NCBI RefSeq assembly: GCF_030253575.1
Contig: NC_080559.1
Location: forward strand, 33,227,501 to 33,291,500
Length of the DNA: 64,000 nt
From: Rhododendron vialii
Lineage: Eukaryota > Streptophyta > Magnoliopsida > Ericales > Ericaceae
Direction: 5' to 3'
Shown: positions 1 to 64,000 of the stretch, piece by piece
How the letters are laid out: each line of letters starts with the position of its first letter
How positions within the stretch are numbered: position 1 is the stretch's first letter
Made by a program: the position numbers and the translations under genes
Notes under the pieces: model-generated
Told to the model about the DNA's origin: nothing
Databases searched by the model: none
The model's input: only the letters and a program-made list of their open reading frames with translations

Positions 1-333
1 CGCATGTGATGCAATTTTCTTTTTGATTGGTTCATTTTAGTCCTGGTTGGCTGGAGACTATAAAAGGCCTGCCTTTAAACATTAATTAGTGTAAGGATTT
101 TTCAAGAAAAGGTGACGCACAAGAAGCCCGTGTGAAGGGTTTCCAAGAGTTCCATCCATGAAGTTTTCATTGAACAACTTAAATCGATCTCCAATCAAAT
201 CACTTCACTGAGACATTCATACAGAATGTAAAATTACTCATCATCAAATTTCTCATCAATGGCGGCATTCTTTGTTGGTTATGCTTTCGTTACAAGAAAA
301 TCAGTTAACTAGCTAAAGGCCTATTCAATTAAA

Positions 334-1099
334 ATGCAAGTTGACAATATCTTGATTTCTTGGTACATTTCAAGACAGGATATTGGGGAAGTTGATAATT
401 GTTTTAACAAACTGCAAGGTGAAGTAAGGCCTAGCAGTGGGACATTGACCTTGCGTATCTTAGCTTCTGGGAAGAATGTTAATCTTTTTCAAGGCAAAAT
501 GTCTGATTTTGCTATTGGAAATGGACTTCATCACAGTGTTTTCCAAACTTCATTGTTGGATTTTTATGCAAAGTTTGGGGACATGGAGAACAGCATTACT
601 TGGAGTGCTATTATATCAGGTCTTGTTGGTGGAGAGCTGATATAATATGACCATGGGCTAGGTTTTGAAGCCCTGCAATATTGTCGTCAAATGGCGGAAG
701 AAGGAATGGAGCCGAATAGTATGACCTTTTTGAGTTTATTATTTGCTTGTAGCCACTCTTGCCATCTTGGTGAAGGCTGTAGAGTCATTTTTGCCATGAA
801 ATAGAGATTCGGAATGGGAAGCTCAACGACGATTTGTTGGGCTGGTCATGGAATGGGCATTTGGTATGATTCTGAAACTAGTAACTTTTCCATGTGGTAG
901 GATTTTAGGAGCGCTATTGGTAGCCTGTAGAGTTCATGGGAACCAAAAAATGAGGGGAATATGTAGCAAAATGACTCTTATATTTGGAACCTAAAAATGC
1001 TGGTGAGCTACTACACTTAGTAAAGTTCAAGCAATTGCTGAAAGGTGGGATAGAGTTGGAGAAGTACGGGGAGTAGCTGAGGTAGAGCTACGTTGAAGC
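334..1099 (+). pseudogene. PPR protein fragment 1, broken
   Basis: The first 103 codons stay open and read like the middle of a PLS-class pentatricopeptide repeat protein, with segments such as SLLDFYAKFGDMENSITWSA. Homology then continues in other frames: LQYCRQMAEEGMEPNSMTF is a PPR helix pair, and a later stretch, clearer in sister copies, gives GALLVACRVHGN, typical of the E motif near the C-terminus. PPR proteins bind organellar RNA in the modular-repeat manner. This copy lacks the N-terminal targeting region and most repeats, and stops and frame changes break it after codon 103. The same frame changes recur in the sister copies, so the fragment was already dead when the array grew. It is a pseudogene, not a short gene. 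Confidence 0.75.
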
Positions 1100-1304
1100 C
1101 TAATGATCAATCCATGGGTTTTTTTTTCTGGAAATCTCTCGCACCTTCAAATTCTTGAAATCTATGAGCCATGGGATGTTATATGTTGGAATGAAATTAC
1201 AACAGAAAAAAAATTGAATGCTCCCAACGTGCAGTTGAAATTCGCTAGAGGTGCCCTACAGAATGAGAGAAAATAGAATGCGACTGAGGCACATTACAAA
1301 AGGA

Positions 1305-1406
1305 AAATTAATTTAATAAGGAATGAGCTGATGGCTCACATAGCAGATATTAAACTATTAAGAACAAATACTACACTTGATCTTAGCCAAAAGGCCGAGA
1401 AAGTTT
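1305..1406 (-). ncRNA. U2 snRNA locus 1, 5' half only
   Basis: Read on the minus strand this matches the first ~100 nt of U2 snRNA. Stem-loop I is present with the canonical GGCCTTTTGGCTAAGATC, followed by the branch-site pairing segment GTGTAGTA. It is the only copy in the window that keeps the canonical GGCTAAG. The 3' half with the Sm site, stem-loops III and IV, and the 3' box is missing because the sequence joins the GCGCC spacer near 1304. Changes in stem IIa (TTAATAG paired against CTGCT) and at the 5' end (AAAC instead of ATACC) also argue against function. U2 pairs with the intron branch site in the spliceosome. This copy is a truncated pseudogene. Confidence 0.85.
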
Positions 1407-1430
1407 GTCTTCTCTTCTCTTGGGCTGCCT

Positions 1431-1482
1431 ATTTTATAGTCAAGTAATCCCTCCTCTTTTCTATGCTTAGTCATTGTTGGAA
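1431..1482 (-). promoter_or_regulatory. U2 locus 1 promoter, USE decayed
   Basis: The TATA box (minus strand TATAAAAT, 1431-1438) is intact about 30 bp upstream of the U2 start. The upstream sequence element position (1471-1482) reads TTCCAACAATGA and no longer fits the plant consensus RTCCCACATCG. Confidence 0.7.
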
Positions 1483-2413
1483 ACAAACCCCAAAGTAACA
1501 AACCGGGTTTTTCTACTTTTGCACATATTCTGCTTGGTTTGTGCCTTCAGTTCGACTCGGTTGTTTGAAGCCTCTGAGCACCTAGTGAGTCCTTGTGTCC
1601 ACCAATTACATTGTAACTTCTTAATCTATTGAGTATCCGATTGCTTGGGATAAAAAAAAAAGATACCCCTCTAAATTAGCCCTCTAAATTGCCCTATAAT
1701 GAGTTCAATACGCAACTGTGTATAGCTTAGATTGTGATTGAGTTGGTTCTAGCTTCAGGAAGTCATTGCTACCCCTGGAGTTCCCTTTGTTACACTTTTT
1801 AGCCCTGTAATTCCTCTCTTCTTTCTGTTTTGGTTTGGACCTTGTGTTGTACATGGCATTTTTTTTGGTTGACTCTCAAGGGTATCCAATATCCCCTTGG
1901 TCCAAGTTTTTTAGTTTGTTTTTTTCTCAATGAAAAGCAACTTACCAAACAAACTTGTACTAAAGCTCATTGAGTGGACTCATGTAGTGCGTCGATGATC
2001 AAAACCAAACACTCACACACGAATTGAGAGAAAACTTAACTATTATTGGATCAAATGCAATAACATTACAAAAAAAAAAGAAAAAAAGAGATTCTCTAGA
2101 GGAGCACTCCTTTGAGCTCGATCCCCTTTGGTTATCTCTCACCCTCACCGTAAATCTCGCCTTGGGTAAATCCTTATGATGAAACGGTTTTTAATTATTT
2201 AATGAAGTATGGAGAGCCCAATGAACCTTGTGGACACTCTTACAGAATGACCGAGTACCATAGAACTAGGGATGTGTGTGTCGAACGGAACTTAAAATGT
2301 GTAAATGGGCGTGAAAACGAACTTTAGCCATTGTCGCTCCAATGATCTTTGAATTGGTCTCCCTTCGACCAACTTTTCAAAAATAAAATTTTATTATTTT
2401 AATTGGTCGTTTC

Positions 2414-3033
2414 CATGATCTTTTAATACAGTTAAAACCTTATTTATCATTATATAATTGGTCTTAATCTGATTTAAAATAAAAAGGATACTAGCGTTTT
2501 ATTGAAAGAATTTGTTTTTCGACCAATTGAGGGTAAAATGGTCATGTGTTTTGAAGCAAAAAATATATTTCATTGGAACCAATTTGGTAGGAAATTAGAT
2601 TGGACAAGCCTTCTAACGGTTTAATCCACGACCAAATTGGAGTTCGGGAGTGTCTGAGGTAAGTCCGCAAAGTTGGACTTGTTTGCAATGTTCAGGATGC
2701 GCCCGGGGCGCATTGTAATGCGCCTGGGCGTAAAGGAGTGCGCCTGAGGCGCAATTTTTGCTGCATAACATGTTAAACTTTGCGGACTTACCTTGGACAC
2801 TCCAGAACTCCAATTTTTGCGTGGTTTGAACCGTTAGAAAGCTTGTCAAATTTACTTTCTAGCCCAAGTAGTTTGGATAAAAAATCATTTGTATATCTAA
2901 TGAAGTTACCATTTTACCCTCAATGGGTCAAAATATGATTCGTTCTGGCAAAACACGTTTTTGTTTCTCATTTTAAATTGGATCAAGATCCATTGTATAT
3001 CAATAAATAGTGTTTTTAAATTACTAAAAGATG
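2414..3033. repeat. Long inverted repeat, copy 1
   Basis: Two arms of roughly 280-300 bp are complementary. The left arm begins CATGATCTTTTAATAC and the right arm ends TTACTAAAAGATG. The inner ~80 bp are close to perfect, with GGACAAGC and TCTAACGGTT on both arms; the outer parts have drifted. The loop near 2690-2760 holds GCGCCCGGGGCGC- and GCGCCTGAGGCGC-like palindromes. There is no coding capacity. A transcript would fold into a long hairpin. Confidence 0.8.
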
Positions 3034-3899
3034 ACGGGATCCCACCATAAATGGGGGTTGAACATATAGTTTCACTTTCCCCACATTGAACCAAGCGATA
3101 TTCTTGTTTGCGATTGGTATTTTTTTTGGAAGCATCAATCTGAACGATACATTGTTTGGCAACAACTATAAATTTGTTGTGAATCAGAATGATGGATTTC
3201 TATGTAAAATGTTGGTGCATTGGTATGCCACTTGGCTATTTTATGAAAAACGGAATGTCTATTTCAGTAGTTAGTTACATCAAAGAAGAAAAACGTATTG
3301 AATGCTCCCAAGGCGCAATTAATATGCGCCTGAGGCGCATTTCAGAATGGGAAAAAAATAGGAAGTGCCCAGGGAGCAATTCAATTGCGCCTGAGACAAA
3401 TTACAAAAAAGAACAAATTCTGGGTGCACCCAGCCAGCCGTGGCTTAAATGTGCCTTACGAAAAGAGTGCAAATTATTCAGGATGCAAGCCCTTGGTGCA
3501 TTTCAAATACGCCCGAGACGCATGTGATTAATTTTTTTTTTGACTGGTTCGTTTTAGTCCCGGTTGGTTGAGACTATAAAAGGCCAGCCTCTAAACATTA
3601 ATTAGTGTAGGATTTTTCAAGCAAAAGAGATGCACAAGAAGCCAGTGCGAAGGGTTTCCAAGAGTTCCATCCATGAAGATTTCATTGAACATAGACTTAT
3701 GGTGTTAGATATTTGCCCTTGAACTAGATGGTGGCATCTTTCTTGTTGTTCCTATTTCGGCTCCCGCGTTTACAAAATCTTGATTCTGTCCTTGTTGGTA
3801 CCCGTATGCAAACAAAAAGATTCAAACTTGTCTTGTTTTCTTGCTTTGTCAAAATGAATTACAAACATGGGAAGAAGAGAACTTTAATCGATGAAATAT

Positions 3900-3919
3900 A
3901 TAATAATAATAATAATAAT
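3900..3919. repeat. Trinucleotide AAT microsatellite
   Basis: About six AAT units. The paralogue near 63692-63706 is shorter, so the tract has changed length since duplication. Confidence 0.9.
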
Positions 3920-4136
3920 GTTAAGTGCAATAAAGAAGAACTTACGTCGTGTGATTTTGAAAGAAGAAGTTGGGTTTTGCCCAGAACTGAACGAAAATTT
4001 TCTTCCTGCAAAATTTTCTGCTGCTGCAATAATCTTTCTCCGTTGTGTTGATTCTTCTTGGTTTTGGTCATCTAGGGAAGAAGAAGAAGATGAAAGAATT
4101 ACATTTGGCCGCAAACAATTCCTTATGGCCGCAAAT

Positions 4137-4361
4137 TAGGCATGTGCTAAAAACCCGGCAACCCTCCGACCCGACCCGACCCGACCCGAAGGGTCTCGGG
4201 CGGGGTCGAACATGTGGTTCGAACGGGTACGGGTTCAATTTCAATTAAAAATTAGATTTCGGTTCGGGGTTCGGATTGGTGTGTTTCTTACCCCACCTGA
4301 CCAATCCATAAAGATCTATTCGGTTTTTGGTCGGACCCGACCTGACCCGTGCACACCCCTA
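4137..4361. mobile_element. hAT-type MITE, 225 bp
   Basis: The ends are imperfect terminal inverted repeats: TAGGCATGTGC on the left and TAGGGGTGTGC as the reverse complement of the right end. The flanks carry a perfect 8-bp duplication CCGCAAAT (4129-4136 and 4362-4369), the length hAT transposases produce. The interior is rich in CCCGACCCGA repeats and has no coding capacity, so the element is non-autonomous. It sits inside a GGCCGCAAATT repeat. Confidence 0.85.
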
Positions 4362-4369
4362 CCGCAAAT

Positions 4370-4670
4370 TATTGAAAGCGTGATTACTACGCATGATTCT
4401 ATTGTGTTTTACATGCTTCTTGGCCGCTTTGAATTACTCGTGGACGCGTCAAATTACATTCTCTTGTGTTTTACATGTTTTTTGGCCACGTTGAACTACA
4501 CTTGGTCGCTTCGAATTACTTGAGGACGCGTCGAATTACACTTGGCCGTGTCAAATTACATTCTCTTGTGTTTTATACATGCTTCTTGGCCGCGTCAAAG
4601 TACACTTGGCCACGTTGAATTAGACTTGGCCGCGTTTAATTACTCGTGGCCGCAAACATTTGTGTAAACG
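4370..4670. repeat. Degenerate GGCCGC-AATT 20-bp repeats
   Basis: Variants of CTTGGCCGCGTCGAATTACA recur at about 20-bp steps, mixed with CATTCTCTTGTGTTTTACATG blocks. The core motif is shared with the fold-back arrays at 11393 and 39800 and with 61892-62014. Confidence 0.7.
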
Positions 4671-4734
4671 TATTCATCAGTCACGCTTTTGTACTAAAAC
4701 TCCCAGCCACAAACTGGCCACTTTTTTCAATTGA

Positions 4735-4766
4735 AACTCTCTCTCTCTCTCACACACACACACACA
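4735..4766. repeat. CT/CA microsatellite
   Basis: A (CT)n run followed directly by a (CA)n run. Confidence 0.9.
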
Positions 4767-5521
4767 TTTGTAAGGTTTGAAGTGTGTTGTGTGGACTGCT
4801 GGCTTAGGAGCACAGCAGGCTCTGTTCCCTCGAAATAGGTTTCATTTTGAAATCTGAAAATTTAAATCCAAACTGTTTATATAGGAAATCATGAGAGAAA
4901 ATAAGATGCGCCCGGGGCACATTACAAGAATAGAGAAAATGTGGATGCGCCTGGGGCGCTTTTGATGCAGTAAATATTCTTGATTTGTGTTTTACTGAGC
5001 TTTTCTAGTCCGAATTGGTAGGAGACTAAAAAAAGGCAATTCTTTAAAAATTATAAGGATTGTTAAAGCATAAGAGAGGCACAAGAAGCCCGAACGAAGT
5101 GATTCCAAGAGTTGTCCAAGCATAAGAGAGGCACAAGAAGCCAATATATATAGGAAGGGATTCCAAGAGTTCCATCCATGAAGATGTGGACTTATTGAAC
5201 AACTTGGATCGATCTCCAACTGAAAGTAACCGAATTACTTCACCAAGGATCTCATATACTAGATTGTAAAATTACAAATTGAGAGTGTGAGGATTGAGTG
5301 CGCAAGTACAGTGTAAGAATTGAGAGCGGGAGCGTAAGACATTAATTTGAAGGAGTTAATTAAAACTAGATCAACTGATTGATGATCCGCTTTAATAGGG
5401 AAAGAGACTAACCCTGTAATTAAACAGAGAAAGAGAAAATACTAGTACTTCTCAATTACACAGATCTGCATATATCAAGCCAACTAATTTGGTAGCAGAA
5501 ACATTTGAACTTGGTTTGGTT

Positions 5522-5724
5522 GGGGTGCGCCAAGCCAAGGCTATTTGCAACACTAAGGCAACCCATTAGAGGCCACAGTAGCAAGCTACTGTAGTGGGCC
5601 CTCCCCACAAAAAATTATTAATTTAATAAAGAGTGAATCAATGGCTCACATATCACATATCAGATATTAAACTAATAAGAATAGACACTACACTTGATCT
5701 TTGCCAAAAGGCCGAGAAAGGAAT
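5522..5724 (-). ncRNA. U2 snRNA locus 2, near full length
   Basis: On the minus strand the locus runs from ATTCCTTTCTCGGCC to GGCGCACCCC, with an Sm-type site AATTTTTTG and stem-loops III and IV recognisable. It is 203 nt against the usual ~196. The extra bases include a local duplication of CATAT in the stem II region. The branch-pairing segment reads GTAGTG instead of the invariant GTAGTA, and stem-loop I has GGCAAAG instead of GGCTAAG. A plant-type 3' box, CAAACCAAGTTCAA, follows the end (5505-5518). The promoter is intact. It is probably a decayed gene: the branch-pairing change would weaken its core role. A transcribed variant cannot be excluded. Confidence 0.85.
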
Positions 5725-5748
5725 GTCTTCTCTTCTCTTGGGTTGCCT

Positions 5749-5800
5749 ATTTTATAGTCAAGTTTTCTCTCCTCGTTTTTCTGCTTAGTTGATGTGGGAA
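5749..5800 (-). promoter_or_regulatory. U2 locus 2 promoter, USE and TATA
   Basis: USE TTCCCACATCA (5790-5800) and TATAAAAT (5749-5756) are centred about 43 bp apart, four helical turns. In plants this spacing specifies RNA polymerase II rather than III. Confidence 0.85.
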
Positions 5801-6644
5801 ACAAATCCCAAAGTAACAAACTGGGTTTTGCTGCTTTTGCACATATTCTGCTTGGTTTGTGCCATCAGTTCCACTAGGTTGTTTGAAGCCTCTGAGTACC
5901 TAGTGAGTCCCCCCCTAAATTAGGCCACTAGATATCTAAATTAGCCCTTTAAATTGCCCAATAATGAGATCAATACGCAGCTCTGTATAGCTTAGAATGT
6001 TATTGAGTTGGTTCTAGCTTCAGAAAGTCTTTGCTACCCCATAGAGTTCCCTTTATTATGCTTTTTAGCCCTGTAATTCCTCTATTCTTTGTTTTGGTTT
6101 GGACCTTGTGTTGTACATGACAGGTTTTTGTGTTGGACTCTCAAGGGTATCCAATATCCCCTTGGTCCATGTTTTTTAGTTTGTTTTTTCTCTCAATGAA
6201 AAGCCACTTACCAAAACAATATTGTACTAAAGCTTATTGAATGGACTCGTGTAGCGTTTCGAGGATCAAAACCAAACACTCACACACGAATTGAGAGAAA
6301 ACTTAACTATTATTGGATCATATGCAATAACATTACAAAAAAAAAAAAGACTCTCCAGAGGAGCAATCCTTTGAGCTCGACTCCCTCTGGTTATCTCTCA
6401 TCCTCACCACAAATCTCGCATTGGGTGAATCCTGATGATGAAACGGTTTTTGATTATTTAATGAAGTGTGGAGTGCCCAATGAATGAGTACCGTAGAACT
6501 AGGGATGTGTGCGTCAAAGGGAACTTAAAATGTGTAAATGGTCGTGAAAATGAACTTTAGCCTTTGTTGCTCCAATGATCTTTGAATCGGTCTCCCTTCG
6601 ACTGACTTTTCATAAATAAAATTTTATTATTAATTGGTCATTTC

Positions 6645-7217
6645 CATCATCTTTTAATACAGTTAAAACCTTATTTATCATTATATAATTGGTCTTAATC
6701 CTATTTTAAAAAAACTATACGAGCATTTTATTGAAAGAATTTATTTTTCTACCAATTGAGGGTAAACGGTTATGTATTTAGATTGGACAAGACTTCTAAC
6801 GGTTCAATCCACGACCAAATTGGAGTTCGGGAGTGTCTGGGGCAAGTCTGCAAAGTTGGACTTGTTTGCAATGTTCATGATGAGCCCGGAGCGCATTGTA
6901 ATGCGTCTGGGCGCAAAGGAGTGCACCTGAGGCTCATTGTAATGCTGGATAACATGTTAAACTTTCCGGACTTGGCCTGGACACTCCCGAACTCCAATTT
7001 TCACATGGTTTAAACCGTTAGAAAGCTTGTCCAATTAACTTTCTAGCCCAAGTATTTTGGATAAAAAATCATTTGTATATCTAATGAAGTGAGCATTTTA
7101 CCCTGGATGGGTCAAAATATGATTCGTTCCGGCAAAACGCCTGTATGTTACTCATTTTATATTGGATCAACACCCATTATATATCAATAAATAGTATTTT
7201 TAAAGTACTAAAAGATG
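6645..7217. repeat. Long inverted repeat, copy 2
   Basis: Same arms as at 2414, but the left arm has lost about 50 bp near 6775 (the stretch with TTTCATTGGAACC). The fold is therefore asymmetric. Confidence 0.75.
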
Positions 7218-7953
7218 ATGGGATCCAACCATAAATGGGAGTTGAACATATAGTTTCTCTTTCCCCACATTGAACCAATTGATATTCTTGCTTGCGATTG
7301 GTATTTTTTTTGGAAGCATCAATCTGAATGATACATTGTTTGGCAACAACTATAAATGTGTTTTGAATCAGAATGATGGATTTCAGTTGTTCATTACATC
7401 AAAAAAGAAAAAATGTACTGAATATGCTCCCAAGGCGCATTACAGAAACTTAAAAAATAGGATGTGCCTAGGGAGCAATTCAATTGCACCTTAGACACAT
7501 TACAAAAAAGAAGAAATTTTGGGTGCGACAAGCCGGGGCGCGACTTAAATGTGCCTTACAAAAAGAGTGCAAATTAATCAGGATGCACGCTCTTGGCGCA
7601 ATTCAAATATGCCCGAGGCGCATGTGATGCAAATGTTTTTGGACTCGTTCGTTTTAGCCCGGGTCGGCTGGAGACTATAAAAGGCCTGCCTTTAAACATT
7701 AATTAGTGTAAGAATTTTTCAAGCAAAAGAGACACACTAGAAGCCAGGGCAAAGGGTTTCCAAGAGTTCCATCCATGAAGATTTCATTGAACAACTTAAA
7801 TCGATCTCCAATCAAATCACTTCACCGAGAATTTCATTTGGAATGTAAAATTACTCATCATCAAATTATTTCTCATCAATGGCGGCATTCTTTGTTGGTT
7901 ACGCTTTCGTTACAAAAAATTAGTTAACTAGCTAAAAGGCCTATTCATTTAAA

Positions 7954-8712
7954 ATGCAAGTTGACAATATCTTGATTTCTTGGTACATTTCAAGACAAGG
8001 TATTGTGGAAGTTGACAATTGTTTTAACAAACTGCAAGGTGAAGTAAGGCCTAGCAGATGTACATTGACCTTGCGTATCTCAGCTTCTGGGAAGAATGTT
8101 AATTTTTTCCAAGGCAAAATGTCTGATTTTTCTATTGAAAATGGGACTTCATCATAGTGTTTTCCAAACTTCATTGTTGTATTTTTATGCAAATTAAAGT
8201 TTGGGGACATTACTTGGAGTGCTATTATATCAGGTCTTATTGATGGGGAGCTGATATAATATGACCATGGGCTAGGTTTCAAAGCCCTGCAATTTTGTCG
8301 TCAAATGGCGGAAGAAGGAATGGAGCCGAATAGCATGACCTTCTTGAGCTTATAATCTGCTTGTAGCCACTTTGGTCATCTAGCTGAAGGCTGTAGAGTC
8401 ATTTATTCCATGAAATGGAGATTCAGAATGGGAAGCTCAATGAGGATTTGTTGGGCCAATCATGGAATTGGTATTTGGTATGATTTTGAAACTAGTGACT
8501 TTTCTATGTGGTAGGATTTTGGGAGCGCTATTGGCAGCTTGTAGAGTTCATGGGAACAAAAAAATGAGGGGAATATGTAGCAAAATGGCTCTTATATTTG
8601 GAACCTAAAAATGTTGGCTAGCAACTACTCTAAGTAAAGTTTAAGCTGTTGTTGAAAGGTGGGATAGAGTTGAAGAAGTATTGAGAGCAGTTGAGGTGAA
8701 GCTGCGTTGAAG
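7954..8712 (+). pseudogene. PPR protein fragment 2, broken
   Basis: Opens with MQVDNILISWYISRQGIVEV as in fragment 1, then is lost after 67 codons. Compared with its sisters it has lost the codons for the DMENSI segment near 8210. Later PPR and E-motif traces remain in scattered frames. Confidence 0.7.
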
Positions 8713-9541
8713 CCTATTGATCAATCCATGGGTTTGTTTCTGGAAATCAATCACACCTTCAAATTCTTGAAATCTATGAGCCATTGGATGTTATATGTAG
8801 GAATGAAATTACATCAACAGAAAAAACTCAATGCTCCCAACGTGCAGTGGAAATTCGGTTGAGGCGTCCTACAGAATGAGAGAAAATAGAAAATGCCCGA
8901 GGCGTGATTCAATTGCACCTGAGGCACATTACAAAAGGATAGAAAATGTGAATGCACCTGGGCACAACTTAAATGCGCCTGAGGCATATGTGAAGCAGCA
9001 AATATTTTTAAATTGTTTTTTTAATTGAGGTTTTCTAGTCTGAATTGGAACAAGACTAAAAAAAGGCAATCCTTCAAGCTTTATAACGATTTTTAAACAT
9101 AAGAGAGGCACAAGAAGCCCGTACGAAGTGACTCCAAGGGTTGTTCGAGCATAAAAGAGGCACAAGAAGCGAGTATAGGAAGGGATTCCAAGAGTTCCAT
9201 CCATGAAGATGTGGACTTATTGAACAAATTGGATCGATCTCCAACCGAATTACTTCACCAAGGATCTCCTATAGTAGATTGTAAAATTTCGAATTAAGAG
9301 TGCGAGGATTGAGTGCGCAAGTACAGTTTAAGAATTGAGAGAGGGAGCGTAAGACATTAATTTGAAGGAGTTAAAACTAGATCAGCTGATTGATGATCCG
9401 CTTAGTAGGGCAAGAGACTAACCTGTAATTAAACAGTCAACATAATACTAGTACTTCTCAATTACACAAATCTGCATATGTCAAGCTAACTAATTTGGTT
9501 CTAGACCCGAAGTAGCTGAAACATTTGAACTTGGTTTGGTT

Positions 9542-9737
9542 GGGGTGCGCTAAGCCAAGGCAATAGTGCAACACCAATGCAACGTATTAGAGGCCGTAGT
9601 AACAAGCTACTGTAGTGGGCCCTCCCCTCAAAAAATATTAATTTAATAAAGAGTGAACCGATGGCCCACATATCAGATATTAAACTAATAAGAGCAGATA
9701 CTACACTTGATCTTTGCCTGAAGGCCGAGAAAGGTAT
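9542..9737 (-). ncRNA. U2 snRNA locus 3, full length 196 nt
   Basis: The minus strand runs ATACCTTTCTCGGCC to GCGCACCCC, exactly the usual plant length of about 196 nt. The branch-pairing segment GTGTAGTATCTG is canonical, the Sm-type site ATTTTTTG is present, and a 3' box CAAACCAAGTTCAA follows (9525-9538). The deviations are GGCAAAG for GGCTAAG in stem-loop I, a changed tetraloop (TTCA) and TTATTAG for TTATCAG, which leaves a G-U pair in stem IIa. The upstream USE has drifted. It is structurally complete but probably weak or silent. Confidence 0.88.
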
Positions 9738-9761
9738 GTTCTCACTTCTCTTGAGCTGCCT

Positions 9762-9813
9762 ATTTTATAGTCAAGTTTTCTCTCCTCGTTTTTCGGCTAA
9801 GTTGGTGTGGGAA
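9762..9813 (-). promoter_or_regulatory. U2 locus 3 promoter, USE altered
   Basis: TATAAAAT (9762-9769) is intact. The USE reads TTCCCACACC (9804-9813), one base off the conserved CCCACATC core. Spacing is as in the other copies. Confidence 0.8.
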
Positions 9814-9982
9814 ACAAACCCTAAAGTAACAAATTGGGTTTTGCTGCTTTTGCACATATTCTACTTGGTTTGTGCCGTCAATTCGACTCGGTTGTTTGAA
9901 GGCTCTGAGCACCTAGTGAGTCTTTGTGTCCACCAATTACATTGTAGCTGTTGAATCTATTGAGTATCAGATTACTTGGGAC

Positions 9983-10022
9983 AACCCACCCACCCACCCC
10001 CCCACACCCCCCCCCCCCCCCC
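9983..10022. repeat. C-rich tract
   Basis: CCCACC-type repeats followed by an uninterrupted C run. It occupies the same position as C/A tracts downstream of the other U2 promoters. Confidence 0.9.
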
Positions 10023-10514
10023 TTTAACCCCATTAGCCCTTTAGATATCTAAATTAGCCCTCTAAATTGCCCAATAATGAGTTCAATAGCTCTGTATAGC
10101 TTAGAATGTGATTGACTTGGTTCTAGCTTTAGGAAGTCTTTGCTACCCCTCAAGTTCCCTTCTGCTTTTTAGCCCTGTAATTCCTCTCTTCTTTCTATTT
10201 TGGTTTGGACCTTGTCTAGTACATGGTACATCCGGTTTTGAAGAAAACGATGAATCTCTATAGAAGAAATATGTGGTCTTGATAGGAATTAACGTACACG
10301 TTTCCAAATATATTGGGTTTCCTGTGTTCCAAAGTCTTCGAGAATCGTATAGTACCATTCATTTTTATCTTTGGAAACTCATATACACTAGATACCACAT
10401 GCATCACAAAAGATGGAATTTTCAAACTTATGTTTGGACCTTTGAACTTGTGGGGAAGACTGAAAAGTGGAGGAGAAATGTAATAGGCAAAAAGGGTAAG
10501 CGTGAAGTTGCCTC

Positions 10515-10575
10515 CCATCTTAATTGGTAGAGCAAGCAATGAACACTTAATTTGGTGAGAGTTCAAACCCCAACC
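10515..10575 (+). other. tRNA-like Pol III promoter boxes, copy 1
   Basis: TTAATTGGTAGAGCA fits an A box and GAGTTCAAACCCC fits a B box about 25 bp later. No closed acceptor stem is visible, so this is more likely the head of a tRNA-derived SINE or a tRNA relic than a gene. Confidence 0.45.
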
Positions 10576-10897
10576 CTACTTTCCTTTCTCCTAGTAGGAT
10601 TTTCTTAAATTGAAAATAGATGTATTCGATTTGAACAAAGGACTGTTTTTTTTTTCATAATAAATACATGCGCGTGATGTTAACTGCTTGGAATTTTTTG
10701 CTTAAAACTCGAGTTTCAAGTCTCCATAATCTGTTGGGGAGAGTTAAACATCTGCTTTAATGCTCATATCACATGGTAATATCTTAGCTTCGGACTTGAA
10801 ATAGATGCATTGGAATTTCCTACAAATAGCTATGCAATGTTGAGACATCTGGAAATTTAGTTTACGATGAAACCTACTTGTGACGTAATAGGGGTGG

Positions 10898-11037
10898 TTT
10901 TTTTTTGTCATTCTTTATTCCTATTCTACTATATCCTAGGAGACTTGAGTAGAGGGATGGGTGCTTACCGCAGGAATCGAACCCTGCCCATGTGTGTCGG
11001 AGTATAAGGGAGACACCAACTGCACTCCACTCCACTT
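10898..11037 (-). mobile_element. tRNA-derived SINE, copy 1
   Basis: On the minus strand a good B box, GGTTCGATTCC (10973-10983), lies downstream of GTGCAGTTGGTGTC, a weak A box. The element ends in ATAGTAGAATAGGAATAAAG and a short poly(A) (plus-strand T run at 10898). AATAGGGGTG on one side and AATATGTGT on the other may be a worn target duplication. Confidence 0.6.
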
Positions 11038-11392
11038 GCAATATGTGTCATGTTCTTTTTCTTCTCCTTAATTAAAAACCAGTCTTTTAACGTATAAACA
11101 AGCCAAGGTTTGAACATGTTTTGAAACTCATTTCGAGTCATGTTTGAGTTAATTAAATTCGACTTTCATTCAATTCAAATGTAAGTACCTTAAGACTAGC
11201 CCCGTTCTGCTAAGTTTTCTTTAAAAAATAAGTAATTATTTGTAATTTTTAAACTTAAAAATAATGTATTTGCTAAAACAATTTGTCAAAAAAGAAAAAG
11301 AAAAAAGAAAAGGAGCAGTGTACCAGGGACGGAATTAATTATGCATTATTTACAAACAAAAGTATTCGGTTATTCGAGAAAAATCAATATAC

Positions 11393-11842
11393 TCTTGGCC
11401 GCGTCGAATTTCCCTTGACCGCTACAAATTACTCTTGGACGTGTTGAATTGCACTTGGCCGCATCGAATTGATCTTGGCTAAATCGATTTGCACTTGGCC
11501 GCATCGAATCGCACTTAGCTGCTGCGAATTACTCATGTCCGCCTCAAATTGTACTTGGCCGCGTTTAATTACACTTGGCCACGTTGAATTGCACTAGGCC
11601 GCTTTGAATTGCACTTGGCCACATGGAATTGCACATAGCCGCGTTTAATTGCACATGGCCGCGTCGAATTGCAAATGGCCGCGTTTAATTGCACTTGGCC
11701 GCATCTAATTGCACTGCAAAGTGCAACTAGAAGCGGCCAAGAGTAATTTGAAGCGGCCAAGTGAAATTCAACGCGGCTAAGAGTAATTCGTAGCGGCCAA
11801 GTGAAATTAAATGCGGTCAAGTGTAATTCGACACGGCCAATT
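11393..11842. repeat. Fold-back array of 20-bp GGCCGC repeats, copy 1
   Basis: About sixteen tandem variants of AATTGCACTTGGCCGCGTCG run in one direction. At about 11716 the orientation flips (GCACTGCAAAGTGC) and roughly six inverse copies follow. The whole can fold back on itself. It resembles fold-back or subterminal-repeat DNA elements, but I find no clear target duplication. Confidence 0.75.
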
Positions 11843-12239
11843 AATTTATCTATAGCTTATCTCCCTTGTTGCGAATAGCCGCCCCCAAGAGAAGCCTTGA
11901 AGCCGGACCTGGTGTTCTTCTCCATGAATTTCTCAATTATCAGAGAAAAAACAAACATACAATTGCTCTCACAGATATTTATGCAGAATAAATGGTTCAT
12001 ATTCATACACATTGATCCAACTTATTGTACTCTTCCTTCCTTTTCTTTCAATCAACTCATTCGTTGTATCCTCTCATCTATTTGCTCTTAAAATATGTTG
12101 GTATACAATACACAATTCTAGCAAAATACATCTCATCCAGTGCTATGTAATTTGAGAGTTTACAAGTTCCACAGGACCACTGGAAAAGACCAAAATGGGC
12201 CTTTAAACATCGATAAAAGTTGCACCTTCCATCACAGTT

Positions 12240-12387
12240 TTAGGCAGTGGTTTTCTGTTGCTGCACCACCAGCACAGATGCTCTATCCTTGAGATCCGAC
12301 GACGAAAGAATGTCTCCGATCACTCCAATCCCCGGCAACTCACTCCACCCTTTCAACCCTGACATCTGTGGAAACTCCACACCCCAA
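12240..12387 (-). pseudogene. CHX cation/H+ exchanger, C-terminal end only
   Basis: This is the last ~49 codons of the CHX pseudogene found in fuller form at 40573-43237, with the same stop codon. It is fused head-on to PPR fragment 3 at about 12388. Confidence 0.7.
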
Positions 12388-13029
12388 TGTCTGTTGCTTC
12401 TGGGAAGAATGTCAATCTTTTCAAGGCAAAATGTCTAATTTTGCTATTGAAAATGGACTTAATCACAATGTTTTCCAAACTTCATTGTTGGATTTTGATG
12501 TAAAGTTTGGGGACATAGAGAACAGCATTACTTGGAGTGCTATTATATAAGGTCATATTGATGGAGAGCTGATATAATATGACCATGAGCTAGGTTTTGA
12601 AGCTCTGCAGTTTTGTCGTCAAATGGTGGAAGAAGGAATGGAGCCGAAAAGTATGACCTTCTTGAGCTTATTAATTGCTTGTAACCACTCTGGCCATATA
12701 GGTGAAGGCTGTAGAGTCGTTTATGCCATGAAATGGAGATTCGGAATGGGAAGCTCAACGAGGATTTGTTGGGCCAATCATGGAATGGGCATTTGGTATG
12801 ATTCTGAAACTAGTGACTTTTCTATGTGGTAGGATTTTGGGAGCACTATTGGTAGCTTGTAGAGTTCATGGGAACCAAAAAATGAGGGGAATATGTAGCA
12901 AAATGGCTCTTATATTTGGAACCCTAAAATGCTGGCTAGCTACTACACTTAGTAAAGTTTAAGCTGTTGTTGAAAGGTGGGATAGAGTTGAAGAAGTATG
13001 GAGAGCAGCCGAGGTGGAGCTGCGTTGAA
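12388..13029 (+). pseudogene. PPR protein fragment 3, 5'-truncated
   Basis: Begins abruptly at CTTCTGGGAAGAATGTC, about 110 bp into the PPR segment of the other copies, directly after CHX sequence. It still shows SLLDF-VKFGD-ENSITWSAII, then EEGMEPKSMTFLSLLIACNH and GALLVACRVHGNQKM in separate frames. It is another dead member of the same family. Confidence 0.7.
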
Positions 13030-13793
13030 GCCTAATGATGAATGCATGGGTTTGTTTCTGGAAATCTATTGCACCTTCAAATTCTTGAAATCTATGAGCC
13101 ACTGGATGTTATATGTAGCAATGAAATTACATCAACAGAAAAAACTGAATGCTCCCAACGTGCAGTTGAAATTCGCTTGAGGCGCCCTATAGAATGAGAG
13201 AAAATAGTATGCGCCCGAGGCACATTACAAAAGGATAGAAAATGTGAATGTGCCCGGGCACAACTTAAATGTGCCTGAGGCACATGTGAAGCGGCAAATA
13301 TTTTTCATTTGTTTTTTTAACTGAGTTTGTCTAGTCTGAATTGGAGCTAGACTGAAAAAAGGTAATCCTTCAAACATTATAACAATTTTTCAAAGCATAA
13401 GAGAGGCACAAGAAGCCAGTATGAAGTGACTCCAAGGGTTGTTCGAGCATAAGAGAGGCACAAGAAGCCAGTATAGGAATGGATTCCAAGAGTTCCATCC
13501 ATGAAGATGTGGACTTATTGAACAACTTGGATCGATCTCCAACCGAATTACTTCACCAAGGATCTTATATAGTAGATTGTAAAATTATGAATTGAGAGTG
13601 CGAGGATTGAGTGCACAAGTACAGTGTTGAGAGCAGGAGGATTGATGATCCTCTTAATAGGGAAAGAGATAACCCTACAATTAAACAGTCGACAAACTAC
13701 TAGTACTTCTCAATTAAAGAGATCTGCATATGTCAAGCCAACTAATTTGGTTTTAGACCTGAAGTAGCAGAAACATTTGGACTTTGTTTGGTT

Positions 13794-13950
13794 GGGGTGC
13801 GCCAAGCCAAGGCAATAGTGCCACACCAAGGCAAAGCATTATAGGCTCCTGCAGCTACTATAGTGGGCCCTCTCCTCAAAAAATTATTAACTTAATAAAA
13901 GTAAACCGATGGCCCACATATCAAATATTAAACTAATAAGAACATATACT
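13794..13950 (-). ncRNA. U2 snRNA locus 4, 3' part, split by LTR element
   Basis: The minus strand gives the U2 3' part: GGCGCACCCC end, stem-loops III and IV, Sm-type site and stem II. It stops inside the branch-pairing region, where the LTR element begins. The remaining 5' part is at 38139-38173. The split point is the duplicated ATACT, which on the minus strand lies in GTAGTAT. Confidence 0.88.
13946..13950. repeat. Target site duplication ATACT, left
   Basis: Identical to 38134-38138. It directly abuts TGTGGGCAC, the start of the LTR. Confidence 0.95.
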
Positions 13951-15935
13951 TGTGGGCACGCGCCCCCGGAAATTTTATTCGTAAAATTGGGCGCGGCCCT
14001 TTTTGTTGGAAGAGCGCGGCGAAACGCCTCGATTCGGAGTCGCCACTCGGGTTTTAGCGGTAGGAGCACCCAAGGAACCGAACTCGAAAAACGTTTGCCA
14101 CGTTTGTTTGATTTTGAAAAGGCATAGACCGGTCCGTCGTCACCTTCGATATCTGAGGTTCGGGAGCCATGTTACGAGAGGGGAAGGGTTTTATGGCACC
14201 CCTCTCGCCCAATCCGGAGATCGGTCTCTACTCGGGCGTTTTATAAAACATTTGCATTTTTCTCTCATTTGATCATTTTTTAGCCAGTTAGGGCGGGGGA
14301 ACAGTTAATGGGGGGTTAAAACTTTAACAAGTTGCAATTAGGCGACAAAATGTTTATGGATGATTTTGATTGCAATGCTAAACATAGATTGAGAACAAGT
14401 ACTGAGTAGCTTGAATAAACTGAAGTACGCTGCCCTGAAGGAACGTAAGCAGGTTCCGTCAGCATGCACTGGCCGAGCCACTGCATGCTGATTGTACATG
14501 CGCACGCCACCTCATAACTGGCGTACTCCACTTGTTAAGCTTCACAGTCCCTATTTGCAATCCTCTGGGCTCTGGAAAGGGACCAGCGCACACCCAGGAC
14601 AAACCATGCAGTTAAATAAGCAGGATATATACATTTACAGACAGATGAGATGGCTTGAAGCCATGAAAATAGACAGGAAACCCCCTAAACAATGTGGGGA
14701 CAGAAAGGAGGCCAGGATTGAACTAAGATGCAAAGGGCCAGCCACTGGATCCTAGCTTTAACTGCCGTACGCCAGTCATGGACTGTCGTACGCACGTTGG
14801 ACCCTAATCCAGTGCTTGGCTTTTGCATCATCTGGGCTCTGGAGCATGACCAGAAGGATCCCAGGGGCCTTTTGAGCAGATAAGAAGCGAGTATTAACTA
14901 CTACATCTAAACAGTTCTAAATATACAGAAAGCGGTAAACTGGTTATTTAGCATGCAAGGGTGACTGACAGAAAGATAACATAAGAGGAATGACGATCCA
15001 TGATCCCCACGCCAGTAGTGCTCGTTCTACCATGACTGGCGTACGGCATATGGTTACTGGCGTGCGCCATGTATCACCTCATACGTTTGTCGTATTTTGC
15101 CAGTTTGAGGCCAGGACTAGTATTACTTACTAGCCTGGGCCTCACTGGTTCCCCTCAGGGGCCAAAAACAGAAAGGGACACAAAGGTGGTATACCTTTTT
15201 GTTTGAGGATTGAAGGTGGTATTGAACTTTAAAGCTTGGAGATGGAAGCTTAGATGGTGGCTGGATGTCAGCAGGGTGTGTGGAAGTGGGCTGTTTTCTT
15301 TTCTCTTTCAATGGAAGAAAAAGGGATAGAGAGCAAGAAAGGAGGAAGGAGAGAGCTTCTACTTCTTAATGAGGCCAACCCCTTGCAAATGAATGCAAGG
15401 GGGGTATTTATAGGGGGGGAAGACTGAGATCAGTTAGGTGCTAAGGCCTGTTTGGCTGGCTAAGGCAAGGTTGGAGCCTCCCATGCATTAAATGCATGGG
15501 ACTTGCCTTGATGGGGGGTGTAGGAGAGAGAGGGAACGTCTCTGCAGAAAGTAATCATCAGGGACGCTGTAGCCGACGTCAGGGTGGCACAAAAGTCCCG
15601 CCCAAGTTGCTGAATAAAGTTGATTTGACTGGGTTTGACTGGCGTGCGCCACTTGTAAATGGCGTGCGCCAGTAAAAGCTAAGCCACTGGTCGATGACTG
15701 ACACGTGGCAGATAACTGGCGTACGCCTCCAGGACACTGGCGTATGCCAATTGGGTTTTGCTGGGGCTGTTTGGCTCTGGTTTGAAGGGTTTTGAAAGGT
15801 GTTTGAGAGAGGTTCGGGACGCTCAAAGCTCGACCACACCTTTGTCCTTAAACTGTTTTCGACTAAAATCATCATTGGGGAAATATAAGATCGACAAATA
15901 ACGTTATCTGGACAGTCCAGAATGGGGTGTCTACA
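13951..15935 (-). repeat. 3' LTR (left), 1985 bp
   Basis: In element orientation it starts TGTAGACACCCC and ends GCGTGCCCACA. It carries TATAAATA (15405-15412, minus strand) as a likely core promoter and several GGCGTACGCC-like palindromes. It has no protein-like frame. Confidence 0.95.
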
Positions 15936-15948
15936 GAAGCCCCCCTTT
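15936..15948 (-). other. Polypurine tract
   Basis: The minus strand reads AAAGGGGGGCTTC directly before the 3' LTR, the expected place and composition for the plus-strand primer. Confidence 0.8.
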
Positions 15949-16187
15949 GACGGCACTTGACGCACCATTGACTGAAGACAAGTAACGTCAAAGGTTTTCT
16001 AGACACCCTCTTCAAGGCTATCCAGAATGCAAGAAATTTGAAGAACCTGTTTGATTCGACGCTGGGGCGGATAGACCGCCGCTTTGCTGTTTTTGATAGA
16101 CAGATCACAGAAATGTGGACTCTCCTGGGGAATGATCCCCCTTTTTTAGAAGCACCGATTCTGTTGGGGACAGCAGATTGTGGGACG

Positions 16188-16640
16188 GATAGATCGTCGT
16201 TGATTTGAAATTGGACGAGAAGATCGTCGTTGATTTGAAATTGGACGGATAGATCGTCGTTGATTTGAGATTAGACGAGTGGATCGTCGTTGATTTGAAA
16301 TTGGACGGATAGATCGTCGTTGATTTGAAATCGGACGGATAGATCGTCGTTGATTTGAAATTGGACGGATAGATCGTCATTGATTTGAAGTTGGACGGAT
16401 AGATCGTCGTTGATTTGAGATTAGACGAGTGGATCGTCGTTGATTTGAGATTGGACGAGTGGATCGTCGTTGATTTGAAACTGGACGGATAGATCGTCGT
16501 TGATTTGAGATAGATCGAGTGGATCGTCGTTGATTTGAAATCGGACGGATAGATCGTCGTTGATTTGAGATTGGACGAGTGGATCGTCGTTGATTTGAGA
16601 TTGGACGAGTGGATCGTCGTTGATTTGAAATTGGACGGAC
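16188..16640. repeat. 30-bp minisatellite, about 15 units
   Basis: The unit is close to GATCGTCGTTGATTTGARAT plus TGGACGGATA, repeated about fifteen times with point variants such as GGACGAGTG. Because 30 is divisible by three, all six frames stay periodic and open frames of ten-residue repeats appear on the minus strand (for example FKSTTIYPSN). No start or neighbour supports these as a gene. It lies in the element's region before the 3' LTR. Confidence 0.9.
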
Positions 16641-16975
16641 TCTTGCTTGGGGATGGGCCCAAAACTTCTCAGAATAAGTTGGGCTTTCACTTGAGGACGA
16701 ATTTTCAGTATTGGATATGGATTGGGCCTGAGGCCCAAAAATTACTGGCGTACGGTACACTTAATTGTCGTACGCCATCTATCACAGAGATCCGAGCCCA
16801 GACCCGAGTCCAGACCCGGCCCAAACGTCCCATACGTCGTATAAACTTCTGAGGCGGTGCAGAAACCGCTCTTCTCTGGTTTTGAACTCTGGAAACTGTC
16901 AAGCCTTCTCGAAATCCTTCAATCTCTTCCTCACTCTCCCATTTTTCGCAAAAATCCATACCTCTTCACCCATCT

Positions 16976-19900
16976 ATGGCGGAACCCAATGGTGGTGGCG
17001 GCAATGGCAATGCCGGCGAGGAGGGGAATCGGCCACGGGGTAGTGTCGAGACTCCGGAGTCTCGAATCGACGATCAAGCTACTGCCGAACCTTCATCGAG
17101 TGTCAGTGTAGCGGCCGCAGGCGGCGGCGGCGACAGTGGTGGCCATGCAGCGGCGGTGGCCGGTGGCGATGAGGGGCGTACGCCAGGAGGGATACGGCGT
17201 ACGCCAGGCTCTGTTGTGATAGTGGGTCCACAGGTTCGTCGACTGGATCCAAGCAGTGGGGTAGAGGGTGTGGTGATTACCGGTTTGGACTCGACTGGAG
17301 CCGGCGGCAGCGGCAGGGGCAGTGGTGATGATGGTGGCCGACCGGGGACGCCACCGAGGGATCCGGCGAGGGGCAAAGGTCCCGTGGTTGAGGAGGGAGC
17401 GTCCGGGGCAGTCCCCACGGAGGAGGTGGAGTTTCGGCCAGCAGTGGGGTCTTCGGCACACGTACCCATCACTCAGGGAGATTTTGCTGAGTTTGTGTCC
17501 GAGGAGGAACTCGGCCGGTTGCTCCGTGAGAACCCGGGGGTAGTGGCTGCAGTGCTGGCAGCACGAGAGGATAGGGCCCGGCAAGTGGAGAGAGCGCAGG
17601 AGGAGGAGCGCTTGAGGGAGGAGGCCGAGAGGGCCAGGGCCGATGAGGAAGCCTTTGTGAGCGAGACTGAGATAGCTGAGGAGGCTCAGGGGGAGGTGTG
17701 GTCGTTTGAGCGAGCAGTGACGCTCGCAGAGTCCGCCCGGCTGGCACCCCGCCGTCATTTTGACGCGGCTACGTACGCTCCGCCCGAGCCACACCTGTTT
17801 ATACCGTCCGGGGTCGAGAGCCTCGCGCCTTTGAGGGGGAGTTATGACGCCGAGCTGATACTGAGGGACCCGCAGAGGCACTTGTCAGTGGACTGGGCAC
17901 AGGTGTTCCTTTTGAACTTTTTCCTTTGATATGCATGTCTTATCATTTGAATCCAAAGGTAGTTTTGAACTGTTGTAGCGTAGCTCGTAATGCATGTAGA
18001 TTGGAACCTCGATTGTAACCTGACTGAGAAAATGGAACCTCGAATAATATGCCTCGACGCAGAAACTCGACTTGAATGGTAGAACAATCGAAGTAGTTGA
18101 ATCGACTTGCAGGATGCCCCATGACTTTGAGGAAATGGTTAGCGCCAAACTAGAATTGACCATAAGTGGCTTCGATCAATAAGGCTATCCTTTGAACTTG
18201 ACTTCGACTAAGTAGATTGCCATGACATGACGGACGCCCGGATGGCGTGCCCAATAGCTTGATTCGACCATATTGCCATACCGAAAACTCGCGTAATCGA
18301 CTGAGAGATGTACCTTGAGAAAAGAGAGGCCCAGTGGCTCGGAACTCGACTAAGAAACACCCTTGAATTGATTCGACTGATAGCAGAGCTGGATAGGAGA
18401 ATACAAGTGCCTAGTAGCTTTTGTTCGACCTTTATGATACCTGTTTCGACTGTAGAGTTACTCTTTGATATTCTGAATTCGACTAACTGTTTGGATTGCA
18501 ATTCATTGATGAAGTTCTTTCTGCTGTCTGTCTGTCTTTGTTGTGCAGAGGGGGGCGGCCAGCACTCGGGGCCACGGAGGTCCGGCGAGTTCGCTTGAGC
18601 TGTACAGGAGCTTGCCTGAGCGTGTCAGGGCCTTGATTGACGCCGCAGGGTTCCGGCCGTTTATCCTCACGTTGACGGCCGTGAAGAGCGACCACGCTCT
18701 GCTGACAGCGCTGGCCGAGAGGTGGTGGGATTCCTCAAATACCTTCCACTTGCCGATTGGGGAGATGACAGTGACCCCGTCCGACTTCGCAGCGCTCACA
18801 GGCTTGAGGGTAGGTGGAGAGCCTATCTCGTTTGACTCAGAGATTTACAGGGATCCGGCGGCTCTGACGTGGTTTCTAGGGCAGGCGCCGGCGGGTGAGG
18901 CGGAGACCGTCCATTATGACCAGTTCAAACGGTATTTGCACGGGAGGGAGCCGGAGTCAGAGTTGGAGGCGGAGCAGATGGCGAGGGCCTACCTGTTGTA
19001 CTTGTTCGGGGCTACCCTGTACCCGAACAAGCGATCCACAGTGCACCTGTCCTACTTACCGGCCCTCCATGACTTAGGCGCAGCTTCGAGGTTTTGACTG
19101 GGGAGGAGCTGCCCTGGGCACCTGCTATGGCTTTATGGGGGCGTTCTCTCGCGGGAAGAAGGCGACTGCCGGCTACTGGAGGGTGTGGGAGGTAAGAAAC
19201 AAAGACTATCATTTACTTACCGCTTTTCCCTTTATTGCATTTGTACTTTGATTTGCATATGAACTGTATCCTGACGCCTTGGTTGTCTTTACCATTTGCA
19301 GCTATGGGCTTATGAGGTGCTGAAGATGTACCCTCCGGAGAACAAGTGCCCGAACCTGAGGATGCTCCCCCGTGCCATGATTTGGGGTCCTATGTACAGC
19401 GGGAAAAAGAAGTCCAGAGGGAGCCTCCTAGCTTTCCGGACCTACCTCGACGAGCTGTCTGGCACTCAGGTATGCAATTATGTCGAATTTGATCATTATA
19501 CCCGTAGAATTGCTTTAATGCTGTCGCTGATACCTTACAAACTGTGCCATTGCCTTGCAGGTGGATTGGAACCCTTGGAGCGGCGCTGAGCCTGAGCCTG
19601 AGTACCTGGCGGAGAGTAGGGTGGTGACTGCGAGCCGGGTGCTTTTGGAGTCGGCCTTCGGGTGGCGGTGGTACCTGGGTGACCGGGTGACACGGCAGTC
19701 ACTAGGCGCTCTTGACTTTCAGGTGCCGGGGCCACTTCCTCCTCACGCTTCCCACACGGACAAGTATACCCTGGCTGAGCTGAGGCGCTTCACTGTTCCG
19801 ACCGGGCTGGCTGCTTTTCTGAGGCCTGAGCGTGACTACGCCGTATACCGGAGGCAGCACCTGGCGAGGCCGCTCGGCGTGCTGGAGCATGTCGCCGTGC

Positions 19901-20800
19901 AGAGTGAGGCGCTTGAGGCTGGTGAGGAGAGGCGGAGCCGGGAGAGCAGGGCATCCCGCCCGAGAGAGAGGAGCGACTATGCCACAGCGACTGGGCTGCC
20001 TCGGCTTTCTTGGACCCTAGCTGTGCGGGACACGGCAGGAGAGGAGGCTATAGTTCGGTTCGAGCCCGCCAGGACAGACCCAGCAGAGATCACAGGGCCG
20101 GTAAGACATTCCTTTACCCTTTTGTAGTTCCCGTATTTGTTTTCAGTATGTACACTTGGCTTGCATTCTGATTCTGTCCCGAAATATGTCACAGGCCCCG
20201 ATAGAATGGGTACGGGAGGCAGCTCGCCTGATGAAGGCCATGGAGAAGGAGTTCCACAGGATAGCCGGCGGCGCCTCTTTGCAATTGGAGTACCCACCAC
20301 CAGTTCCAGCTCCCGTTGAGCAGCCTCAGGTATAACTGTTCCTTTTACTTTTGATCGGGATTGCTTTTGACATTTCCTGCACTCAGCATTTCAATATATA
20401 CAATATGCACAAAGTATGTTAACTGAATTGAATGACTATGCAGGGACACGCTAGGGCGGCTCCTAGGAGAAAGAGCGTGCGGCCTCCCCCAGCAAAGAAG
20501 GCAGCTTCGAGCTCCTCCCGGCCAGCGGCTAGGGTGGAACAGGGAGTGCAAATCACTCCGGCCAGCGAGGAGCTCCAGTTCCGCCGGGAGCTGAGGAAGA
20601 GGCCTGCAGAGAAGAAGCCTGCCGAGGGACCCTCGCAGAAGAAGAGGAGAGAAGAAGAAGAGGCAGAGGAAGAAGAGGAAGAGGGGACGTCCCTCAGCAG
20701 CGGCTCCGACTCGGCGAGCGATCCGAGGTTCCGGATAGACCCTAGGGAGGTGGAGGACAGCGAGGACGAGGACGACGAGGAAGACCTTTTTGACGACTGA
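16976..20800 (+). CDS. Antisense PMD-like gene inside the LTR element, six exon blocks
   Basis: The gene runs opposite to gag-pol. Blocks bounded by GT-AG junctions are 16976-17902, 18549-19191, 19302-19469, 19561-20100, 20195-20329 and 20444-20800. Block 1 is a Gly/Ala-rich, low-complexity N-terminus starting MAEPNGGGGNG. Blocks 2-4 match the plant mobile domain (aminotransferase-like) family, with RVRALIDAAGFRPFI, TLTAVKSDHALLTALAERWW and LPIGEMTVTPSDFAALTGLR. Block 6 is a basic then very acidic tail (EEEEAEEEEEEG, ending EDLFDD). PMD proteins occur both as host nuclear proteins of the MAIN/MAIL1 type and in transposons. Introns survive because the element's genomic RNA carries them in reverse. 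About one apparent break is present. The exact product and any function for the element are inference. Confidence 0.75.
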
Positions 20801-22074
20801 GGGCTATCACCGAGCCTTAGTCTATTTTGCCGGTACTTGCCGCTTTTGGATAGATACTTTGATACTCGATGTTTTGGACGGGGCCTGCGTGCCTCTTGAT
20901 TTTGCGGGCGAGTGTGCCCTGATACATTTAGCTCTGCCCGGGCCGTTGTGTCGTTTGATACTCGGTACATTTCCACCAGTAGCTTTGACACAGTAGTATA
21001 TAATAGATGCATTTTCTGTTTTACTGCTTTCCCATTACTTTGGTGAGACTCGGTAAAGGGAAAGAACAAAACATCCGCTAATATCTATCATGCATTGATG
21101 AATACTTTGAGTCGACCACAGACACTTGACTACGCACATAATTGACTTAGCTCGAAGAAAAGATGGACAGAAACGTCCTAGGATACCACACGTATCCCAG
21201 ACACGCGGGGGATACGGGAGTTTTGGGTGCCGGTAGGCCAAACTCCATCATTTACCCCGGGGAAGGAAACTGACCCTTTTGAACGGTGACATAGATGCAA
21301 AATGACTTGTACGAATCATCCAAACCGATAGAAATGTACCGGTGCAAGGGAAATACCAAGAAAACGCTAAAAATGCCATAAAAACGGGCATAAGACGCCA
21401 AAGATGACTCGATATAGTCCCGGACTGAAAACCGACACCCCCACACAGTCACATAAGTCCTACGCAACTTGTATGGTATGACAAAACTTGGCAAGAGCCC
21501 TGGAAACGAGTTTTGACCATCCGTATCCTTGATTTTGTCTCGACACGGGCCACCGAGGGTCCAAAATCTTCATCGGGCGTGGCTTTTGGAATCCGATACT
21601 TGGCCATAGTCTTAAATGTCATTTGTGACTTGTAGGACCCAACAAATAGCCAAAGCCAGCCCCGGAATTGAAAACGACCACACGGAGGCAGTAGCTGCTC
21701 AAGACTGGTTTCTGGTGAAGCCTACTGGCGTACGCCAGAAGTTGAGGGCAGTACGCCAGTAGTGTGGGGACACGGACACGCCAGTAAATAACTGGCGTAC
21801 GCCAGGGTCCTGAGTGCCAGATCCACTTGACTGACCAACTGTCCTTTTTCGGGGGCCACTTTGTCTTCACCCCTACACGGTTTGCACACGGTTTCTGGGT
21901 GTCTCAGGGGGCAGTGTCCTTTGCATGAACATGATTTGGAGTCTAGCATGAGGCTTCGGATGCCCCATTATTGGCAAAAATTTCAAAGGGCAAAGGCCTA
22001 TAAAGCAGAGGCCCTGCAAAGGTTTCCCAAGGCGCACTGCTTCCCCTTTCCTCCAGTATACTTCAATATTTGTC
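20801..22074. other. Spacer between the two antisense genes
   Basis: No convincing frame. 21723-21805 holds a cluster of four palindrome-related motifs, including two CTGGCGTACGCCAG. The stretch before 22075 may include the second gene's promoter, but I see no clear TATA box. Confidence 0.6.
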
Positions 22075-23223
22075 ATGGACAACCCCCTCCCGACTTTACT
22101 TAGGCCCTGGTTGGCGCAATTTCTAAGCGTTGACTGGCTCAACTTTCAATACCACGGTCTCGCCTCGTTCCGCTTTCTTCGACATGTGCCACTCCGCCCA
22201 GCGCTCCTGCAGGCTGCTCTCAGATTCTGGGATCCAGATGTCCATGTCTTTCGCTTTGGCGACGACGAGATGTGCCCGACTGTCGAAGAATTCCAGGCGT
22301 ACCTTCAGACCTTCTCGTCCCCTACGCTTGTAGTTCCGCCCTACCAGGCGAGCATGCCCAAATTGCTGGCCAGTTCACTCAATATTTCCCGGAGCTTGGC
22401 GAATACCATCCTGGAGGGCGGCCAATTGAAAATCATGCGGTTGATCGAAATGTACAGCCCGGACGGTAATTTGGCTAGTGATGATGCTCAGGCGCGTCGC
22501 CGCTTTGCCTTGGTGATCTGCTTGCTGGCCGCCTACCTGCTTGTGCCGGCCGACGGGCGGGTCAGCCCTTCACTGGTGAGCGTTGCTGCACAGATGGGGG
22601 CGCGAAGGAACGTGGTCCCTCTGGTCCTGGCCGAAACTCTCTTGGGTTTGGATTTGGTGTATACGGGCCAGTCCGCCGTTTTCAGCGGCAGCCCGCTTTT
22701 GCTTCAGGTAATCTCACTCAGCTCACCTTTTTCCGGTTTTTCACACGTTCTCATTTTACCTCGACACTCGGCTTAGGCTGCTTCCTAACTCCTTACTTGT
22801 CTTTTCCCTCAGGCTTTATTTGGCTTCTTACTTGTCTTTTCGCTCATGCAGTTGTGGCTGTCGGACAAGTTGAATCTCTTGCACCCTCCGGTAGCGGGTT
22901 GGAATTTCTTTCCGAAGAGGATCCATCAAAGGGAGATGCGGTATCCGGACATGGACATAGAAGGCTGGTATGAGTTCATGCAGCAAATGCAGCCTGATGA
23001 GATTGCTTGGAGGTGCCCCTGGCTGGACCTCCCGGATATGGCTATTTCCTCCGACGGATTCGACCGGATGGTGATTGCTGGGCTATCGAGTTTCACTTTC
23101 TACACTCCCGGCCGTGTTCTTCGACAGTTGGGCGCCTCTCAAGAGAACCACCGCACCAGCATTGGGGATTTCCGTGTCCCGAACTTCAATGCTCAAACAC
23201 TCGGCGGTTACCAACGGCGCTGA
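22075..23223 (+). CDS. Second antisense gene, two exons, DUF7745/PMD-like
   Basis: Two open blocks, 22075-22707 (211 codons) and 22852-23223, are joined by an in-phase intron with GT and AG ends, giving about 334 residues. It starts MDNPLPTLLRPWLAQF. A segment with ALRFWDPDVHVFRFGDDEMC followed by PTVEEFQAYL is reminiscent of the plant transposon-associated DUF7745/PMD-like families, where a folded helical domain begins with such a motif. I assign the family from memory of this pattern only. It runs in the same direction as the PMD-like gene and opposite to gag-pol. No catalytic motif is visible. Confidence 0.6.
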
Positions 23224-23874
23224 GGCCTTAGAGCCCTTCAGGCTGAGATGCCGGGTTTTTCAACAGGGCTAAAGAGCCGCTACAGACAGTGGCTGAGAGC
23301 AGATGTGCATGCAAGGGAAAATATTGACTGACTCCGGGCCACTCTGCTATGCTTAGAATAAACTGCGAGCCGTTAGGCTTCTTAAGCATTTTGTTCTGTT
23401 TTTCATGCTTCAACTGTTTTTAAGGCTTTTGTGCTCAGCTTATATATTAGAAATAGTAATTTGCAATAAAGTTGAAAGACAACAGGTTTCCCCCTTTCTG
23501 ACTCGCTTCGGTGCAGCCTTTGACTTGTGCTCGATCCCCTCGAACTGCGCTATTGACCCAAAAGTGTCGAACCTGGATCGAAATTTTGATAGAGTGTGAC
23601 CGAATCTCAAGGTGAGATTGCCTACGTATCCCTTTTTCAGGGAATCAGGTCAGAACGTAGTTCAGGCTAAGGTTCACTCGTGTATTTTACCTCTCCTTTT
23701 ACGCTCTAACTTTTGCCTAGTACCGCCTTTGCAGGTTTTCGGTCTAGCGAGCTTTCGACTTTTGCCTATTTATTTTTGCCTAGAACCGCCTCCTTAGGTT
23801 TTCGGTCTAGCAGGCTGCTCTAACTTTTGCTTGGAATCGCCCACCCTTGTGGTTTTCGACCCAACGAGCATCTC
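23224..23874. other. Spacer after integrase, with ~50-60-bp triplication
   Basis: Non-coding. Three diverged units of TTTGCCTAG-ACCGCC-GGTTTTCGGTCTAGC lie at about 23713, 23775 and 23826. The convergent ends of the second antisense gene and of pol lie on either side. Confidence 0.65.
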
Positions 23875-26800
23875 TCAGGGAAAATAACGCTTGAGCTGAT
23901 CCAGGTTGACCAGGGTGTTGAATTCATTGCCGTCGAGGTCGATGAGCTTAGCAGCACCCCCGGATAGGATGGCCTTGATGATGTATGGCCCGGATCGCTT
24001 CGGCCTGAATTTCCCACGAGGATCAAACACTGGAGCCCGGATCTCCTTCGTGACCATGTCTCCTTCGACCAAGCCCCTGGACTTCACCTTTTTGTTGAAT
24101 GCACGGGCAATTCGACGCTGATACCCCTGAACATGATACAAGGCCCGGAGTCTTCTCTCATCAAACAACATCAACTCGATAAACCTTCCGCTTAACCAGT
24201 CAGTTTCCTCAAGACCGCTTTCGACCATGATTCTCAGCGATGGTACCTCGAGCTCGATGGGAAGTACCGCCTCCATCCCATAGACTAAAGAGAAAGGAGT
24301 TGCACCCGTTGAAGTGCGAATAGATGTCCGGTACCCCCAGAGGGCGAGAGGCAGCTGCTCGTGCCAATCCCTTGCAGACTCGGTAGTCTTCTTGATGATC
24401 ATCTCGACATTCTTGTTTGCAGCTTCGACGGCCCCATTTGTTTGCGGGCGATAGGCCGTTGAATGATGGATCTCGATACCAAATTCCTCGAAGAGCTCCA
24501 GAACCCTTCCCTTGAAATGGCTCCCGTTATCGGATACAAATGCCTGAGGAACTCCGTACCGGTAAATGATGTTCTTTCGAATGAATTGAGCAACTTGAAC
24601 CGTTGTCAGCGTCTTGCAGGATTCGGCCTCGACCCATTTGGTGAAATAGTCTATCGCTACTAGTATAAACTTATGGCCGTTTGAAGCAGACGGTCTGATC
24701 ATCCCGATAACATCGATGCCCCAAACAGAGAACGGCCACGGCGAAGTCATGCCATACAGCTTAGACGGAGGGACATGCTGCAAGTTTGCGTGGATTTGAC
24801 ACTTGTAATAGCGCCGGACATAGTCGACGCACTGCGTCTCCATTGTAGACCAGTAATAACCCTGCCTGAGGATTTTCCTAGCGAGCATGACGCCGCTCAT
24901 GTGAGGCCCGCAGACTCCTTCGTGAACCGCTTCCATTATCCTTGTTGCCTCGACGCCGTTGACACAGAGCTTGTGCATCCCACAGTGCGACCTTCGATAC
25001 AGCTTCCCCCCACAGATGATGTACTGAGAAGCCAGCCTCTGTAAGGCAATCCGGTCCTTCTTCGTGGCCTCAATAGGGAACTCCCCGCGCTCCACAAAGT
25101 TCCAAATGTCATGGTACCAGGGTAGGCCATCATCGACATCATCAATGGCGTTGATATACTCGTAAGCGGGCAAGTCCCTCTGTTCAATCACAATTGGCCG
25201 CAGCTTAACTCCTATTGGAAGTTCGATCATTGAAGCCAAAGTCGCCAAGGCATCGGCGAACTGATTCCTCAAGCGTGGGACATGGGTGAAAGTCACCTTA
25301 TTGAAGCGAGGAATCAGTTCTTCCAAATCTTGGTGATAAGGCTTCAGCTTTTCCTCACGAACCTTCCAATCTCCATTGGCTTGGGAAACCACCAAGTTCG
25401 AATCGCCAATTACTTCCAACTTCTCGACCCCTAAAGCGATAGCAGCTTCCATTCCGACGATGCAGGCCTCATACTCGGCTTGATTGTTGGTGACATCGAA
25501 ATTCAGTTTGAAGGCGAGAGGAATGTGTGCACCGGCGGGCGTGATCAACAATACTCCGATCCCGAATCCCCTTTGGTTAGCAGCCCCATCAAAATAGAGT
25601 GTCCATACTTCTTCGACCACTGTTAGAACCTCTTCGTCGGGGAATGTGAAATCCACGTCTTCCGGGCCGTCGATAGGGTGATCAGCTAAAAATTCGGCCA
25701 CAGCGCGCCCCTTTACAGACTTCCTCGTGACATGTTGGAGTTCGAACTCAGCCGGCAGAAGCAACCAACGTGCTAGCTTATGGGTGAGCGCCGGCTTCTC
25801 GAACAGATACTTGATAGGATCCATCCGAGAAATCAGTCTCACCGAATAGGCTAGCATGTAGTGTCTAAGCTTTCTTGTAGCCCAAACTAGCGCCCAACAC
25901 GTCTTTTCCAGAGGGGTATAACGCTCCTCAGATCCGACCATCTTCTTGCTCAGGTAGTACACAGCCTTCTCGACCCCATTGCTTCCTTCCTGTGCTAGCA
26001 GACACCCCATGGCTGTTGAAGAAACGGACAGATAGAGAATCAAAGGCCGACCCGGCGTTGGCGGCATCAGCACCGGTGGGTTCTGCAAATACCTCTGAAT
26101 AGACTCGAAAGCGGTCTGGCATTTCTCCGTCCATTCGAATGGGACCCCCTTTTTGAGCAAATGGAACAACGGCCCGCAGGTTAGAGTTAGCTTAGAGATG
26201 AACCTGCTGATGAACTGGACCTTCCCTAGAAAACTTCGCACACCTTTTTCAGACTTGGGTGGCTCCATCTCAAGGATTGCTTTGATTTTGGAAGGATCCA
26301 CTTCAATTCCCCTCGCGGTGATCAGAAACCCCAACATTTTGCCTGACGTGACCCCAAACGTGCACTTTTGTGGGTTCAGGCGCACATTGTACTTGCGGAG
26401 CCTTTCGAGAAATTGCCTGAGTGTCGGGAGATAGTCTTTTTCCTCCTTTGCCTTCACAATCATGTCATCGACGTAGATCTCGACGGTCTTATGGATAAAA
26501 TCGTGAAACAAGGTCGTTTGAGCCCGTTGGAAAGTGCACCCGGCGTTCTTCAGCCCAAACGGCATCTTTACATAGCAGTAAGTCCCCCATTCCGTGACAA
26601 ATGTCGTTTTCTCTTGGTCCTCGGGTGCCACAGAGATCTGGTTGTATCCGGAGAATCCGTCGACAAAAGAGAGCAAGGCATGCCCCGCCGTGTTATCCAC
26701 AAGCACGTCAATGTGTGGCAAGGGAAAACTGTCTTTGGGGCTTGCCTTGTTTAAGTCCCGGAAGTCGACGCAGACTCGGATCTTTCCATCCTTCTTAGGA

Positions 26801-29800
26801 ACGGGCACGATGTTGGCCACCCATTTGGGGTATTCTGCAACCCTTATGAACCCTGCATCAATCTGTTTAGTAACCTCTTCCTTGATCTTCTGAACCCAAT
26901 CCGGCCTCATTCTGCGGAGCTTCTGTTTGACGGGGACAGCCCCAGGCTCTAACGGGATGCGATGCTGCACTATCTCGGGATCGATGCCGGGCATATCCTT
27001 ATGAGACCACGCGAAAACCTCGGGAAATTCCTTGAGAAGCTCGATAGTTCCGGCATGATTTTCTGGGGATAGATTTGCACCGATTTGCATCATGCGGGGG
27101 TCATCCTCGTCTTTCAAATTTACAAAAATTACTTCTTCTTTTAGAGGCTGAGCACGCCTTTCGTCTTCCTTTTCGATGAGGGAACGCAACTCAGCCGGGA
27201 TATCCCCGTCGAAGTCTGTTCCTTCATCGTCAGGGTCGACACAGTTTATATAGAAGCTAGCAAAGTAGTCAGAAGTAGGATCATGCATTTCATAAAACCC
27301 CACGGGGTTGCCAAGTACAACAGACTCGAACTCGAAGTAAAAGCTACGACGTGGAGGGCCGAGAGGCTCAAGCTCCGACTCTGAGCTAGACTTAGACTTG
27401 ACAGACTCTGTGTCAGACTCAGACTCATCGTCAATGCATGTTAGACGCGGAGTGAAAATGCAATTATTGAGACTTCCCTGTGCCTTCACAATGAGAGAGG
27501 TAGGATCCTCGAGAGTATCTGGGGAGTCGGGCCCGAGCATCAGCACTTCAGCTTCTTCGCCCTTGCCAACCAAACCTACTTGGGAGAACAGCATCTCCAG
27601 ATCCCCTTGATCAAAAGCCTTCAGCCAGTCAAACTCTCCCTTGGTCTGACCCAGCTGCTTCTCGAACTCCTTTTTGGCCAGTTTTTCTTCGGCCGACTCT
27701 TCATCGGACCAGGTGTCCGCAGCAAATATTTCAAATCCCGGCAGCCAAGTGGAAGCCTCTGGATCCCAAAACGGCTCTATCTGTCCCGAATAAGCAGAAC
27801 CTCCTCCCTCTCGCACAAAGTAGCTGTCGGGGTTACCAAAAAGGGTTCGAGGTTTTCCCGTGTCTTTCCTCTTTTCGGCGCCTTTGGCCGGTGGAGTGTA
27901 ACCAAGACCAAAGCGGCCGTTGTTGGAAGGAAAGACAGGGAACTCGGCGATCCCTTGTTGGTTGGCCCCGAGTCCTAGGCCCGGCATGAATGACATCTTC
28001 CTCATCATTTCGAGGACAGTTGAGCTTATGGTGAAGTCATCATCCATGGCAATGGCGAGGACTGAGCCAGATGTGTCGAAAGAGAAACCCCCGAAGTCCG
28101 AGTCTTCTTCCCCGTGCATAATGCCCAAGACAGGCGTGCCGTCATCCGTGAGCGGGCGGATCCCAGAGTCCGCGCAGATTGTTAAGGTTCCGGTAGGCAG
28201 CCCCAGCATGACTTTCTGGTGTAGGGTTGAAGGTACAGCCATAATGTCGGCCCTATGAAGCCAAGGTCTGCCCAGCAGCAGGTTAAAGGTGGCGGGGACG
28301 TCAACCACGTGGAACTCTACATCCATTTCGAAACCCTCAGCATCCAGTTTCAGCATCAGAGTTCCTTCCACCATGCGGCGAGTGCTGTCATATGCCTTGA
28401 CGGCCAGATTGGAGGGCGTTAGGTCGCTCTTTGAGAATCCCAAACGGTAGGCAACCCTCATCGGGCAAACGTTGATAGCTGAGCCGTTGTCAATTAGCAC
28501 GGTTGGCACCCAATGTCCCCGGCACTTGATGGTGATGTGCAGCGGGCGGTTGTGAGCAGTTCCTTCAACGGGCAGATCCCTCTCAGTGAAAGTGACGGAG
28601 TGTTTAGAGAGAAGTGGTAGCACGAGAGCAATCATGGCCTCGGGGGTAATGTCGATCGGTACAGTGAGCCGGGCCAATGCGGAAGACAGCTTCTCACGAT
28701 GCTCCTTTGATGACGATATCAGGCCCCAGATAGAGACGGCGGCAGGAATCCGTTCGAGCTGTTTCAAAATGGCGTCTTCTTCTGGAGCCCCATTCGGAAA
28801 GAGCGGATCAGTTCGCTGAGCAGCGGGAACAGTGGCTTTCTGACCGGGCGGATTGGACGAGCTTCCCGCCTGGAGGTTGGAAGGCTGAAACACTCGGCCG
28901 CTCCTAGTGACATTGGCCACGTCCCACCAAGATGATGAGTCAATAGAATCCCACAGATCGGCCGGTACTTCTTCCAGCTTGCGCTTCCCTTTGTCCGTTG
29001 ATGCCACCGCTGCAGTCGAATCTGCCCCCAGAGCGGTATCCCATTCCAAATCCTCCATCACTAGACCCTCCCAAAAGGCGGGATCCCGTGCAGCCTCTTC
29101 TTCAAATGGTGCTCCTGGGTTAGTGACGAATGGAACGTCCCAAAATCCTCCATCGACGAGAGCAGTATTGACGGTCCATACTTCGTTCCCCATGTTGAGG
29201 TCGACAATGTTGTCGACGTCCCAAATATCAGCGGGCGGTGAGGTCTTAATAGCTTCTTCCGCATCCCAGAGGTCGGCCGGAAGCGCATCTAGAACCATGA
29301 TTGAGCAGTCATCCCCGGGGGCTGTAATGACAGGACGCGGCCGTTCCACAGAAACAACGTCGAGGGTAATATCACACTCATGGATGCGACGGTCGAGCGT
29401 GTCAGCAATAGCATTTACCAAGGGTAACATGGCGCCTAGCGGGCGACGAACTTCGGGCACAACCTCTCCCTCTTGGAACTGGTCCCAGTACTTCTCATCA
29501 AAGTCGTTTTGGTCCACATCCGCCTCGAGGCCTTGACCCAATTGCCATCCACCAGGCTGTGGATCCCACACGTACTCTTCGGCTTCCACTTCGACGGGGT
29601 TTAATTCGGGCTGGTAAAAGAGCGTGAACAGAGAGAGACCATCCAGAGGGTCAACCTGCGCCGCGTTCCATTCTTCCTGCCACTGATCTAGCCACATTTG
29701 ATTGACCTGAGGGTGCGCAGGGAATCCCATATTATACTGTTCAGTCCAATCACTGCAAAGTTCTTCCCACTCCTTGGCTCTGTCCTCCATGGCCCAACCG

Positions 29801-31257
29801 GCCGCCATCATGTTAATGCTTGGTTCGGAGGGGAAGGGTACAATTGGTCTTTGGTTGAAGGTTGAGGTAATATGGTCGGTAGGGTTGAATATGGTGGAGC
29901 TAAGATTTATCTGGTTCACTTGAGGGTTAGGGTCATGCTTGGGTAAGGAATTGGAGATGACGTTGGGCTTTGCGGGTGGAGTTGGAAGGGTGCCATTGTC
30001 CACCAAATCCTGTATCGCATGACGGAGGCGGTAGCAGGAATTGGTGTAATGGCCGGGCATTTGATGGTACGCACAGAAAGCGTTGGGGTTATGGCTAGGG
30101 GGTGGATTTTGAGGAAGTGGAGTTGGGGCTAGAGGCCTGAGGTGCCCGGTTTTGATTAGCTTCTCCAACACCGAGGAGAGAGGTGCCTCGAAGTTGGCGA
30201 AGTTACGAGGTTGGTTGCGGTTTCGGGGTCTTTGAGGGGTTTGAACTTGGTTAATGTCGGCAATGTGGTTAGAGTTTTGGGTAGAGGGGTTGTTGGCAGA
30301 GTTCGCGTTGGCGTAGCTGTTGCCACCGAACAAAGCAGTGCTGTTCCCGGTGTATGCACGAGGCTTTGATTTTGAGGCTGAAGTGGAGGAGGAATTGTCA
30401 CTCCTAGGCAGAATGCCGGTTTGAAGGGCTTCTTCGATGGCCAGCCCGGAGTCGTAGAAGGTTTCAAAGCTTGCGCCCTGAACCAACACAAGGTTTTTGG
30501 CGAAGTCGGGCTGCAGATTACGGGAGATGATGCGGATCTGATCCTTCTCGCTTGGGCGGTCGGGCATGAGAGCGGCCTTGGCTCTCCATCTTTGGATAAA
30601 GTCTGCAAAGGACTCCTTTGCAGTCATCTTGGTGGATTCCAACTCCCGAGTGGTCATTTTGAGCTGGGCGTTGTAGCTATACTGAGCATTGAAGGCCGTG
30701 CCGATGTCCTCCCAGGTCCGCCTCTTGGCGATGTCGAGGGACAGAAACCATTGGAAGGCGGGACCGGCCAGAGTTTGCGGAAATAGCTGAGCCATGGCAT
30801 CCTCCTCGACGCCATGCAGCTTCATGGCTCAGTGATAGGCCAACAGGTGAGTTTTCGGGTCTCCGCTGCCGTCGAATTTTGCAAAGTCGGGCATTTTAAA
30901 CCGATCGGGCAGCCGAGCATTCGGAAACGGGCAGAGGCGGTCCATGTCTAGTGCTCCCGACCCTTTTCTTTCAGATTTGGCGACGGCTTCTTCCAACTTG
31001 GCCATCTTGGCGACCAAAGCTGCCATTTCTGGGCTTGGAGCGGGGTTCTCAACCAATGGTTCCTCTTGGCCGGCGGCTCCCTGTTCACGCCTTTCACCGC
31101 CTTCCCCTCCTGCTACCAGGGGAAGTCGCTCCTCGATTAGGGTTTGGAGATTGGCCATAGAGGCGTCGGCCTGGTCGGCTCTCTGTTGCATGATGGCCAG
31201 GTTGCGTTGTAGATCGGCTAGGACGATTGCAAGATTCGGAGGTGGGACATCCGCCAT
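23875..31257 (-). CDS. gag-pol region of the LTR element
   Basis: Domains in order on the minus strand are: retrotransposon gag (about 30.8-30.4 kb); a zinc-knuckle-like CAYHQMPGHYTNSC (about 30.06 kb); a long acidic, Trp-rich linker with repeated PADLWD/WDV; an aspartic protease with LIDNGSA (about 28.5 kb); a G-patch-like PGLGLGANQQG (about 28.0 kb); reverse transcriptase with VDFRDLNKA and YVDD (about 26.8-26.4 kb); Gypsy RNase H; an archaeal-type RNase H with LYFDGAANQRG and NQAEYEA (about 25.6 kb); and integrase with an HHCC zinc region and the D,D,E residues in IDVIG, SDNGSHF and GAVEAANK (24.9-24.4 kb). The start is placed at MADVPPPNLAI (31257). It is largely open, with about one apparent interruption. 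The dual RNase H supports the Tat lineage. Confidence 0.92.
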
Positions 31258-31324
31258 GGCTAGTACTTCTATTTTAACAGGTTTGGGAGATGCTGGCGGA
31301 GATGGAGTAGACGGAGGGGACTCG

Positions 31325-31329
31325 TGCGG
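31325..31329. repeat. Target site duplication TGCGG, left
   Basis: Identical to 34729-34733 on the other side of the nested insertion. Confidence 0.9.
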
Positions 31330-34300
31330 TGTCACGCCCTCGATTTTCGACTAAAATAATAATATATATTCTACAAACAAAAGTCTTTTTCTCAATTATA
31401 TTTACCATTAAATGTCAAGCCAATCCAAACAAAGAATCAAAGTCTCTTCTTCTTCTCTCTAAATTTTTTTTTTTTTTTTTTTTACATAAAGTCTCCCAAA
31501 CGTATTCCATTAAAAGGTCTTCACAATAATCAAAGAGAGGAGTTTATACCTAGCTTTACATATGTTCTAACCAAAAGATACAACTTTCAATTGTGAGTAA
31601 AGTACACAACATGAATTAGACTAGATAATAAAACACCTCCTTCATGATTCCAATGAAGCTCTCAAGGGACGTCTCAATGTGCACTCCATGCAATCCAAGC
31701 TAAGTTTCATGGCGAATGGCGAGTACCTGAAAGGATAGGGTGAGCTACACTAGCTCGTAGAGATATCCATACCTAAATTATATGCAGAAATGAAGACCGA
31801 TCCCAAGGAAAAACATTTTCCAAAAGCATATTTGTTTTGTCAAAAAGTGAAACTCAAAATACCATACTCACGCTGGAAAATGTTTTAACTCCTTTTATCC
31901 AATACTGACGTTCCCACCCACACACGCACGTCTTTTACTCAACCGATATTAGGACAACAAGCTCCAATGACTTGGGAAGTCGATGAGAAGGAAAATAAGC
32001 TACTATCGACATCTCAGACGATCTAAGTTACCAACTCAAACTAACATTTCAATCGTAGTATGATGCTAAATAATAACAAGATTCTCCGTTTTCACTATGT
32101 CACATATTTCAATTTCATTTCCGGACATTAAGGATCCTGTGCGTCCCATATTCGTTCTTGCATCACACCTTTCGGAGGATCCGTGGCTTTCTTGTGCCCT
32201 TCCGGGCATTAGGGACCCCCGTGCGTCCGCTGAAATCCTTCCATTCAATTCCGGGCTTTTAGGACCCCCGTGCGTCCACTAGAATCCTTTTGATTCAATT
32301 TCGGGCTTTTAGGACCCCCGTGCGTCCACTAAAATCTTTTTATTCAATTCCGGGCTTTAAGGACCCCCGTGCGTCCACTAGAATCCTTTTGATTCAATTC
32401 CGGGCTTTAAGGACCCCCGTGCGTCCACTAAAATCTTTTTATTCAATTCCGGGCTTTAAGGACCCCCGTGCGTCCACTAGAATCCTTTTGATTCAATTCC
32501 GGGCTTTAAGGACCCCCGTGCATCCACTAGAATCCTTTGATTCAATTCCGGGCTTTAAGGACCCCCGTGCGTCCACTAGAATCCTTTGATTCAATTTCGG
32601 GCTTTTAGGACCCCCGTGCGTCCACTAAAATCTTTTTATTCAATTCCGGGCTTTAAGGACCCCCGTGCGTCCACTAGAATCCTTTTATTCAATTCCGGGC
32701 TTTAAGGACCCCCGTGCGTCCACTAGAATCTTTTGATTCAATTCCGGGCTTTAAGGACCCCCGTGCGTCCACTAGAATCCTTTTATTTAATTCCGGGCTT
32801 TAAGGACCCCCGTGCGTCCACTAGAATCCTTTTGATTCAATTCCGTGCTTTTAGGACCCCCGTGCGTCCACCAAAATCCTTTTATTTCACATCTCATATT
32901 ACCACCTAATGGACCCCTTTGTGACATCTCCATTAAGAGTCTAATTTGCAAATACTTATAAAGATCCTCATCTTTGTAGTACCCATCAATGCTTAACAAC
33001 CATGCACTCATGCCAAGTGATTCACCAAATCCTGTTTAACTCACTGCAAGTATCCCGCAAGCCCAAAGACACAATCTCATGGAAAGACATCGAATAATTT
33101 ACACATCGCGTCAAACATTCTACAACTTAATTTATCATCGATCGTATCATCCATCTAATCCATGTTCTATTCCAATCGTTTACAAGTATTTTAACCCTTA
33201 TGCTCACTAGTTCTCATATCCTAATAATTAATCATTTAGATCAACTCATCATATCCCCACATATCCAATAGGTGAAATCAATCATTCACACTTTAAGTTC
33301 TGACTATATCCGATCAAATAACATAAATTTAAGAACGACATTTAAACCATTGGAAAGTAGGCTTCTTCTTCTTCGATCCGAAGGTCATACATCAAAAAGA
33401 AACGGAGTTCGGGTAGCCTTACTACGGCCTTATGATTATGGCTCAACGTAACCATGAAACTGGTGCAAAGGCAAAATTCGGGTCAACTTTGGATGCAAAT
33501 CTGTTATCGCTCGGACATACCCATGATGCATGGCATGTATCGTTGGAAAGCTCTATGTGTCTAGTTTCTAACAAAACAAACGGTGTGTCTTTTCGAGTCC
33601 CGAGCTAGGAGTTATGGCCATTTTATCAAAGTCCGCTGGTGCTGTCAGATTCTACGCGGGAACAAGTAAAATTGATTGAAAAATCATAACTCTTTCATCT
33701 TAAACCCAAAAACATTGAAACCAACGCCAAAGGTTGCACCACTACAAGCCCTACACTCAGTAAAAATTCCAGGTTCAGAAACGAGAGGAGGTTAACCCAA
33801 CAATCAAAAGAAAAACCGATTCGCAACCATTTTCGCACCAGTCAACCAACCCTGCTTTAGAAATTCACCAAAAATTGTATACTTAACCAAATTACTTGAT
33901 TCCAACGCCAATCTCTTCTTAACTTAAATATCCAACTCCTGTAAAAGACCCAAAGCCACCCAAAATGTTCATCATGCCCAGAAAGTTAAAAGAAGACAGC
34001 CACGCACAGATTCGCACATCCAGCAAACAGCCAGTATTCAAAAATCCATAACTAATTGTGTGATTATCGGTTTTGCATGATCTTGGTACCAAAATCTTCG
34101 TATTGAAACGCACTTTAACAGTTATGAAGACACCAAAAATTGATTCCTAGCAGAAGAGCCCCAAAATGACAGATTACCAGAACCCACGAAATTTTCAGCA
34201 TTCACTAGATTTATTCAAGACTCAAAATAGATGATCAAACTTAATCCTTGCACATCAAACCAACACTTAACACATATAAAGAAGGCAGGAGATCTCTACC

Positions 34301-34728
34301 TCGAGGGTTAGAAGCAAGCCCGAACATGGAGGAAACCTCAAAGTGCTCCGATCATGATTCTTCTTCGATCGATAGGAAGATCTCGTCGCGTAGAACAACT
34401 TTAGTACTTGGGATTTTTCCGAAATCTCATTCTAAGGAGATGAAATCGAAGAGAGAAGTTTGGAGGAGAGGTGAGAAAGAGAGAGAGTCGGCCGAGAGAA
34501 TAGAGAGAGAGAAACGTGTGTGCCTGGCCCGGAAAAGAAAAGAAATATAGGTGGGGGAAAATTATCCCCTACACACACCTTCACTTATACACCCATGCAT
34601 ATTACACTTGCACCCCGAACTTCTAAATTCTAGCACATTCGACATCCAAACTCATTCTCCATTTTATATCACAACTCATGCCTTCATAAAACATAAAGAA
34701 TTATGGAAATAAAATACGGGTCTCTACA
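31330..34728. mobile_element. Nested TG...CA insertion, probable solo LTR, 3.4 kb
   Basis: It begins TGTCACGCCC, ends GGGTCTCTACA, and is flanked by TGCGG on both sides. There is no coding region, no internal primer binding site that I can see and no internal direct copy of its ends. A single LTR left by recombination is therefore the simplest reading; a large non-autonomous LTR-type element is the alternative. It lies in the leader or extreme gag start of the giant element and must be younger than that element. It includes a poly-T run at 31458 and a 50-bp minisatellite. Confidence 0.8.
32195..32890. repeat. 50-bp minisatellite, about 14 units
   Basis: The unit includes CAATTCCGGGCTTTAAGGAC and CCCCGTGCGTCCACTAGAAT, repeated every 49-50 bp. 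Units fall into two interleaved subtypes (CTAGAATCC and CTAAAATCTTTTTATT), suggesting expansion by dimers. Confidence 0.9.
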
Positions 34729-34733
34729 TGCGG

Positions 34734-36129
34734 AGTAGTCGGTGGCGAATCCTCTCGCGACACAGTGCAGGCCAGAACTTCCGTTGCGGTCGACTGAAAA
34801 ACGAACCCCAAATCAGATCCTCAAACAGACTCGACGGACGGCCCCAAGTAGGTTTGGCTCTTGATCTCGGAATTCTGCTTTGACATCAGCATGACTAGAC
34901 GGCAAAGTACAAGAGCTCAGTGACAGCCTGCAGTCATTTTATTTGAAAGAATAGACGGGAATTGAAAAATGATCATGCCAACGTCGTCGGTGTCCTCCTA
35001 GACTCTAGAACTAGGGGGAGTCTGCTTTACACCATTCGGACGGTTGCGATGGAATCCTCGGATTTCTTTTCGACGGTGTATCCTTGATTGAATCGAATGT
35101 TACTAAGAGATGCCAAAACAGCCTAAGCCTTTGACTTTCTCTCTTCTCGAAGTTTCAAAGTTTGATTTTGGAACAGCTCGGTGTAGATGTCATGATACCG
35201 TAACCGAAGTGGCGTAGGCAGCACTGCGCCGGAGCCTGGTGTAAGTGATTAGCACTTTTAACCTGAGTGGTGTAAGCATCATGCCATGTTCACCGTTGTT
35301 CCAAGTTTTCGGTTCGAAACCTCGATGGGGTATTGGTCAAAGACTTAGAAAGTGTCGATTTCCCGAAGTCTCATTGATCAAGGACTTTGAAAATTTTTGT
35401 AACGTGCAACATCGAGATGCACGACTCGTCATCGGTCCAAGGCAAATGCCGAGTGGGCGCAAGACAGACTCGACAAAAGACACCCTAAAAGCCGCCCTAG
35501 CATGCTCCTACGCAAAACGATCATGAATGTATGTACAGGCATGCGATATGGAAAGCGGTAACACATAGACAGGATATGGGGTTAGAAGCAAGTAATCCTA
35601 CCCTGCGGGTTCCTGTCTTAGGTTGAAAGGTTCTAGTGCTTTGTACACGCTGTAGAGGCCGGTTTTGGCTTAAAGGGGTTCCTCTGACTAGAGCCGTGAT
35701 ATACCTCCCATTGCAACGCGTGGAGCAAAGCAATGGTCGAACGGTAGTACGACTCATCATCGTCCAAGGTTGTTGGGCGTTCGAGGACCCCGGGCTCCAG
35801 TAAACTGTGCCGGTTACCCAAAACACCTCAACGGGGCTGACCAACCATCGATACGAACGGAGAATGCCGAAGAATGATTAGATGAGAGAAAAATGCAACA
35901 CTTTTGAAAACAAACGCCTTTTGAAGCTTGGCTCACTTTTGTTAATTGATATTTTGGAGAAAACTACACAAGAGAACAATAGTAAAAAGCCCCAGTTCGG
36001 ATTGGTCGGATGCTGAGGTCCTGTTACGTTACCATTCCGTTCTTCAGCAGCGCGAAGCGTACTGTTTTGACAAGCTTTTTGAGAATTGTTCAATTATGTA
36101 TTAATCGTCAAATATCAATCAATGCAATG
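34734..36129 (-). other. Untranslated leader of the LTR element
   Basis: About 1.4 kb between the primer binding site and the nested insertion. Short frames only, none protein-like. Long leaders are usual in large Tat-lineage elements. Confidence 0.65.
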
Positions 36130-36147
36130 TCCCCAGCGGAGTCGCCA
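36130..36147 (-). other. Primer binding site
   Basis: The minus strand reads TGGCGACTCCGCTGGGGA, one base from the 5' LTR end. It starts with TGG, the complement of a tRNA CCA tail. I do not assign the tRNA species. Confidence 0.85.
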
Positions 36148-36148
36148 C

Positions 36149-38133
36149 TGTGGGCACGCGCCCACGGAAATTTTATTCGTAAAATTGGGCGCGGCCCTTT
36201 TTGTTGGAAGAGCACGGCGAAACGCCTCGATTCGGAGTCGCCACTCGGGTTTTAGCGGTAGGAGCACCCAAGGAACCGAACTCGAAAAACGTTTGCCACG
36301 TTTGTTTGATTTTGAAAAGGCGTAGACCGGTCCGTCGTCACCTTCGATATCTGAGGTTCGGGAGCCATGTTACGAGAGGGGAAGGGTTTTATGGCACCCC
36401 TCTCGCCCAATCCGGAGATCGGTCTCTACTCGGGCGTTTTATAAAACATTTGCATTTTTCTCTCATTTGATCATTTTTTAGCCAGTTAGGGCGGGGGAAC
36501 AGTTAATGGGGGGTTAAAACTTTAACAAGTTGCAATTAGGCGACAAAATGTTTATGGATGATTTTGATTGCAATGCTAAACATAGATTGAGAACAAGTAC
36601 TGAGTAGCTTGAATAAACTGAAGTACGCTGCCCTGAAGGAACGTAAGCAGGTTCCGTCAGCATGCACTGGCCGAGCCACTGCATGCTGATTGTACATGCG
36701 CACGCCACCTCATAACTGGCGTACTCCACTTGTTAAGCTTCACAGTCCCTATTTGCAATCCTCTGGGCTCTGGAAAGGGACCAGCGCACACCCAGGACAA
36801 ACCATGCAGTTAAATAAGCAGGATATATACATTTACAGACAGATGAGATGGCTTGAAGCCATGAAAATAGACAGGAAACCCCCTAAACAATGTGGGGACA
36901 GAAAGGAGGCCAGGATTGAACTAAGATGCAAAGGGCCAGCCACTGGATCCTAGCTTTAACTGCCGTACGCCAGTCATGGACTGTCGTACGCACGTTGGAC
37001 CCTAATCCAGTGCTTGGCTTTTGCATCATCTGGGCTCTGGAGCATGACCAGAAGGATCCCAGGGGCCTTTTGAGCAGATAAGAAGCGAGTATTAACTACT
37101 ACATCTAAACAGTTCTAAATATACAGAAAGCGGTAAACTGGTTATTTAGCATGCAAGGGTGACTGACAGAAAGATAACATAAGAGGAATGACGATCCATG
37201 ATCCCCACGCCAGTAGTGCTCGTTCTACCATGACTGGCGTACGGCATATGGTTACTGGCGTGCGCCATGTATCACCTCATACGTTTGTCGTATTTTGCCA
37301 GTTTGAGGCCAGGACTAGTATTACTTACTAGCCTGGGCCTCACTGGTTCCCCTCAGGGGCCAAAAACAGAAAGGGACACAAAGGTGGTATACCTTTTTGT
37401 TTGAGGATTGAAGGTGGTATTGAACTTTAAAGCTTGGAGATGGAAGCTTAGATGGTGGCTGGATGTCAGCAGGGTGTGTGGAAGTGGGCTGTTTTCTTTT
37501 CTCTTTCAATGGAAGAAAAAGGGATAGAGAGCAAGAAAGGAGGAAGGAGAGAGCTTCTACTTCTTAATGAGGCCAACCCCTTGCAAATGAATGCAAGGGG
37601 GGTATTTATAGGGGGGGAAGACTGAGATCAGTTAGGTGCTAAGGCCTGTTTGGCTGGCTAAGGCAAGGTTGGAGCCTCCCATGCATTAAATGCATGGGAC
37701 TTGCCTTGATGGGGGGTGTAGGAGAGAGAGGGAACGTCTCTGCCGAAAGTAATCATCAGGGACGCTGTAGCCGACGTCAGGGTGGCACAAAAGTCCCGCC
37801 CAAGTTGCTGAATAAAGTTGATTTGACTGGGTTTGACTGGCGTGCGCCACTTGTAAATGGCGTGCGCCAGTAAAAGCTAAGCCACTGGTCGATGACTGAC
37901 ACGTGGCAGATAACTGGCGTACGCCTCCAGGACACTGGCGTATGCCAATTGGGTTTTGCTGGGGCTGTTTGGCTCTGGTTTGAAGGGTTTTGAAAGGTGT
38001 TTGAGAGAGGTTCGGGACGCTCAAAGCTCGACCACACCTTTGTCCTTATACTGTTTTCGACTAAAATCATCATTGGGGAAATATAAGATCGACAAATAAC
38101 GTTATCTGGACAGTCCAGAATGGGGTGTCTACA
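36149..38133 (-). repeat. 5' LTR (right), 1985 bp
   Basis: Same length as the left LTR and identical apart from about five substitutions. TATAAATA at 37603-37610 (minus strand) is the likely start signal for genomic RNA. Confidence 0.95.
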
Positions 38134-38138
38134 ATACT
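38134..38138. repeat. Target site duplication ATACT, right
   Basis: Matches 13946-13950 and continues directly into U2 sequence (ACACTGGATC). Confidence 0.95.
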
Positions 38139-38173
38139 ACACTGGATCTTTGCTAGAAGGCCGAGAGAAGTAT
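38139..38173 (-). ncRNA. U2 snRNA locus 4, 5' part
   Basis: The minus strand runs ATACTTCTCTCGGCC to GATCCAGTGT and meets the LTR element. Even before insertion it carried stem-loop I changes (TTCTAGCAAAG), so it had already diverged. Its promoter is still present. Confidence 0.85.
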
Positions 38174-38197
38174 GTCCTTTCTTCTATTGGATTGCCT

Positions 38198-38249
38198 ATT
38201 TTATAGTCAAGTTTTTTCTCCTCATTTTTCTGCGTAGTTGATGTGGGAA
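38198..38249 (-). promoter_or_regulatory. U2 locus 4 promoter, USE and TATA
   Basis: TATAAAAT (38198-38205) and TTCCCACATC (38240-38249) with the standard spacing. Any transcript starting here would run into the 5' LTR of the retroelement in the element's own sense direction. Confidence 0.82.
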
Positions 38250-38914
38250 ACAAACCCCAAAGTAACAATCTGGGTTTTGCTGCTTTTGCACATATTCTGC
38301 TTGGTTTGTGCCGTCAAGTCGACTCGGTTGTTTGAAGCCTCTGAGCACCTAGTGAGTCCTTGGGTCCACCAATTACAATATAACTGCTGAATCTATTGAG
38401 TATCAGATTGCTTGGGATAAACACCCTCCCCCCCTCCCCCTAAATTAGCCCTCTAAATTTCCCAGTAATGAGTTCAATACATAGCTCTATATAGCTTAGA
38501 ATGTGATTAACTTGGTTCTAGCTTCAGGAAGTCTTTGCTACCCCTCAAGTTCCCTTTGTTCTGCTTTTTAGCCCTGTAATTCCTCTCTTCTTTTTGTTTT
38601 GGTTTGGACCTTGTCTAGTACATGGGACATCCGGTTTTTAAGAAAACGATAAATCTCTACAATAGAAGAAATATGTGGTCTTGATAGGAATTAACGTACA
38701 CGTTTCCAAATATATTGGGTTTCCTGTGTTCCAGAGTCTTCGACAATTGTATAGTACCATTCATTTTTTTCTTTGGAAACTCATATACACTAGATACCAC
38801 ATGCATCACAAAAGATGGAATTTTCAAACTTATGTTTGGACCTTTGAACTTGTGGGGGAGACTGAAAAGTGGAGGAAAATGTAATAGGAAAAAAGGGTAA
38901 ACGTGAAGTTGCCT

Positions 38915-38977
38915 CCCATCTCAGTTGGTAGAGCAGGTAATGGACACTTAATTTGGTGAGAGTTCAAACCCCACTCC
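38915..38977 (+). other. tRNA-like Pol III promoter boxes, copy 2
   Basis: The A box CTCAGTTGGTAGAGCAGG is closer to a tRNA D-arm than in copy 1, and the B box is GAGTTCAAACCCC. Same caveat: no acceptor stem. Confidence 0.45.
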
Positions 38978-39299
38978 CACATTCCTTTCTCCTAGTAGAT
39001 TTTTCTTAAATTGAAAATAGATGTATTCGCTTCGAACAAAGAAGGATTGTTTTTTTTCTATAATAAATACATGTGCATGAAGTTTACTGCTTGGAATTTT
39101 TTGCTCAATACTTGAGTTTCAAGTCTCCATAGTCTGTTGGGGAGAGTTAAACATCTGCTTTAACGCTCATATCACGTGGTAATATCATAGCTTCGGACTT
39201 GAAATAGATGCACTGAAATTTCCTACAAATAGCTATGCAATGTTGTGACGTCTGGAAATTTAGTTTATGAAGAAAACTACTTGTGACGTAATATGGTGT

Positions 39300-39457
39300 T
39301 TTTTTTTTTGTCATTCGTTTATTCCTAATCTACTATATTCTAGGGGACTTGAGGAGAGGGATGGGTGCTCACCGCAGGAACCTCAGGAATTGAACCCTGC
39401 CCATGTGCGTCGGAGTATAAGGGAGACACCAACTGCACTCCACTCCACTTGCAATGG
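39300..39457 (-). mobile_element. tRNA-derived SINE, copy 2
   Basis: Same element as at 10898, with a longer poly(A) and a small duplication (CAGGAACCT) beside the B box. AATATGGTGT and AATGGGTGT at the two sides may be its target duplication. Confidence 0.6.
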
Positions 39458-39799
39458 GTGTCATCTTATTTTTCTTCTCCTTAATTAAAAACCAGTATTT
39501 TAACATACAAACAAGCCAAGGTTTGAACATGTTTTGAAACTCATTTCGAGTCATGTTTGAGTTAATTAAATTCGACTTTCATTCAATTCAATTGTAAGTA
39601 CCTTAAGACCAGCCCAGTTCTGCTAAGTTTTCTTTAAAAATAAGTAATTATTTGTAATTTCTAAACTTAAAAATAATGTATTTGCTGAAACAATTTGTCA
39701 AAAAAAAAAAGAAAAAAGAAAAGGAGCAGTGTACCAGGGATGGAATTAATTATGCATTATTAACAAACAAAAGTATTCGGTTATTCAAAAAAAATCAAT

Positions 39800-40174
39800 C
39801 CACTCTTGGCCGCATCGATTTTTGCTTGACCCCTACGAATTACTCTTGGACGCGTTTAGTTGCACTTGGCAGCATTGAATTGCTCTTGGCTGAATCGAAT
39901 TGCACTTGGCTACTGTGAATTACTCATGTCTGCCTCGAATTGCACTTGGCCGCGTTTAAGTGCACTTGGCCGCATTGAATTGCACTAGGCCGCTTCGAAT
40001 TGCATTTGGCCACATGGAATTGCACTTGGCCGCGTCGAATTGCACTTGGCCAAGTGCAATTCGACGCGGCCAAGTACAATTCCATGCGGCCAAGTGCAAT
40101 TCAATATGGCCAAGTGCAATTCAATGCGACCAAGAGTAATTCGTAGCGGCCAAGTGTAATTCGATGCGGCCAAA
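39800..40174. repeat. Fold-back array of 20-bp GGCCGC repeats, copy 2
   Basis: The arms meet at a perfect palindrome centre, CACTTGGCCAAGTG (about 40050), with about twelve repeats left and six right. It has fewer repeats than copy 1 on the left side, so unit number has changed since the block was duplicated. Confidence 0.75.
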
Positions 40175-40572
40175 ACTAATTTATCTATAGCTTATCTCAC
40201 TTGTTGCGAATAGCCGCCCCCAAGAGAAGCCCTGAAGCCGGACCTGGTGTTCTTCTCCATGAATTTCTCAATTATCAGAGAAAAAACAAACATACAATTG
40301 CTTTCACAGATATTTATGCTGAATAAAAGGCTCATATTCATACACATTGATCCAACTTATTGTACTCTTCCTTCCTTTTCTTTCAATCAAGACATTTGTT
40401 GTATCCTCTCATCTATTTGCACTTAAAATATGTTAGTATACAATACACAATTCTAGCAAAATACATCTCATCCAGTGCTATGTAATTTGAGAGTTAACAA
40501 GTTCCACAGGACCACTGCAGAAGACCAAAATGGGCCTTTAAACATTGATAAAAGTTGCACCTTCCATCGCAG

Positions 40573-43237
40573 TTTTAGGCAGTGGTTTTCTGTTGCTGCA
40601 CCACCAGCACAGATGCTCTACCCTTGAGATCCGACGACGAAAGAATGTCTCCGATCACTCCCATCTCCGGCAACTCACTCCACCCTTTCAACCCCAACGT
40701 CTGTGGAAACTCCACACCCCAATGTCTCCCCACGATTATAAGGTCGAATTCGCCCACCATTTCCCCTACTATCAACTCAGTTTCCGCCCCATCTTTCACT
40801 ACCTCCTCCACGTAGACCATTTCCCCCCCACCAACGTTCGTAAACTCGTTCAACACCTCAGAGTCTCGCTTTTTCCCTTCATCAGAAGCTTCACATACCA
40901 TGGGTTTGAAATTAACCATGGATAGTCCGATGCCCGAGGTCCTACTCTTTGCCATCCGTTTGGCGTAAAACAAAGCCTCACGGTCATCGCTCCCCCTGAA
41001 AAAGATCACAGCCACACGTTGCTACCGCTGCTACGAGAGGCCCCCCTGATGGCGACCACGATCAACTAGGATCCCAACAGAACAAGGAGTCATGTCAAGG
41101 ATTTTACAATTAACTGACCTCAGCTCAAAATCTTCCGACTCAACCGTCCCATCAACCGCCCATTTTCGGTGAAATGGGATTACTGTTAGGGAAGCAGTTT
41201 TGTTCAGAGCAAGAGTACATATATCTTCATGCATTAGTTTTCGCGGAGAAATTGCCGTGAAGGCCAGTGCGCAAATGCTCCCTTTGTGCCTTCTCTCATG
41301 GTGACCGAAAGCGTAGACCACATCGCCGCAGTAGGGGCTTTCTTCGGGATTTTGATGATTTTCGTGAGAGATGAAGAGGGGAAGAGCTCGACCGTGGAGC
41401 TCGATTAGGTGAAGGGCATAAACCATCATAGGGCTTTCTCTGGTCGGACAGGAGATGTCGATGAGGTTGAGGAATGCCAAGATGTTGTCTGGCCTGTGGA
41501 TACACATGACTATACGTATCTCACCACCTTGTTTGGAATGCATGATGCTTCTTTTTTGGTAGCCTGCATATTTTGTGATGGATCGTAGAGTTGTTTTACC
41601 AAGAGTGGAAGGACCACTGATGCCACTGCTGTGCTAGTCACAAGCAATGCAAATGTCTTCTCATTGAATGCCTGCAGTAGTACATATAAAAGGGAAACTT
41701 AGTTTAGAAGGCATCTTGCCATGGTTTTGAAGTATTTTGTGTCGTTGAGTTTCAACATTTGGGAAGCAATAACATCATGTTGCATCCACTAAGGTTGCAA
41801 CATGGAAAAATGTGCTGTGTTCACCCATGAAAAATATCACAAAAAAAAAAATCAAAAGATGCAGAATTGGGACACTTAAAACTGCCAGAAAATACAGTTT
41901 GCAAGAGATTCATCAAGTTAGGGATGGATTCGGGATTCCGACCTAGGGGAGGCAAGCTCCTGTAATATTCCGACCTAGTGGGTGCGAGCTCCTGATTTTG
42001 TGGTTATTGGCGGTGGATCTATGGGAGGAGGGTCTCCCCTAGATCCACCCCTGCAACCAATGTGAAAGTGCGGGCAACAATTCTGGACCATAGAGGTACT
42101 ATGTGCACTTCTCTACATCTCTCCATCTCTCCAATCCTGTATATCTAGAATTTATGAAAATAACAGCGTATGTAAGTAGGGAACACAGTACATACAAACA
42201 GAATTTAGTTACAGAAACTTCATACAGAATGATATGGCTCATTTACATGTACCTATTGGACATGAAAAAAAGTCCCCATCTTAGTTTGCAGACATGCCAA
42301 ATATACATCAAATAGTTTTTCTGGATACATAAATCTCTTGTCAGAAAAGCACTTTTTCATTTAAACAAACAACTAAAATGATGGGAGCATGCAAGTGGCC
42401 AATTCCTACAAATCAGTGAGATCTCGAATGAAGGGGAAATTCAATGAAGGCGAGTTTTGTTACCTGATCATCTCTGAAGAAGCTGTAGAAGGACATTTGA
42501 ACGATGCCTTTAGAGCTCATGATGAGGCCCAAGGCTAGAGCATATCCTTGAAGGGCATTCGGCAAATACATGCAGGTATGATACACGCAACAACCTTCGC
42601 CAAGAAAACCACAATGATGAGGACGACAATAGAAATCGCATACGGGTTAGACAGATTGATGGCTTGCAGATTCACCCTCAATGAGATCAAGGTCATGAAA
42701 AGTGGTATAAACAGACCGGAAACAAAGGAATCGAGCTTATCAGCCAATGCGGACCCTAGTGGCGGTCCATCTGGTACAGCAAATCCGATGATAAAAGGAC
42801 CCAATATAGGAAATTCTCCAATCCAGTGAGTAAATGCACCAGCGAGTAAAATAAGCAGAATGACAGAGCAAATGTATGAGTCCTTGACAGGCCTTCCTTC
42901 TGGTGTCTGTTTGACGATCCATAGCATTGCAGGCCGAATGATGATAATGACAACAAGAATGAAACAAATAATCAATTCGATGAGCTGAAGTGTGCTTGAT
43001 AACGAATGGTCTTCCATGAAAGACCTAAGCGTATTCATTATGAATGCGAGAGTTATGCCTAGTATTTCACTGGAGAGAGATGAGGCTAGTGCTAACCGAC
43101 CGAGCTCTGAATTGAGGATTTTGAGCTCTTTGAGAAGCATAGCCACGACAACAAATAGGCTCACGGATTGTAAACTGGAATCAAATACCAGACTAGCTGT
43201 TGAACCATCGTCCTTGTCTCTTATGAATTCTTATAGG
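40573..43237 (-). pseudogene. CHX-type cation/H+ exchanger pseudogene
   Basis: Exon A (42464 to about 43237) encodes membrane segments of a CPA2-family CHX transporter, including ELKILNSELGRLALASSL and FAVPDGPPLGSALADKL. An intron with GT and AG ends covers 41672-42463. Exon B carries AFNEKTFALLVTSTAV and the cytosolic C-terminal domain (MHSKQGGEIRIVMCIHRPDN, then DDREALFYAKRMA) to the stop at 40573-40575. CHX proteins exchange K+ or Na+ for H+ in endomembranes and usually have about 800 residues. Here the first ~200 are missing, cut by array sequence at about 43238. At least three frameshifts break it: near 42535, near 41545 and near 41025. It is a host gene remnant trapped in the array. Confidence 0.85.
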
Positions 43238-43768
43238 AGCAGGTTTTTGTGTTGGACTCTCAAGGGTATCCAATATCCCCTTGGTCCATGTTTTTTAGGT
43301 TTTTTTTTTCTCAATGAAAAACAACTTATCAAAACAAACTTGTACTAAAGCTCATTGAATGGACTCATGTAGCGCGTCGATGATCAAAATCAAACACTCA
43401 CACACGAATTGAGAGAAAACTTAACTATTATTAGATCATATGCAATACCATTACAAAAAAAAAAAAAGACTCTCCAAAGGAGCACTCCTTTGAGCTTGAC
43501 TTCGTCTGGTTATCTCTCATCCTCACCACAAATCTCGCCTTGGGTGAATACTAATGATGAAATGATTTTTGATTATTTAATGAAGTGTGGAGAGCCCAAT
43601 GAACGAGTACCAAAGAACTAGGGATGTGTGCATCAAACGAAACTTAGAATATGTAAATGGGCGTGAAAACAAACTTTAGACTTTGTCATTCAAATGATCT
43701 TTGAATCGGTCTACCTTCGACCGACTTTTCATAAATAAACTTTCATTATTTTAAATGGTCGTTTCCAA

Positions 43769-44359
43769 CATCATTTAATAAAATTACAACCTCATTTATC
43801 ATTATATAATTGATCTTAATCCGATTTAAAATAAAAATGATACGAGCGTTTTATTGAAAGAATTTATTTTTCAAACCATTGAGGGTAAAAATGTCATGTA
43901 TTTGGAATTTGGTAGGTAATTAGATTGGACAAGCCTTCTAACGGTTCAATCCACGAGCAAATTGGAGTTCGGGAGTGTGTGGGGCAAGTCCGCAAAGTTG
44001 GACTTGTTTGCAATGTTCATGATACGCCCGGGGCGCATTGTAATGCGCCTGGGCGCAAAGGAGTGCGCCTGAGGCGCATTGTAATGCTGCATAACATGTT
44101 AAAATTTGAGGACTTGCCCCGGACACTCCCTAACTCTAATTTTCGTGTGGTTTGAACCGTTAGAAAGCTTGTCCGATTTACTTTCCAGCCAAAGTAGTTT
44201 GGATAAAAAATCATTTGTATATCTAATGAAGCGACCATTTTACCCTCGATGGGTCAAAATATAATTCGTTCTGGCAAAACGCGTGTATGTTTCTCATTTT
44301 AAATTGGATCAAGACCCATTATATATCAATAAATAGTGTTTTTAAAGTACTAAAAGATG
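43769..44359. repeat. Long inverted repeat, copy 3
   Basis: The left arm lacks about 35 bp near 43905. The inner stem is intact and the loop has GCGCCCGGGGCGC and GCGCCTGAGGCGC. Confidence 0.75.
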
Positions 44360-45174
44360 AAGGGATCCAACGATAAATGGGAGTTGAACATATAGTTTCT
44401 CTTTCCCCACATTGAAACAAGCGACATTCTTTGTTGCGATTGGTGTATTTTTTGGAAGCATCAATCTGAATGATACATTGTTTGGCAACATCTATAAATT
44501 TGTTCTGAATCAGAATGATGGATTTCTATTTGAAATGTTGGTGCATTGGTATTGGCTGTTTTATGAAAAACTGAATGTCAATTTCAGTAGTTCATTACAT
44601 CAAAAAAGAAAAAACGTACTGAATGCTTCAAGGCGCAATTCATATGCGCCAGAGGCGCATTATAAAAAGGGAAAAATAGGATGTGCTCAGGGAGCAATTC
44701 AAATGCGCTTGAGACACATTACAAAAAAGAAGAAATTCTGGTTGCGCCCAGCCGGAGGCGCGACTTAAATGTGCCTTACGAAAAGAGTTCAAATTAATCA
44801 GGATGCACGCCCTTGACGCCATTCAAATACGCTCGAGGCGCATGTGATGCAATTTTTTTTTGACTAGTTCGTTTTACTCCTGGTTGGATGGAGACTATAA
44901 AAGGCCAGCCTTTAAACATTAATTATTGTAAGGATTTTTAAAGCAAAAGAGACGCCCAAAAAGCCAGTGCGATGGGTTTCCAAGAGTTTCATCTCTGAAG
45001 ATTTCATTGAACAACTTAAATCGATCTCCAATCATATCACTTCATTGAGAATTTCATATGCAATATAAAATTACTCATCATCAAATTATTTCTCATCAAT
45101 GTCGGCATTCTTTGTTGGTTATGCTTTCCTTACAAGAAAATCCGTTAACTAGCTAAAAGTCCTATTCAATTAAA

Positions 45175-46950
45175 ATGCAAGTTGACAATATCTTAATTTC
45201 TTGGTACATTTCAAGACAGGATATTGTTGAAGTTGACAATTGTTTTAACAAACTGCAAGGTGAAGTAAGGCGTAGCAGTGGGACACTGACCTTGCGTATC
45301 TAAGCGTCTGGGAAGAGTGTGAATCTTTTTCAAGGCAAAATGTCTGATTTTGCAATGGAAATTGGACTTCATAACAGTGTTTTCCAAACTTCATTGTTGG
45401 ATTTTTATGCAAAGTTTGGGGACATGGAGAACAGCATTACATGGAGTGCTATTATATCAGAGAGCCAATATAATATGACCATGGGCTAGGTTTTGAAGCC
45501 TTGCAATTTTGTCCAAACGGCAGAAGAAGGAATGGAGCCGAATAGTATGACCTTCTTAAGCTTATTTTTTGCTTGTAGCCACTTTGAAGGTTGTAGAGTT
45601 GTTGTTGCGATGAAATGGCCATCTGTAGAATCGTTTATGCCATCAAATGGAGATTCGGAATGGGAAGCTGAACGAGGATTTGTTGGGCCGGTCATGAAAT
45701 GGGCATTTGGTATGATTATGAAATTAGTGACTTTTACATGTGGTAGGATTTTGGGAGTGCTATTGTGTGACGACCCGAATTTTTACACTGCCTCAAAAAT
45801 AATACATGTCCAGTAATTACAAGTCCTCAAGAACAAATATACATGGTGGGCCCTAAAAACTTCCAAAACGTTACAGATTTCTAAAGCTAAATCTTTCAAA
45901 TACTCCAAGTCGGGTCCTCACTAATTTGCTCTGCACCTGAAAAATATAAAAAGCCCGGGTAGTATATGCAATACGAGGACAATAAACATGGCTATCAATA
46001 AGATTATGCTCAATAAACGAGGATAGCAAATCAATTAGGATCATTCTGAACATTTTTCATTTGTAGCCTTATACCCGGCTCATTTCGATAACATGCCAAG
46101 CACCACCCAGGTCAAACTCTGTATAGCCACTTGGGACCCATAAACATTCTAGACTCCCCGTAGGATAGTCAATCATACATCTTTCATACTTCTGTGACCT
46201 GATGGGCTTATACACGTACCAATTTGTTCCATGGCTTTCAGCCAAACATTTTCTGTGTCACGATACAAGAAGTGACAATAACTGAATCAATAAACTTAGA
46301 GATCAAATGAGTACAAATATGAGAGGATCAAAGAATACTCTTTGCAAAGAGATTTAGCTAGGAATGTATTGCACACTACCCGGTACCTTAAAATTATGAT
46401 CGGGCCGTTAAACATGTGACACAAATATTTCAGCCAAAACTCATTGCCATACACGCACAGCCGGAAACCTCACTTGCTAAAAGCCTACATGATCAGTACG
46501 TTGATGACCAACAATACTAGCTTATAAAGCTATTCATGCATGAACTACTAGGGACATGTGTCCCACCGCCTCACCTTTTGCACAAAACCTTGACATCTCA
46601 ATAGCCACATGTCTTCTTCCTCCAAGCATGACACTAGTTTTCCTTTTTCATTTCTTTTTTTTTTCCAAACGGCAAATACATCTCAAATTTCTAAGTAATA
46701 CTCTCTTCTTTTTTTTTAAATTTAAAAATAATGATAATTTTAACCACCAAAATATGGGTCGTTACATATTGGCAGCCTGTTGAGTTCATGGGAACCAAAA
46801 AATGAGGGGAATATGTAGCAAAATGGCTCTTATATTTGGAACCTAAAAATGGTGGCTAGCTATTACACTCAGTAAAGTTCAAGCTGTTGTTGAGAGGTGG
46901 GATAGAGTTGAAGAAGTACGGAGAGTAGCCGAAGTGGAGCTGCGTTGAAG
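45175..46950 (+). pseudogene. PPR protein fragment 4, split by a solo LTR
   Basis: PPR homology runs 45175-45765 and resumes at 46772-46950. It has an early stop (at TATCTAAGCGTCTGG near 45300) and small deletions in the central part. The E-motif region is where the solo LTR landed. Confidence 0.72.
45766..46766. mobile_element. Solo LTR, 1001 bp
   Basis: Starts TGTGACGACCCG, ends GGGTCGTTACA, and is flanked by TATTG at 45761-45765 and 46767-46771. The sister PPR copies lack it at the same point (GCTATTGGCAGC), so it inserted after the array formed. The ends are also near-inverted repeats of each other, as in many plant LTRs. No coding region. Confidence 0.88.
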
Positions 46951-47817
46951 CCTAATGATCAATCCATGGGTTTGATTCTAGAAATCAATCACACCTTCAA
47001 ATTCTTCAAATCTATGAGCCATTGGATGTTATATGTAGGAATGAAATTACATCAACAGAAAAAAACTGAATGCTCCCAACGTGCAGTTGAAATTCGCTTG
47101 CGAAGCCCTACAAAATGAGAGAAAATAGAATGCACCCGGGGCATGATTCAATAGCGCCTGAGGCACATTAAAAAAGGATAGAAAATGTGAATGCGCCCGG
47201 GAACAAAGTAAATGCGTCTGAGGCACGTGCAATGCAGCAAATATTTTTAATTTGTTTTTTTAACTAAGTTTTTCTAGTCCGAATTGGAGCGAGACTAAAA
47301 GATGGCAATCCTTCAAATATTATAACGATTTTTAAATCATAAGAGAGGCACAAGAAGCCCATACGAAGTGACTCCAAGGGTTGTTCGAGCATAAGAGTGC
47401 TCATTGAGTGGACTCGTGTAGCGTGCTGAGCATCAAAATCAAACACTCACACACGAATTGGGAGAAAACTTAACTATTATTGGATCACACACAATAACAT
47501 TACAAAAAAAAAAAAAAAGACTCTCCAAAGGAGCACTCCTTTGAGCTCGACTCCCTCTGGTTATCTCTCACCCTCACCACAAATCTCGCCTAGGGTGAAT
47601 CCTGATGATGAAATGGTTTTTGATTATTCAATGAAGTGTGGAGAGCCCAATGAACGATTACCACAGAACTAGGGATATGTGCGTCAAACGGAACTTAGAA
47701 TATGTAAATGGGCGTGAAAACGAACTTTAGCCTTTGTTTCTCCAATAATCTTTGAATCGGTCTCCCTTCGACTGACTTTTCAGAAATAAAATTTAATTAT
47801 GTTAATTGGTTGTTTCT

Positions 47818-48416
47818 ATTATTTTTTAATACGGTTACAACCTTATTTATCATTATATAATTGGTCTTAATCCAATATAAAATAAAAACAATACGAGCGT
47901 TCTATTGAAAGAATTTTTTTTTCGACCAATTGAGGGTAAAAATGTCATGTATTTTGATGTAAATTTTTTTTTTCATTGGAACCAATTTGGTAGGTAATTA
48001 GATTGGACAAGCCTTCTAACGGTTCAATCCACGAGCAAATTGAAGTTCGGGAGTGTCTGGGGCAAGTCCGCAAAGTTGGACTTGTTTGCAATGTTCATGA
48101 TGCGCCTGGGCGCAAAGGAGTGCGCCTGAGGCGCATTGTAATGCTGCATAACATGTTAAACTTTGAGGACTTGCCCCGGACACTCCCTAACTCTAATTTT
48201 CGCGTGGTTTGAACAGTTTGAAAGCTTGTCCGATTTACTTTCCAGCCAAAGTAGTTTGGATAAAAAATCATTTGTATATCTAATGAAGCGACCATTTTAC
48301 CCTCAATGGGTCAAAATATAATTCGTTCTGGCAAAACGCATGTATGTTTCTTATTTTAAATTGGATCAAGACCCATTATATATCAATAAATAGTGTTTTT
48401 AAAGTACTAAATGATG
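47818..48416. repeat. Long inverted repeat, copy 4
   Basis: Both arms are present. The loop is about 20 bp shorter than in copy 3, having lost one of the GCGC palindromes. Confidence 0.75.
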
Positions 48417-49232
48417 GCGTGATCCAACGATAAATGGGAGTTGAACATATAGTTTCTCTTTCCCCACATTGAAACAAGCGATATTCTTGCTTGCGATTGG
48501 TAAATTTTTTTGGAAGCATCAATCTGAATGATACATTGTTTGCCAACAACTATAAATGTGTTTTGAATCAGAATGATGGATTTCTATTTGAAATGTTGGT
48601 GCATTGGTATGCCTCTTGGCTGTTTTATGAAAAACTGAATGTCTATTTCAGTAGTTCATTACATCAAAAAAGAAAAACGCACTGAATGCTCCCAAGGCGC
48701 AATTCATATGCGCCTAAGGCGCATTATTGAAAGGGAAATTATAGGATGTGCCCAGGGAACAATTCAAATGCACCTGAGACACATTACAAAAAAGAAGAAA
48801 TTTTGGTTACGCCCAGCCGGAGGCCCGACTAAAATGTGCCTTACGAAAATTGTGCAAATTAATCAGGATGCACTCCCTTGGCAATATTCATATACGCCCG
48901 AGGCGCATGTGACGCAAATTATTTTTTACTGGTTCGTTTTAGTCTTGGTTGGCTGGAGACTATAAAGGGCCAGCCTTTCAACGTTAATTTAGTGTAAGGA
49001 TTTTTCAAGCAAAAGAGACGCAGAAGAAGCCAGTGCAAAGGGTTTCCAAGAGTTCCATCCTTGAACATTTCATTGAACAAATTAAATTGATCTCCAATCA
49101 AATCGCTTCACTGAGAATTTCATATGGAACGTAAAATTACTCATCATCAAGTTCTTTCTCTTCAATGGCGTCATTCTTTGTTGGTTATGCTTAGAAAATC
49201 AGTTAACTAGCTAAAAGGCCTATTCCATTAAA

Positions 49233-49993
49233 ATGCAAGTTGACAATACCTTGATTTCTTGGTACATTTCAAGACAGGATATTGTGGAAGTGGACAATTG
49301 TTTTAACAAACTGCAAGGTGAAGTAAGGCCTAGCAGTGGGACATTGACCTTGGGTATCTCACCTTTTGGGAAGAATGTTAATCTTTTCCAAGGCAAAATG
49401 TCTGATTTTGCTATTGAAAATGGGACGTCATCACAGTGTTGTCCAAACTTCATTGTTGGATTTTTTTGCAAATTAAAGTTTGGGGAGATGGAGAATAGCA
49501 TTACTTGCAGTGCTATTATATCAGGTCTTATTGATGGAGAGCTGTTATAATACGACCATGCCCTAGGTTTTGAAGCCTGCAATTTTGTCGTTAAATAGCA
49601 GAAGAAGGAATGGAGCCGAATAGTATGACCTTCTTGAGCTTATTATCTGCTTGTAGCCACTCTGGCCATCTAGGTGAAGGCTGTAGAGTCATTTATGCCA
49701 TGAAATGGAGATTCGGAATGGGAAGCTGAACGAGGATTTGTTGGGCAATGGGCATTTAGTAAGATTCTGAAACTAGTGACTTTTCCATATGGTAGGATTT
49801 TGGGAGCGCTATTGGCTGCCTGTAGAGTTCATGGGAACCTAAAAATGAGGGGAATATGTAGCAAAATGGCTCTTATATTTGGAACGTAAAAATGGTGGCT
49901 AGCTATTACACTCAGTAAAGTTCAAGCTGTTGCTGAGAGGTGAGATCGAGTTGAAGAAGTACGGAGAGTAGCCGAAGTGGAGCTGCGTTGAAG
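49233..49993 (+). pseudogene. PPR protein fragment 5, broken
   Basis: The first 105 codons are open (MQVDNTLISWYISRQDIVEV onward), then frame is lost. A gap near 49740 removes part of the segment before the E motif. Confidence 0.7.
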
Positions 49994-50915
49994 CCTAATG
50001 ATCAATCCATGGGTTTGATTCTAGAAATCAATCACACCTTCAAATTCTTCAAATCTATGAGCCACTGGATGTTATATGTAGGAATGAAATTATATCAACA
50101 GAAAAAAACTGAATGCTCCCAACGTGCAGTTGAAATTCGCTTGCGAAGCCCTACAAAATGAGAGAAAATAGAATGCGCCCGGGGCATGATTCAATTTTGC
50201 CTGAGGCACATTAAAAAAGGATAGAAAATGTGAATGCGCCCGAGCACAACTTAAATGCGTCTGAGGCACATGCGATGCAGCAAATATTTTTAATTTGTTT
50301 TTTTAACTGAGTTTTTCTAGTCCGAATTGGAGCGAGACTAAAAGGAGGCAATCCTTCAAACATTATAACAATTTTTAAACCATAAGAGAGGCACAAGAAG
50401 CCCATACAAAGTGACTCCAAGGGTTGTTCTCGCATAAGAGTGCTCATTGAGTGGACTCGTGTAGCGTGTCGAGGATCAAAATCAAACACTCGCACATGAA
50501 TTGGGAGAAAACTTAACTATTATTGGATCATACGTAATAACATTACAAAAAAAAGACTCTCCATAGAAGCACTCCTTTGAGCTTGACTCCGTCTGGTTAT
50601 CTCCCTCCCTCACCACAAATCTCGCCTAGGGTGAATCCTGGTGATGAAACGGTTTTTGATTATTTAATGAAGTGTGGAGAGCCCAATGAACGAGTACCGT
50701 AGAACTAGGGATATGTGCATCAAACGGAACTTAGAATGTGTAAATGGGTGTGAAAACGAAATTTAGCCTTTATTGCTCCAATGATCTTTGAATCAGTCTC
50801 CCTTCGAGAAAATACTAGTACTGGTACTTCTCAATTACATAGATCTGCAAATGTCAAAGCCAACTAATTTGGTTCTAGACCCGAAGGAGCAGAAACATTT
50901 GAACTTGATTTGGTT

Positions 50916-51100
50916 GGGGTGCGCCAAGCCAAGGCAATAGTGCAACACCAAGCCAATGCATTAGAGGCCGCAGTAGCAAGCTACTGTAGTGGGCCCTCCC
51001 CTCAAAAAATTATGAATTTAATAAATAGTGAACCGATAGCCCACATATCAGATATTAAACTACTAAGAACCGATACTACACTTGATCTTTGCCAAAAGGC
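50916..51100 (-). ncRNA. U2 snRNA locus 5, 5' end deleted
   Basis: The 3' half is complete (GGCGCACCCC end, Sm-type site) and the branch-pairing GTGTAGTA is canonical. The first ~12 nt (ATACCTTTCTCG) are missing, so stem-loop I cannot form. GGCAAAG replaces GGCTAAG. Pseudogene. Confidence 0.85.
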
Positions 51101-51126
51101 TTGTCTTCTTTTCTCTTAGGCTGCCT

Positions 51127-51178
51127 ATTTTATAGTCAAGTTTTCTGTCCTCGTTTTTCTGCTTAGTTGATATAGGAA
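51127..51178 (-). promoter_or_regulatory. U2 locus 5 promoter, USE decayed
   Basis: TATAAAAT is intact. The USE reads TTCCTATATC (51169-51178), with the CCCACA core lost. Confidence 0.72.
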
Positions 51179-51299
51179 ACAAACCCCAAAGTAACAAACT
51201 GGGTTTTGCTACTTTTGCACATATTCTGCTTGGTTTGTGCCGCCGGTTCGACTCGGTTGTTTGAAGCCTCTAAGCACCTAGTGAGTCCTTGTGTCCACC

Positions 51300-51434
51300 T
51301 CCATCATTGGCTAAACAATCATTTGGTTATCACATTTTGGGCTTTATTCTAACCAAAGCTATTGCATCGTTTGCCCAAATGATGTCCTCTCTGATCTCAT
51401 CCGTATTCCGATCGAAGATGGAAGTTTCATTTAC
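51300..51434 (+). other. Extra 130 bp unique to unit 6
   Basis: All other units run from TGTGTCCACC straight to ATTACATTGTAACTGC. Here about 130 bp lie between. A frame reading [19 protein letters not shown] continues into the shared sequence as [12 protein letters not shown], which looks protein-like, so this may be the fuller ancestral form of a captured exon. I do not recognise the protein. Confidence 0.4.
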
Positions 51435-52218
51435 ATTGTAACTGCTGAATCTATTGAGTTTGAGATTGCTTGGATTAAAAAAAAACCCCTCTAAATTAGC
51501 CCGTCAGATATCTAAATTAGCCCTCTAAATTGCTCAATAATGAGTTCAATATGCAGCTCTGTATTGCTTAGAATGTGATTGAGTTGGTTCTAGCTTCCGG
51601 AAGTCTTTGCTACCCCTTGAGATCCATTTGTTCCACTTTTTAGTCCTGTAATTCCTCTCTTCTTTTTGTTTGGTTTGGACCTTCTCTAGTACATGGCAGG
51701 TTTTTGTGTTGGACTCTCAAGGGTATCCAATATCCCCTTGGTCCATGTTTTTTAGTTTGTTTTTTCTCAATGAAAAGCAACTTACCAAAACAAACTTGTA
51801 CTAAAGCTCATTGAGTGGACTCGTGTAGCGCGTCAAGGATCAAAGTCACACACGAATTGAGAGAAAACTTAACTATTATTGGATCATACGCAATAAAATT
51901 ACAATAAAAAAAAAAAAGACGCTCAAGAGGATCACTACTTTGAGCTCGACTCCCTCTGGTTATCTCTCACCCTCACCACAAATCTCGTCTTTGGTGAATT
52001 CTGATGATGAAACGGTTTTTGATTATTTAATGAAGCGTGGAGAGCTCAATGAACAAGTACCATAGAACTAGGTATGTGTGCGTCAAACGTAACATAGAAT
52101 GTTTAAATGGGCGTGCAAACGAACATTAGCCTTTGTCTCTCCAATGATCTTTGAATCGGTCTCCCTTCGACCGACTTTTCATAAATAATAAATTTTCATT
52201 ATTTTAATTGGTCATTTC

Positions 52219-52839
52219 CATCGTCTTTTCATACAGTTAAAACCTTATTTATCATTATATAATTGGTCTTAATCCGATTTAAAATAAAAACGATACGAGC
52301 GTTTTATTGAAAGAATTTGTTTTTCGACCAATTGAGGGTAAAATGGTCATGTATTTTGATGTAAAAATTATTTTTCATTGGAACCAATTTGGTAGGAAAT
52401 TAGATTGGACAAGCCTTCTAACGGTTCAATCCACGACCAAATTGGAGTTCGGGAGCGTCTGGGGCAAGTCCGCAAAGTTGGAATTGTTTGCAAGGTTCAG
52501 GATGCGCCCGGGGCGCATTGTAATGTGCCTGGGCGCAAAGGAGGGCGCCTGAGGCGCAATTTTTGCTGCATAACATGTTAAACTTTGCGGACTTGCCCCG
52601 GGCACTTCCGAACTCTAATTTTCGCTTGCTTTGAACCGTTAGAAAGCTTGTCCAATTTACTTTCTAGCCCAAGTAGTTTGGATAAAAAAATCATTTGTAT
52701 ATCTAATGAAGTGACCATTTTACCCTCAATGGGTCAAAATATGATTCGTTCCGGCAAAACGTGTGCATGTTTCTCATTTTAAATTGGATCATGACGCATT
52801 ATATATCAATAAATAGTGTTTTTAAAGTACTAAAACATG
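52219..52839. repeat. Long inverted repeat, copy 5
   Basis: Both arms are full length. The loop contains GCGCCCGGGGCGC and GCGCCTGAGGCGC. Confidence 0.8.
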
Positions 52840-53659
52840 GCAGGATCCAACCATAAATGGGAGTTGGACATATAGTTTCTCTTTCCTCACATTGAACCAA
52901 CCGATTTTCTTGCTTGCAATTGGTATTTTTTTTGGAAGCATCAATCTGAATGATACATTGTTTGGCAACAACTATAAATGTGTTTTGAATCAGAATGATG
53001 GATTTCTATGTGAAATGTTGGTGCATTGGTATGCCTCTTGGCTGTTTTATGAAAAACTGAATGTCTATTTCAGTAGTTCATTACATCAAAAAAGAAAAAC
53101 GTACTGAATGCTCCCCAGGCGTAATTCATATGCGCCTGAGGCGCATTATAGAAAGGGAAAAAATACGATGTGCCCAGGGAGCAATTCAATTGCGCCTTAG
53201 ACACAATACAAAAAGAATAAATTCTGGGTGCGCCAGCCGGGCCGGACTTATATGTGCCTTACGAAAAGAGTGCAAATTAATCAGGATGCACGCCCTTGGC
53301 GCAATTCAAATATGCTCGAGGCGCATGTGATGCAAATTTTTTTTTGACTGGTTCGTTTTAGTCCTGGTTGGCTGGAGACTATAAAAGGCCAGCCTTTAAA
53401 CATTAATTAGGGTAAGGATTTTTCAACCAAAAGAGACGCACAAGAAGCCAGTGCAAAGGGTTTCCAAGAGTTCCATCCAAGAAGATTTCATTGAATAACT
53501 TACATCGATCTCCAATCAAATCACTTCACTGAGACATTCATATAGAATCTAAAATTACTCATCATCAAATTATTTCTCATCAATGGCGGCATTCTTTGTT
53601 GGTTATGCTTTCGTTACAAGAAAATCAGTTAACTAGGTAAAAAGCCTATTCAATTGAAA

Positions 53660-54411
53660 TGCAAGTTGACCATGTCTTGATTTCTTGGTACATTTCAAGA
53701 CAGGATATGTTGGAAGTTGACAATTGTTTTAACAAACTGCAAGGTGAATAAAGGCCTAGCAGTGGGACATTGACCTTGCGTATCTCAGCTTCTGGGAAGA
53801 ATGTTAATCTTTTTCAAGGCAAAATGTCTGATTTTGCTATTGAAAATGGACTTCATCACAGTGTTTTCCAAACTTCATTGTTGGATTTTTATGCAAAGTT
53901 TGGGGACATAGAGAACAACATTACTTGGAGTGCTATTATATCAGGTCTTATTGATGGAGAGCTGATATAATATGACCATGGGCTAGGTTTTGAAGTCCTA
54001 CAATTTTGTCGTCAAATGGCAGAAGAAGGAATGGAGCATAATAGTATGACCTTCTTGAGCTTATTATTTGCTTCAAGCCACTTTGAAGGCTGTAGAGTTG
54101 TTTATGCCATGTAATGGAGATTCGAAATGGGAAGCTCAATGAGGATTTGTTGGGTCGGTCATGGAATTAGCATTTGGTATGATTCTGAAACAAGTTACTC
54201 TTCCATGTGGTAGGATTTTGGGAGCGCTATTGGCAACCTGTAGAGTTCATGGGAACCAAAAAATGAGGGGAATATGTAGCAAAATGGCTCTTATTTTTGG
54301 AACCTAAAAATGCTGGCTAGCTACTACACTCAGTAAAGTTCAAGCTGTTGCTGAAAGGTGGGATAGAGTTGAAGAAGTACGGAGAGTAGCCAAGGTGGAG
54401 CTGCGTTGAAG
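53660..54411 (+). pseudogene. PPR protein fragment 6, broken
   Basis: An early stop (GGTGAATAAAGGCC near 53747) breaks the first part. The frame 53770-53970 then reads LLDFYAKFGDIENNITWSAI as in the sisters. The E-motif region is present in other frames. Confidence 0.7.
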
Positions 54412-55249
54412 CCTAATGATCAATCCATGGGTTTGTTCCTGGAAATCAATCGCACCTTCAAATTCTTGAAATCTATAAGCCACTGGATGTTGTACATAGG
54501 AATGAAATTACATCAACAGAAAAAAAAAAAAAATGAATGCTCCCAACTGCAGTTGAAATTCGCTCGAGGCGCCCTACAGAATGAGAGAAAATAGAATGCG
54601 CCCGGGGTGCGATTCAATTGCGCCTGAGGCACATTACAAAAGGATAGAAAATGTGAAAGCGCCCAGGCGCAACTTAAATACGCCTGAGGCACATGTGATG
54701 TTGCAAATATTTTTAATTTGTTTTTTAAACTGAGTTTTTCTAGTCCAAATTGGAGCGAGACTAAAAAAAGGCGATCCTTCAAACATTATAATGATTTTTA
54801 AAGCATAAGAGAGGCACAAGAAGCCTGTACGAAGTGACTCCAAGGGTTATTCAAGCATAAGAGAGGCACAAGAGGCCAGTATAGGAAGGGATTCCAAGAG
54901 TTCCATCCATGAAGATGTGGACTTATTGAACAACTTGGATCGATCTCCAACCGAATCACTTCACCAAGGATCTCATATAGTAGATTGTAAAATTACGAAT
55001 TGAGAGTGCGAGGATTGAGTGCGCAAGTACATTGTAAGAATTGAGAGCGGGAGCTTAAGACATTAATTTGAAGGAGTTAAAAACTAGAGCTGATTGATGA
55101 TCCGCTTAACAAGGAAAGAGACTAACCCTGTTGTAATTTAACAGTCGACAAAATACTAGTACTTCTCAATTATACAGATCCGCATATGTCAAGCCAACTA
55201 ATTTGGTTCCAAACCCGAAGTAGCAGAAATATTTGAACTTGGTTGGGTT

Positions 55250-55446
55250 GGGGTACGCCAAGCCAAGGCAATAATGCAACAGCAAGGCAACACATTAGAG
55301 GCCCCAGTACCAAGCTACTGTAGTGGGCCCTCTCCTCAAAAAATTATTAATTTAATAAAGAGTTAACCGACGGCCCACATATCAGATATTAAACTAATAA
55401 GAACAGATACTACACTTGATCTTTGCCAGAAGGCCGAGAAAGGTAT
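55250..55446 (-). ncRNA. U2 snRNA locus 6, the best preserved
   Basis: The minus strand runs ATACCTTTCTCGGCC to GGCGTACCCC, 197 nt. The 5' end, branch-pairing GTGTAGTATCTGTTC, Sm-type site AATTTTTTGAG and stem-loops are in place, and promoter USE and TATA are both intact. Deviations are GGCAAAG for GGCTAAG (the U6-pairing triplet), TTCT for TTTT in loop I, TTATTAG for TTATCAG (still pairs by G-U), and one base in the 3' end. U2 snRNA pairs with the branch site and U6 in the spliceosome. This is the copy most likely to be transcribed. Whether its product could work with the altered triplet is doubtful. Confidence 0.88.
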
Positions 55447-55470
55447 GTCTTCTCTTCTCTTGGGCTGCCT

Positions 55471-55522
55471 ATTTTATAGTCAAGTTTTCTCTCCTCGTTT
55501 TTCTGCTTAGTTGATGTGGGAA
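55471..55522 (-). promoter_or_regulatory. U2 locus 6 promoter, intact
   Basis: TATAAAAT lies 25-32 bp upstream of the first U2 base and TTCCCACATC (55513-55522) lies four helical turns above it. Both match the plant Pol II snRNA promoter. Confidence 0.88.
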
Positions 55523-55693
55523 ACAAACCCCAAAGTAACAAACTGGGTTTTACTGCTTTTGCACATATTCTGCTTGGTTTGTGCCGTCAGTTCGACTCGG
55601 TTGTTTGAAGCCTCTGAGCACCTAGTGAGTCATTGTGTCCACATATTACATTGTAACTGCTGAATCTATTGAGTATCAGATTGCTTGGAATAA

Positions 55694-55698
55694 TCGCC

Positions 55699-55739
<41 letters not shown>

Positions 55740-55746
55740 AAAAAAA
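55694..55746. repeat. Poly-C/poly-A tract
   Basis: About thirty C followed by about seventeen A. Prone to sequencing error; the true length is uncertain. Confidence 0.9.
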
Positions 55747-56506
55747 TTATCCATTAGATATCTAAATTAGCCCTCTAAATTGCCCAACAATGAGTTCAAT
55801 ACGCAGCTCTGTATAGCTTAGAATGTGTTTGAGTTGGTTCTAGCTTCAAGAAGTCTTTGGTACCCCTGCAGTTCCCTTTGTTCTGCTTTTTAGTCTTGTT
55901 ATTCCTTTCTTCTTTATGTTTTGGTTTGGACCTTGTCTTGTACATGGCAGGGTTTTTTTTTGTTGGACTCTCAAGGGTTTCCAATATCTCCTTGGTCCTT
56001 GTTTTTTAGTTTGTTTTTTTCTCAATAAAAAGCCACTTACCAAAATAAACTTGTACTAAAGCTTTTTGAGTGGACTCATGTAGCGTGTCGAGGATCAAAA
56101 CCCAACATTCACACACGAATTGAGAGAAAACTTAACTATTACTGGATCATATGCAATAACATTACAAAAAAAAAAAAAAAGACTCTCCAAAAGAGCACTC
56201 CTTTGAGCTCGACTATCTCTGGTTATCTCTTACCCTCACCATAAATTTCGCCTTGGGTGAATCCTAATGTTGAAATGATTTTTGATTATTTAATGAATTG
56301 TGGAAAGCCCAATGAGCCTTGAGGACACTCTTACAGAATGAACGAGTACCATAGAACTAGGGATGTGTGCGTCAAACAGAACTTAGAATGTGTAAATGGG
56401 AGTGAAAACGAACTTTAGCCTTTGTCGCTCCAATGATCTTTGAATCAATCTCCCTTCGACTGACTTTTCATAAATAAAATTTCATTATTTTAATTGGATG
56501 TTTTTA

Positions 56507-57126
56507 TCATCTTTTAATACACTTAAAACCTTATTTATCATTATATAATTGGTCTTAATCCAATTTAACATAAAAACGATACTAGTGTTTTATTGAAAGA
56601 ATTTGTTTTTTGACCAACTGAGGGTAAAATGGTCATGTATTTTGATGTAAAAATTATATTTCATTGCAACCAATTAGGTAGGAAATTAGATTGGACAAGC
56701 CTTCTAACGGTTCAATCCATGACCAAATTGGAGTTCGGGAGTGTTTGGGGCAAGTCCGCAAAGTTGGAATTGTTTGCAAGGTTCAGGATGCGCCCAAAGC
56801 GCATTGTAATGCGCCTGGGCGCAATGGAGGGCGCCTGAGGCGCAATTTTGGCGCATAACATGTTAAACTTTGCGGACTTGTCCCGGGCACTCCCGAACTC
56901 CAATTTTCGCATGCTTTGAACCATTAGAAAGCTTGTCCAATTTACTTTGTAGCCCAAGTAGTTTGGATAAAAAAATCATTTGTATATCTAATGAAGTGAC
57001 CATTTTACGCTCGATGGGTCAAAATATGATTCGTTCCTTTAAAACGCGTGTATGTTTCTCATTTTAAATTGGATCAAGACCCATTATACATCAATAAATA
57101 GTGTTTTTAAAGTACTAAAACATGGC
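56507..57126. repeat. Long inverted repeat, copy 6
   Basis: Full-length arms. The inner stem matches closely and the loop palindromes have drifted (GCGCCCAAAGCGC). Confidence 0.8.
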
Positions 57127-57949
57127 GGGATCCAACCATAAATGGGAGTTGAACATATAGTTTCTCTTTCCCCACATTGGACCAACCGATATTCTTGCTT
57201 GCGATTGGTATTTTTTTTGGAAGCGTCAATCTGAATGATACATTGTTTGGCAACAACTATAAATGTGTTTTGAATCAAAATGATGGATTTTTATGTGAAG
57301 TGTTGGTGCATTGGTATGCCTCTTGGCTGTTTTATTAAAAACTGAATGTCTATTTCAGTAGTTTATTGGAGTACGTCAAAACAGAAAAACGTACTGAATG
57401 TTCCCAAGGCGCAATTCATATGCGCTTGGGGCGCATTACAGAAAGGGAAAAAATAGGATGTGCCCAGGGAGCAATTCATTTGCGCCTGAGACACAATACA
57501 AAAAGAATAAATTCTGGGTGCGCCGAGCTGGGGCACGACTTAAATGTGCCTTACGAAAAGAATGCAAATTAATCAGGATGCACGCACTTGGCGCAATTCA
57601 AATACGCCGGAGACGCATGTGATGCAATTTTTTATTGATTGGTTCATTTTAGTCCTGGTTGGCTGGAGACTATAAAAGGCCAGCCTTTAAACATTAATTA
57701 GTGTAAGGATTTTTCAACCAAAAGAGACGCACAAGAAGCCAGTGCGAGGGGTTTCCAAGAGTTTCATCCATGAAGATTTCATTAAACAACTTAAATCGAT
57801 CTCCAATGAAATCACTTCACTGAGACATTCATATAGAATGTAAAATTACTCATCATCAAATTATTTCTCATCAATGGCAGCATTCTTTGTTGGTTATGCT
57901 TTCGTTACAAGAAAATCAGTTAACTAGCTAAAGGCCTATTCAATTAAAA

Positions 57950-58703
57950 TGCAAGTTGACAATATCTTGATTTCTTGGTACATTTCATGACAGGATATTG
58001 TGGAAGTTGACAATTGTTTTAACAAACTGCAAGGTGAAGTAAGGCCTAGTAGCGGGACATTAACCATGCGTATCTCAGCTTTTGGGAAGATTGTTAATCT
58101 TTTTCAAGGCAAAATGTCTGATTTTGCTATTGAAAATGGACTTCATCACAGTGTTTTTCAAACTTTATTGTTGGATTTTTATGCAAAGTTTGGGGACATG
58201 GAGAACAACATTACTTGGAGTGCTATTATATATCAGGTCTTGTCGATGGAGAGCTGATATAATGTGACCATGGGCTAGGTTTTGAAGCCCTACAATTTTG
58301 TCGTCAAATGGTGGAGGAAGGAATGGAGTCGAACAGTATGACCTTCTTGAGCTTATTATCTGCTTGTAGCCACTCTTGCCATCTGTAGAGTCATTTATGC
58401 CATGAAATGGAGATTCGGAATGGGAAGCTCAATGAGGATTTGTTGGGCCAGTCATGGAATGGGCATTTGGTATGATTCTGAAACTAGTGACTTTTCCATG
58501 TGGTAGGATTTTGGGAGTGTTATTGGCAGCGTGTAGAGTTCATGGGAACCAAAAAATGAGGGGAATATGTAGCAAAATGGCTCTTATATTTGGAACCTAA
58601 AAATGCTGGCTAGCTACTACACTTAGTAAAGTTCAAGCTGTTGCTGAAAGGTGGGATAGAGTTGAAGAAGTACGGAGAGTAGCCAAGGTGGAGCTGCGTC
58701 GAA
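57950..58703 (+). pseudogene. PPR protein fragment 7, broken
   Basis: Its first frame has a stop at TTTCATGACAGG, then 58000-58257 is open and reads HSVFQTLLLDFYAKFGDMEN. About 20 bp are missing near 58385 relative to sisters. Its end reads GCTGCGTCGAAG where the others have GCTGCGTTGAAG, so the shared final TGA is lost. Confidence 0.7.
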
Positions 58704-59528
58704 GCCTAATGATCAATCCATGGGTTTGTTTCTTGAAATCAATCGGACCTTCAAATTCTTGAAATCTATGAGCCACTGGATGTTATATGTAGGAATGAAA
58801 TTACATCAACAGAAAAAAACTGAATGCTCCCAACGTGAAGTTGAAATTCGCTTGAGGCGTCGTACAAAATGAGCGAAAATAGAATGCGCCTGGGGCACGA
58901 TTCAATTGCCCTGAGGCATGTTACAAAAGGATAGAAAATGTGAATGCGCCCGGGCACAACTTAAATGCGCCTGAGGCACATGTGATGCAGCAAATATTTT
59001 TGATTTGTTTTTTTAACTGAGTTTTTCTAGTCCGAATTGGAGCGAGACTAAAAAAAGGCAATCCTTCAAACACTATAACGATTTTAAAGCATAAGAGAGG
59101 CTAAAAGTCTGTATAAAGTGACTCCAAGGGTTGTTCGAGCATAAGAGAGGCACAAGAAGCCAGTATAGGAAGGGATTCCAAGAGTTCCATCTATGAAGAT
59201 GTGGACTTATTGAACAACTTGGATCGATCTACAACCGAATTACTTCACCAAGGATCTCATATAGTAGATTGTAAAATTACGAATTGAGAGTGCGAGGATT
59301 GAGTGCGCAAGTACAGTGTAAGAATTGAGAGCGGGAGCCTAAGACATTAATTTGAAGGGGTTTAAACTAGATCAACTGATTGATGATTTGCCTAATAGGG
59401 AAAGAGACCCTGTTGTAATTTAACAGTCGACAAAATACTAGTACTCAATTACACAGATCTGCATATGTCAAGCCAACTAATTTGGTTCAAGATCTGAAGT
59501 AGTAGAAACATTTGAACTTTGTTTGGTT

Positions 59529-59724
59529 GGAGTGCGCCAAGCCAAGGAATAGTGCAACACCAAGGCAACACATTAGAGGCCCCAGTAGCAAGCTACTGTA
59601 GTGGGCCCACCTATCAAAAAATTATTAATTTAATAAATAGTGAACCGATGGCTAACATATCAGATATTAAACTAATAAGAACAAATACTATACTTGATCT
59701 TTGCCAAAAGGTCGAGAAAGGTAT
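59529..59724 (-). ncRNA. U2 snRNA locus 7, full length 196 nt
   Basis: The minus strand runs ATACCTTTCTCGACC to GGCGCACTCC. The promoter and Sm-type site are intact. The branch-pairing segment reads GTATAGTA instead of GTGTAGTA, stem-loop I has GACC for GGCC, and GGCAAAG replaces GGCTAAG. These changes hit the two most constrained parts of the RNA, so it is a likely pseudogene despite good promoter elements. Confidence 0.86.
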
Positions 59725-59748
59725 GTCTACTCTTCTCTTGGGCTGCCT

Positions 59749-59800
59749 ATTTTATAGTCAAGTTTTCTCTCCTCGTTTTTCTGCTTAGTTGATGTGGGAA
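59749..59800 (-). promoter_or_regulatory. U2 locus 7 promoter, intact
   Basis: TATAAAAT (59749-59756) and TTCCCACATC (59791-59800) with the same 52-bp span as all other copies. Confidence 0.86.
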
Positions 59801-60723
59801 ACATACCCTAAAGTAACAAACTAGGTTTGTTGCTTTTGCACATATTCTGCTTGGTTTGTGCCGTCAGTTTGACTCGGATCTTTGAAGCCTCTAAGCACCT
59901 AGTGAGTCATTGTGTCCACATATTACATTGTAACTGCTGAATCTATTGAGTATCAGATTGCTTGGGATGAAAAAAAAATAAAAACAAATCCACCCCTCTA
60001 AATTAACCCTTTAGATATTAATTAGCCTTCTAAATTGCCCAATAATGAGTTCAATACGCAGCTATGTATAGCTTAGAATGTGATTGAGTTGGTTCTAACT
60101 TCAGGAAGTCTTTGCTACCCTAGGAGTTCCCTTTGTTCTGCTTTTTAACCCTGTAATTCCTCTCTTCTTTCTAATTTGGTGTGGACCTTGTTTAGTACAT
60201 GGCAGGTTTTTGTGTTGGACTCTCAAGGGTATCCAATATCCCCTTGGTCCATGTTTTTTAGTTTGTTTTTTTCTCAATGAAAAGCAACTTACCAAAACAA
60301 ACTTGTACTAAAGCTCATTGAGTGGGCTCGTGTAGCGCGTCGAGGATCAAAACCACTCACTCACACAGGAATTGGGAGAAAACATAACTATTATTGGATC
60401 ATATGCAATAAAATTACAAAAAAAAGACGCTCTAGAGGAGCACTCCTTTGAGCTCGACTCCCTCTGGTTATCTCTCACCCTCATCACAAATCTCGCCTTG
60501 GGTGAATCTTGATGATGAAACGGCTTTTGATTATTTAATGAAGTGTGGAGAGCCCAATGAACGAGTACCATAGAACTAGGTATGTGTGCATCAAACGGAA
60601 CATAGAATGTGTAAATGGGCGTGAAAACGAACATTAGCCTTTGTCGCTCCAATGATCTTTGAATCGGCCTCCCTTCGACTGACTTTTAATAAATAAAATT
60701 TCATTATTTTAATTGGTCGTTTC

Positions 60724-61344
60724 CATCATCTTTTAATACAATTAAAACCTTATTTATCATTATATAATTGGTCTCAATCCGATTTAAAATAAAAACAATA
60801 CGAGCGTTTTATTGAAAGAATTTGTTTTTCAACCAATTGAGGATAAAATGGTCATGTATTTTGATGTAAAAATTATATTTCATTGGAACTAATTAGGTAG
60901 GAAATTAGATTGGACAAGCCTTCTAACGGTTCAATCCACGACCAAATTGGAGTTCGGGAGCGTCTGGGGCAAGTCCACAAATTGGAATTGTTTGCAAGGT
61001 TCAGGATGCGCCCGGGGCGCATTGTAATGCGCCTGGGCGCAAAGGAGGGCGCCTGAGGCGCATTTTTTGCTGCATAACATGTTAAACTTTGCGGACTTGC
61101 CCCGGGCACTCCCGAACTCCAATTTTCGCGTGCTTTGAACCGTTAGAAAGCTTGTCCAATTTACTTTCTAGCCCAAGTAGTTTGGATAAAAAAATCATTT
61201 GTATATCTAATGAAGTGACCATTTTACCCTCGATGGGTCAAAATATGATTCGTTCCTTTAAAACGCGTGTATGTTTCTCATTTTAAATTGGATCAAGACC
61301 CATTATATATCAATAAATAGTGTTTTTAAAGTACTATAACATGG
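60724..61344. repeat. Long inverted repeat, copy 7
   Basis: Full arms. The loop holds GCGCCCGGGGCGC, GCGCCTGGGCGC and GCGCCTGAGGCGC in a row. Confidence 0.8.
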
Positions 61345-61891
61345 CGGGATCCAACCATAAATGGGAGTTGAACATATAGTTTCTCTTTCCCCACATTGGA
61401 CCAACCGACATTCTTGCTTGCGATTGGTATTTTTTTTGGAAGCGTCAATCTGAATGATACATTGTTTGGCAACAACTATAAATGTGTTTTGAATCAGAAT
61501 GATGTATTTCTATGTGAAGTGTTGGTGCATTGGTATGCCTCTTGGCTGTTTTATGAAAAACTGAATGTCTATTTCAGTAGTTCATTACATCAAAAAAGAA
61601 AAACGTACTAAGGCGCATTACAGAAAGGGAAAAAATAGGATGTGCCTAGGGAGCAATTCAATTGCGCCTAAGACATATTAAAAAAAAGAAAAGAAATTCT
61701 GGGTGTGCCCAGCCGGGGCGCGACTTAAATGTGCCTTACGAAAAGAGTGCAAATTAATCAGGATGCACGCCCGAGACGCATGCGATGCAAATTTTTTTTG
61801 ACTGGTTGGTTTTAGTCCTGGTTGGCTGGAGACTATAAAAGGCCAGCCTTTAAACATTAATTAGTGTAAGGATTTTTCAAGCAAAAGAGAC

Positions 61892-62014
61892 TTACTCGCG
61901 GACGCGTCGAATTACACTTGGCCGTGTCGAATTACATTCTCTTGTCTTCTTCATGCTTTTTGGCCACGTTGAATTACACTTGGTCGCTTTGAATTACTTG
62001 TGGACGCGTTGAAT
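61892..62014. repeat. Remnant of GGCCGC-AATT repeats
   Basis: Matches the part of 4440-4670 with GGACGCGTCGAATTACACTT and CATTCTCTTGT. It marks a unit where the segment known from 3686-4890 has been largely deleted. Confidence 0.7.
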
Positions 62015-62207
62015 GAACCTTGTGGACACTCTTACAGAATGAACGAGTACCATAGAACTAGGGATGTGTGCGTCAAACGGAACTTAGAATGTGTAAATGG
62101 GCGTGAAAACGAACTTTAGCCTTTGTCGCTCCAATGATCTTTGAATCAGTCTCCCTTCGACCGACTTTTCATGAATAAAATTTCATTATTTTAATTGGTC
62201 ATTTTTA

Positions 62208-62826
62208 TCATCTTTTAATACAGTTAAAACCTTATTTATCATTATATAATTGGTCTTTATCCGATTTATAATAAAAATGATACAAGCGTTTTATTGAAAG
62301 AATTTGTTTTTCGACCAATTGAGGGTAAAATGGTCATGTATTTTGATGTAAAAATTATATTTCATTGGAACCAATTAGGTAGGAAATTAGATTGGACAAG
62401 CCTTCTAACGGTTCGATCCACGACCTAATTGGAGTTCAGGAGTGTTTGGGGCAAGTCCGCAAAGTTGGAATTGTTTGCAAGGTTCAGGATGCGCCCGAGG
62501 CACATTGTATTGTGCCTGGGCGCAAAGGAGGGCGCCTGAGGCGCAATTTTTGCTGCATAACATGTTAAACTTTGCGGACTTGCCCCGGGTGCTCCCGAAC
62601 TCCAATTTTCACGTGCTATAAACTGTTAGAAAGCTTGTCCAATTTACTTTCTAGCCCAAGTAGTTTGGATAAAAAAAACCATTTGTATATCTAATGAAGT
62701 GACCATTTTTCCCTCGATGGGTCAAAATATGATTCGTTCCGCAAAACGTGTGCATGTTTCTCATTTTAAATTGGATCAAGATCCATTATATATCAATAAA
62801 TAGTGTTTTTAAAGTACTAAAAGATG
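62208..62826. repeat. Long inverted repeat, copy 8
   Basis: Full arms. Loop palindromes are partly changed (GCGCCCGAGGCAC). Confidence 0.8.
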
Positions 62827-63364
62827 GCGGGATCCAACCATAAATGGGAGTTGAGCATATAATTTCACTTTCCCGACATTGAACCAAGCGATATTCTCGC
62901 TTGCTAGTGGTATTTTTTTTGGAAGCATCAATCTGAACGATACATTGTTTGGCAACAACTATAAATGTGTTTTGAATCAGAATGATGGATTTCATTGTGA
63001 AATGTTCGTGCATTGGTATGCCTCTTGGCTGTTTTATGAAAAACTGAATGTCTATTTCAGTAGTTAATTACATCAAAAAAGAAAAACGTACTGAATGCTC
63101 CCAAGGCGCAATACATATGCGCCCAAGGCGCATTACAGAAAGGGAAAAAATTTGAAGTGCCCAGGGAGCAATTCAATTGCGCCTGAGACACATTACAAAA
63201 AAGAATAAATTCTGGGTGCGCCAGCCGGGGCGCGACTAAAAAAGCCTTACGAAAAGAGTGCAAATTAAACAGATTGCACGCCGTTGGCGCAATTCAAATA
63301 TGCCGGAGGCGCATGTGATGTAATTTTTTTTTTACTGGTTCGTTTTTGTACTGGTTGGCTGGAG

Positions 63365-64000
63365 ACTATAAAAGGCCAGCCTTTAAACATTATTTAGTGT
63401 AAGGATTTTTCAAGCAAAAGAGACGCACAAGAAGCTAGTGCGAAGGGTTTCCAAGAGTTCCATCCGTGAAGATTTCATTGAACATAGACTTATGGTGTTA
63501 CATATTTGCCCATGAACTAGATGGTGGCATCTTTCTTGTTGTTCTTATTTCGGCTTCTGCGTTTACGAAATCTTGATTCTGTCCTTGCTGGTACCCGTAT
63601 GCAAACAGAAAGATTCAAACTTTTCTTGTTTTCTTGCATTGTCCAAATGAATTAAAAACAAGGGAAGAAGAGAACTTTAATTGATGAGATATATAATAAT
63701 AATAATGTTAAGTGCAATAAAGAATAAGAACTTACGTCGTGTGATTTTGAAAGAAGAAGTTTGGTTTTGCCCCAGAACCGAACGACAATGTTCTTCTTGC
63801 AAAATTTTCTGCTGCTGCAATAATCTTTCTCCGTTGCGTTGATTCTTTTTGGTTTTGGTCATCTAGGGAAGAAGAAGAAGATGAAAGAATTACACTTGGC
63901 CGCAAACAATTCCTTATGGCCTCGAATTAGGCTTGTGCTAAAAACCCATCCACCTACGGACCCGACCCGACCCGAAGGGTCTCGGGCAGGTCTAACATGT
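63365..64000 (+). repeat. Array unit 9b, runs off the window
   Basis: After the leader it carries the same PPR-replacing segment as unit 2, starting at about 63484, up to the window end. So units 2 and 9b share one arrangement while those between have PPR. Confidence 0.75.
63928..64000. mobile_element. hAT-type MITE, paralogue, cut by window end
   Basis: Begins TAGGCTTGTGC at the same site as the MITE at 4137, then CCCGACCCGA repeats. It sits in the same surrounding sequence, so it was copied with the array segment rather than inserted twice. Confidence 0.7.

Follow-up and report, generated by a model that had tools for sequence, protein, structure and literature searches.

Organisation of the U2 array

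In the analysed window, i.e. the whole stretch of 64,000 nucleotides from Rhododendron vialii, cmscan identified seven U2 snRNA loci (RF00004) on the minus strand, each above the Rfam gathering score for U2 of 46 bits (50.7–127.7 bits). The seven minus-strand loci of a preliminary description of this DNA were recovered, and its U2 call, which it had let stand or fall with Infernal matches to RF00004, is upheld. The copies are referred to as c1 to c7:

c1: 1273..1406, minus strand, 93.9 bits; 3' half lost, T23 kept, USE core with 3 mismatches, no 3' box
c2: 5520..5724, minus strand, 106.9 bits; 7-nt insertion by stem IIa, perfect USE core, 3' box
c3: 9540..9737, minus strand, 127.7 bits; USE core with 1 mismatch, 3' box
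c4, 3' part: 13792..13950, minus strand, split by an LTR element; cmscan match 13792-13973, 50.7 bits; 3' box
c4, 5' part: 38139..38173, minus strand, beyond the LTR element; sub-threshold match 38083-38173, 24.8 bits; perfect USE core upstream
c5: 50914..51107, minus strand, 105.1 bits; bases missing near the 5' end (10 nt in the alignment), USE core with 2 mismatches, 3' box
c6: 55248..55446, minus strand, 118.7 bits; perfect USE core, TATA, 3' box; T18C, T23A and C51T in the core
c7: 59527..59724, minus strand, 126.3 bits; perfect USE core, TATA, 3' box; G34A in the GUAGUA stretch

Copy c6 is among the best-kept ones. The GUAGUA stretch altered in c7 is the part of U2 that pairs with the branch site. 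The Sm-like ATTTTTTG stretch is present in six of the seven copies, c1 being cut there.

The U2 loci are embedded in a repeat unit of about 4.25 kb, which is arranged head-to-tail and is about 90% alike between units, and all unit pieces (at least 150 bp, at least 80% identity) lie on one strand:

Reference unit with c7: 55731..59990, minus strand, 4,260 bp
Adjoining full unit with c6: 51493..55691, minus strand, 92.6% identity to the reference unit at aligned positions
U2-less unit form: 47399..50440, minus strand, reference positions 844-3930, same junction at 47398 and 50441

A recurrence about every 4.3 kb, as described previously, holds wherever the array is unbroken (unit offsets of about 4.0–4.4 kb), but over the window the spacing is uneven, and U2 is missing from the roughly 12.7 kb that separate the split copy c4 from position 50914. 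The unit without U2 was itself duplicated with an identical junction, and head-to-tail units have spread in a satellite-like manner, irrespective of the gene inside. Neighbouring units show no strong excess of similarity to each other. The reference unit contains no ORF of 100 aa, and no ORF of at least 100 aa was found in 51-60 kb. Rfam searches with E values up to 5 in 1-14200, 38000-51500 and 47000-64000 revealed no U5, U1 or other snRNA genes in the unit, the interior of the LTR element being scanned at gathering scores only. None of the remaining weak matches (miRNA, sRNA, snoRNA and leader families) reached its gathering score; we regarded them as chance matches, several of which fall on palindromic repeats. 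An assembly artefact was rejected because the units differ by about 10%, and retroposed U2 pseudogenes were rejected because the promoters and several kb of flank were copied along with U2.

The interruption of c4 is due to a single element:

LTR/Gypsy retrotransposon: 13951..38133, minus strand, 24,183 bp; LTRs 13951-15935 and 36149-38133; gag-pol ORF 23875-30828

This element is young, is not part of the U2 unit, is flanked by a 5-bp target-site duplication (ATACT) and encodes gag, RT, RNase H, a second RNase H-like domain (RVT_3) and an integrase core (Pfam). We take it to be of the Tat/Ogre type, which it resembles in its domain set, its length of 24 kb and its very similar LTRs. Utopia and Keno are reported to be non-LTR elements targeting U2 (PMC4640811); unlike in such cases, a lone LTR/Gypsy element sits in one U2 copy here, flanked by a 5-bp duplication of the ordinary kind, and U2-targeting by a retroelement was rejected.

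Promoter elements and 3' box

All seven copies show the arrangement reported for plant Pol II snRNA genes, i.e. a TATA box at about -30 and a four-turn gap between USE and TATA (PMC9845283). The TATA motif TATAAAATA is present in 7/7, in agreement with the preliminary description, and every copy has 33 bp between USE and TATA. The distance from TATAAAATA to U2 nt 1 is 32 nt in c1, c2, c3, c6 and c7 and 27 nt in c5, where cmscan places the start upstream, bridging a deletion. The motif described for the plant snRNA 3' box, CA(N)3-10AGTNNAA (PMC5079582), directly follows the U2 3' end in six copies, c1 being truncated; a search of the 90 nt at the end of a plant-like control U2 (see below) did not find it. 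The earlier reading of the loci as U2 with a Pol II snRNA promoter of the angiosperm type was right. The motif positions are:

TATAAAATA of c6: 55470..55478, minus strand, 32 nt before U2 nt 1 (derived from the measured distance)
USE core CCCACATC of c2: 5791..5798, minus strand, motif match
USE core CCCACATC of c4: 38240..38247, minus strand, motif match
USE core CCCACATC of c6: 55513..55520, minus strand, motif match
USE core CCCACATC of c7: 59791..59798, minus strand, motif match

The four perfect USE cores reported before were confirmed in these copies, with 1, 2 and 3 mismatches in c3, c5 and c1, respectively; CCCACATC alone is not significant (4 found vs 1.78 expected; 10 of 100 shuffles reach 4) and is meaningful only through its fixed place before U2. 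The 11-mer USE RTCCCACATCG is matched with 2 mismatches in c2, c4, c6 and c7, with 3 in c3 and with 4 in c1 and c5.

The USE-TATA block of exactly 52 bp, to which the preliminary description had drawn attention, stands as a measurement but not as a sign of function: about 1.3 indels are expected in 7 x 52 bp, the probability of finding none is about 0.27, and the constant spacing is therefore no evidence of function. TATAAAATA was unchanged in all copies, whereas about 3 changes would be expected under drift (uncorrected P about 0.047). When the broken copies c1 and c4 are left out, the proximal promoter showed 15/400 substitutions (3.75%), somewhat lower than the background of 4.6%. Taken together, the promoter motifs are not clearly better preserved than expected under drift, the TATA box alone being borderline.

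Lesions in the conserved U2 core

As outside controls we used three loci on two mislabelled MAG contigs, which were found by a U2 pattern search of genome contigs, one of them (L001) scoring 172.1 bits in cmscan; exact searches of viral contigs yielded no canonical U2. The core was defined as the 58 nt identical in the outside U2 genes L003 and L001; the search pattern itself fixed 39 of these nt (nt 26-64). None of the seven copies matches this conserved 5' core, the differences in c1 to c7 amounting to 3, 4, 5, 8, 10, 3 and 5. Within nt 7-25, the 19 nt outside the pattern at which the controls agree freely, c1 to c7 differ at 0, 1, 3, 4, 7, 2 and 2 positions, i.e. six of the seven copies are altered there as well. 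C51T occurs in 7/7 and T23A, which lies outside the search pattern, in 6/7; c1 alone keeps T23 together with the control-like letters of nt 7-25.

A functional U2 gene would be expected to have a U at plant position 23, pairing with the U6 catalytic triad in helix Ib; six copies carry an A. In human numbering, U2 G20-C21-U22 is reported to stand ready for helix Ib formation with the AGC triad of U6 (PMC13332222), and position 23 of the U2 copies in the window corresponds to U22 of the animal-like control. By this correspondence, T23 is the base facing the U6 catalytic triad, and T23A would break the helix Ib pair.

Divergence of the copies

Compared to the array consensus, 77/1268 substitutions (6.1%) were counted in the U2 body and 1236/26117 (4.7%) in the remainder of the unit; with c1 and c4 left out, the values were 46/965 (4.8%) and 1116/24517 (4.6%; Fisher p 0.75). 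The U2 stretch was more diverged than 89% of 204 overlapping 198-bp windows. Over the first 72 U2 columns, changes were about equally frequent at Rfam upper-case (20/335) and lower-case positions (11/157), and so were indels in promoter plus U2 (11/1605 columns) and in the rest (168/23505). The substitution comparison, which is based on small data (7 copies x 198 bp), gave no sign of purifying selection on the U2 RNA body; at this size, weak constraint or one active copy may be conceivable. That the U2 bodies have drifted more than the promoters, as suggested earlier, holds weakly (6.1% vs 5.9% in the proximal 80 bp; 4.8% vs 3.75% without c1 and c4).

Outside the gene, transitions were found at 171/1524 CG (11.2%), 107/1246 CHG (8.6%), 230/7616 CHH and 172/15731 A/T sites (1.1%). 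The peak at CG and CHG is a pattern as in methylated plant chromatin, which suggests that the array has been methylated.

A hairpin in the unit

The unit also contains a pronounced inverted repeat:

Long inverted repeat (hairpin): 56508..57142, minus strand, MFE -263.1 kcal/mol, z -18 from 20 shuffles

It is present in eight unit copies (-219 to -273 kcal/mol). Of 13 windows of 620 nt scanned along the reference unit, the 11 without the bulk of the hairpin gave -104 to -161 kcal/mol, including two that overlap it in part. These folding energies are what would favour an array kept for another part of the unit, e.g. for the hairpin of about 620 nt, which could give rise to small RNAs silencing the array in cis. 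However, divergence in the hairpin region (0.060-0.113 per 100-bp window) resembles that elsewhere in the unit and the matching ends of the hairpin suggest a foldback transposon, and we regard such a role as improbable.

Origin and state of the array

We conclude, with a probability of roughly 0.86, that this is an old gene-derived, satellite-like array, the U2 copies of which would be pseudogenes, most likely without U2 function now. The preliminary description had offered a dead satellite-like expansion as one of two possibilities, and it agrees with the neutral divergence of the bodies, the decay at CG and CHG, the core lesions in 7/7 and the duplication of a U2-less unit. Evidence against a dead array comes from the intact TATAAAATA in 7/7 and a proximal promoter somewhat below background without c1 and c4, from c6 and c7, which keep USE core, TATA and 3' box, and from c1, which keeps T23. 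Younger or intact copies may lie beyond the 64 kb window.

In this reading the unit of about 4.25 kb is apparently non-coding and contains a complete U2 gene with a USE-like element, TATA, body with Sm-like site, and 3' box. It was most likely multiplied as a whole by unequal crossing-over or a similar process, and the copies would then have drifted without detectable selection on the U2 gene, in what the C-to-T pattern suggests was cytosine-methylated, silent chromatin. The array was further damaged as indels arose, some units lost U2, a U2-less unit was duplicated and transposons inserted, all of which is visible in the window. At least six copies probably inherited T23A from a shared ancestor. 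As this change would disrupt helix Ib pairing between U2 and U6, most of the array probably descends from a U2 gene that already functioned poorly or was dead.

The other possibility raised earlier, a source of variant U2 RNA, finds little support apart from the surviving promoter motifs. Specifically, Pol II might still transcribe a single copy or a few, with c6 as the first candidate and c7 or c3 next, into Sm-binding variant U2 RNAs, and the T23A RNAs would then be inefficient or poison U2. The USE core, TATA, 33-bp gap and 3' box of c6 and c7, the Sm-like site in 6/7 copies and the variant U2 genes reported to be common in Arabidopsis (PMC545797) are consistent with this, but the U2 body lacks detectable constraint, silencing-type decay extends over the unit and T23A affects the catalytic helix, which makes transcribed copies unlikely.

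Metazoan U2 arrays carry the U2 gene in a multi-kb unit and are expressed and homogenised. The present array resembles them, including human RNU2, in its head-to-tail units with one U2 gene each, and a recently inactivated, formerly homogenised cluster of this kind, with living copies elsewhere in the array, was considered. In contrast to metazoan arrays, it is decayed; its units are only about 90% alike without a strong neighbour excess and six copies have T23A in common, so that the decay looks long-standing rather than recent, and we give this scenario very little credence. Equally improbable is that some copies yield a second U2 class (U23 to A) that serves as a decoy or works in a variant spliceosome, with small RNAs from the unit hairpin keeping the array largely silent.

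Among known systems, human U2 genes are reported to be tandemly repeated (PMC9138887), and in Arabidopsis 17 likely active U2 genes, more than 92% identical, have been described, the reported clusters being small (PMC545797). The array shares with the Arabidopsis family a USE-like element, a TATA box some 30 bp upstream, the four-turn spacing, the 3' box and the Sm-like site, but differs in its multi-kb tandem organisation and its lesions in the conserved core. U2_sat of Ciona is described as a satellite derived from a U2 gene (PMC4640811) and hence likewise is U2-derived tandem DNA, in this case from an animal; the present unit is 4.25 kb long and includes promoter and 3' box. Among the titles and abstract openings listed from the open-licence literature, none dealt with a U2-derived satellite or a large tandem array of U2 in plants, which is weak evidence of absence.

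Our reading would mean that a whole Pol II snRNA gene, including promoter and 3' box, can ride passively in a large plant tandem unit, and that such a passenger decays at about the neutral rate yet looks gene-like to motif scans, the constant promoter spacing being what shared descent alone would give. For annotation this calls for caution, as seven Rfam-positive U2 loci, most of them with recognisable promoters, probably have no U2 function.

Organization of the U2 array

The U2 genes form a tandem array, as the preliminary description had proposed: cmscan over the whole window placed seven U2 loci (c1 to c7 in window order), all on the minus strand, above the Rfam gathering score, at which no other Rfam family was found, and a self-comparison of the window located each of them inside one of a series of units, about 4.25 kb long and arranged head to tail. 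Pairwise identity of the unit pieces was 0.83-0.96, mostly 0.87-0.94 (pairs with at least 300 common aligned positions), and no ORF of at least 100 aa was found in 51-60 kb of the window. U2 genes and clusters of Arabidopsis are described in PMC545797. Copy c1 is truncated and c4 is split by a retroelement:

13951-38133, LTR/Gypsy element interrupting c4, 5-bp duplication ATACT

The gag-pol frame of this element is open (2317 aa; Pfam gag, reverse transcriptase, RNase H, RVT_3 and integrase core), and its 1985-bp LTRs differ at 5 positions. This amounts to 0.25%, compared with about 10% between units, so the element probably inserted long after the array had formed. Two tandem repeats lie within the element, a 49-bp unit x 14 (32200-32886) and a 30-bp unit x 15 (16183-16639).

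The stretch from c4 to 50914 is devoid of any U2. A U2-less unit there lacks positions 3931-4260 and 1-843 of the reference unit (55731-59990, containing c7), with an identical junction at 47398 and 50441. As the two 1-kb segments across these junctions are 93.7% identical, this U2-less unit was itself duplicated, a satellite-like behaviour of the array. A 1001-bp insertion at 45766-46766 (start TGTGACGACCC, end GGGTCGTTACA, TATTG on each side) looks like a solo LTR in a U2-less unit.

The units also carry a long inverted repeat of about 620 nt (consensus ends CATCTTTT...AAAAGATG), located at 56508-57142 and at corresponding positions of seven further unit copies, for example:

60709-61343, long inverted repeat
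52226-52839, long inverted repeat
2399-3034, long inverted repeat

Across the 8 copies the folding energy ranges from -219 to -273 kcal/mol. The repeat resembles either a foldback element or a small-RNA hairpin source. Degenerate arrays of a 20-bp unit (CTTGGCCGCATCGAATTGCA and variants) at 39805-40181 and 11390-11840 have opposite orientations converging mid-array; the former forms long inverted repeats.

Conservation of U2 bodies and promoters

Copies were projected onto the reference unit, with 150 bp and 80% identity as the minimum for a piece, and substitutions were scored against the majority consensus. With all copies included, the U2 body (77/1268) was slightly more changed than the rest of the unit (1236/26117; Fisher p 0.037), an excess perhaps partly due to alignment of c1 past its truncation; the proximal promoter had 33/560. 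Without the broken copies c1 and c4, the U2 body (46/965) equalled the rest (1116/24517; p 0.75) and the proximal promoter (15/400) was slightly under background. Within the first 72 columns of U2, Rfam upper-case positions and the others changed at about equal rates (20/335 and 11/157). From these counts we conclude that, among the copies on the reference unit, the U2 body was kept no better than its flanks.

The promoter elements named in the preliminary description are indeed present. TATAAAATA, the TATA box, is kept in all seven copies and starts 32 nt upstream of U2 nt 1 in five of the six copies other than c4, to which these distances apply; in c5 the distance reads 27 nt, because cmscan spans a deletion there by setting the U2 start farther upstream. 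The conservation of TATA is borderline (P ~0.047, uncorrected). Four copies have a perfect USE core, which over all copies shows 6 changes, more than the 2.6 expected; against the full 11-mer RTCCCACATCG every copy has 2 to 4 mismatches. The plant USE consensus and the four-turn spacing for Pol II are treated in PMC9845283. The 52-bp USE-TATA block proved constant, with a 33-bp gap between the USE 11-mer and TATA in 7/7 copies, but its value as a sign of function did not hold up. Relative to the reference, 168 indel events fell in the 23,505 aligned columns outside the gene, and 11 in 1,605 in promoter and U2. Halved to represent one lineage, this rate predicts 1.3 indels across 7 x 52 bp, and the rough probability of zero is ~0.27, so the exact spacing is what shared descent would produce.

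The 3' box CA(N)3-10AGTNNAA, a plant rule given in PMC5079582, occurs at the U2 3' end in 6/7 copies. The window contains 69 matches on one strand and 100 on the other, so the motif is common by chance and the evidence is its position, not its presence.

Transition rates outside the gene were 11.2% at CG, 8.6% at CHG, 3.0% at CHH and 1.1% at A/T sites; inside U2 the counts were small (2/38, 5/51 and 24/439 for CG, CHG and CHH) but similar in magnitude to those outside. CG and CHG methylation is the pattern of plant heterochromatin, and the order CG > CHG > CHH > A/T fits such methylation in silent chromatin.

Comparison with outside U2 genes

A search with an exact 39-nt pattern (U2 nt 26-64) matched U2 genes in two contigs mis-binned in bacterial MAGs. 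The first, CAKZGI010000061.1 (9,838 bp, with eukaryotic U1 and U2 genes), is plant-like and belongs to a MAG named Trichormus, which we take to be the Azolla symbiont, so that the contig is probably from a fern host. Its ends overlap by 55 nt within U2, so the contig may represent a single repeat of a tandem U2-U1 array, or else a branch in the assembly. Its U2 (L003 1641-1761) and U1 (L002 1691-1810) have a USE at -65/-66 with 2 mismatches and TATA at -32; the gap of only 22-23 bp is about one turn below the angiosperm four-turn Pol II spacing, and beyond angiosperms a different spacing rule may apply. A scan of 90 nt at the end of this U2 found no 3' box. The second, JAOZOU010000036.1, is animal-like and carries U1, U2, 5S rRNA and three histone 3' stem-loops; it is probably mis-binned DNA of an animal host.

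A 58-nt core is identical in the two controls; the pattern forces this identity at 39 nt, and the other 19 nt (nt 7-25) match free of that constraint. From this core c1 to c7 differ at 3, 4, 5, 8, 10, 3 and 5 positions (6 of the 10 in c5 being deleted bases), and in its free part at 0, 1, 3, 4, 7, 2 and 2. C51T is found in all seven copies. Position 23, within the free part, is A in 6/7 copies and T in both controls; c1 keeps T23 but is without the 3' half of the gene. In the alignment this position corresponds to U22 in human U2 and in the animal-like control. It belongs to G20-C21-U22, which is described as poised for helix Ib pairing with the U6 AGC triad (PMC13332222). T23A at this helix Ib site suggests that the founder U2 of most copies was probably already impaired.
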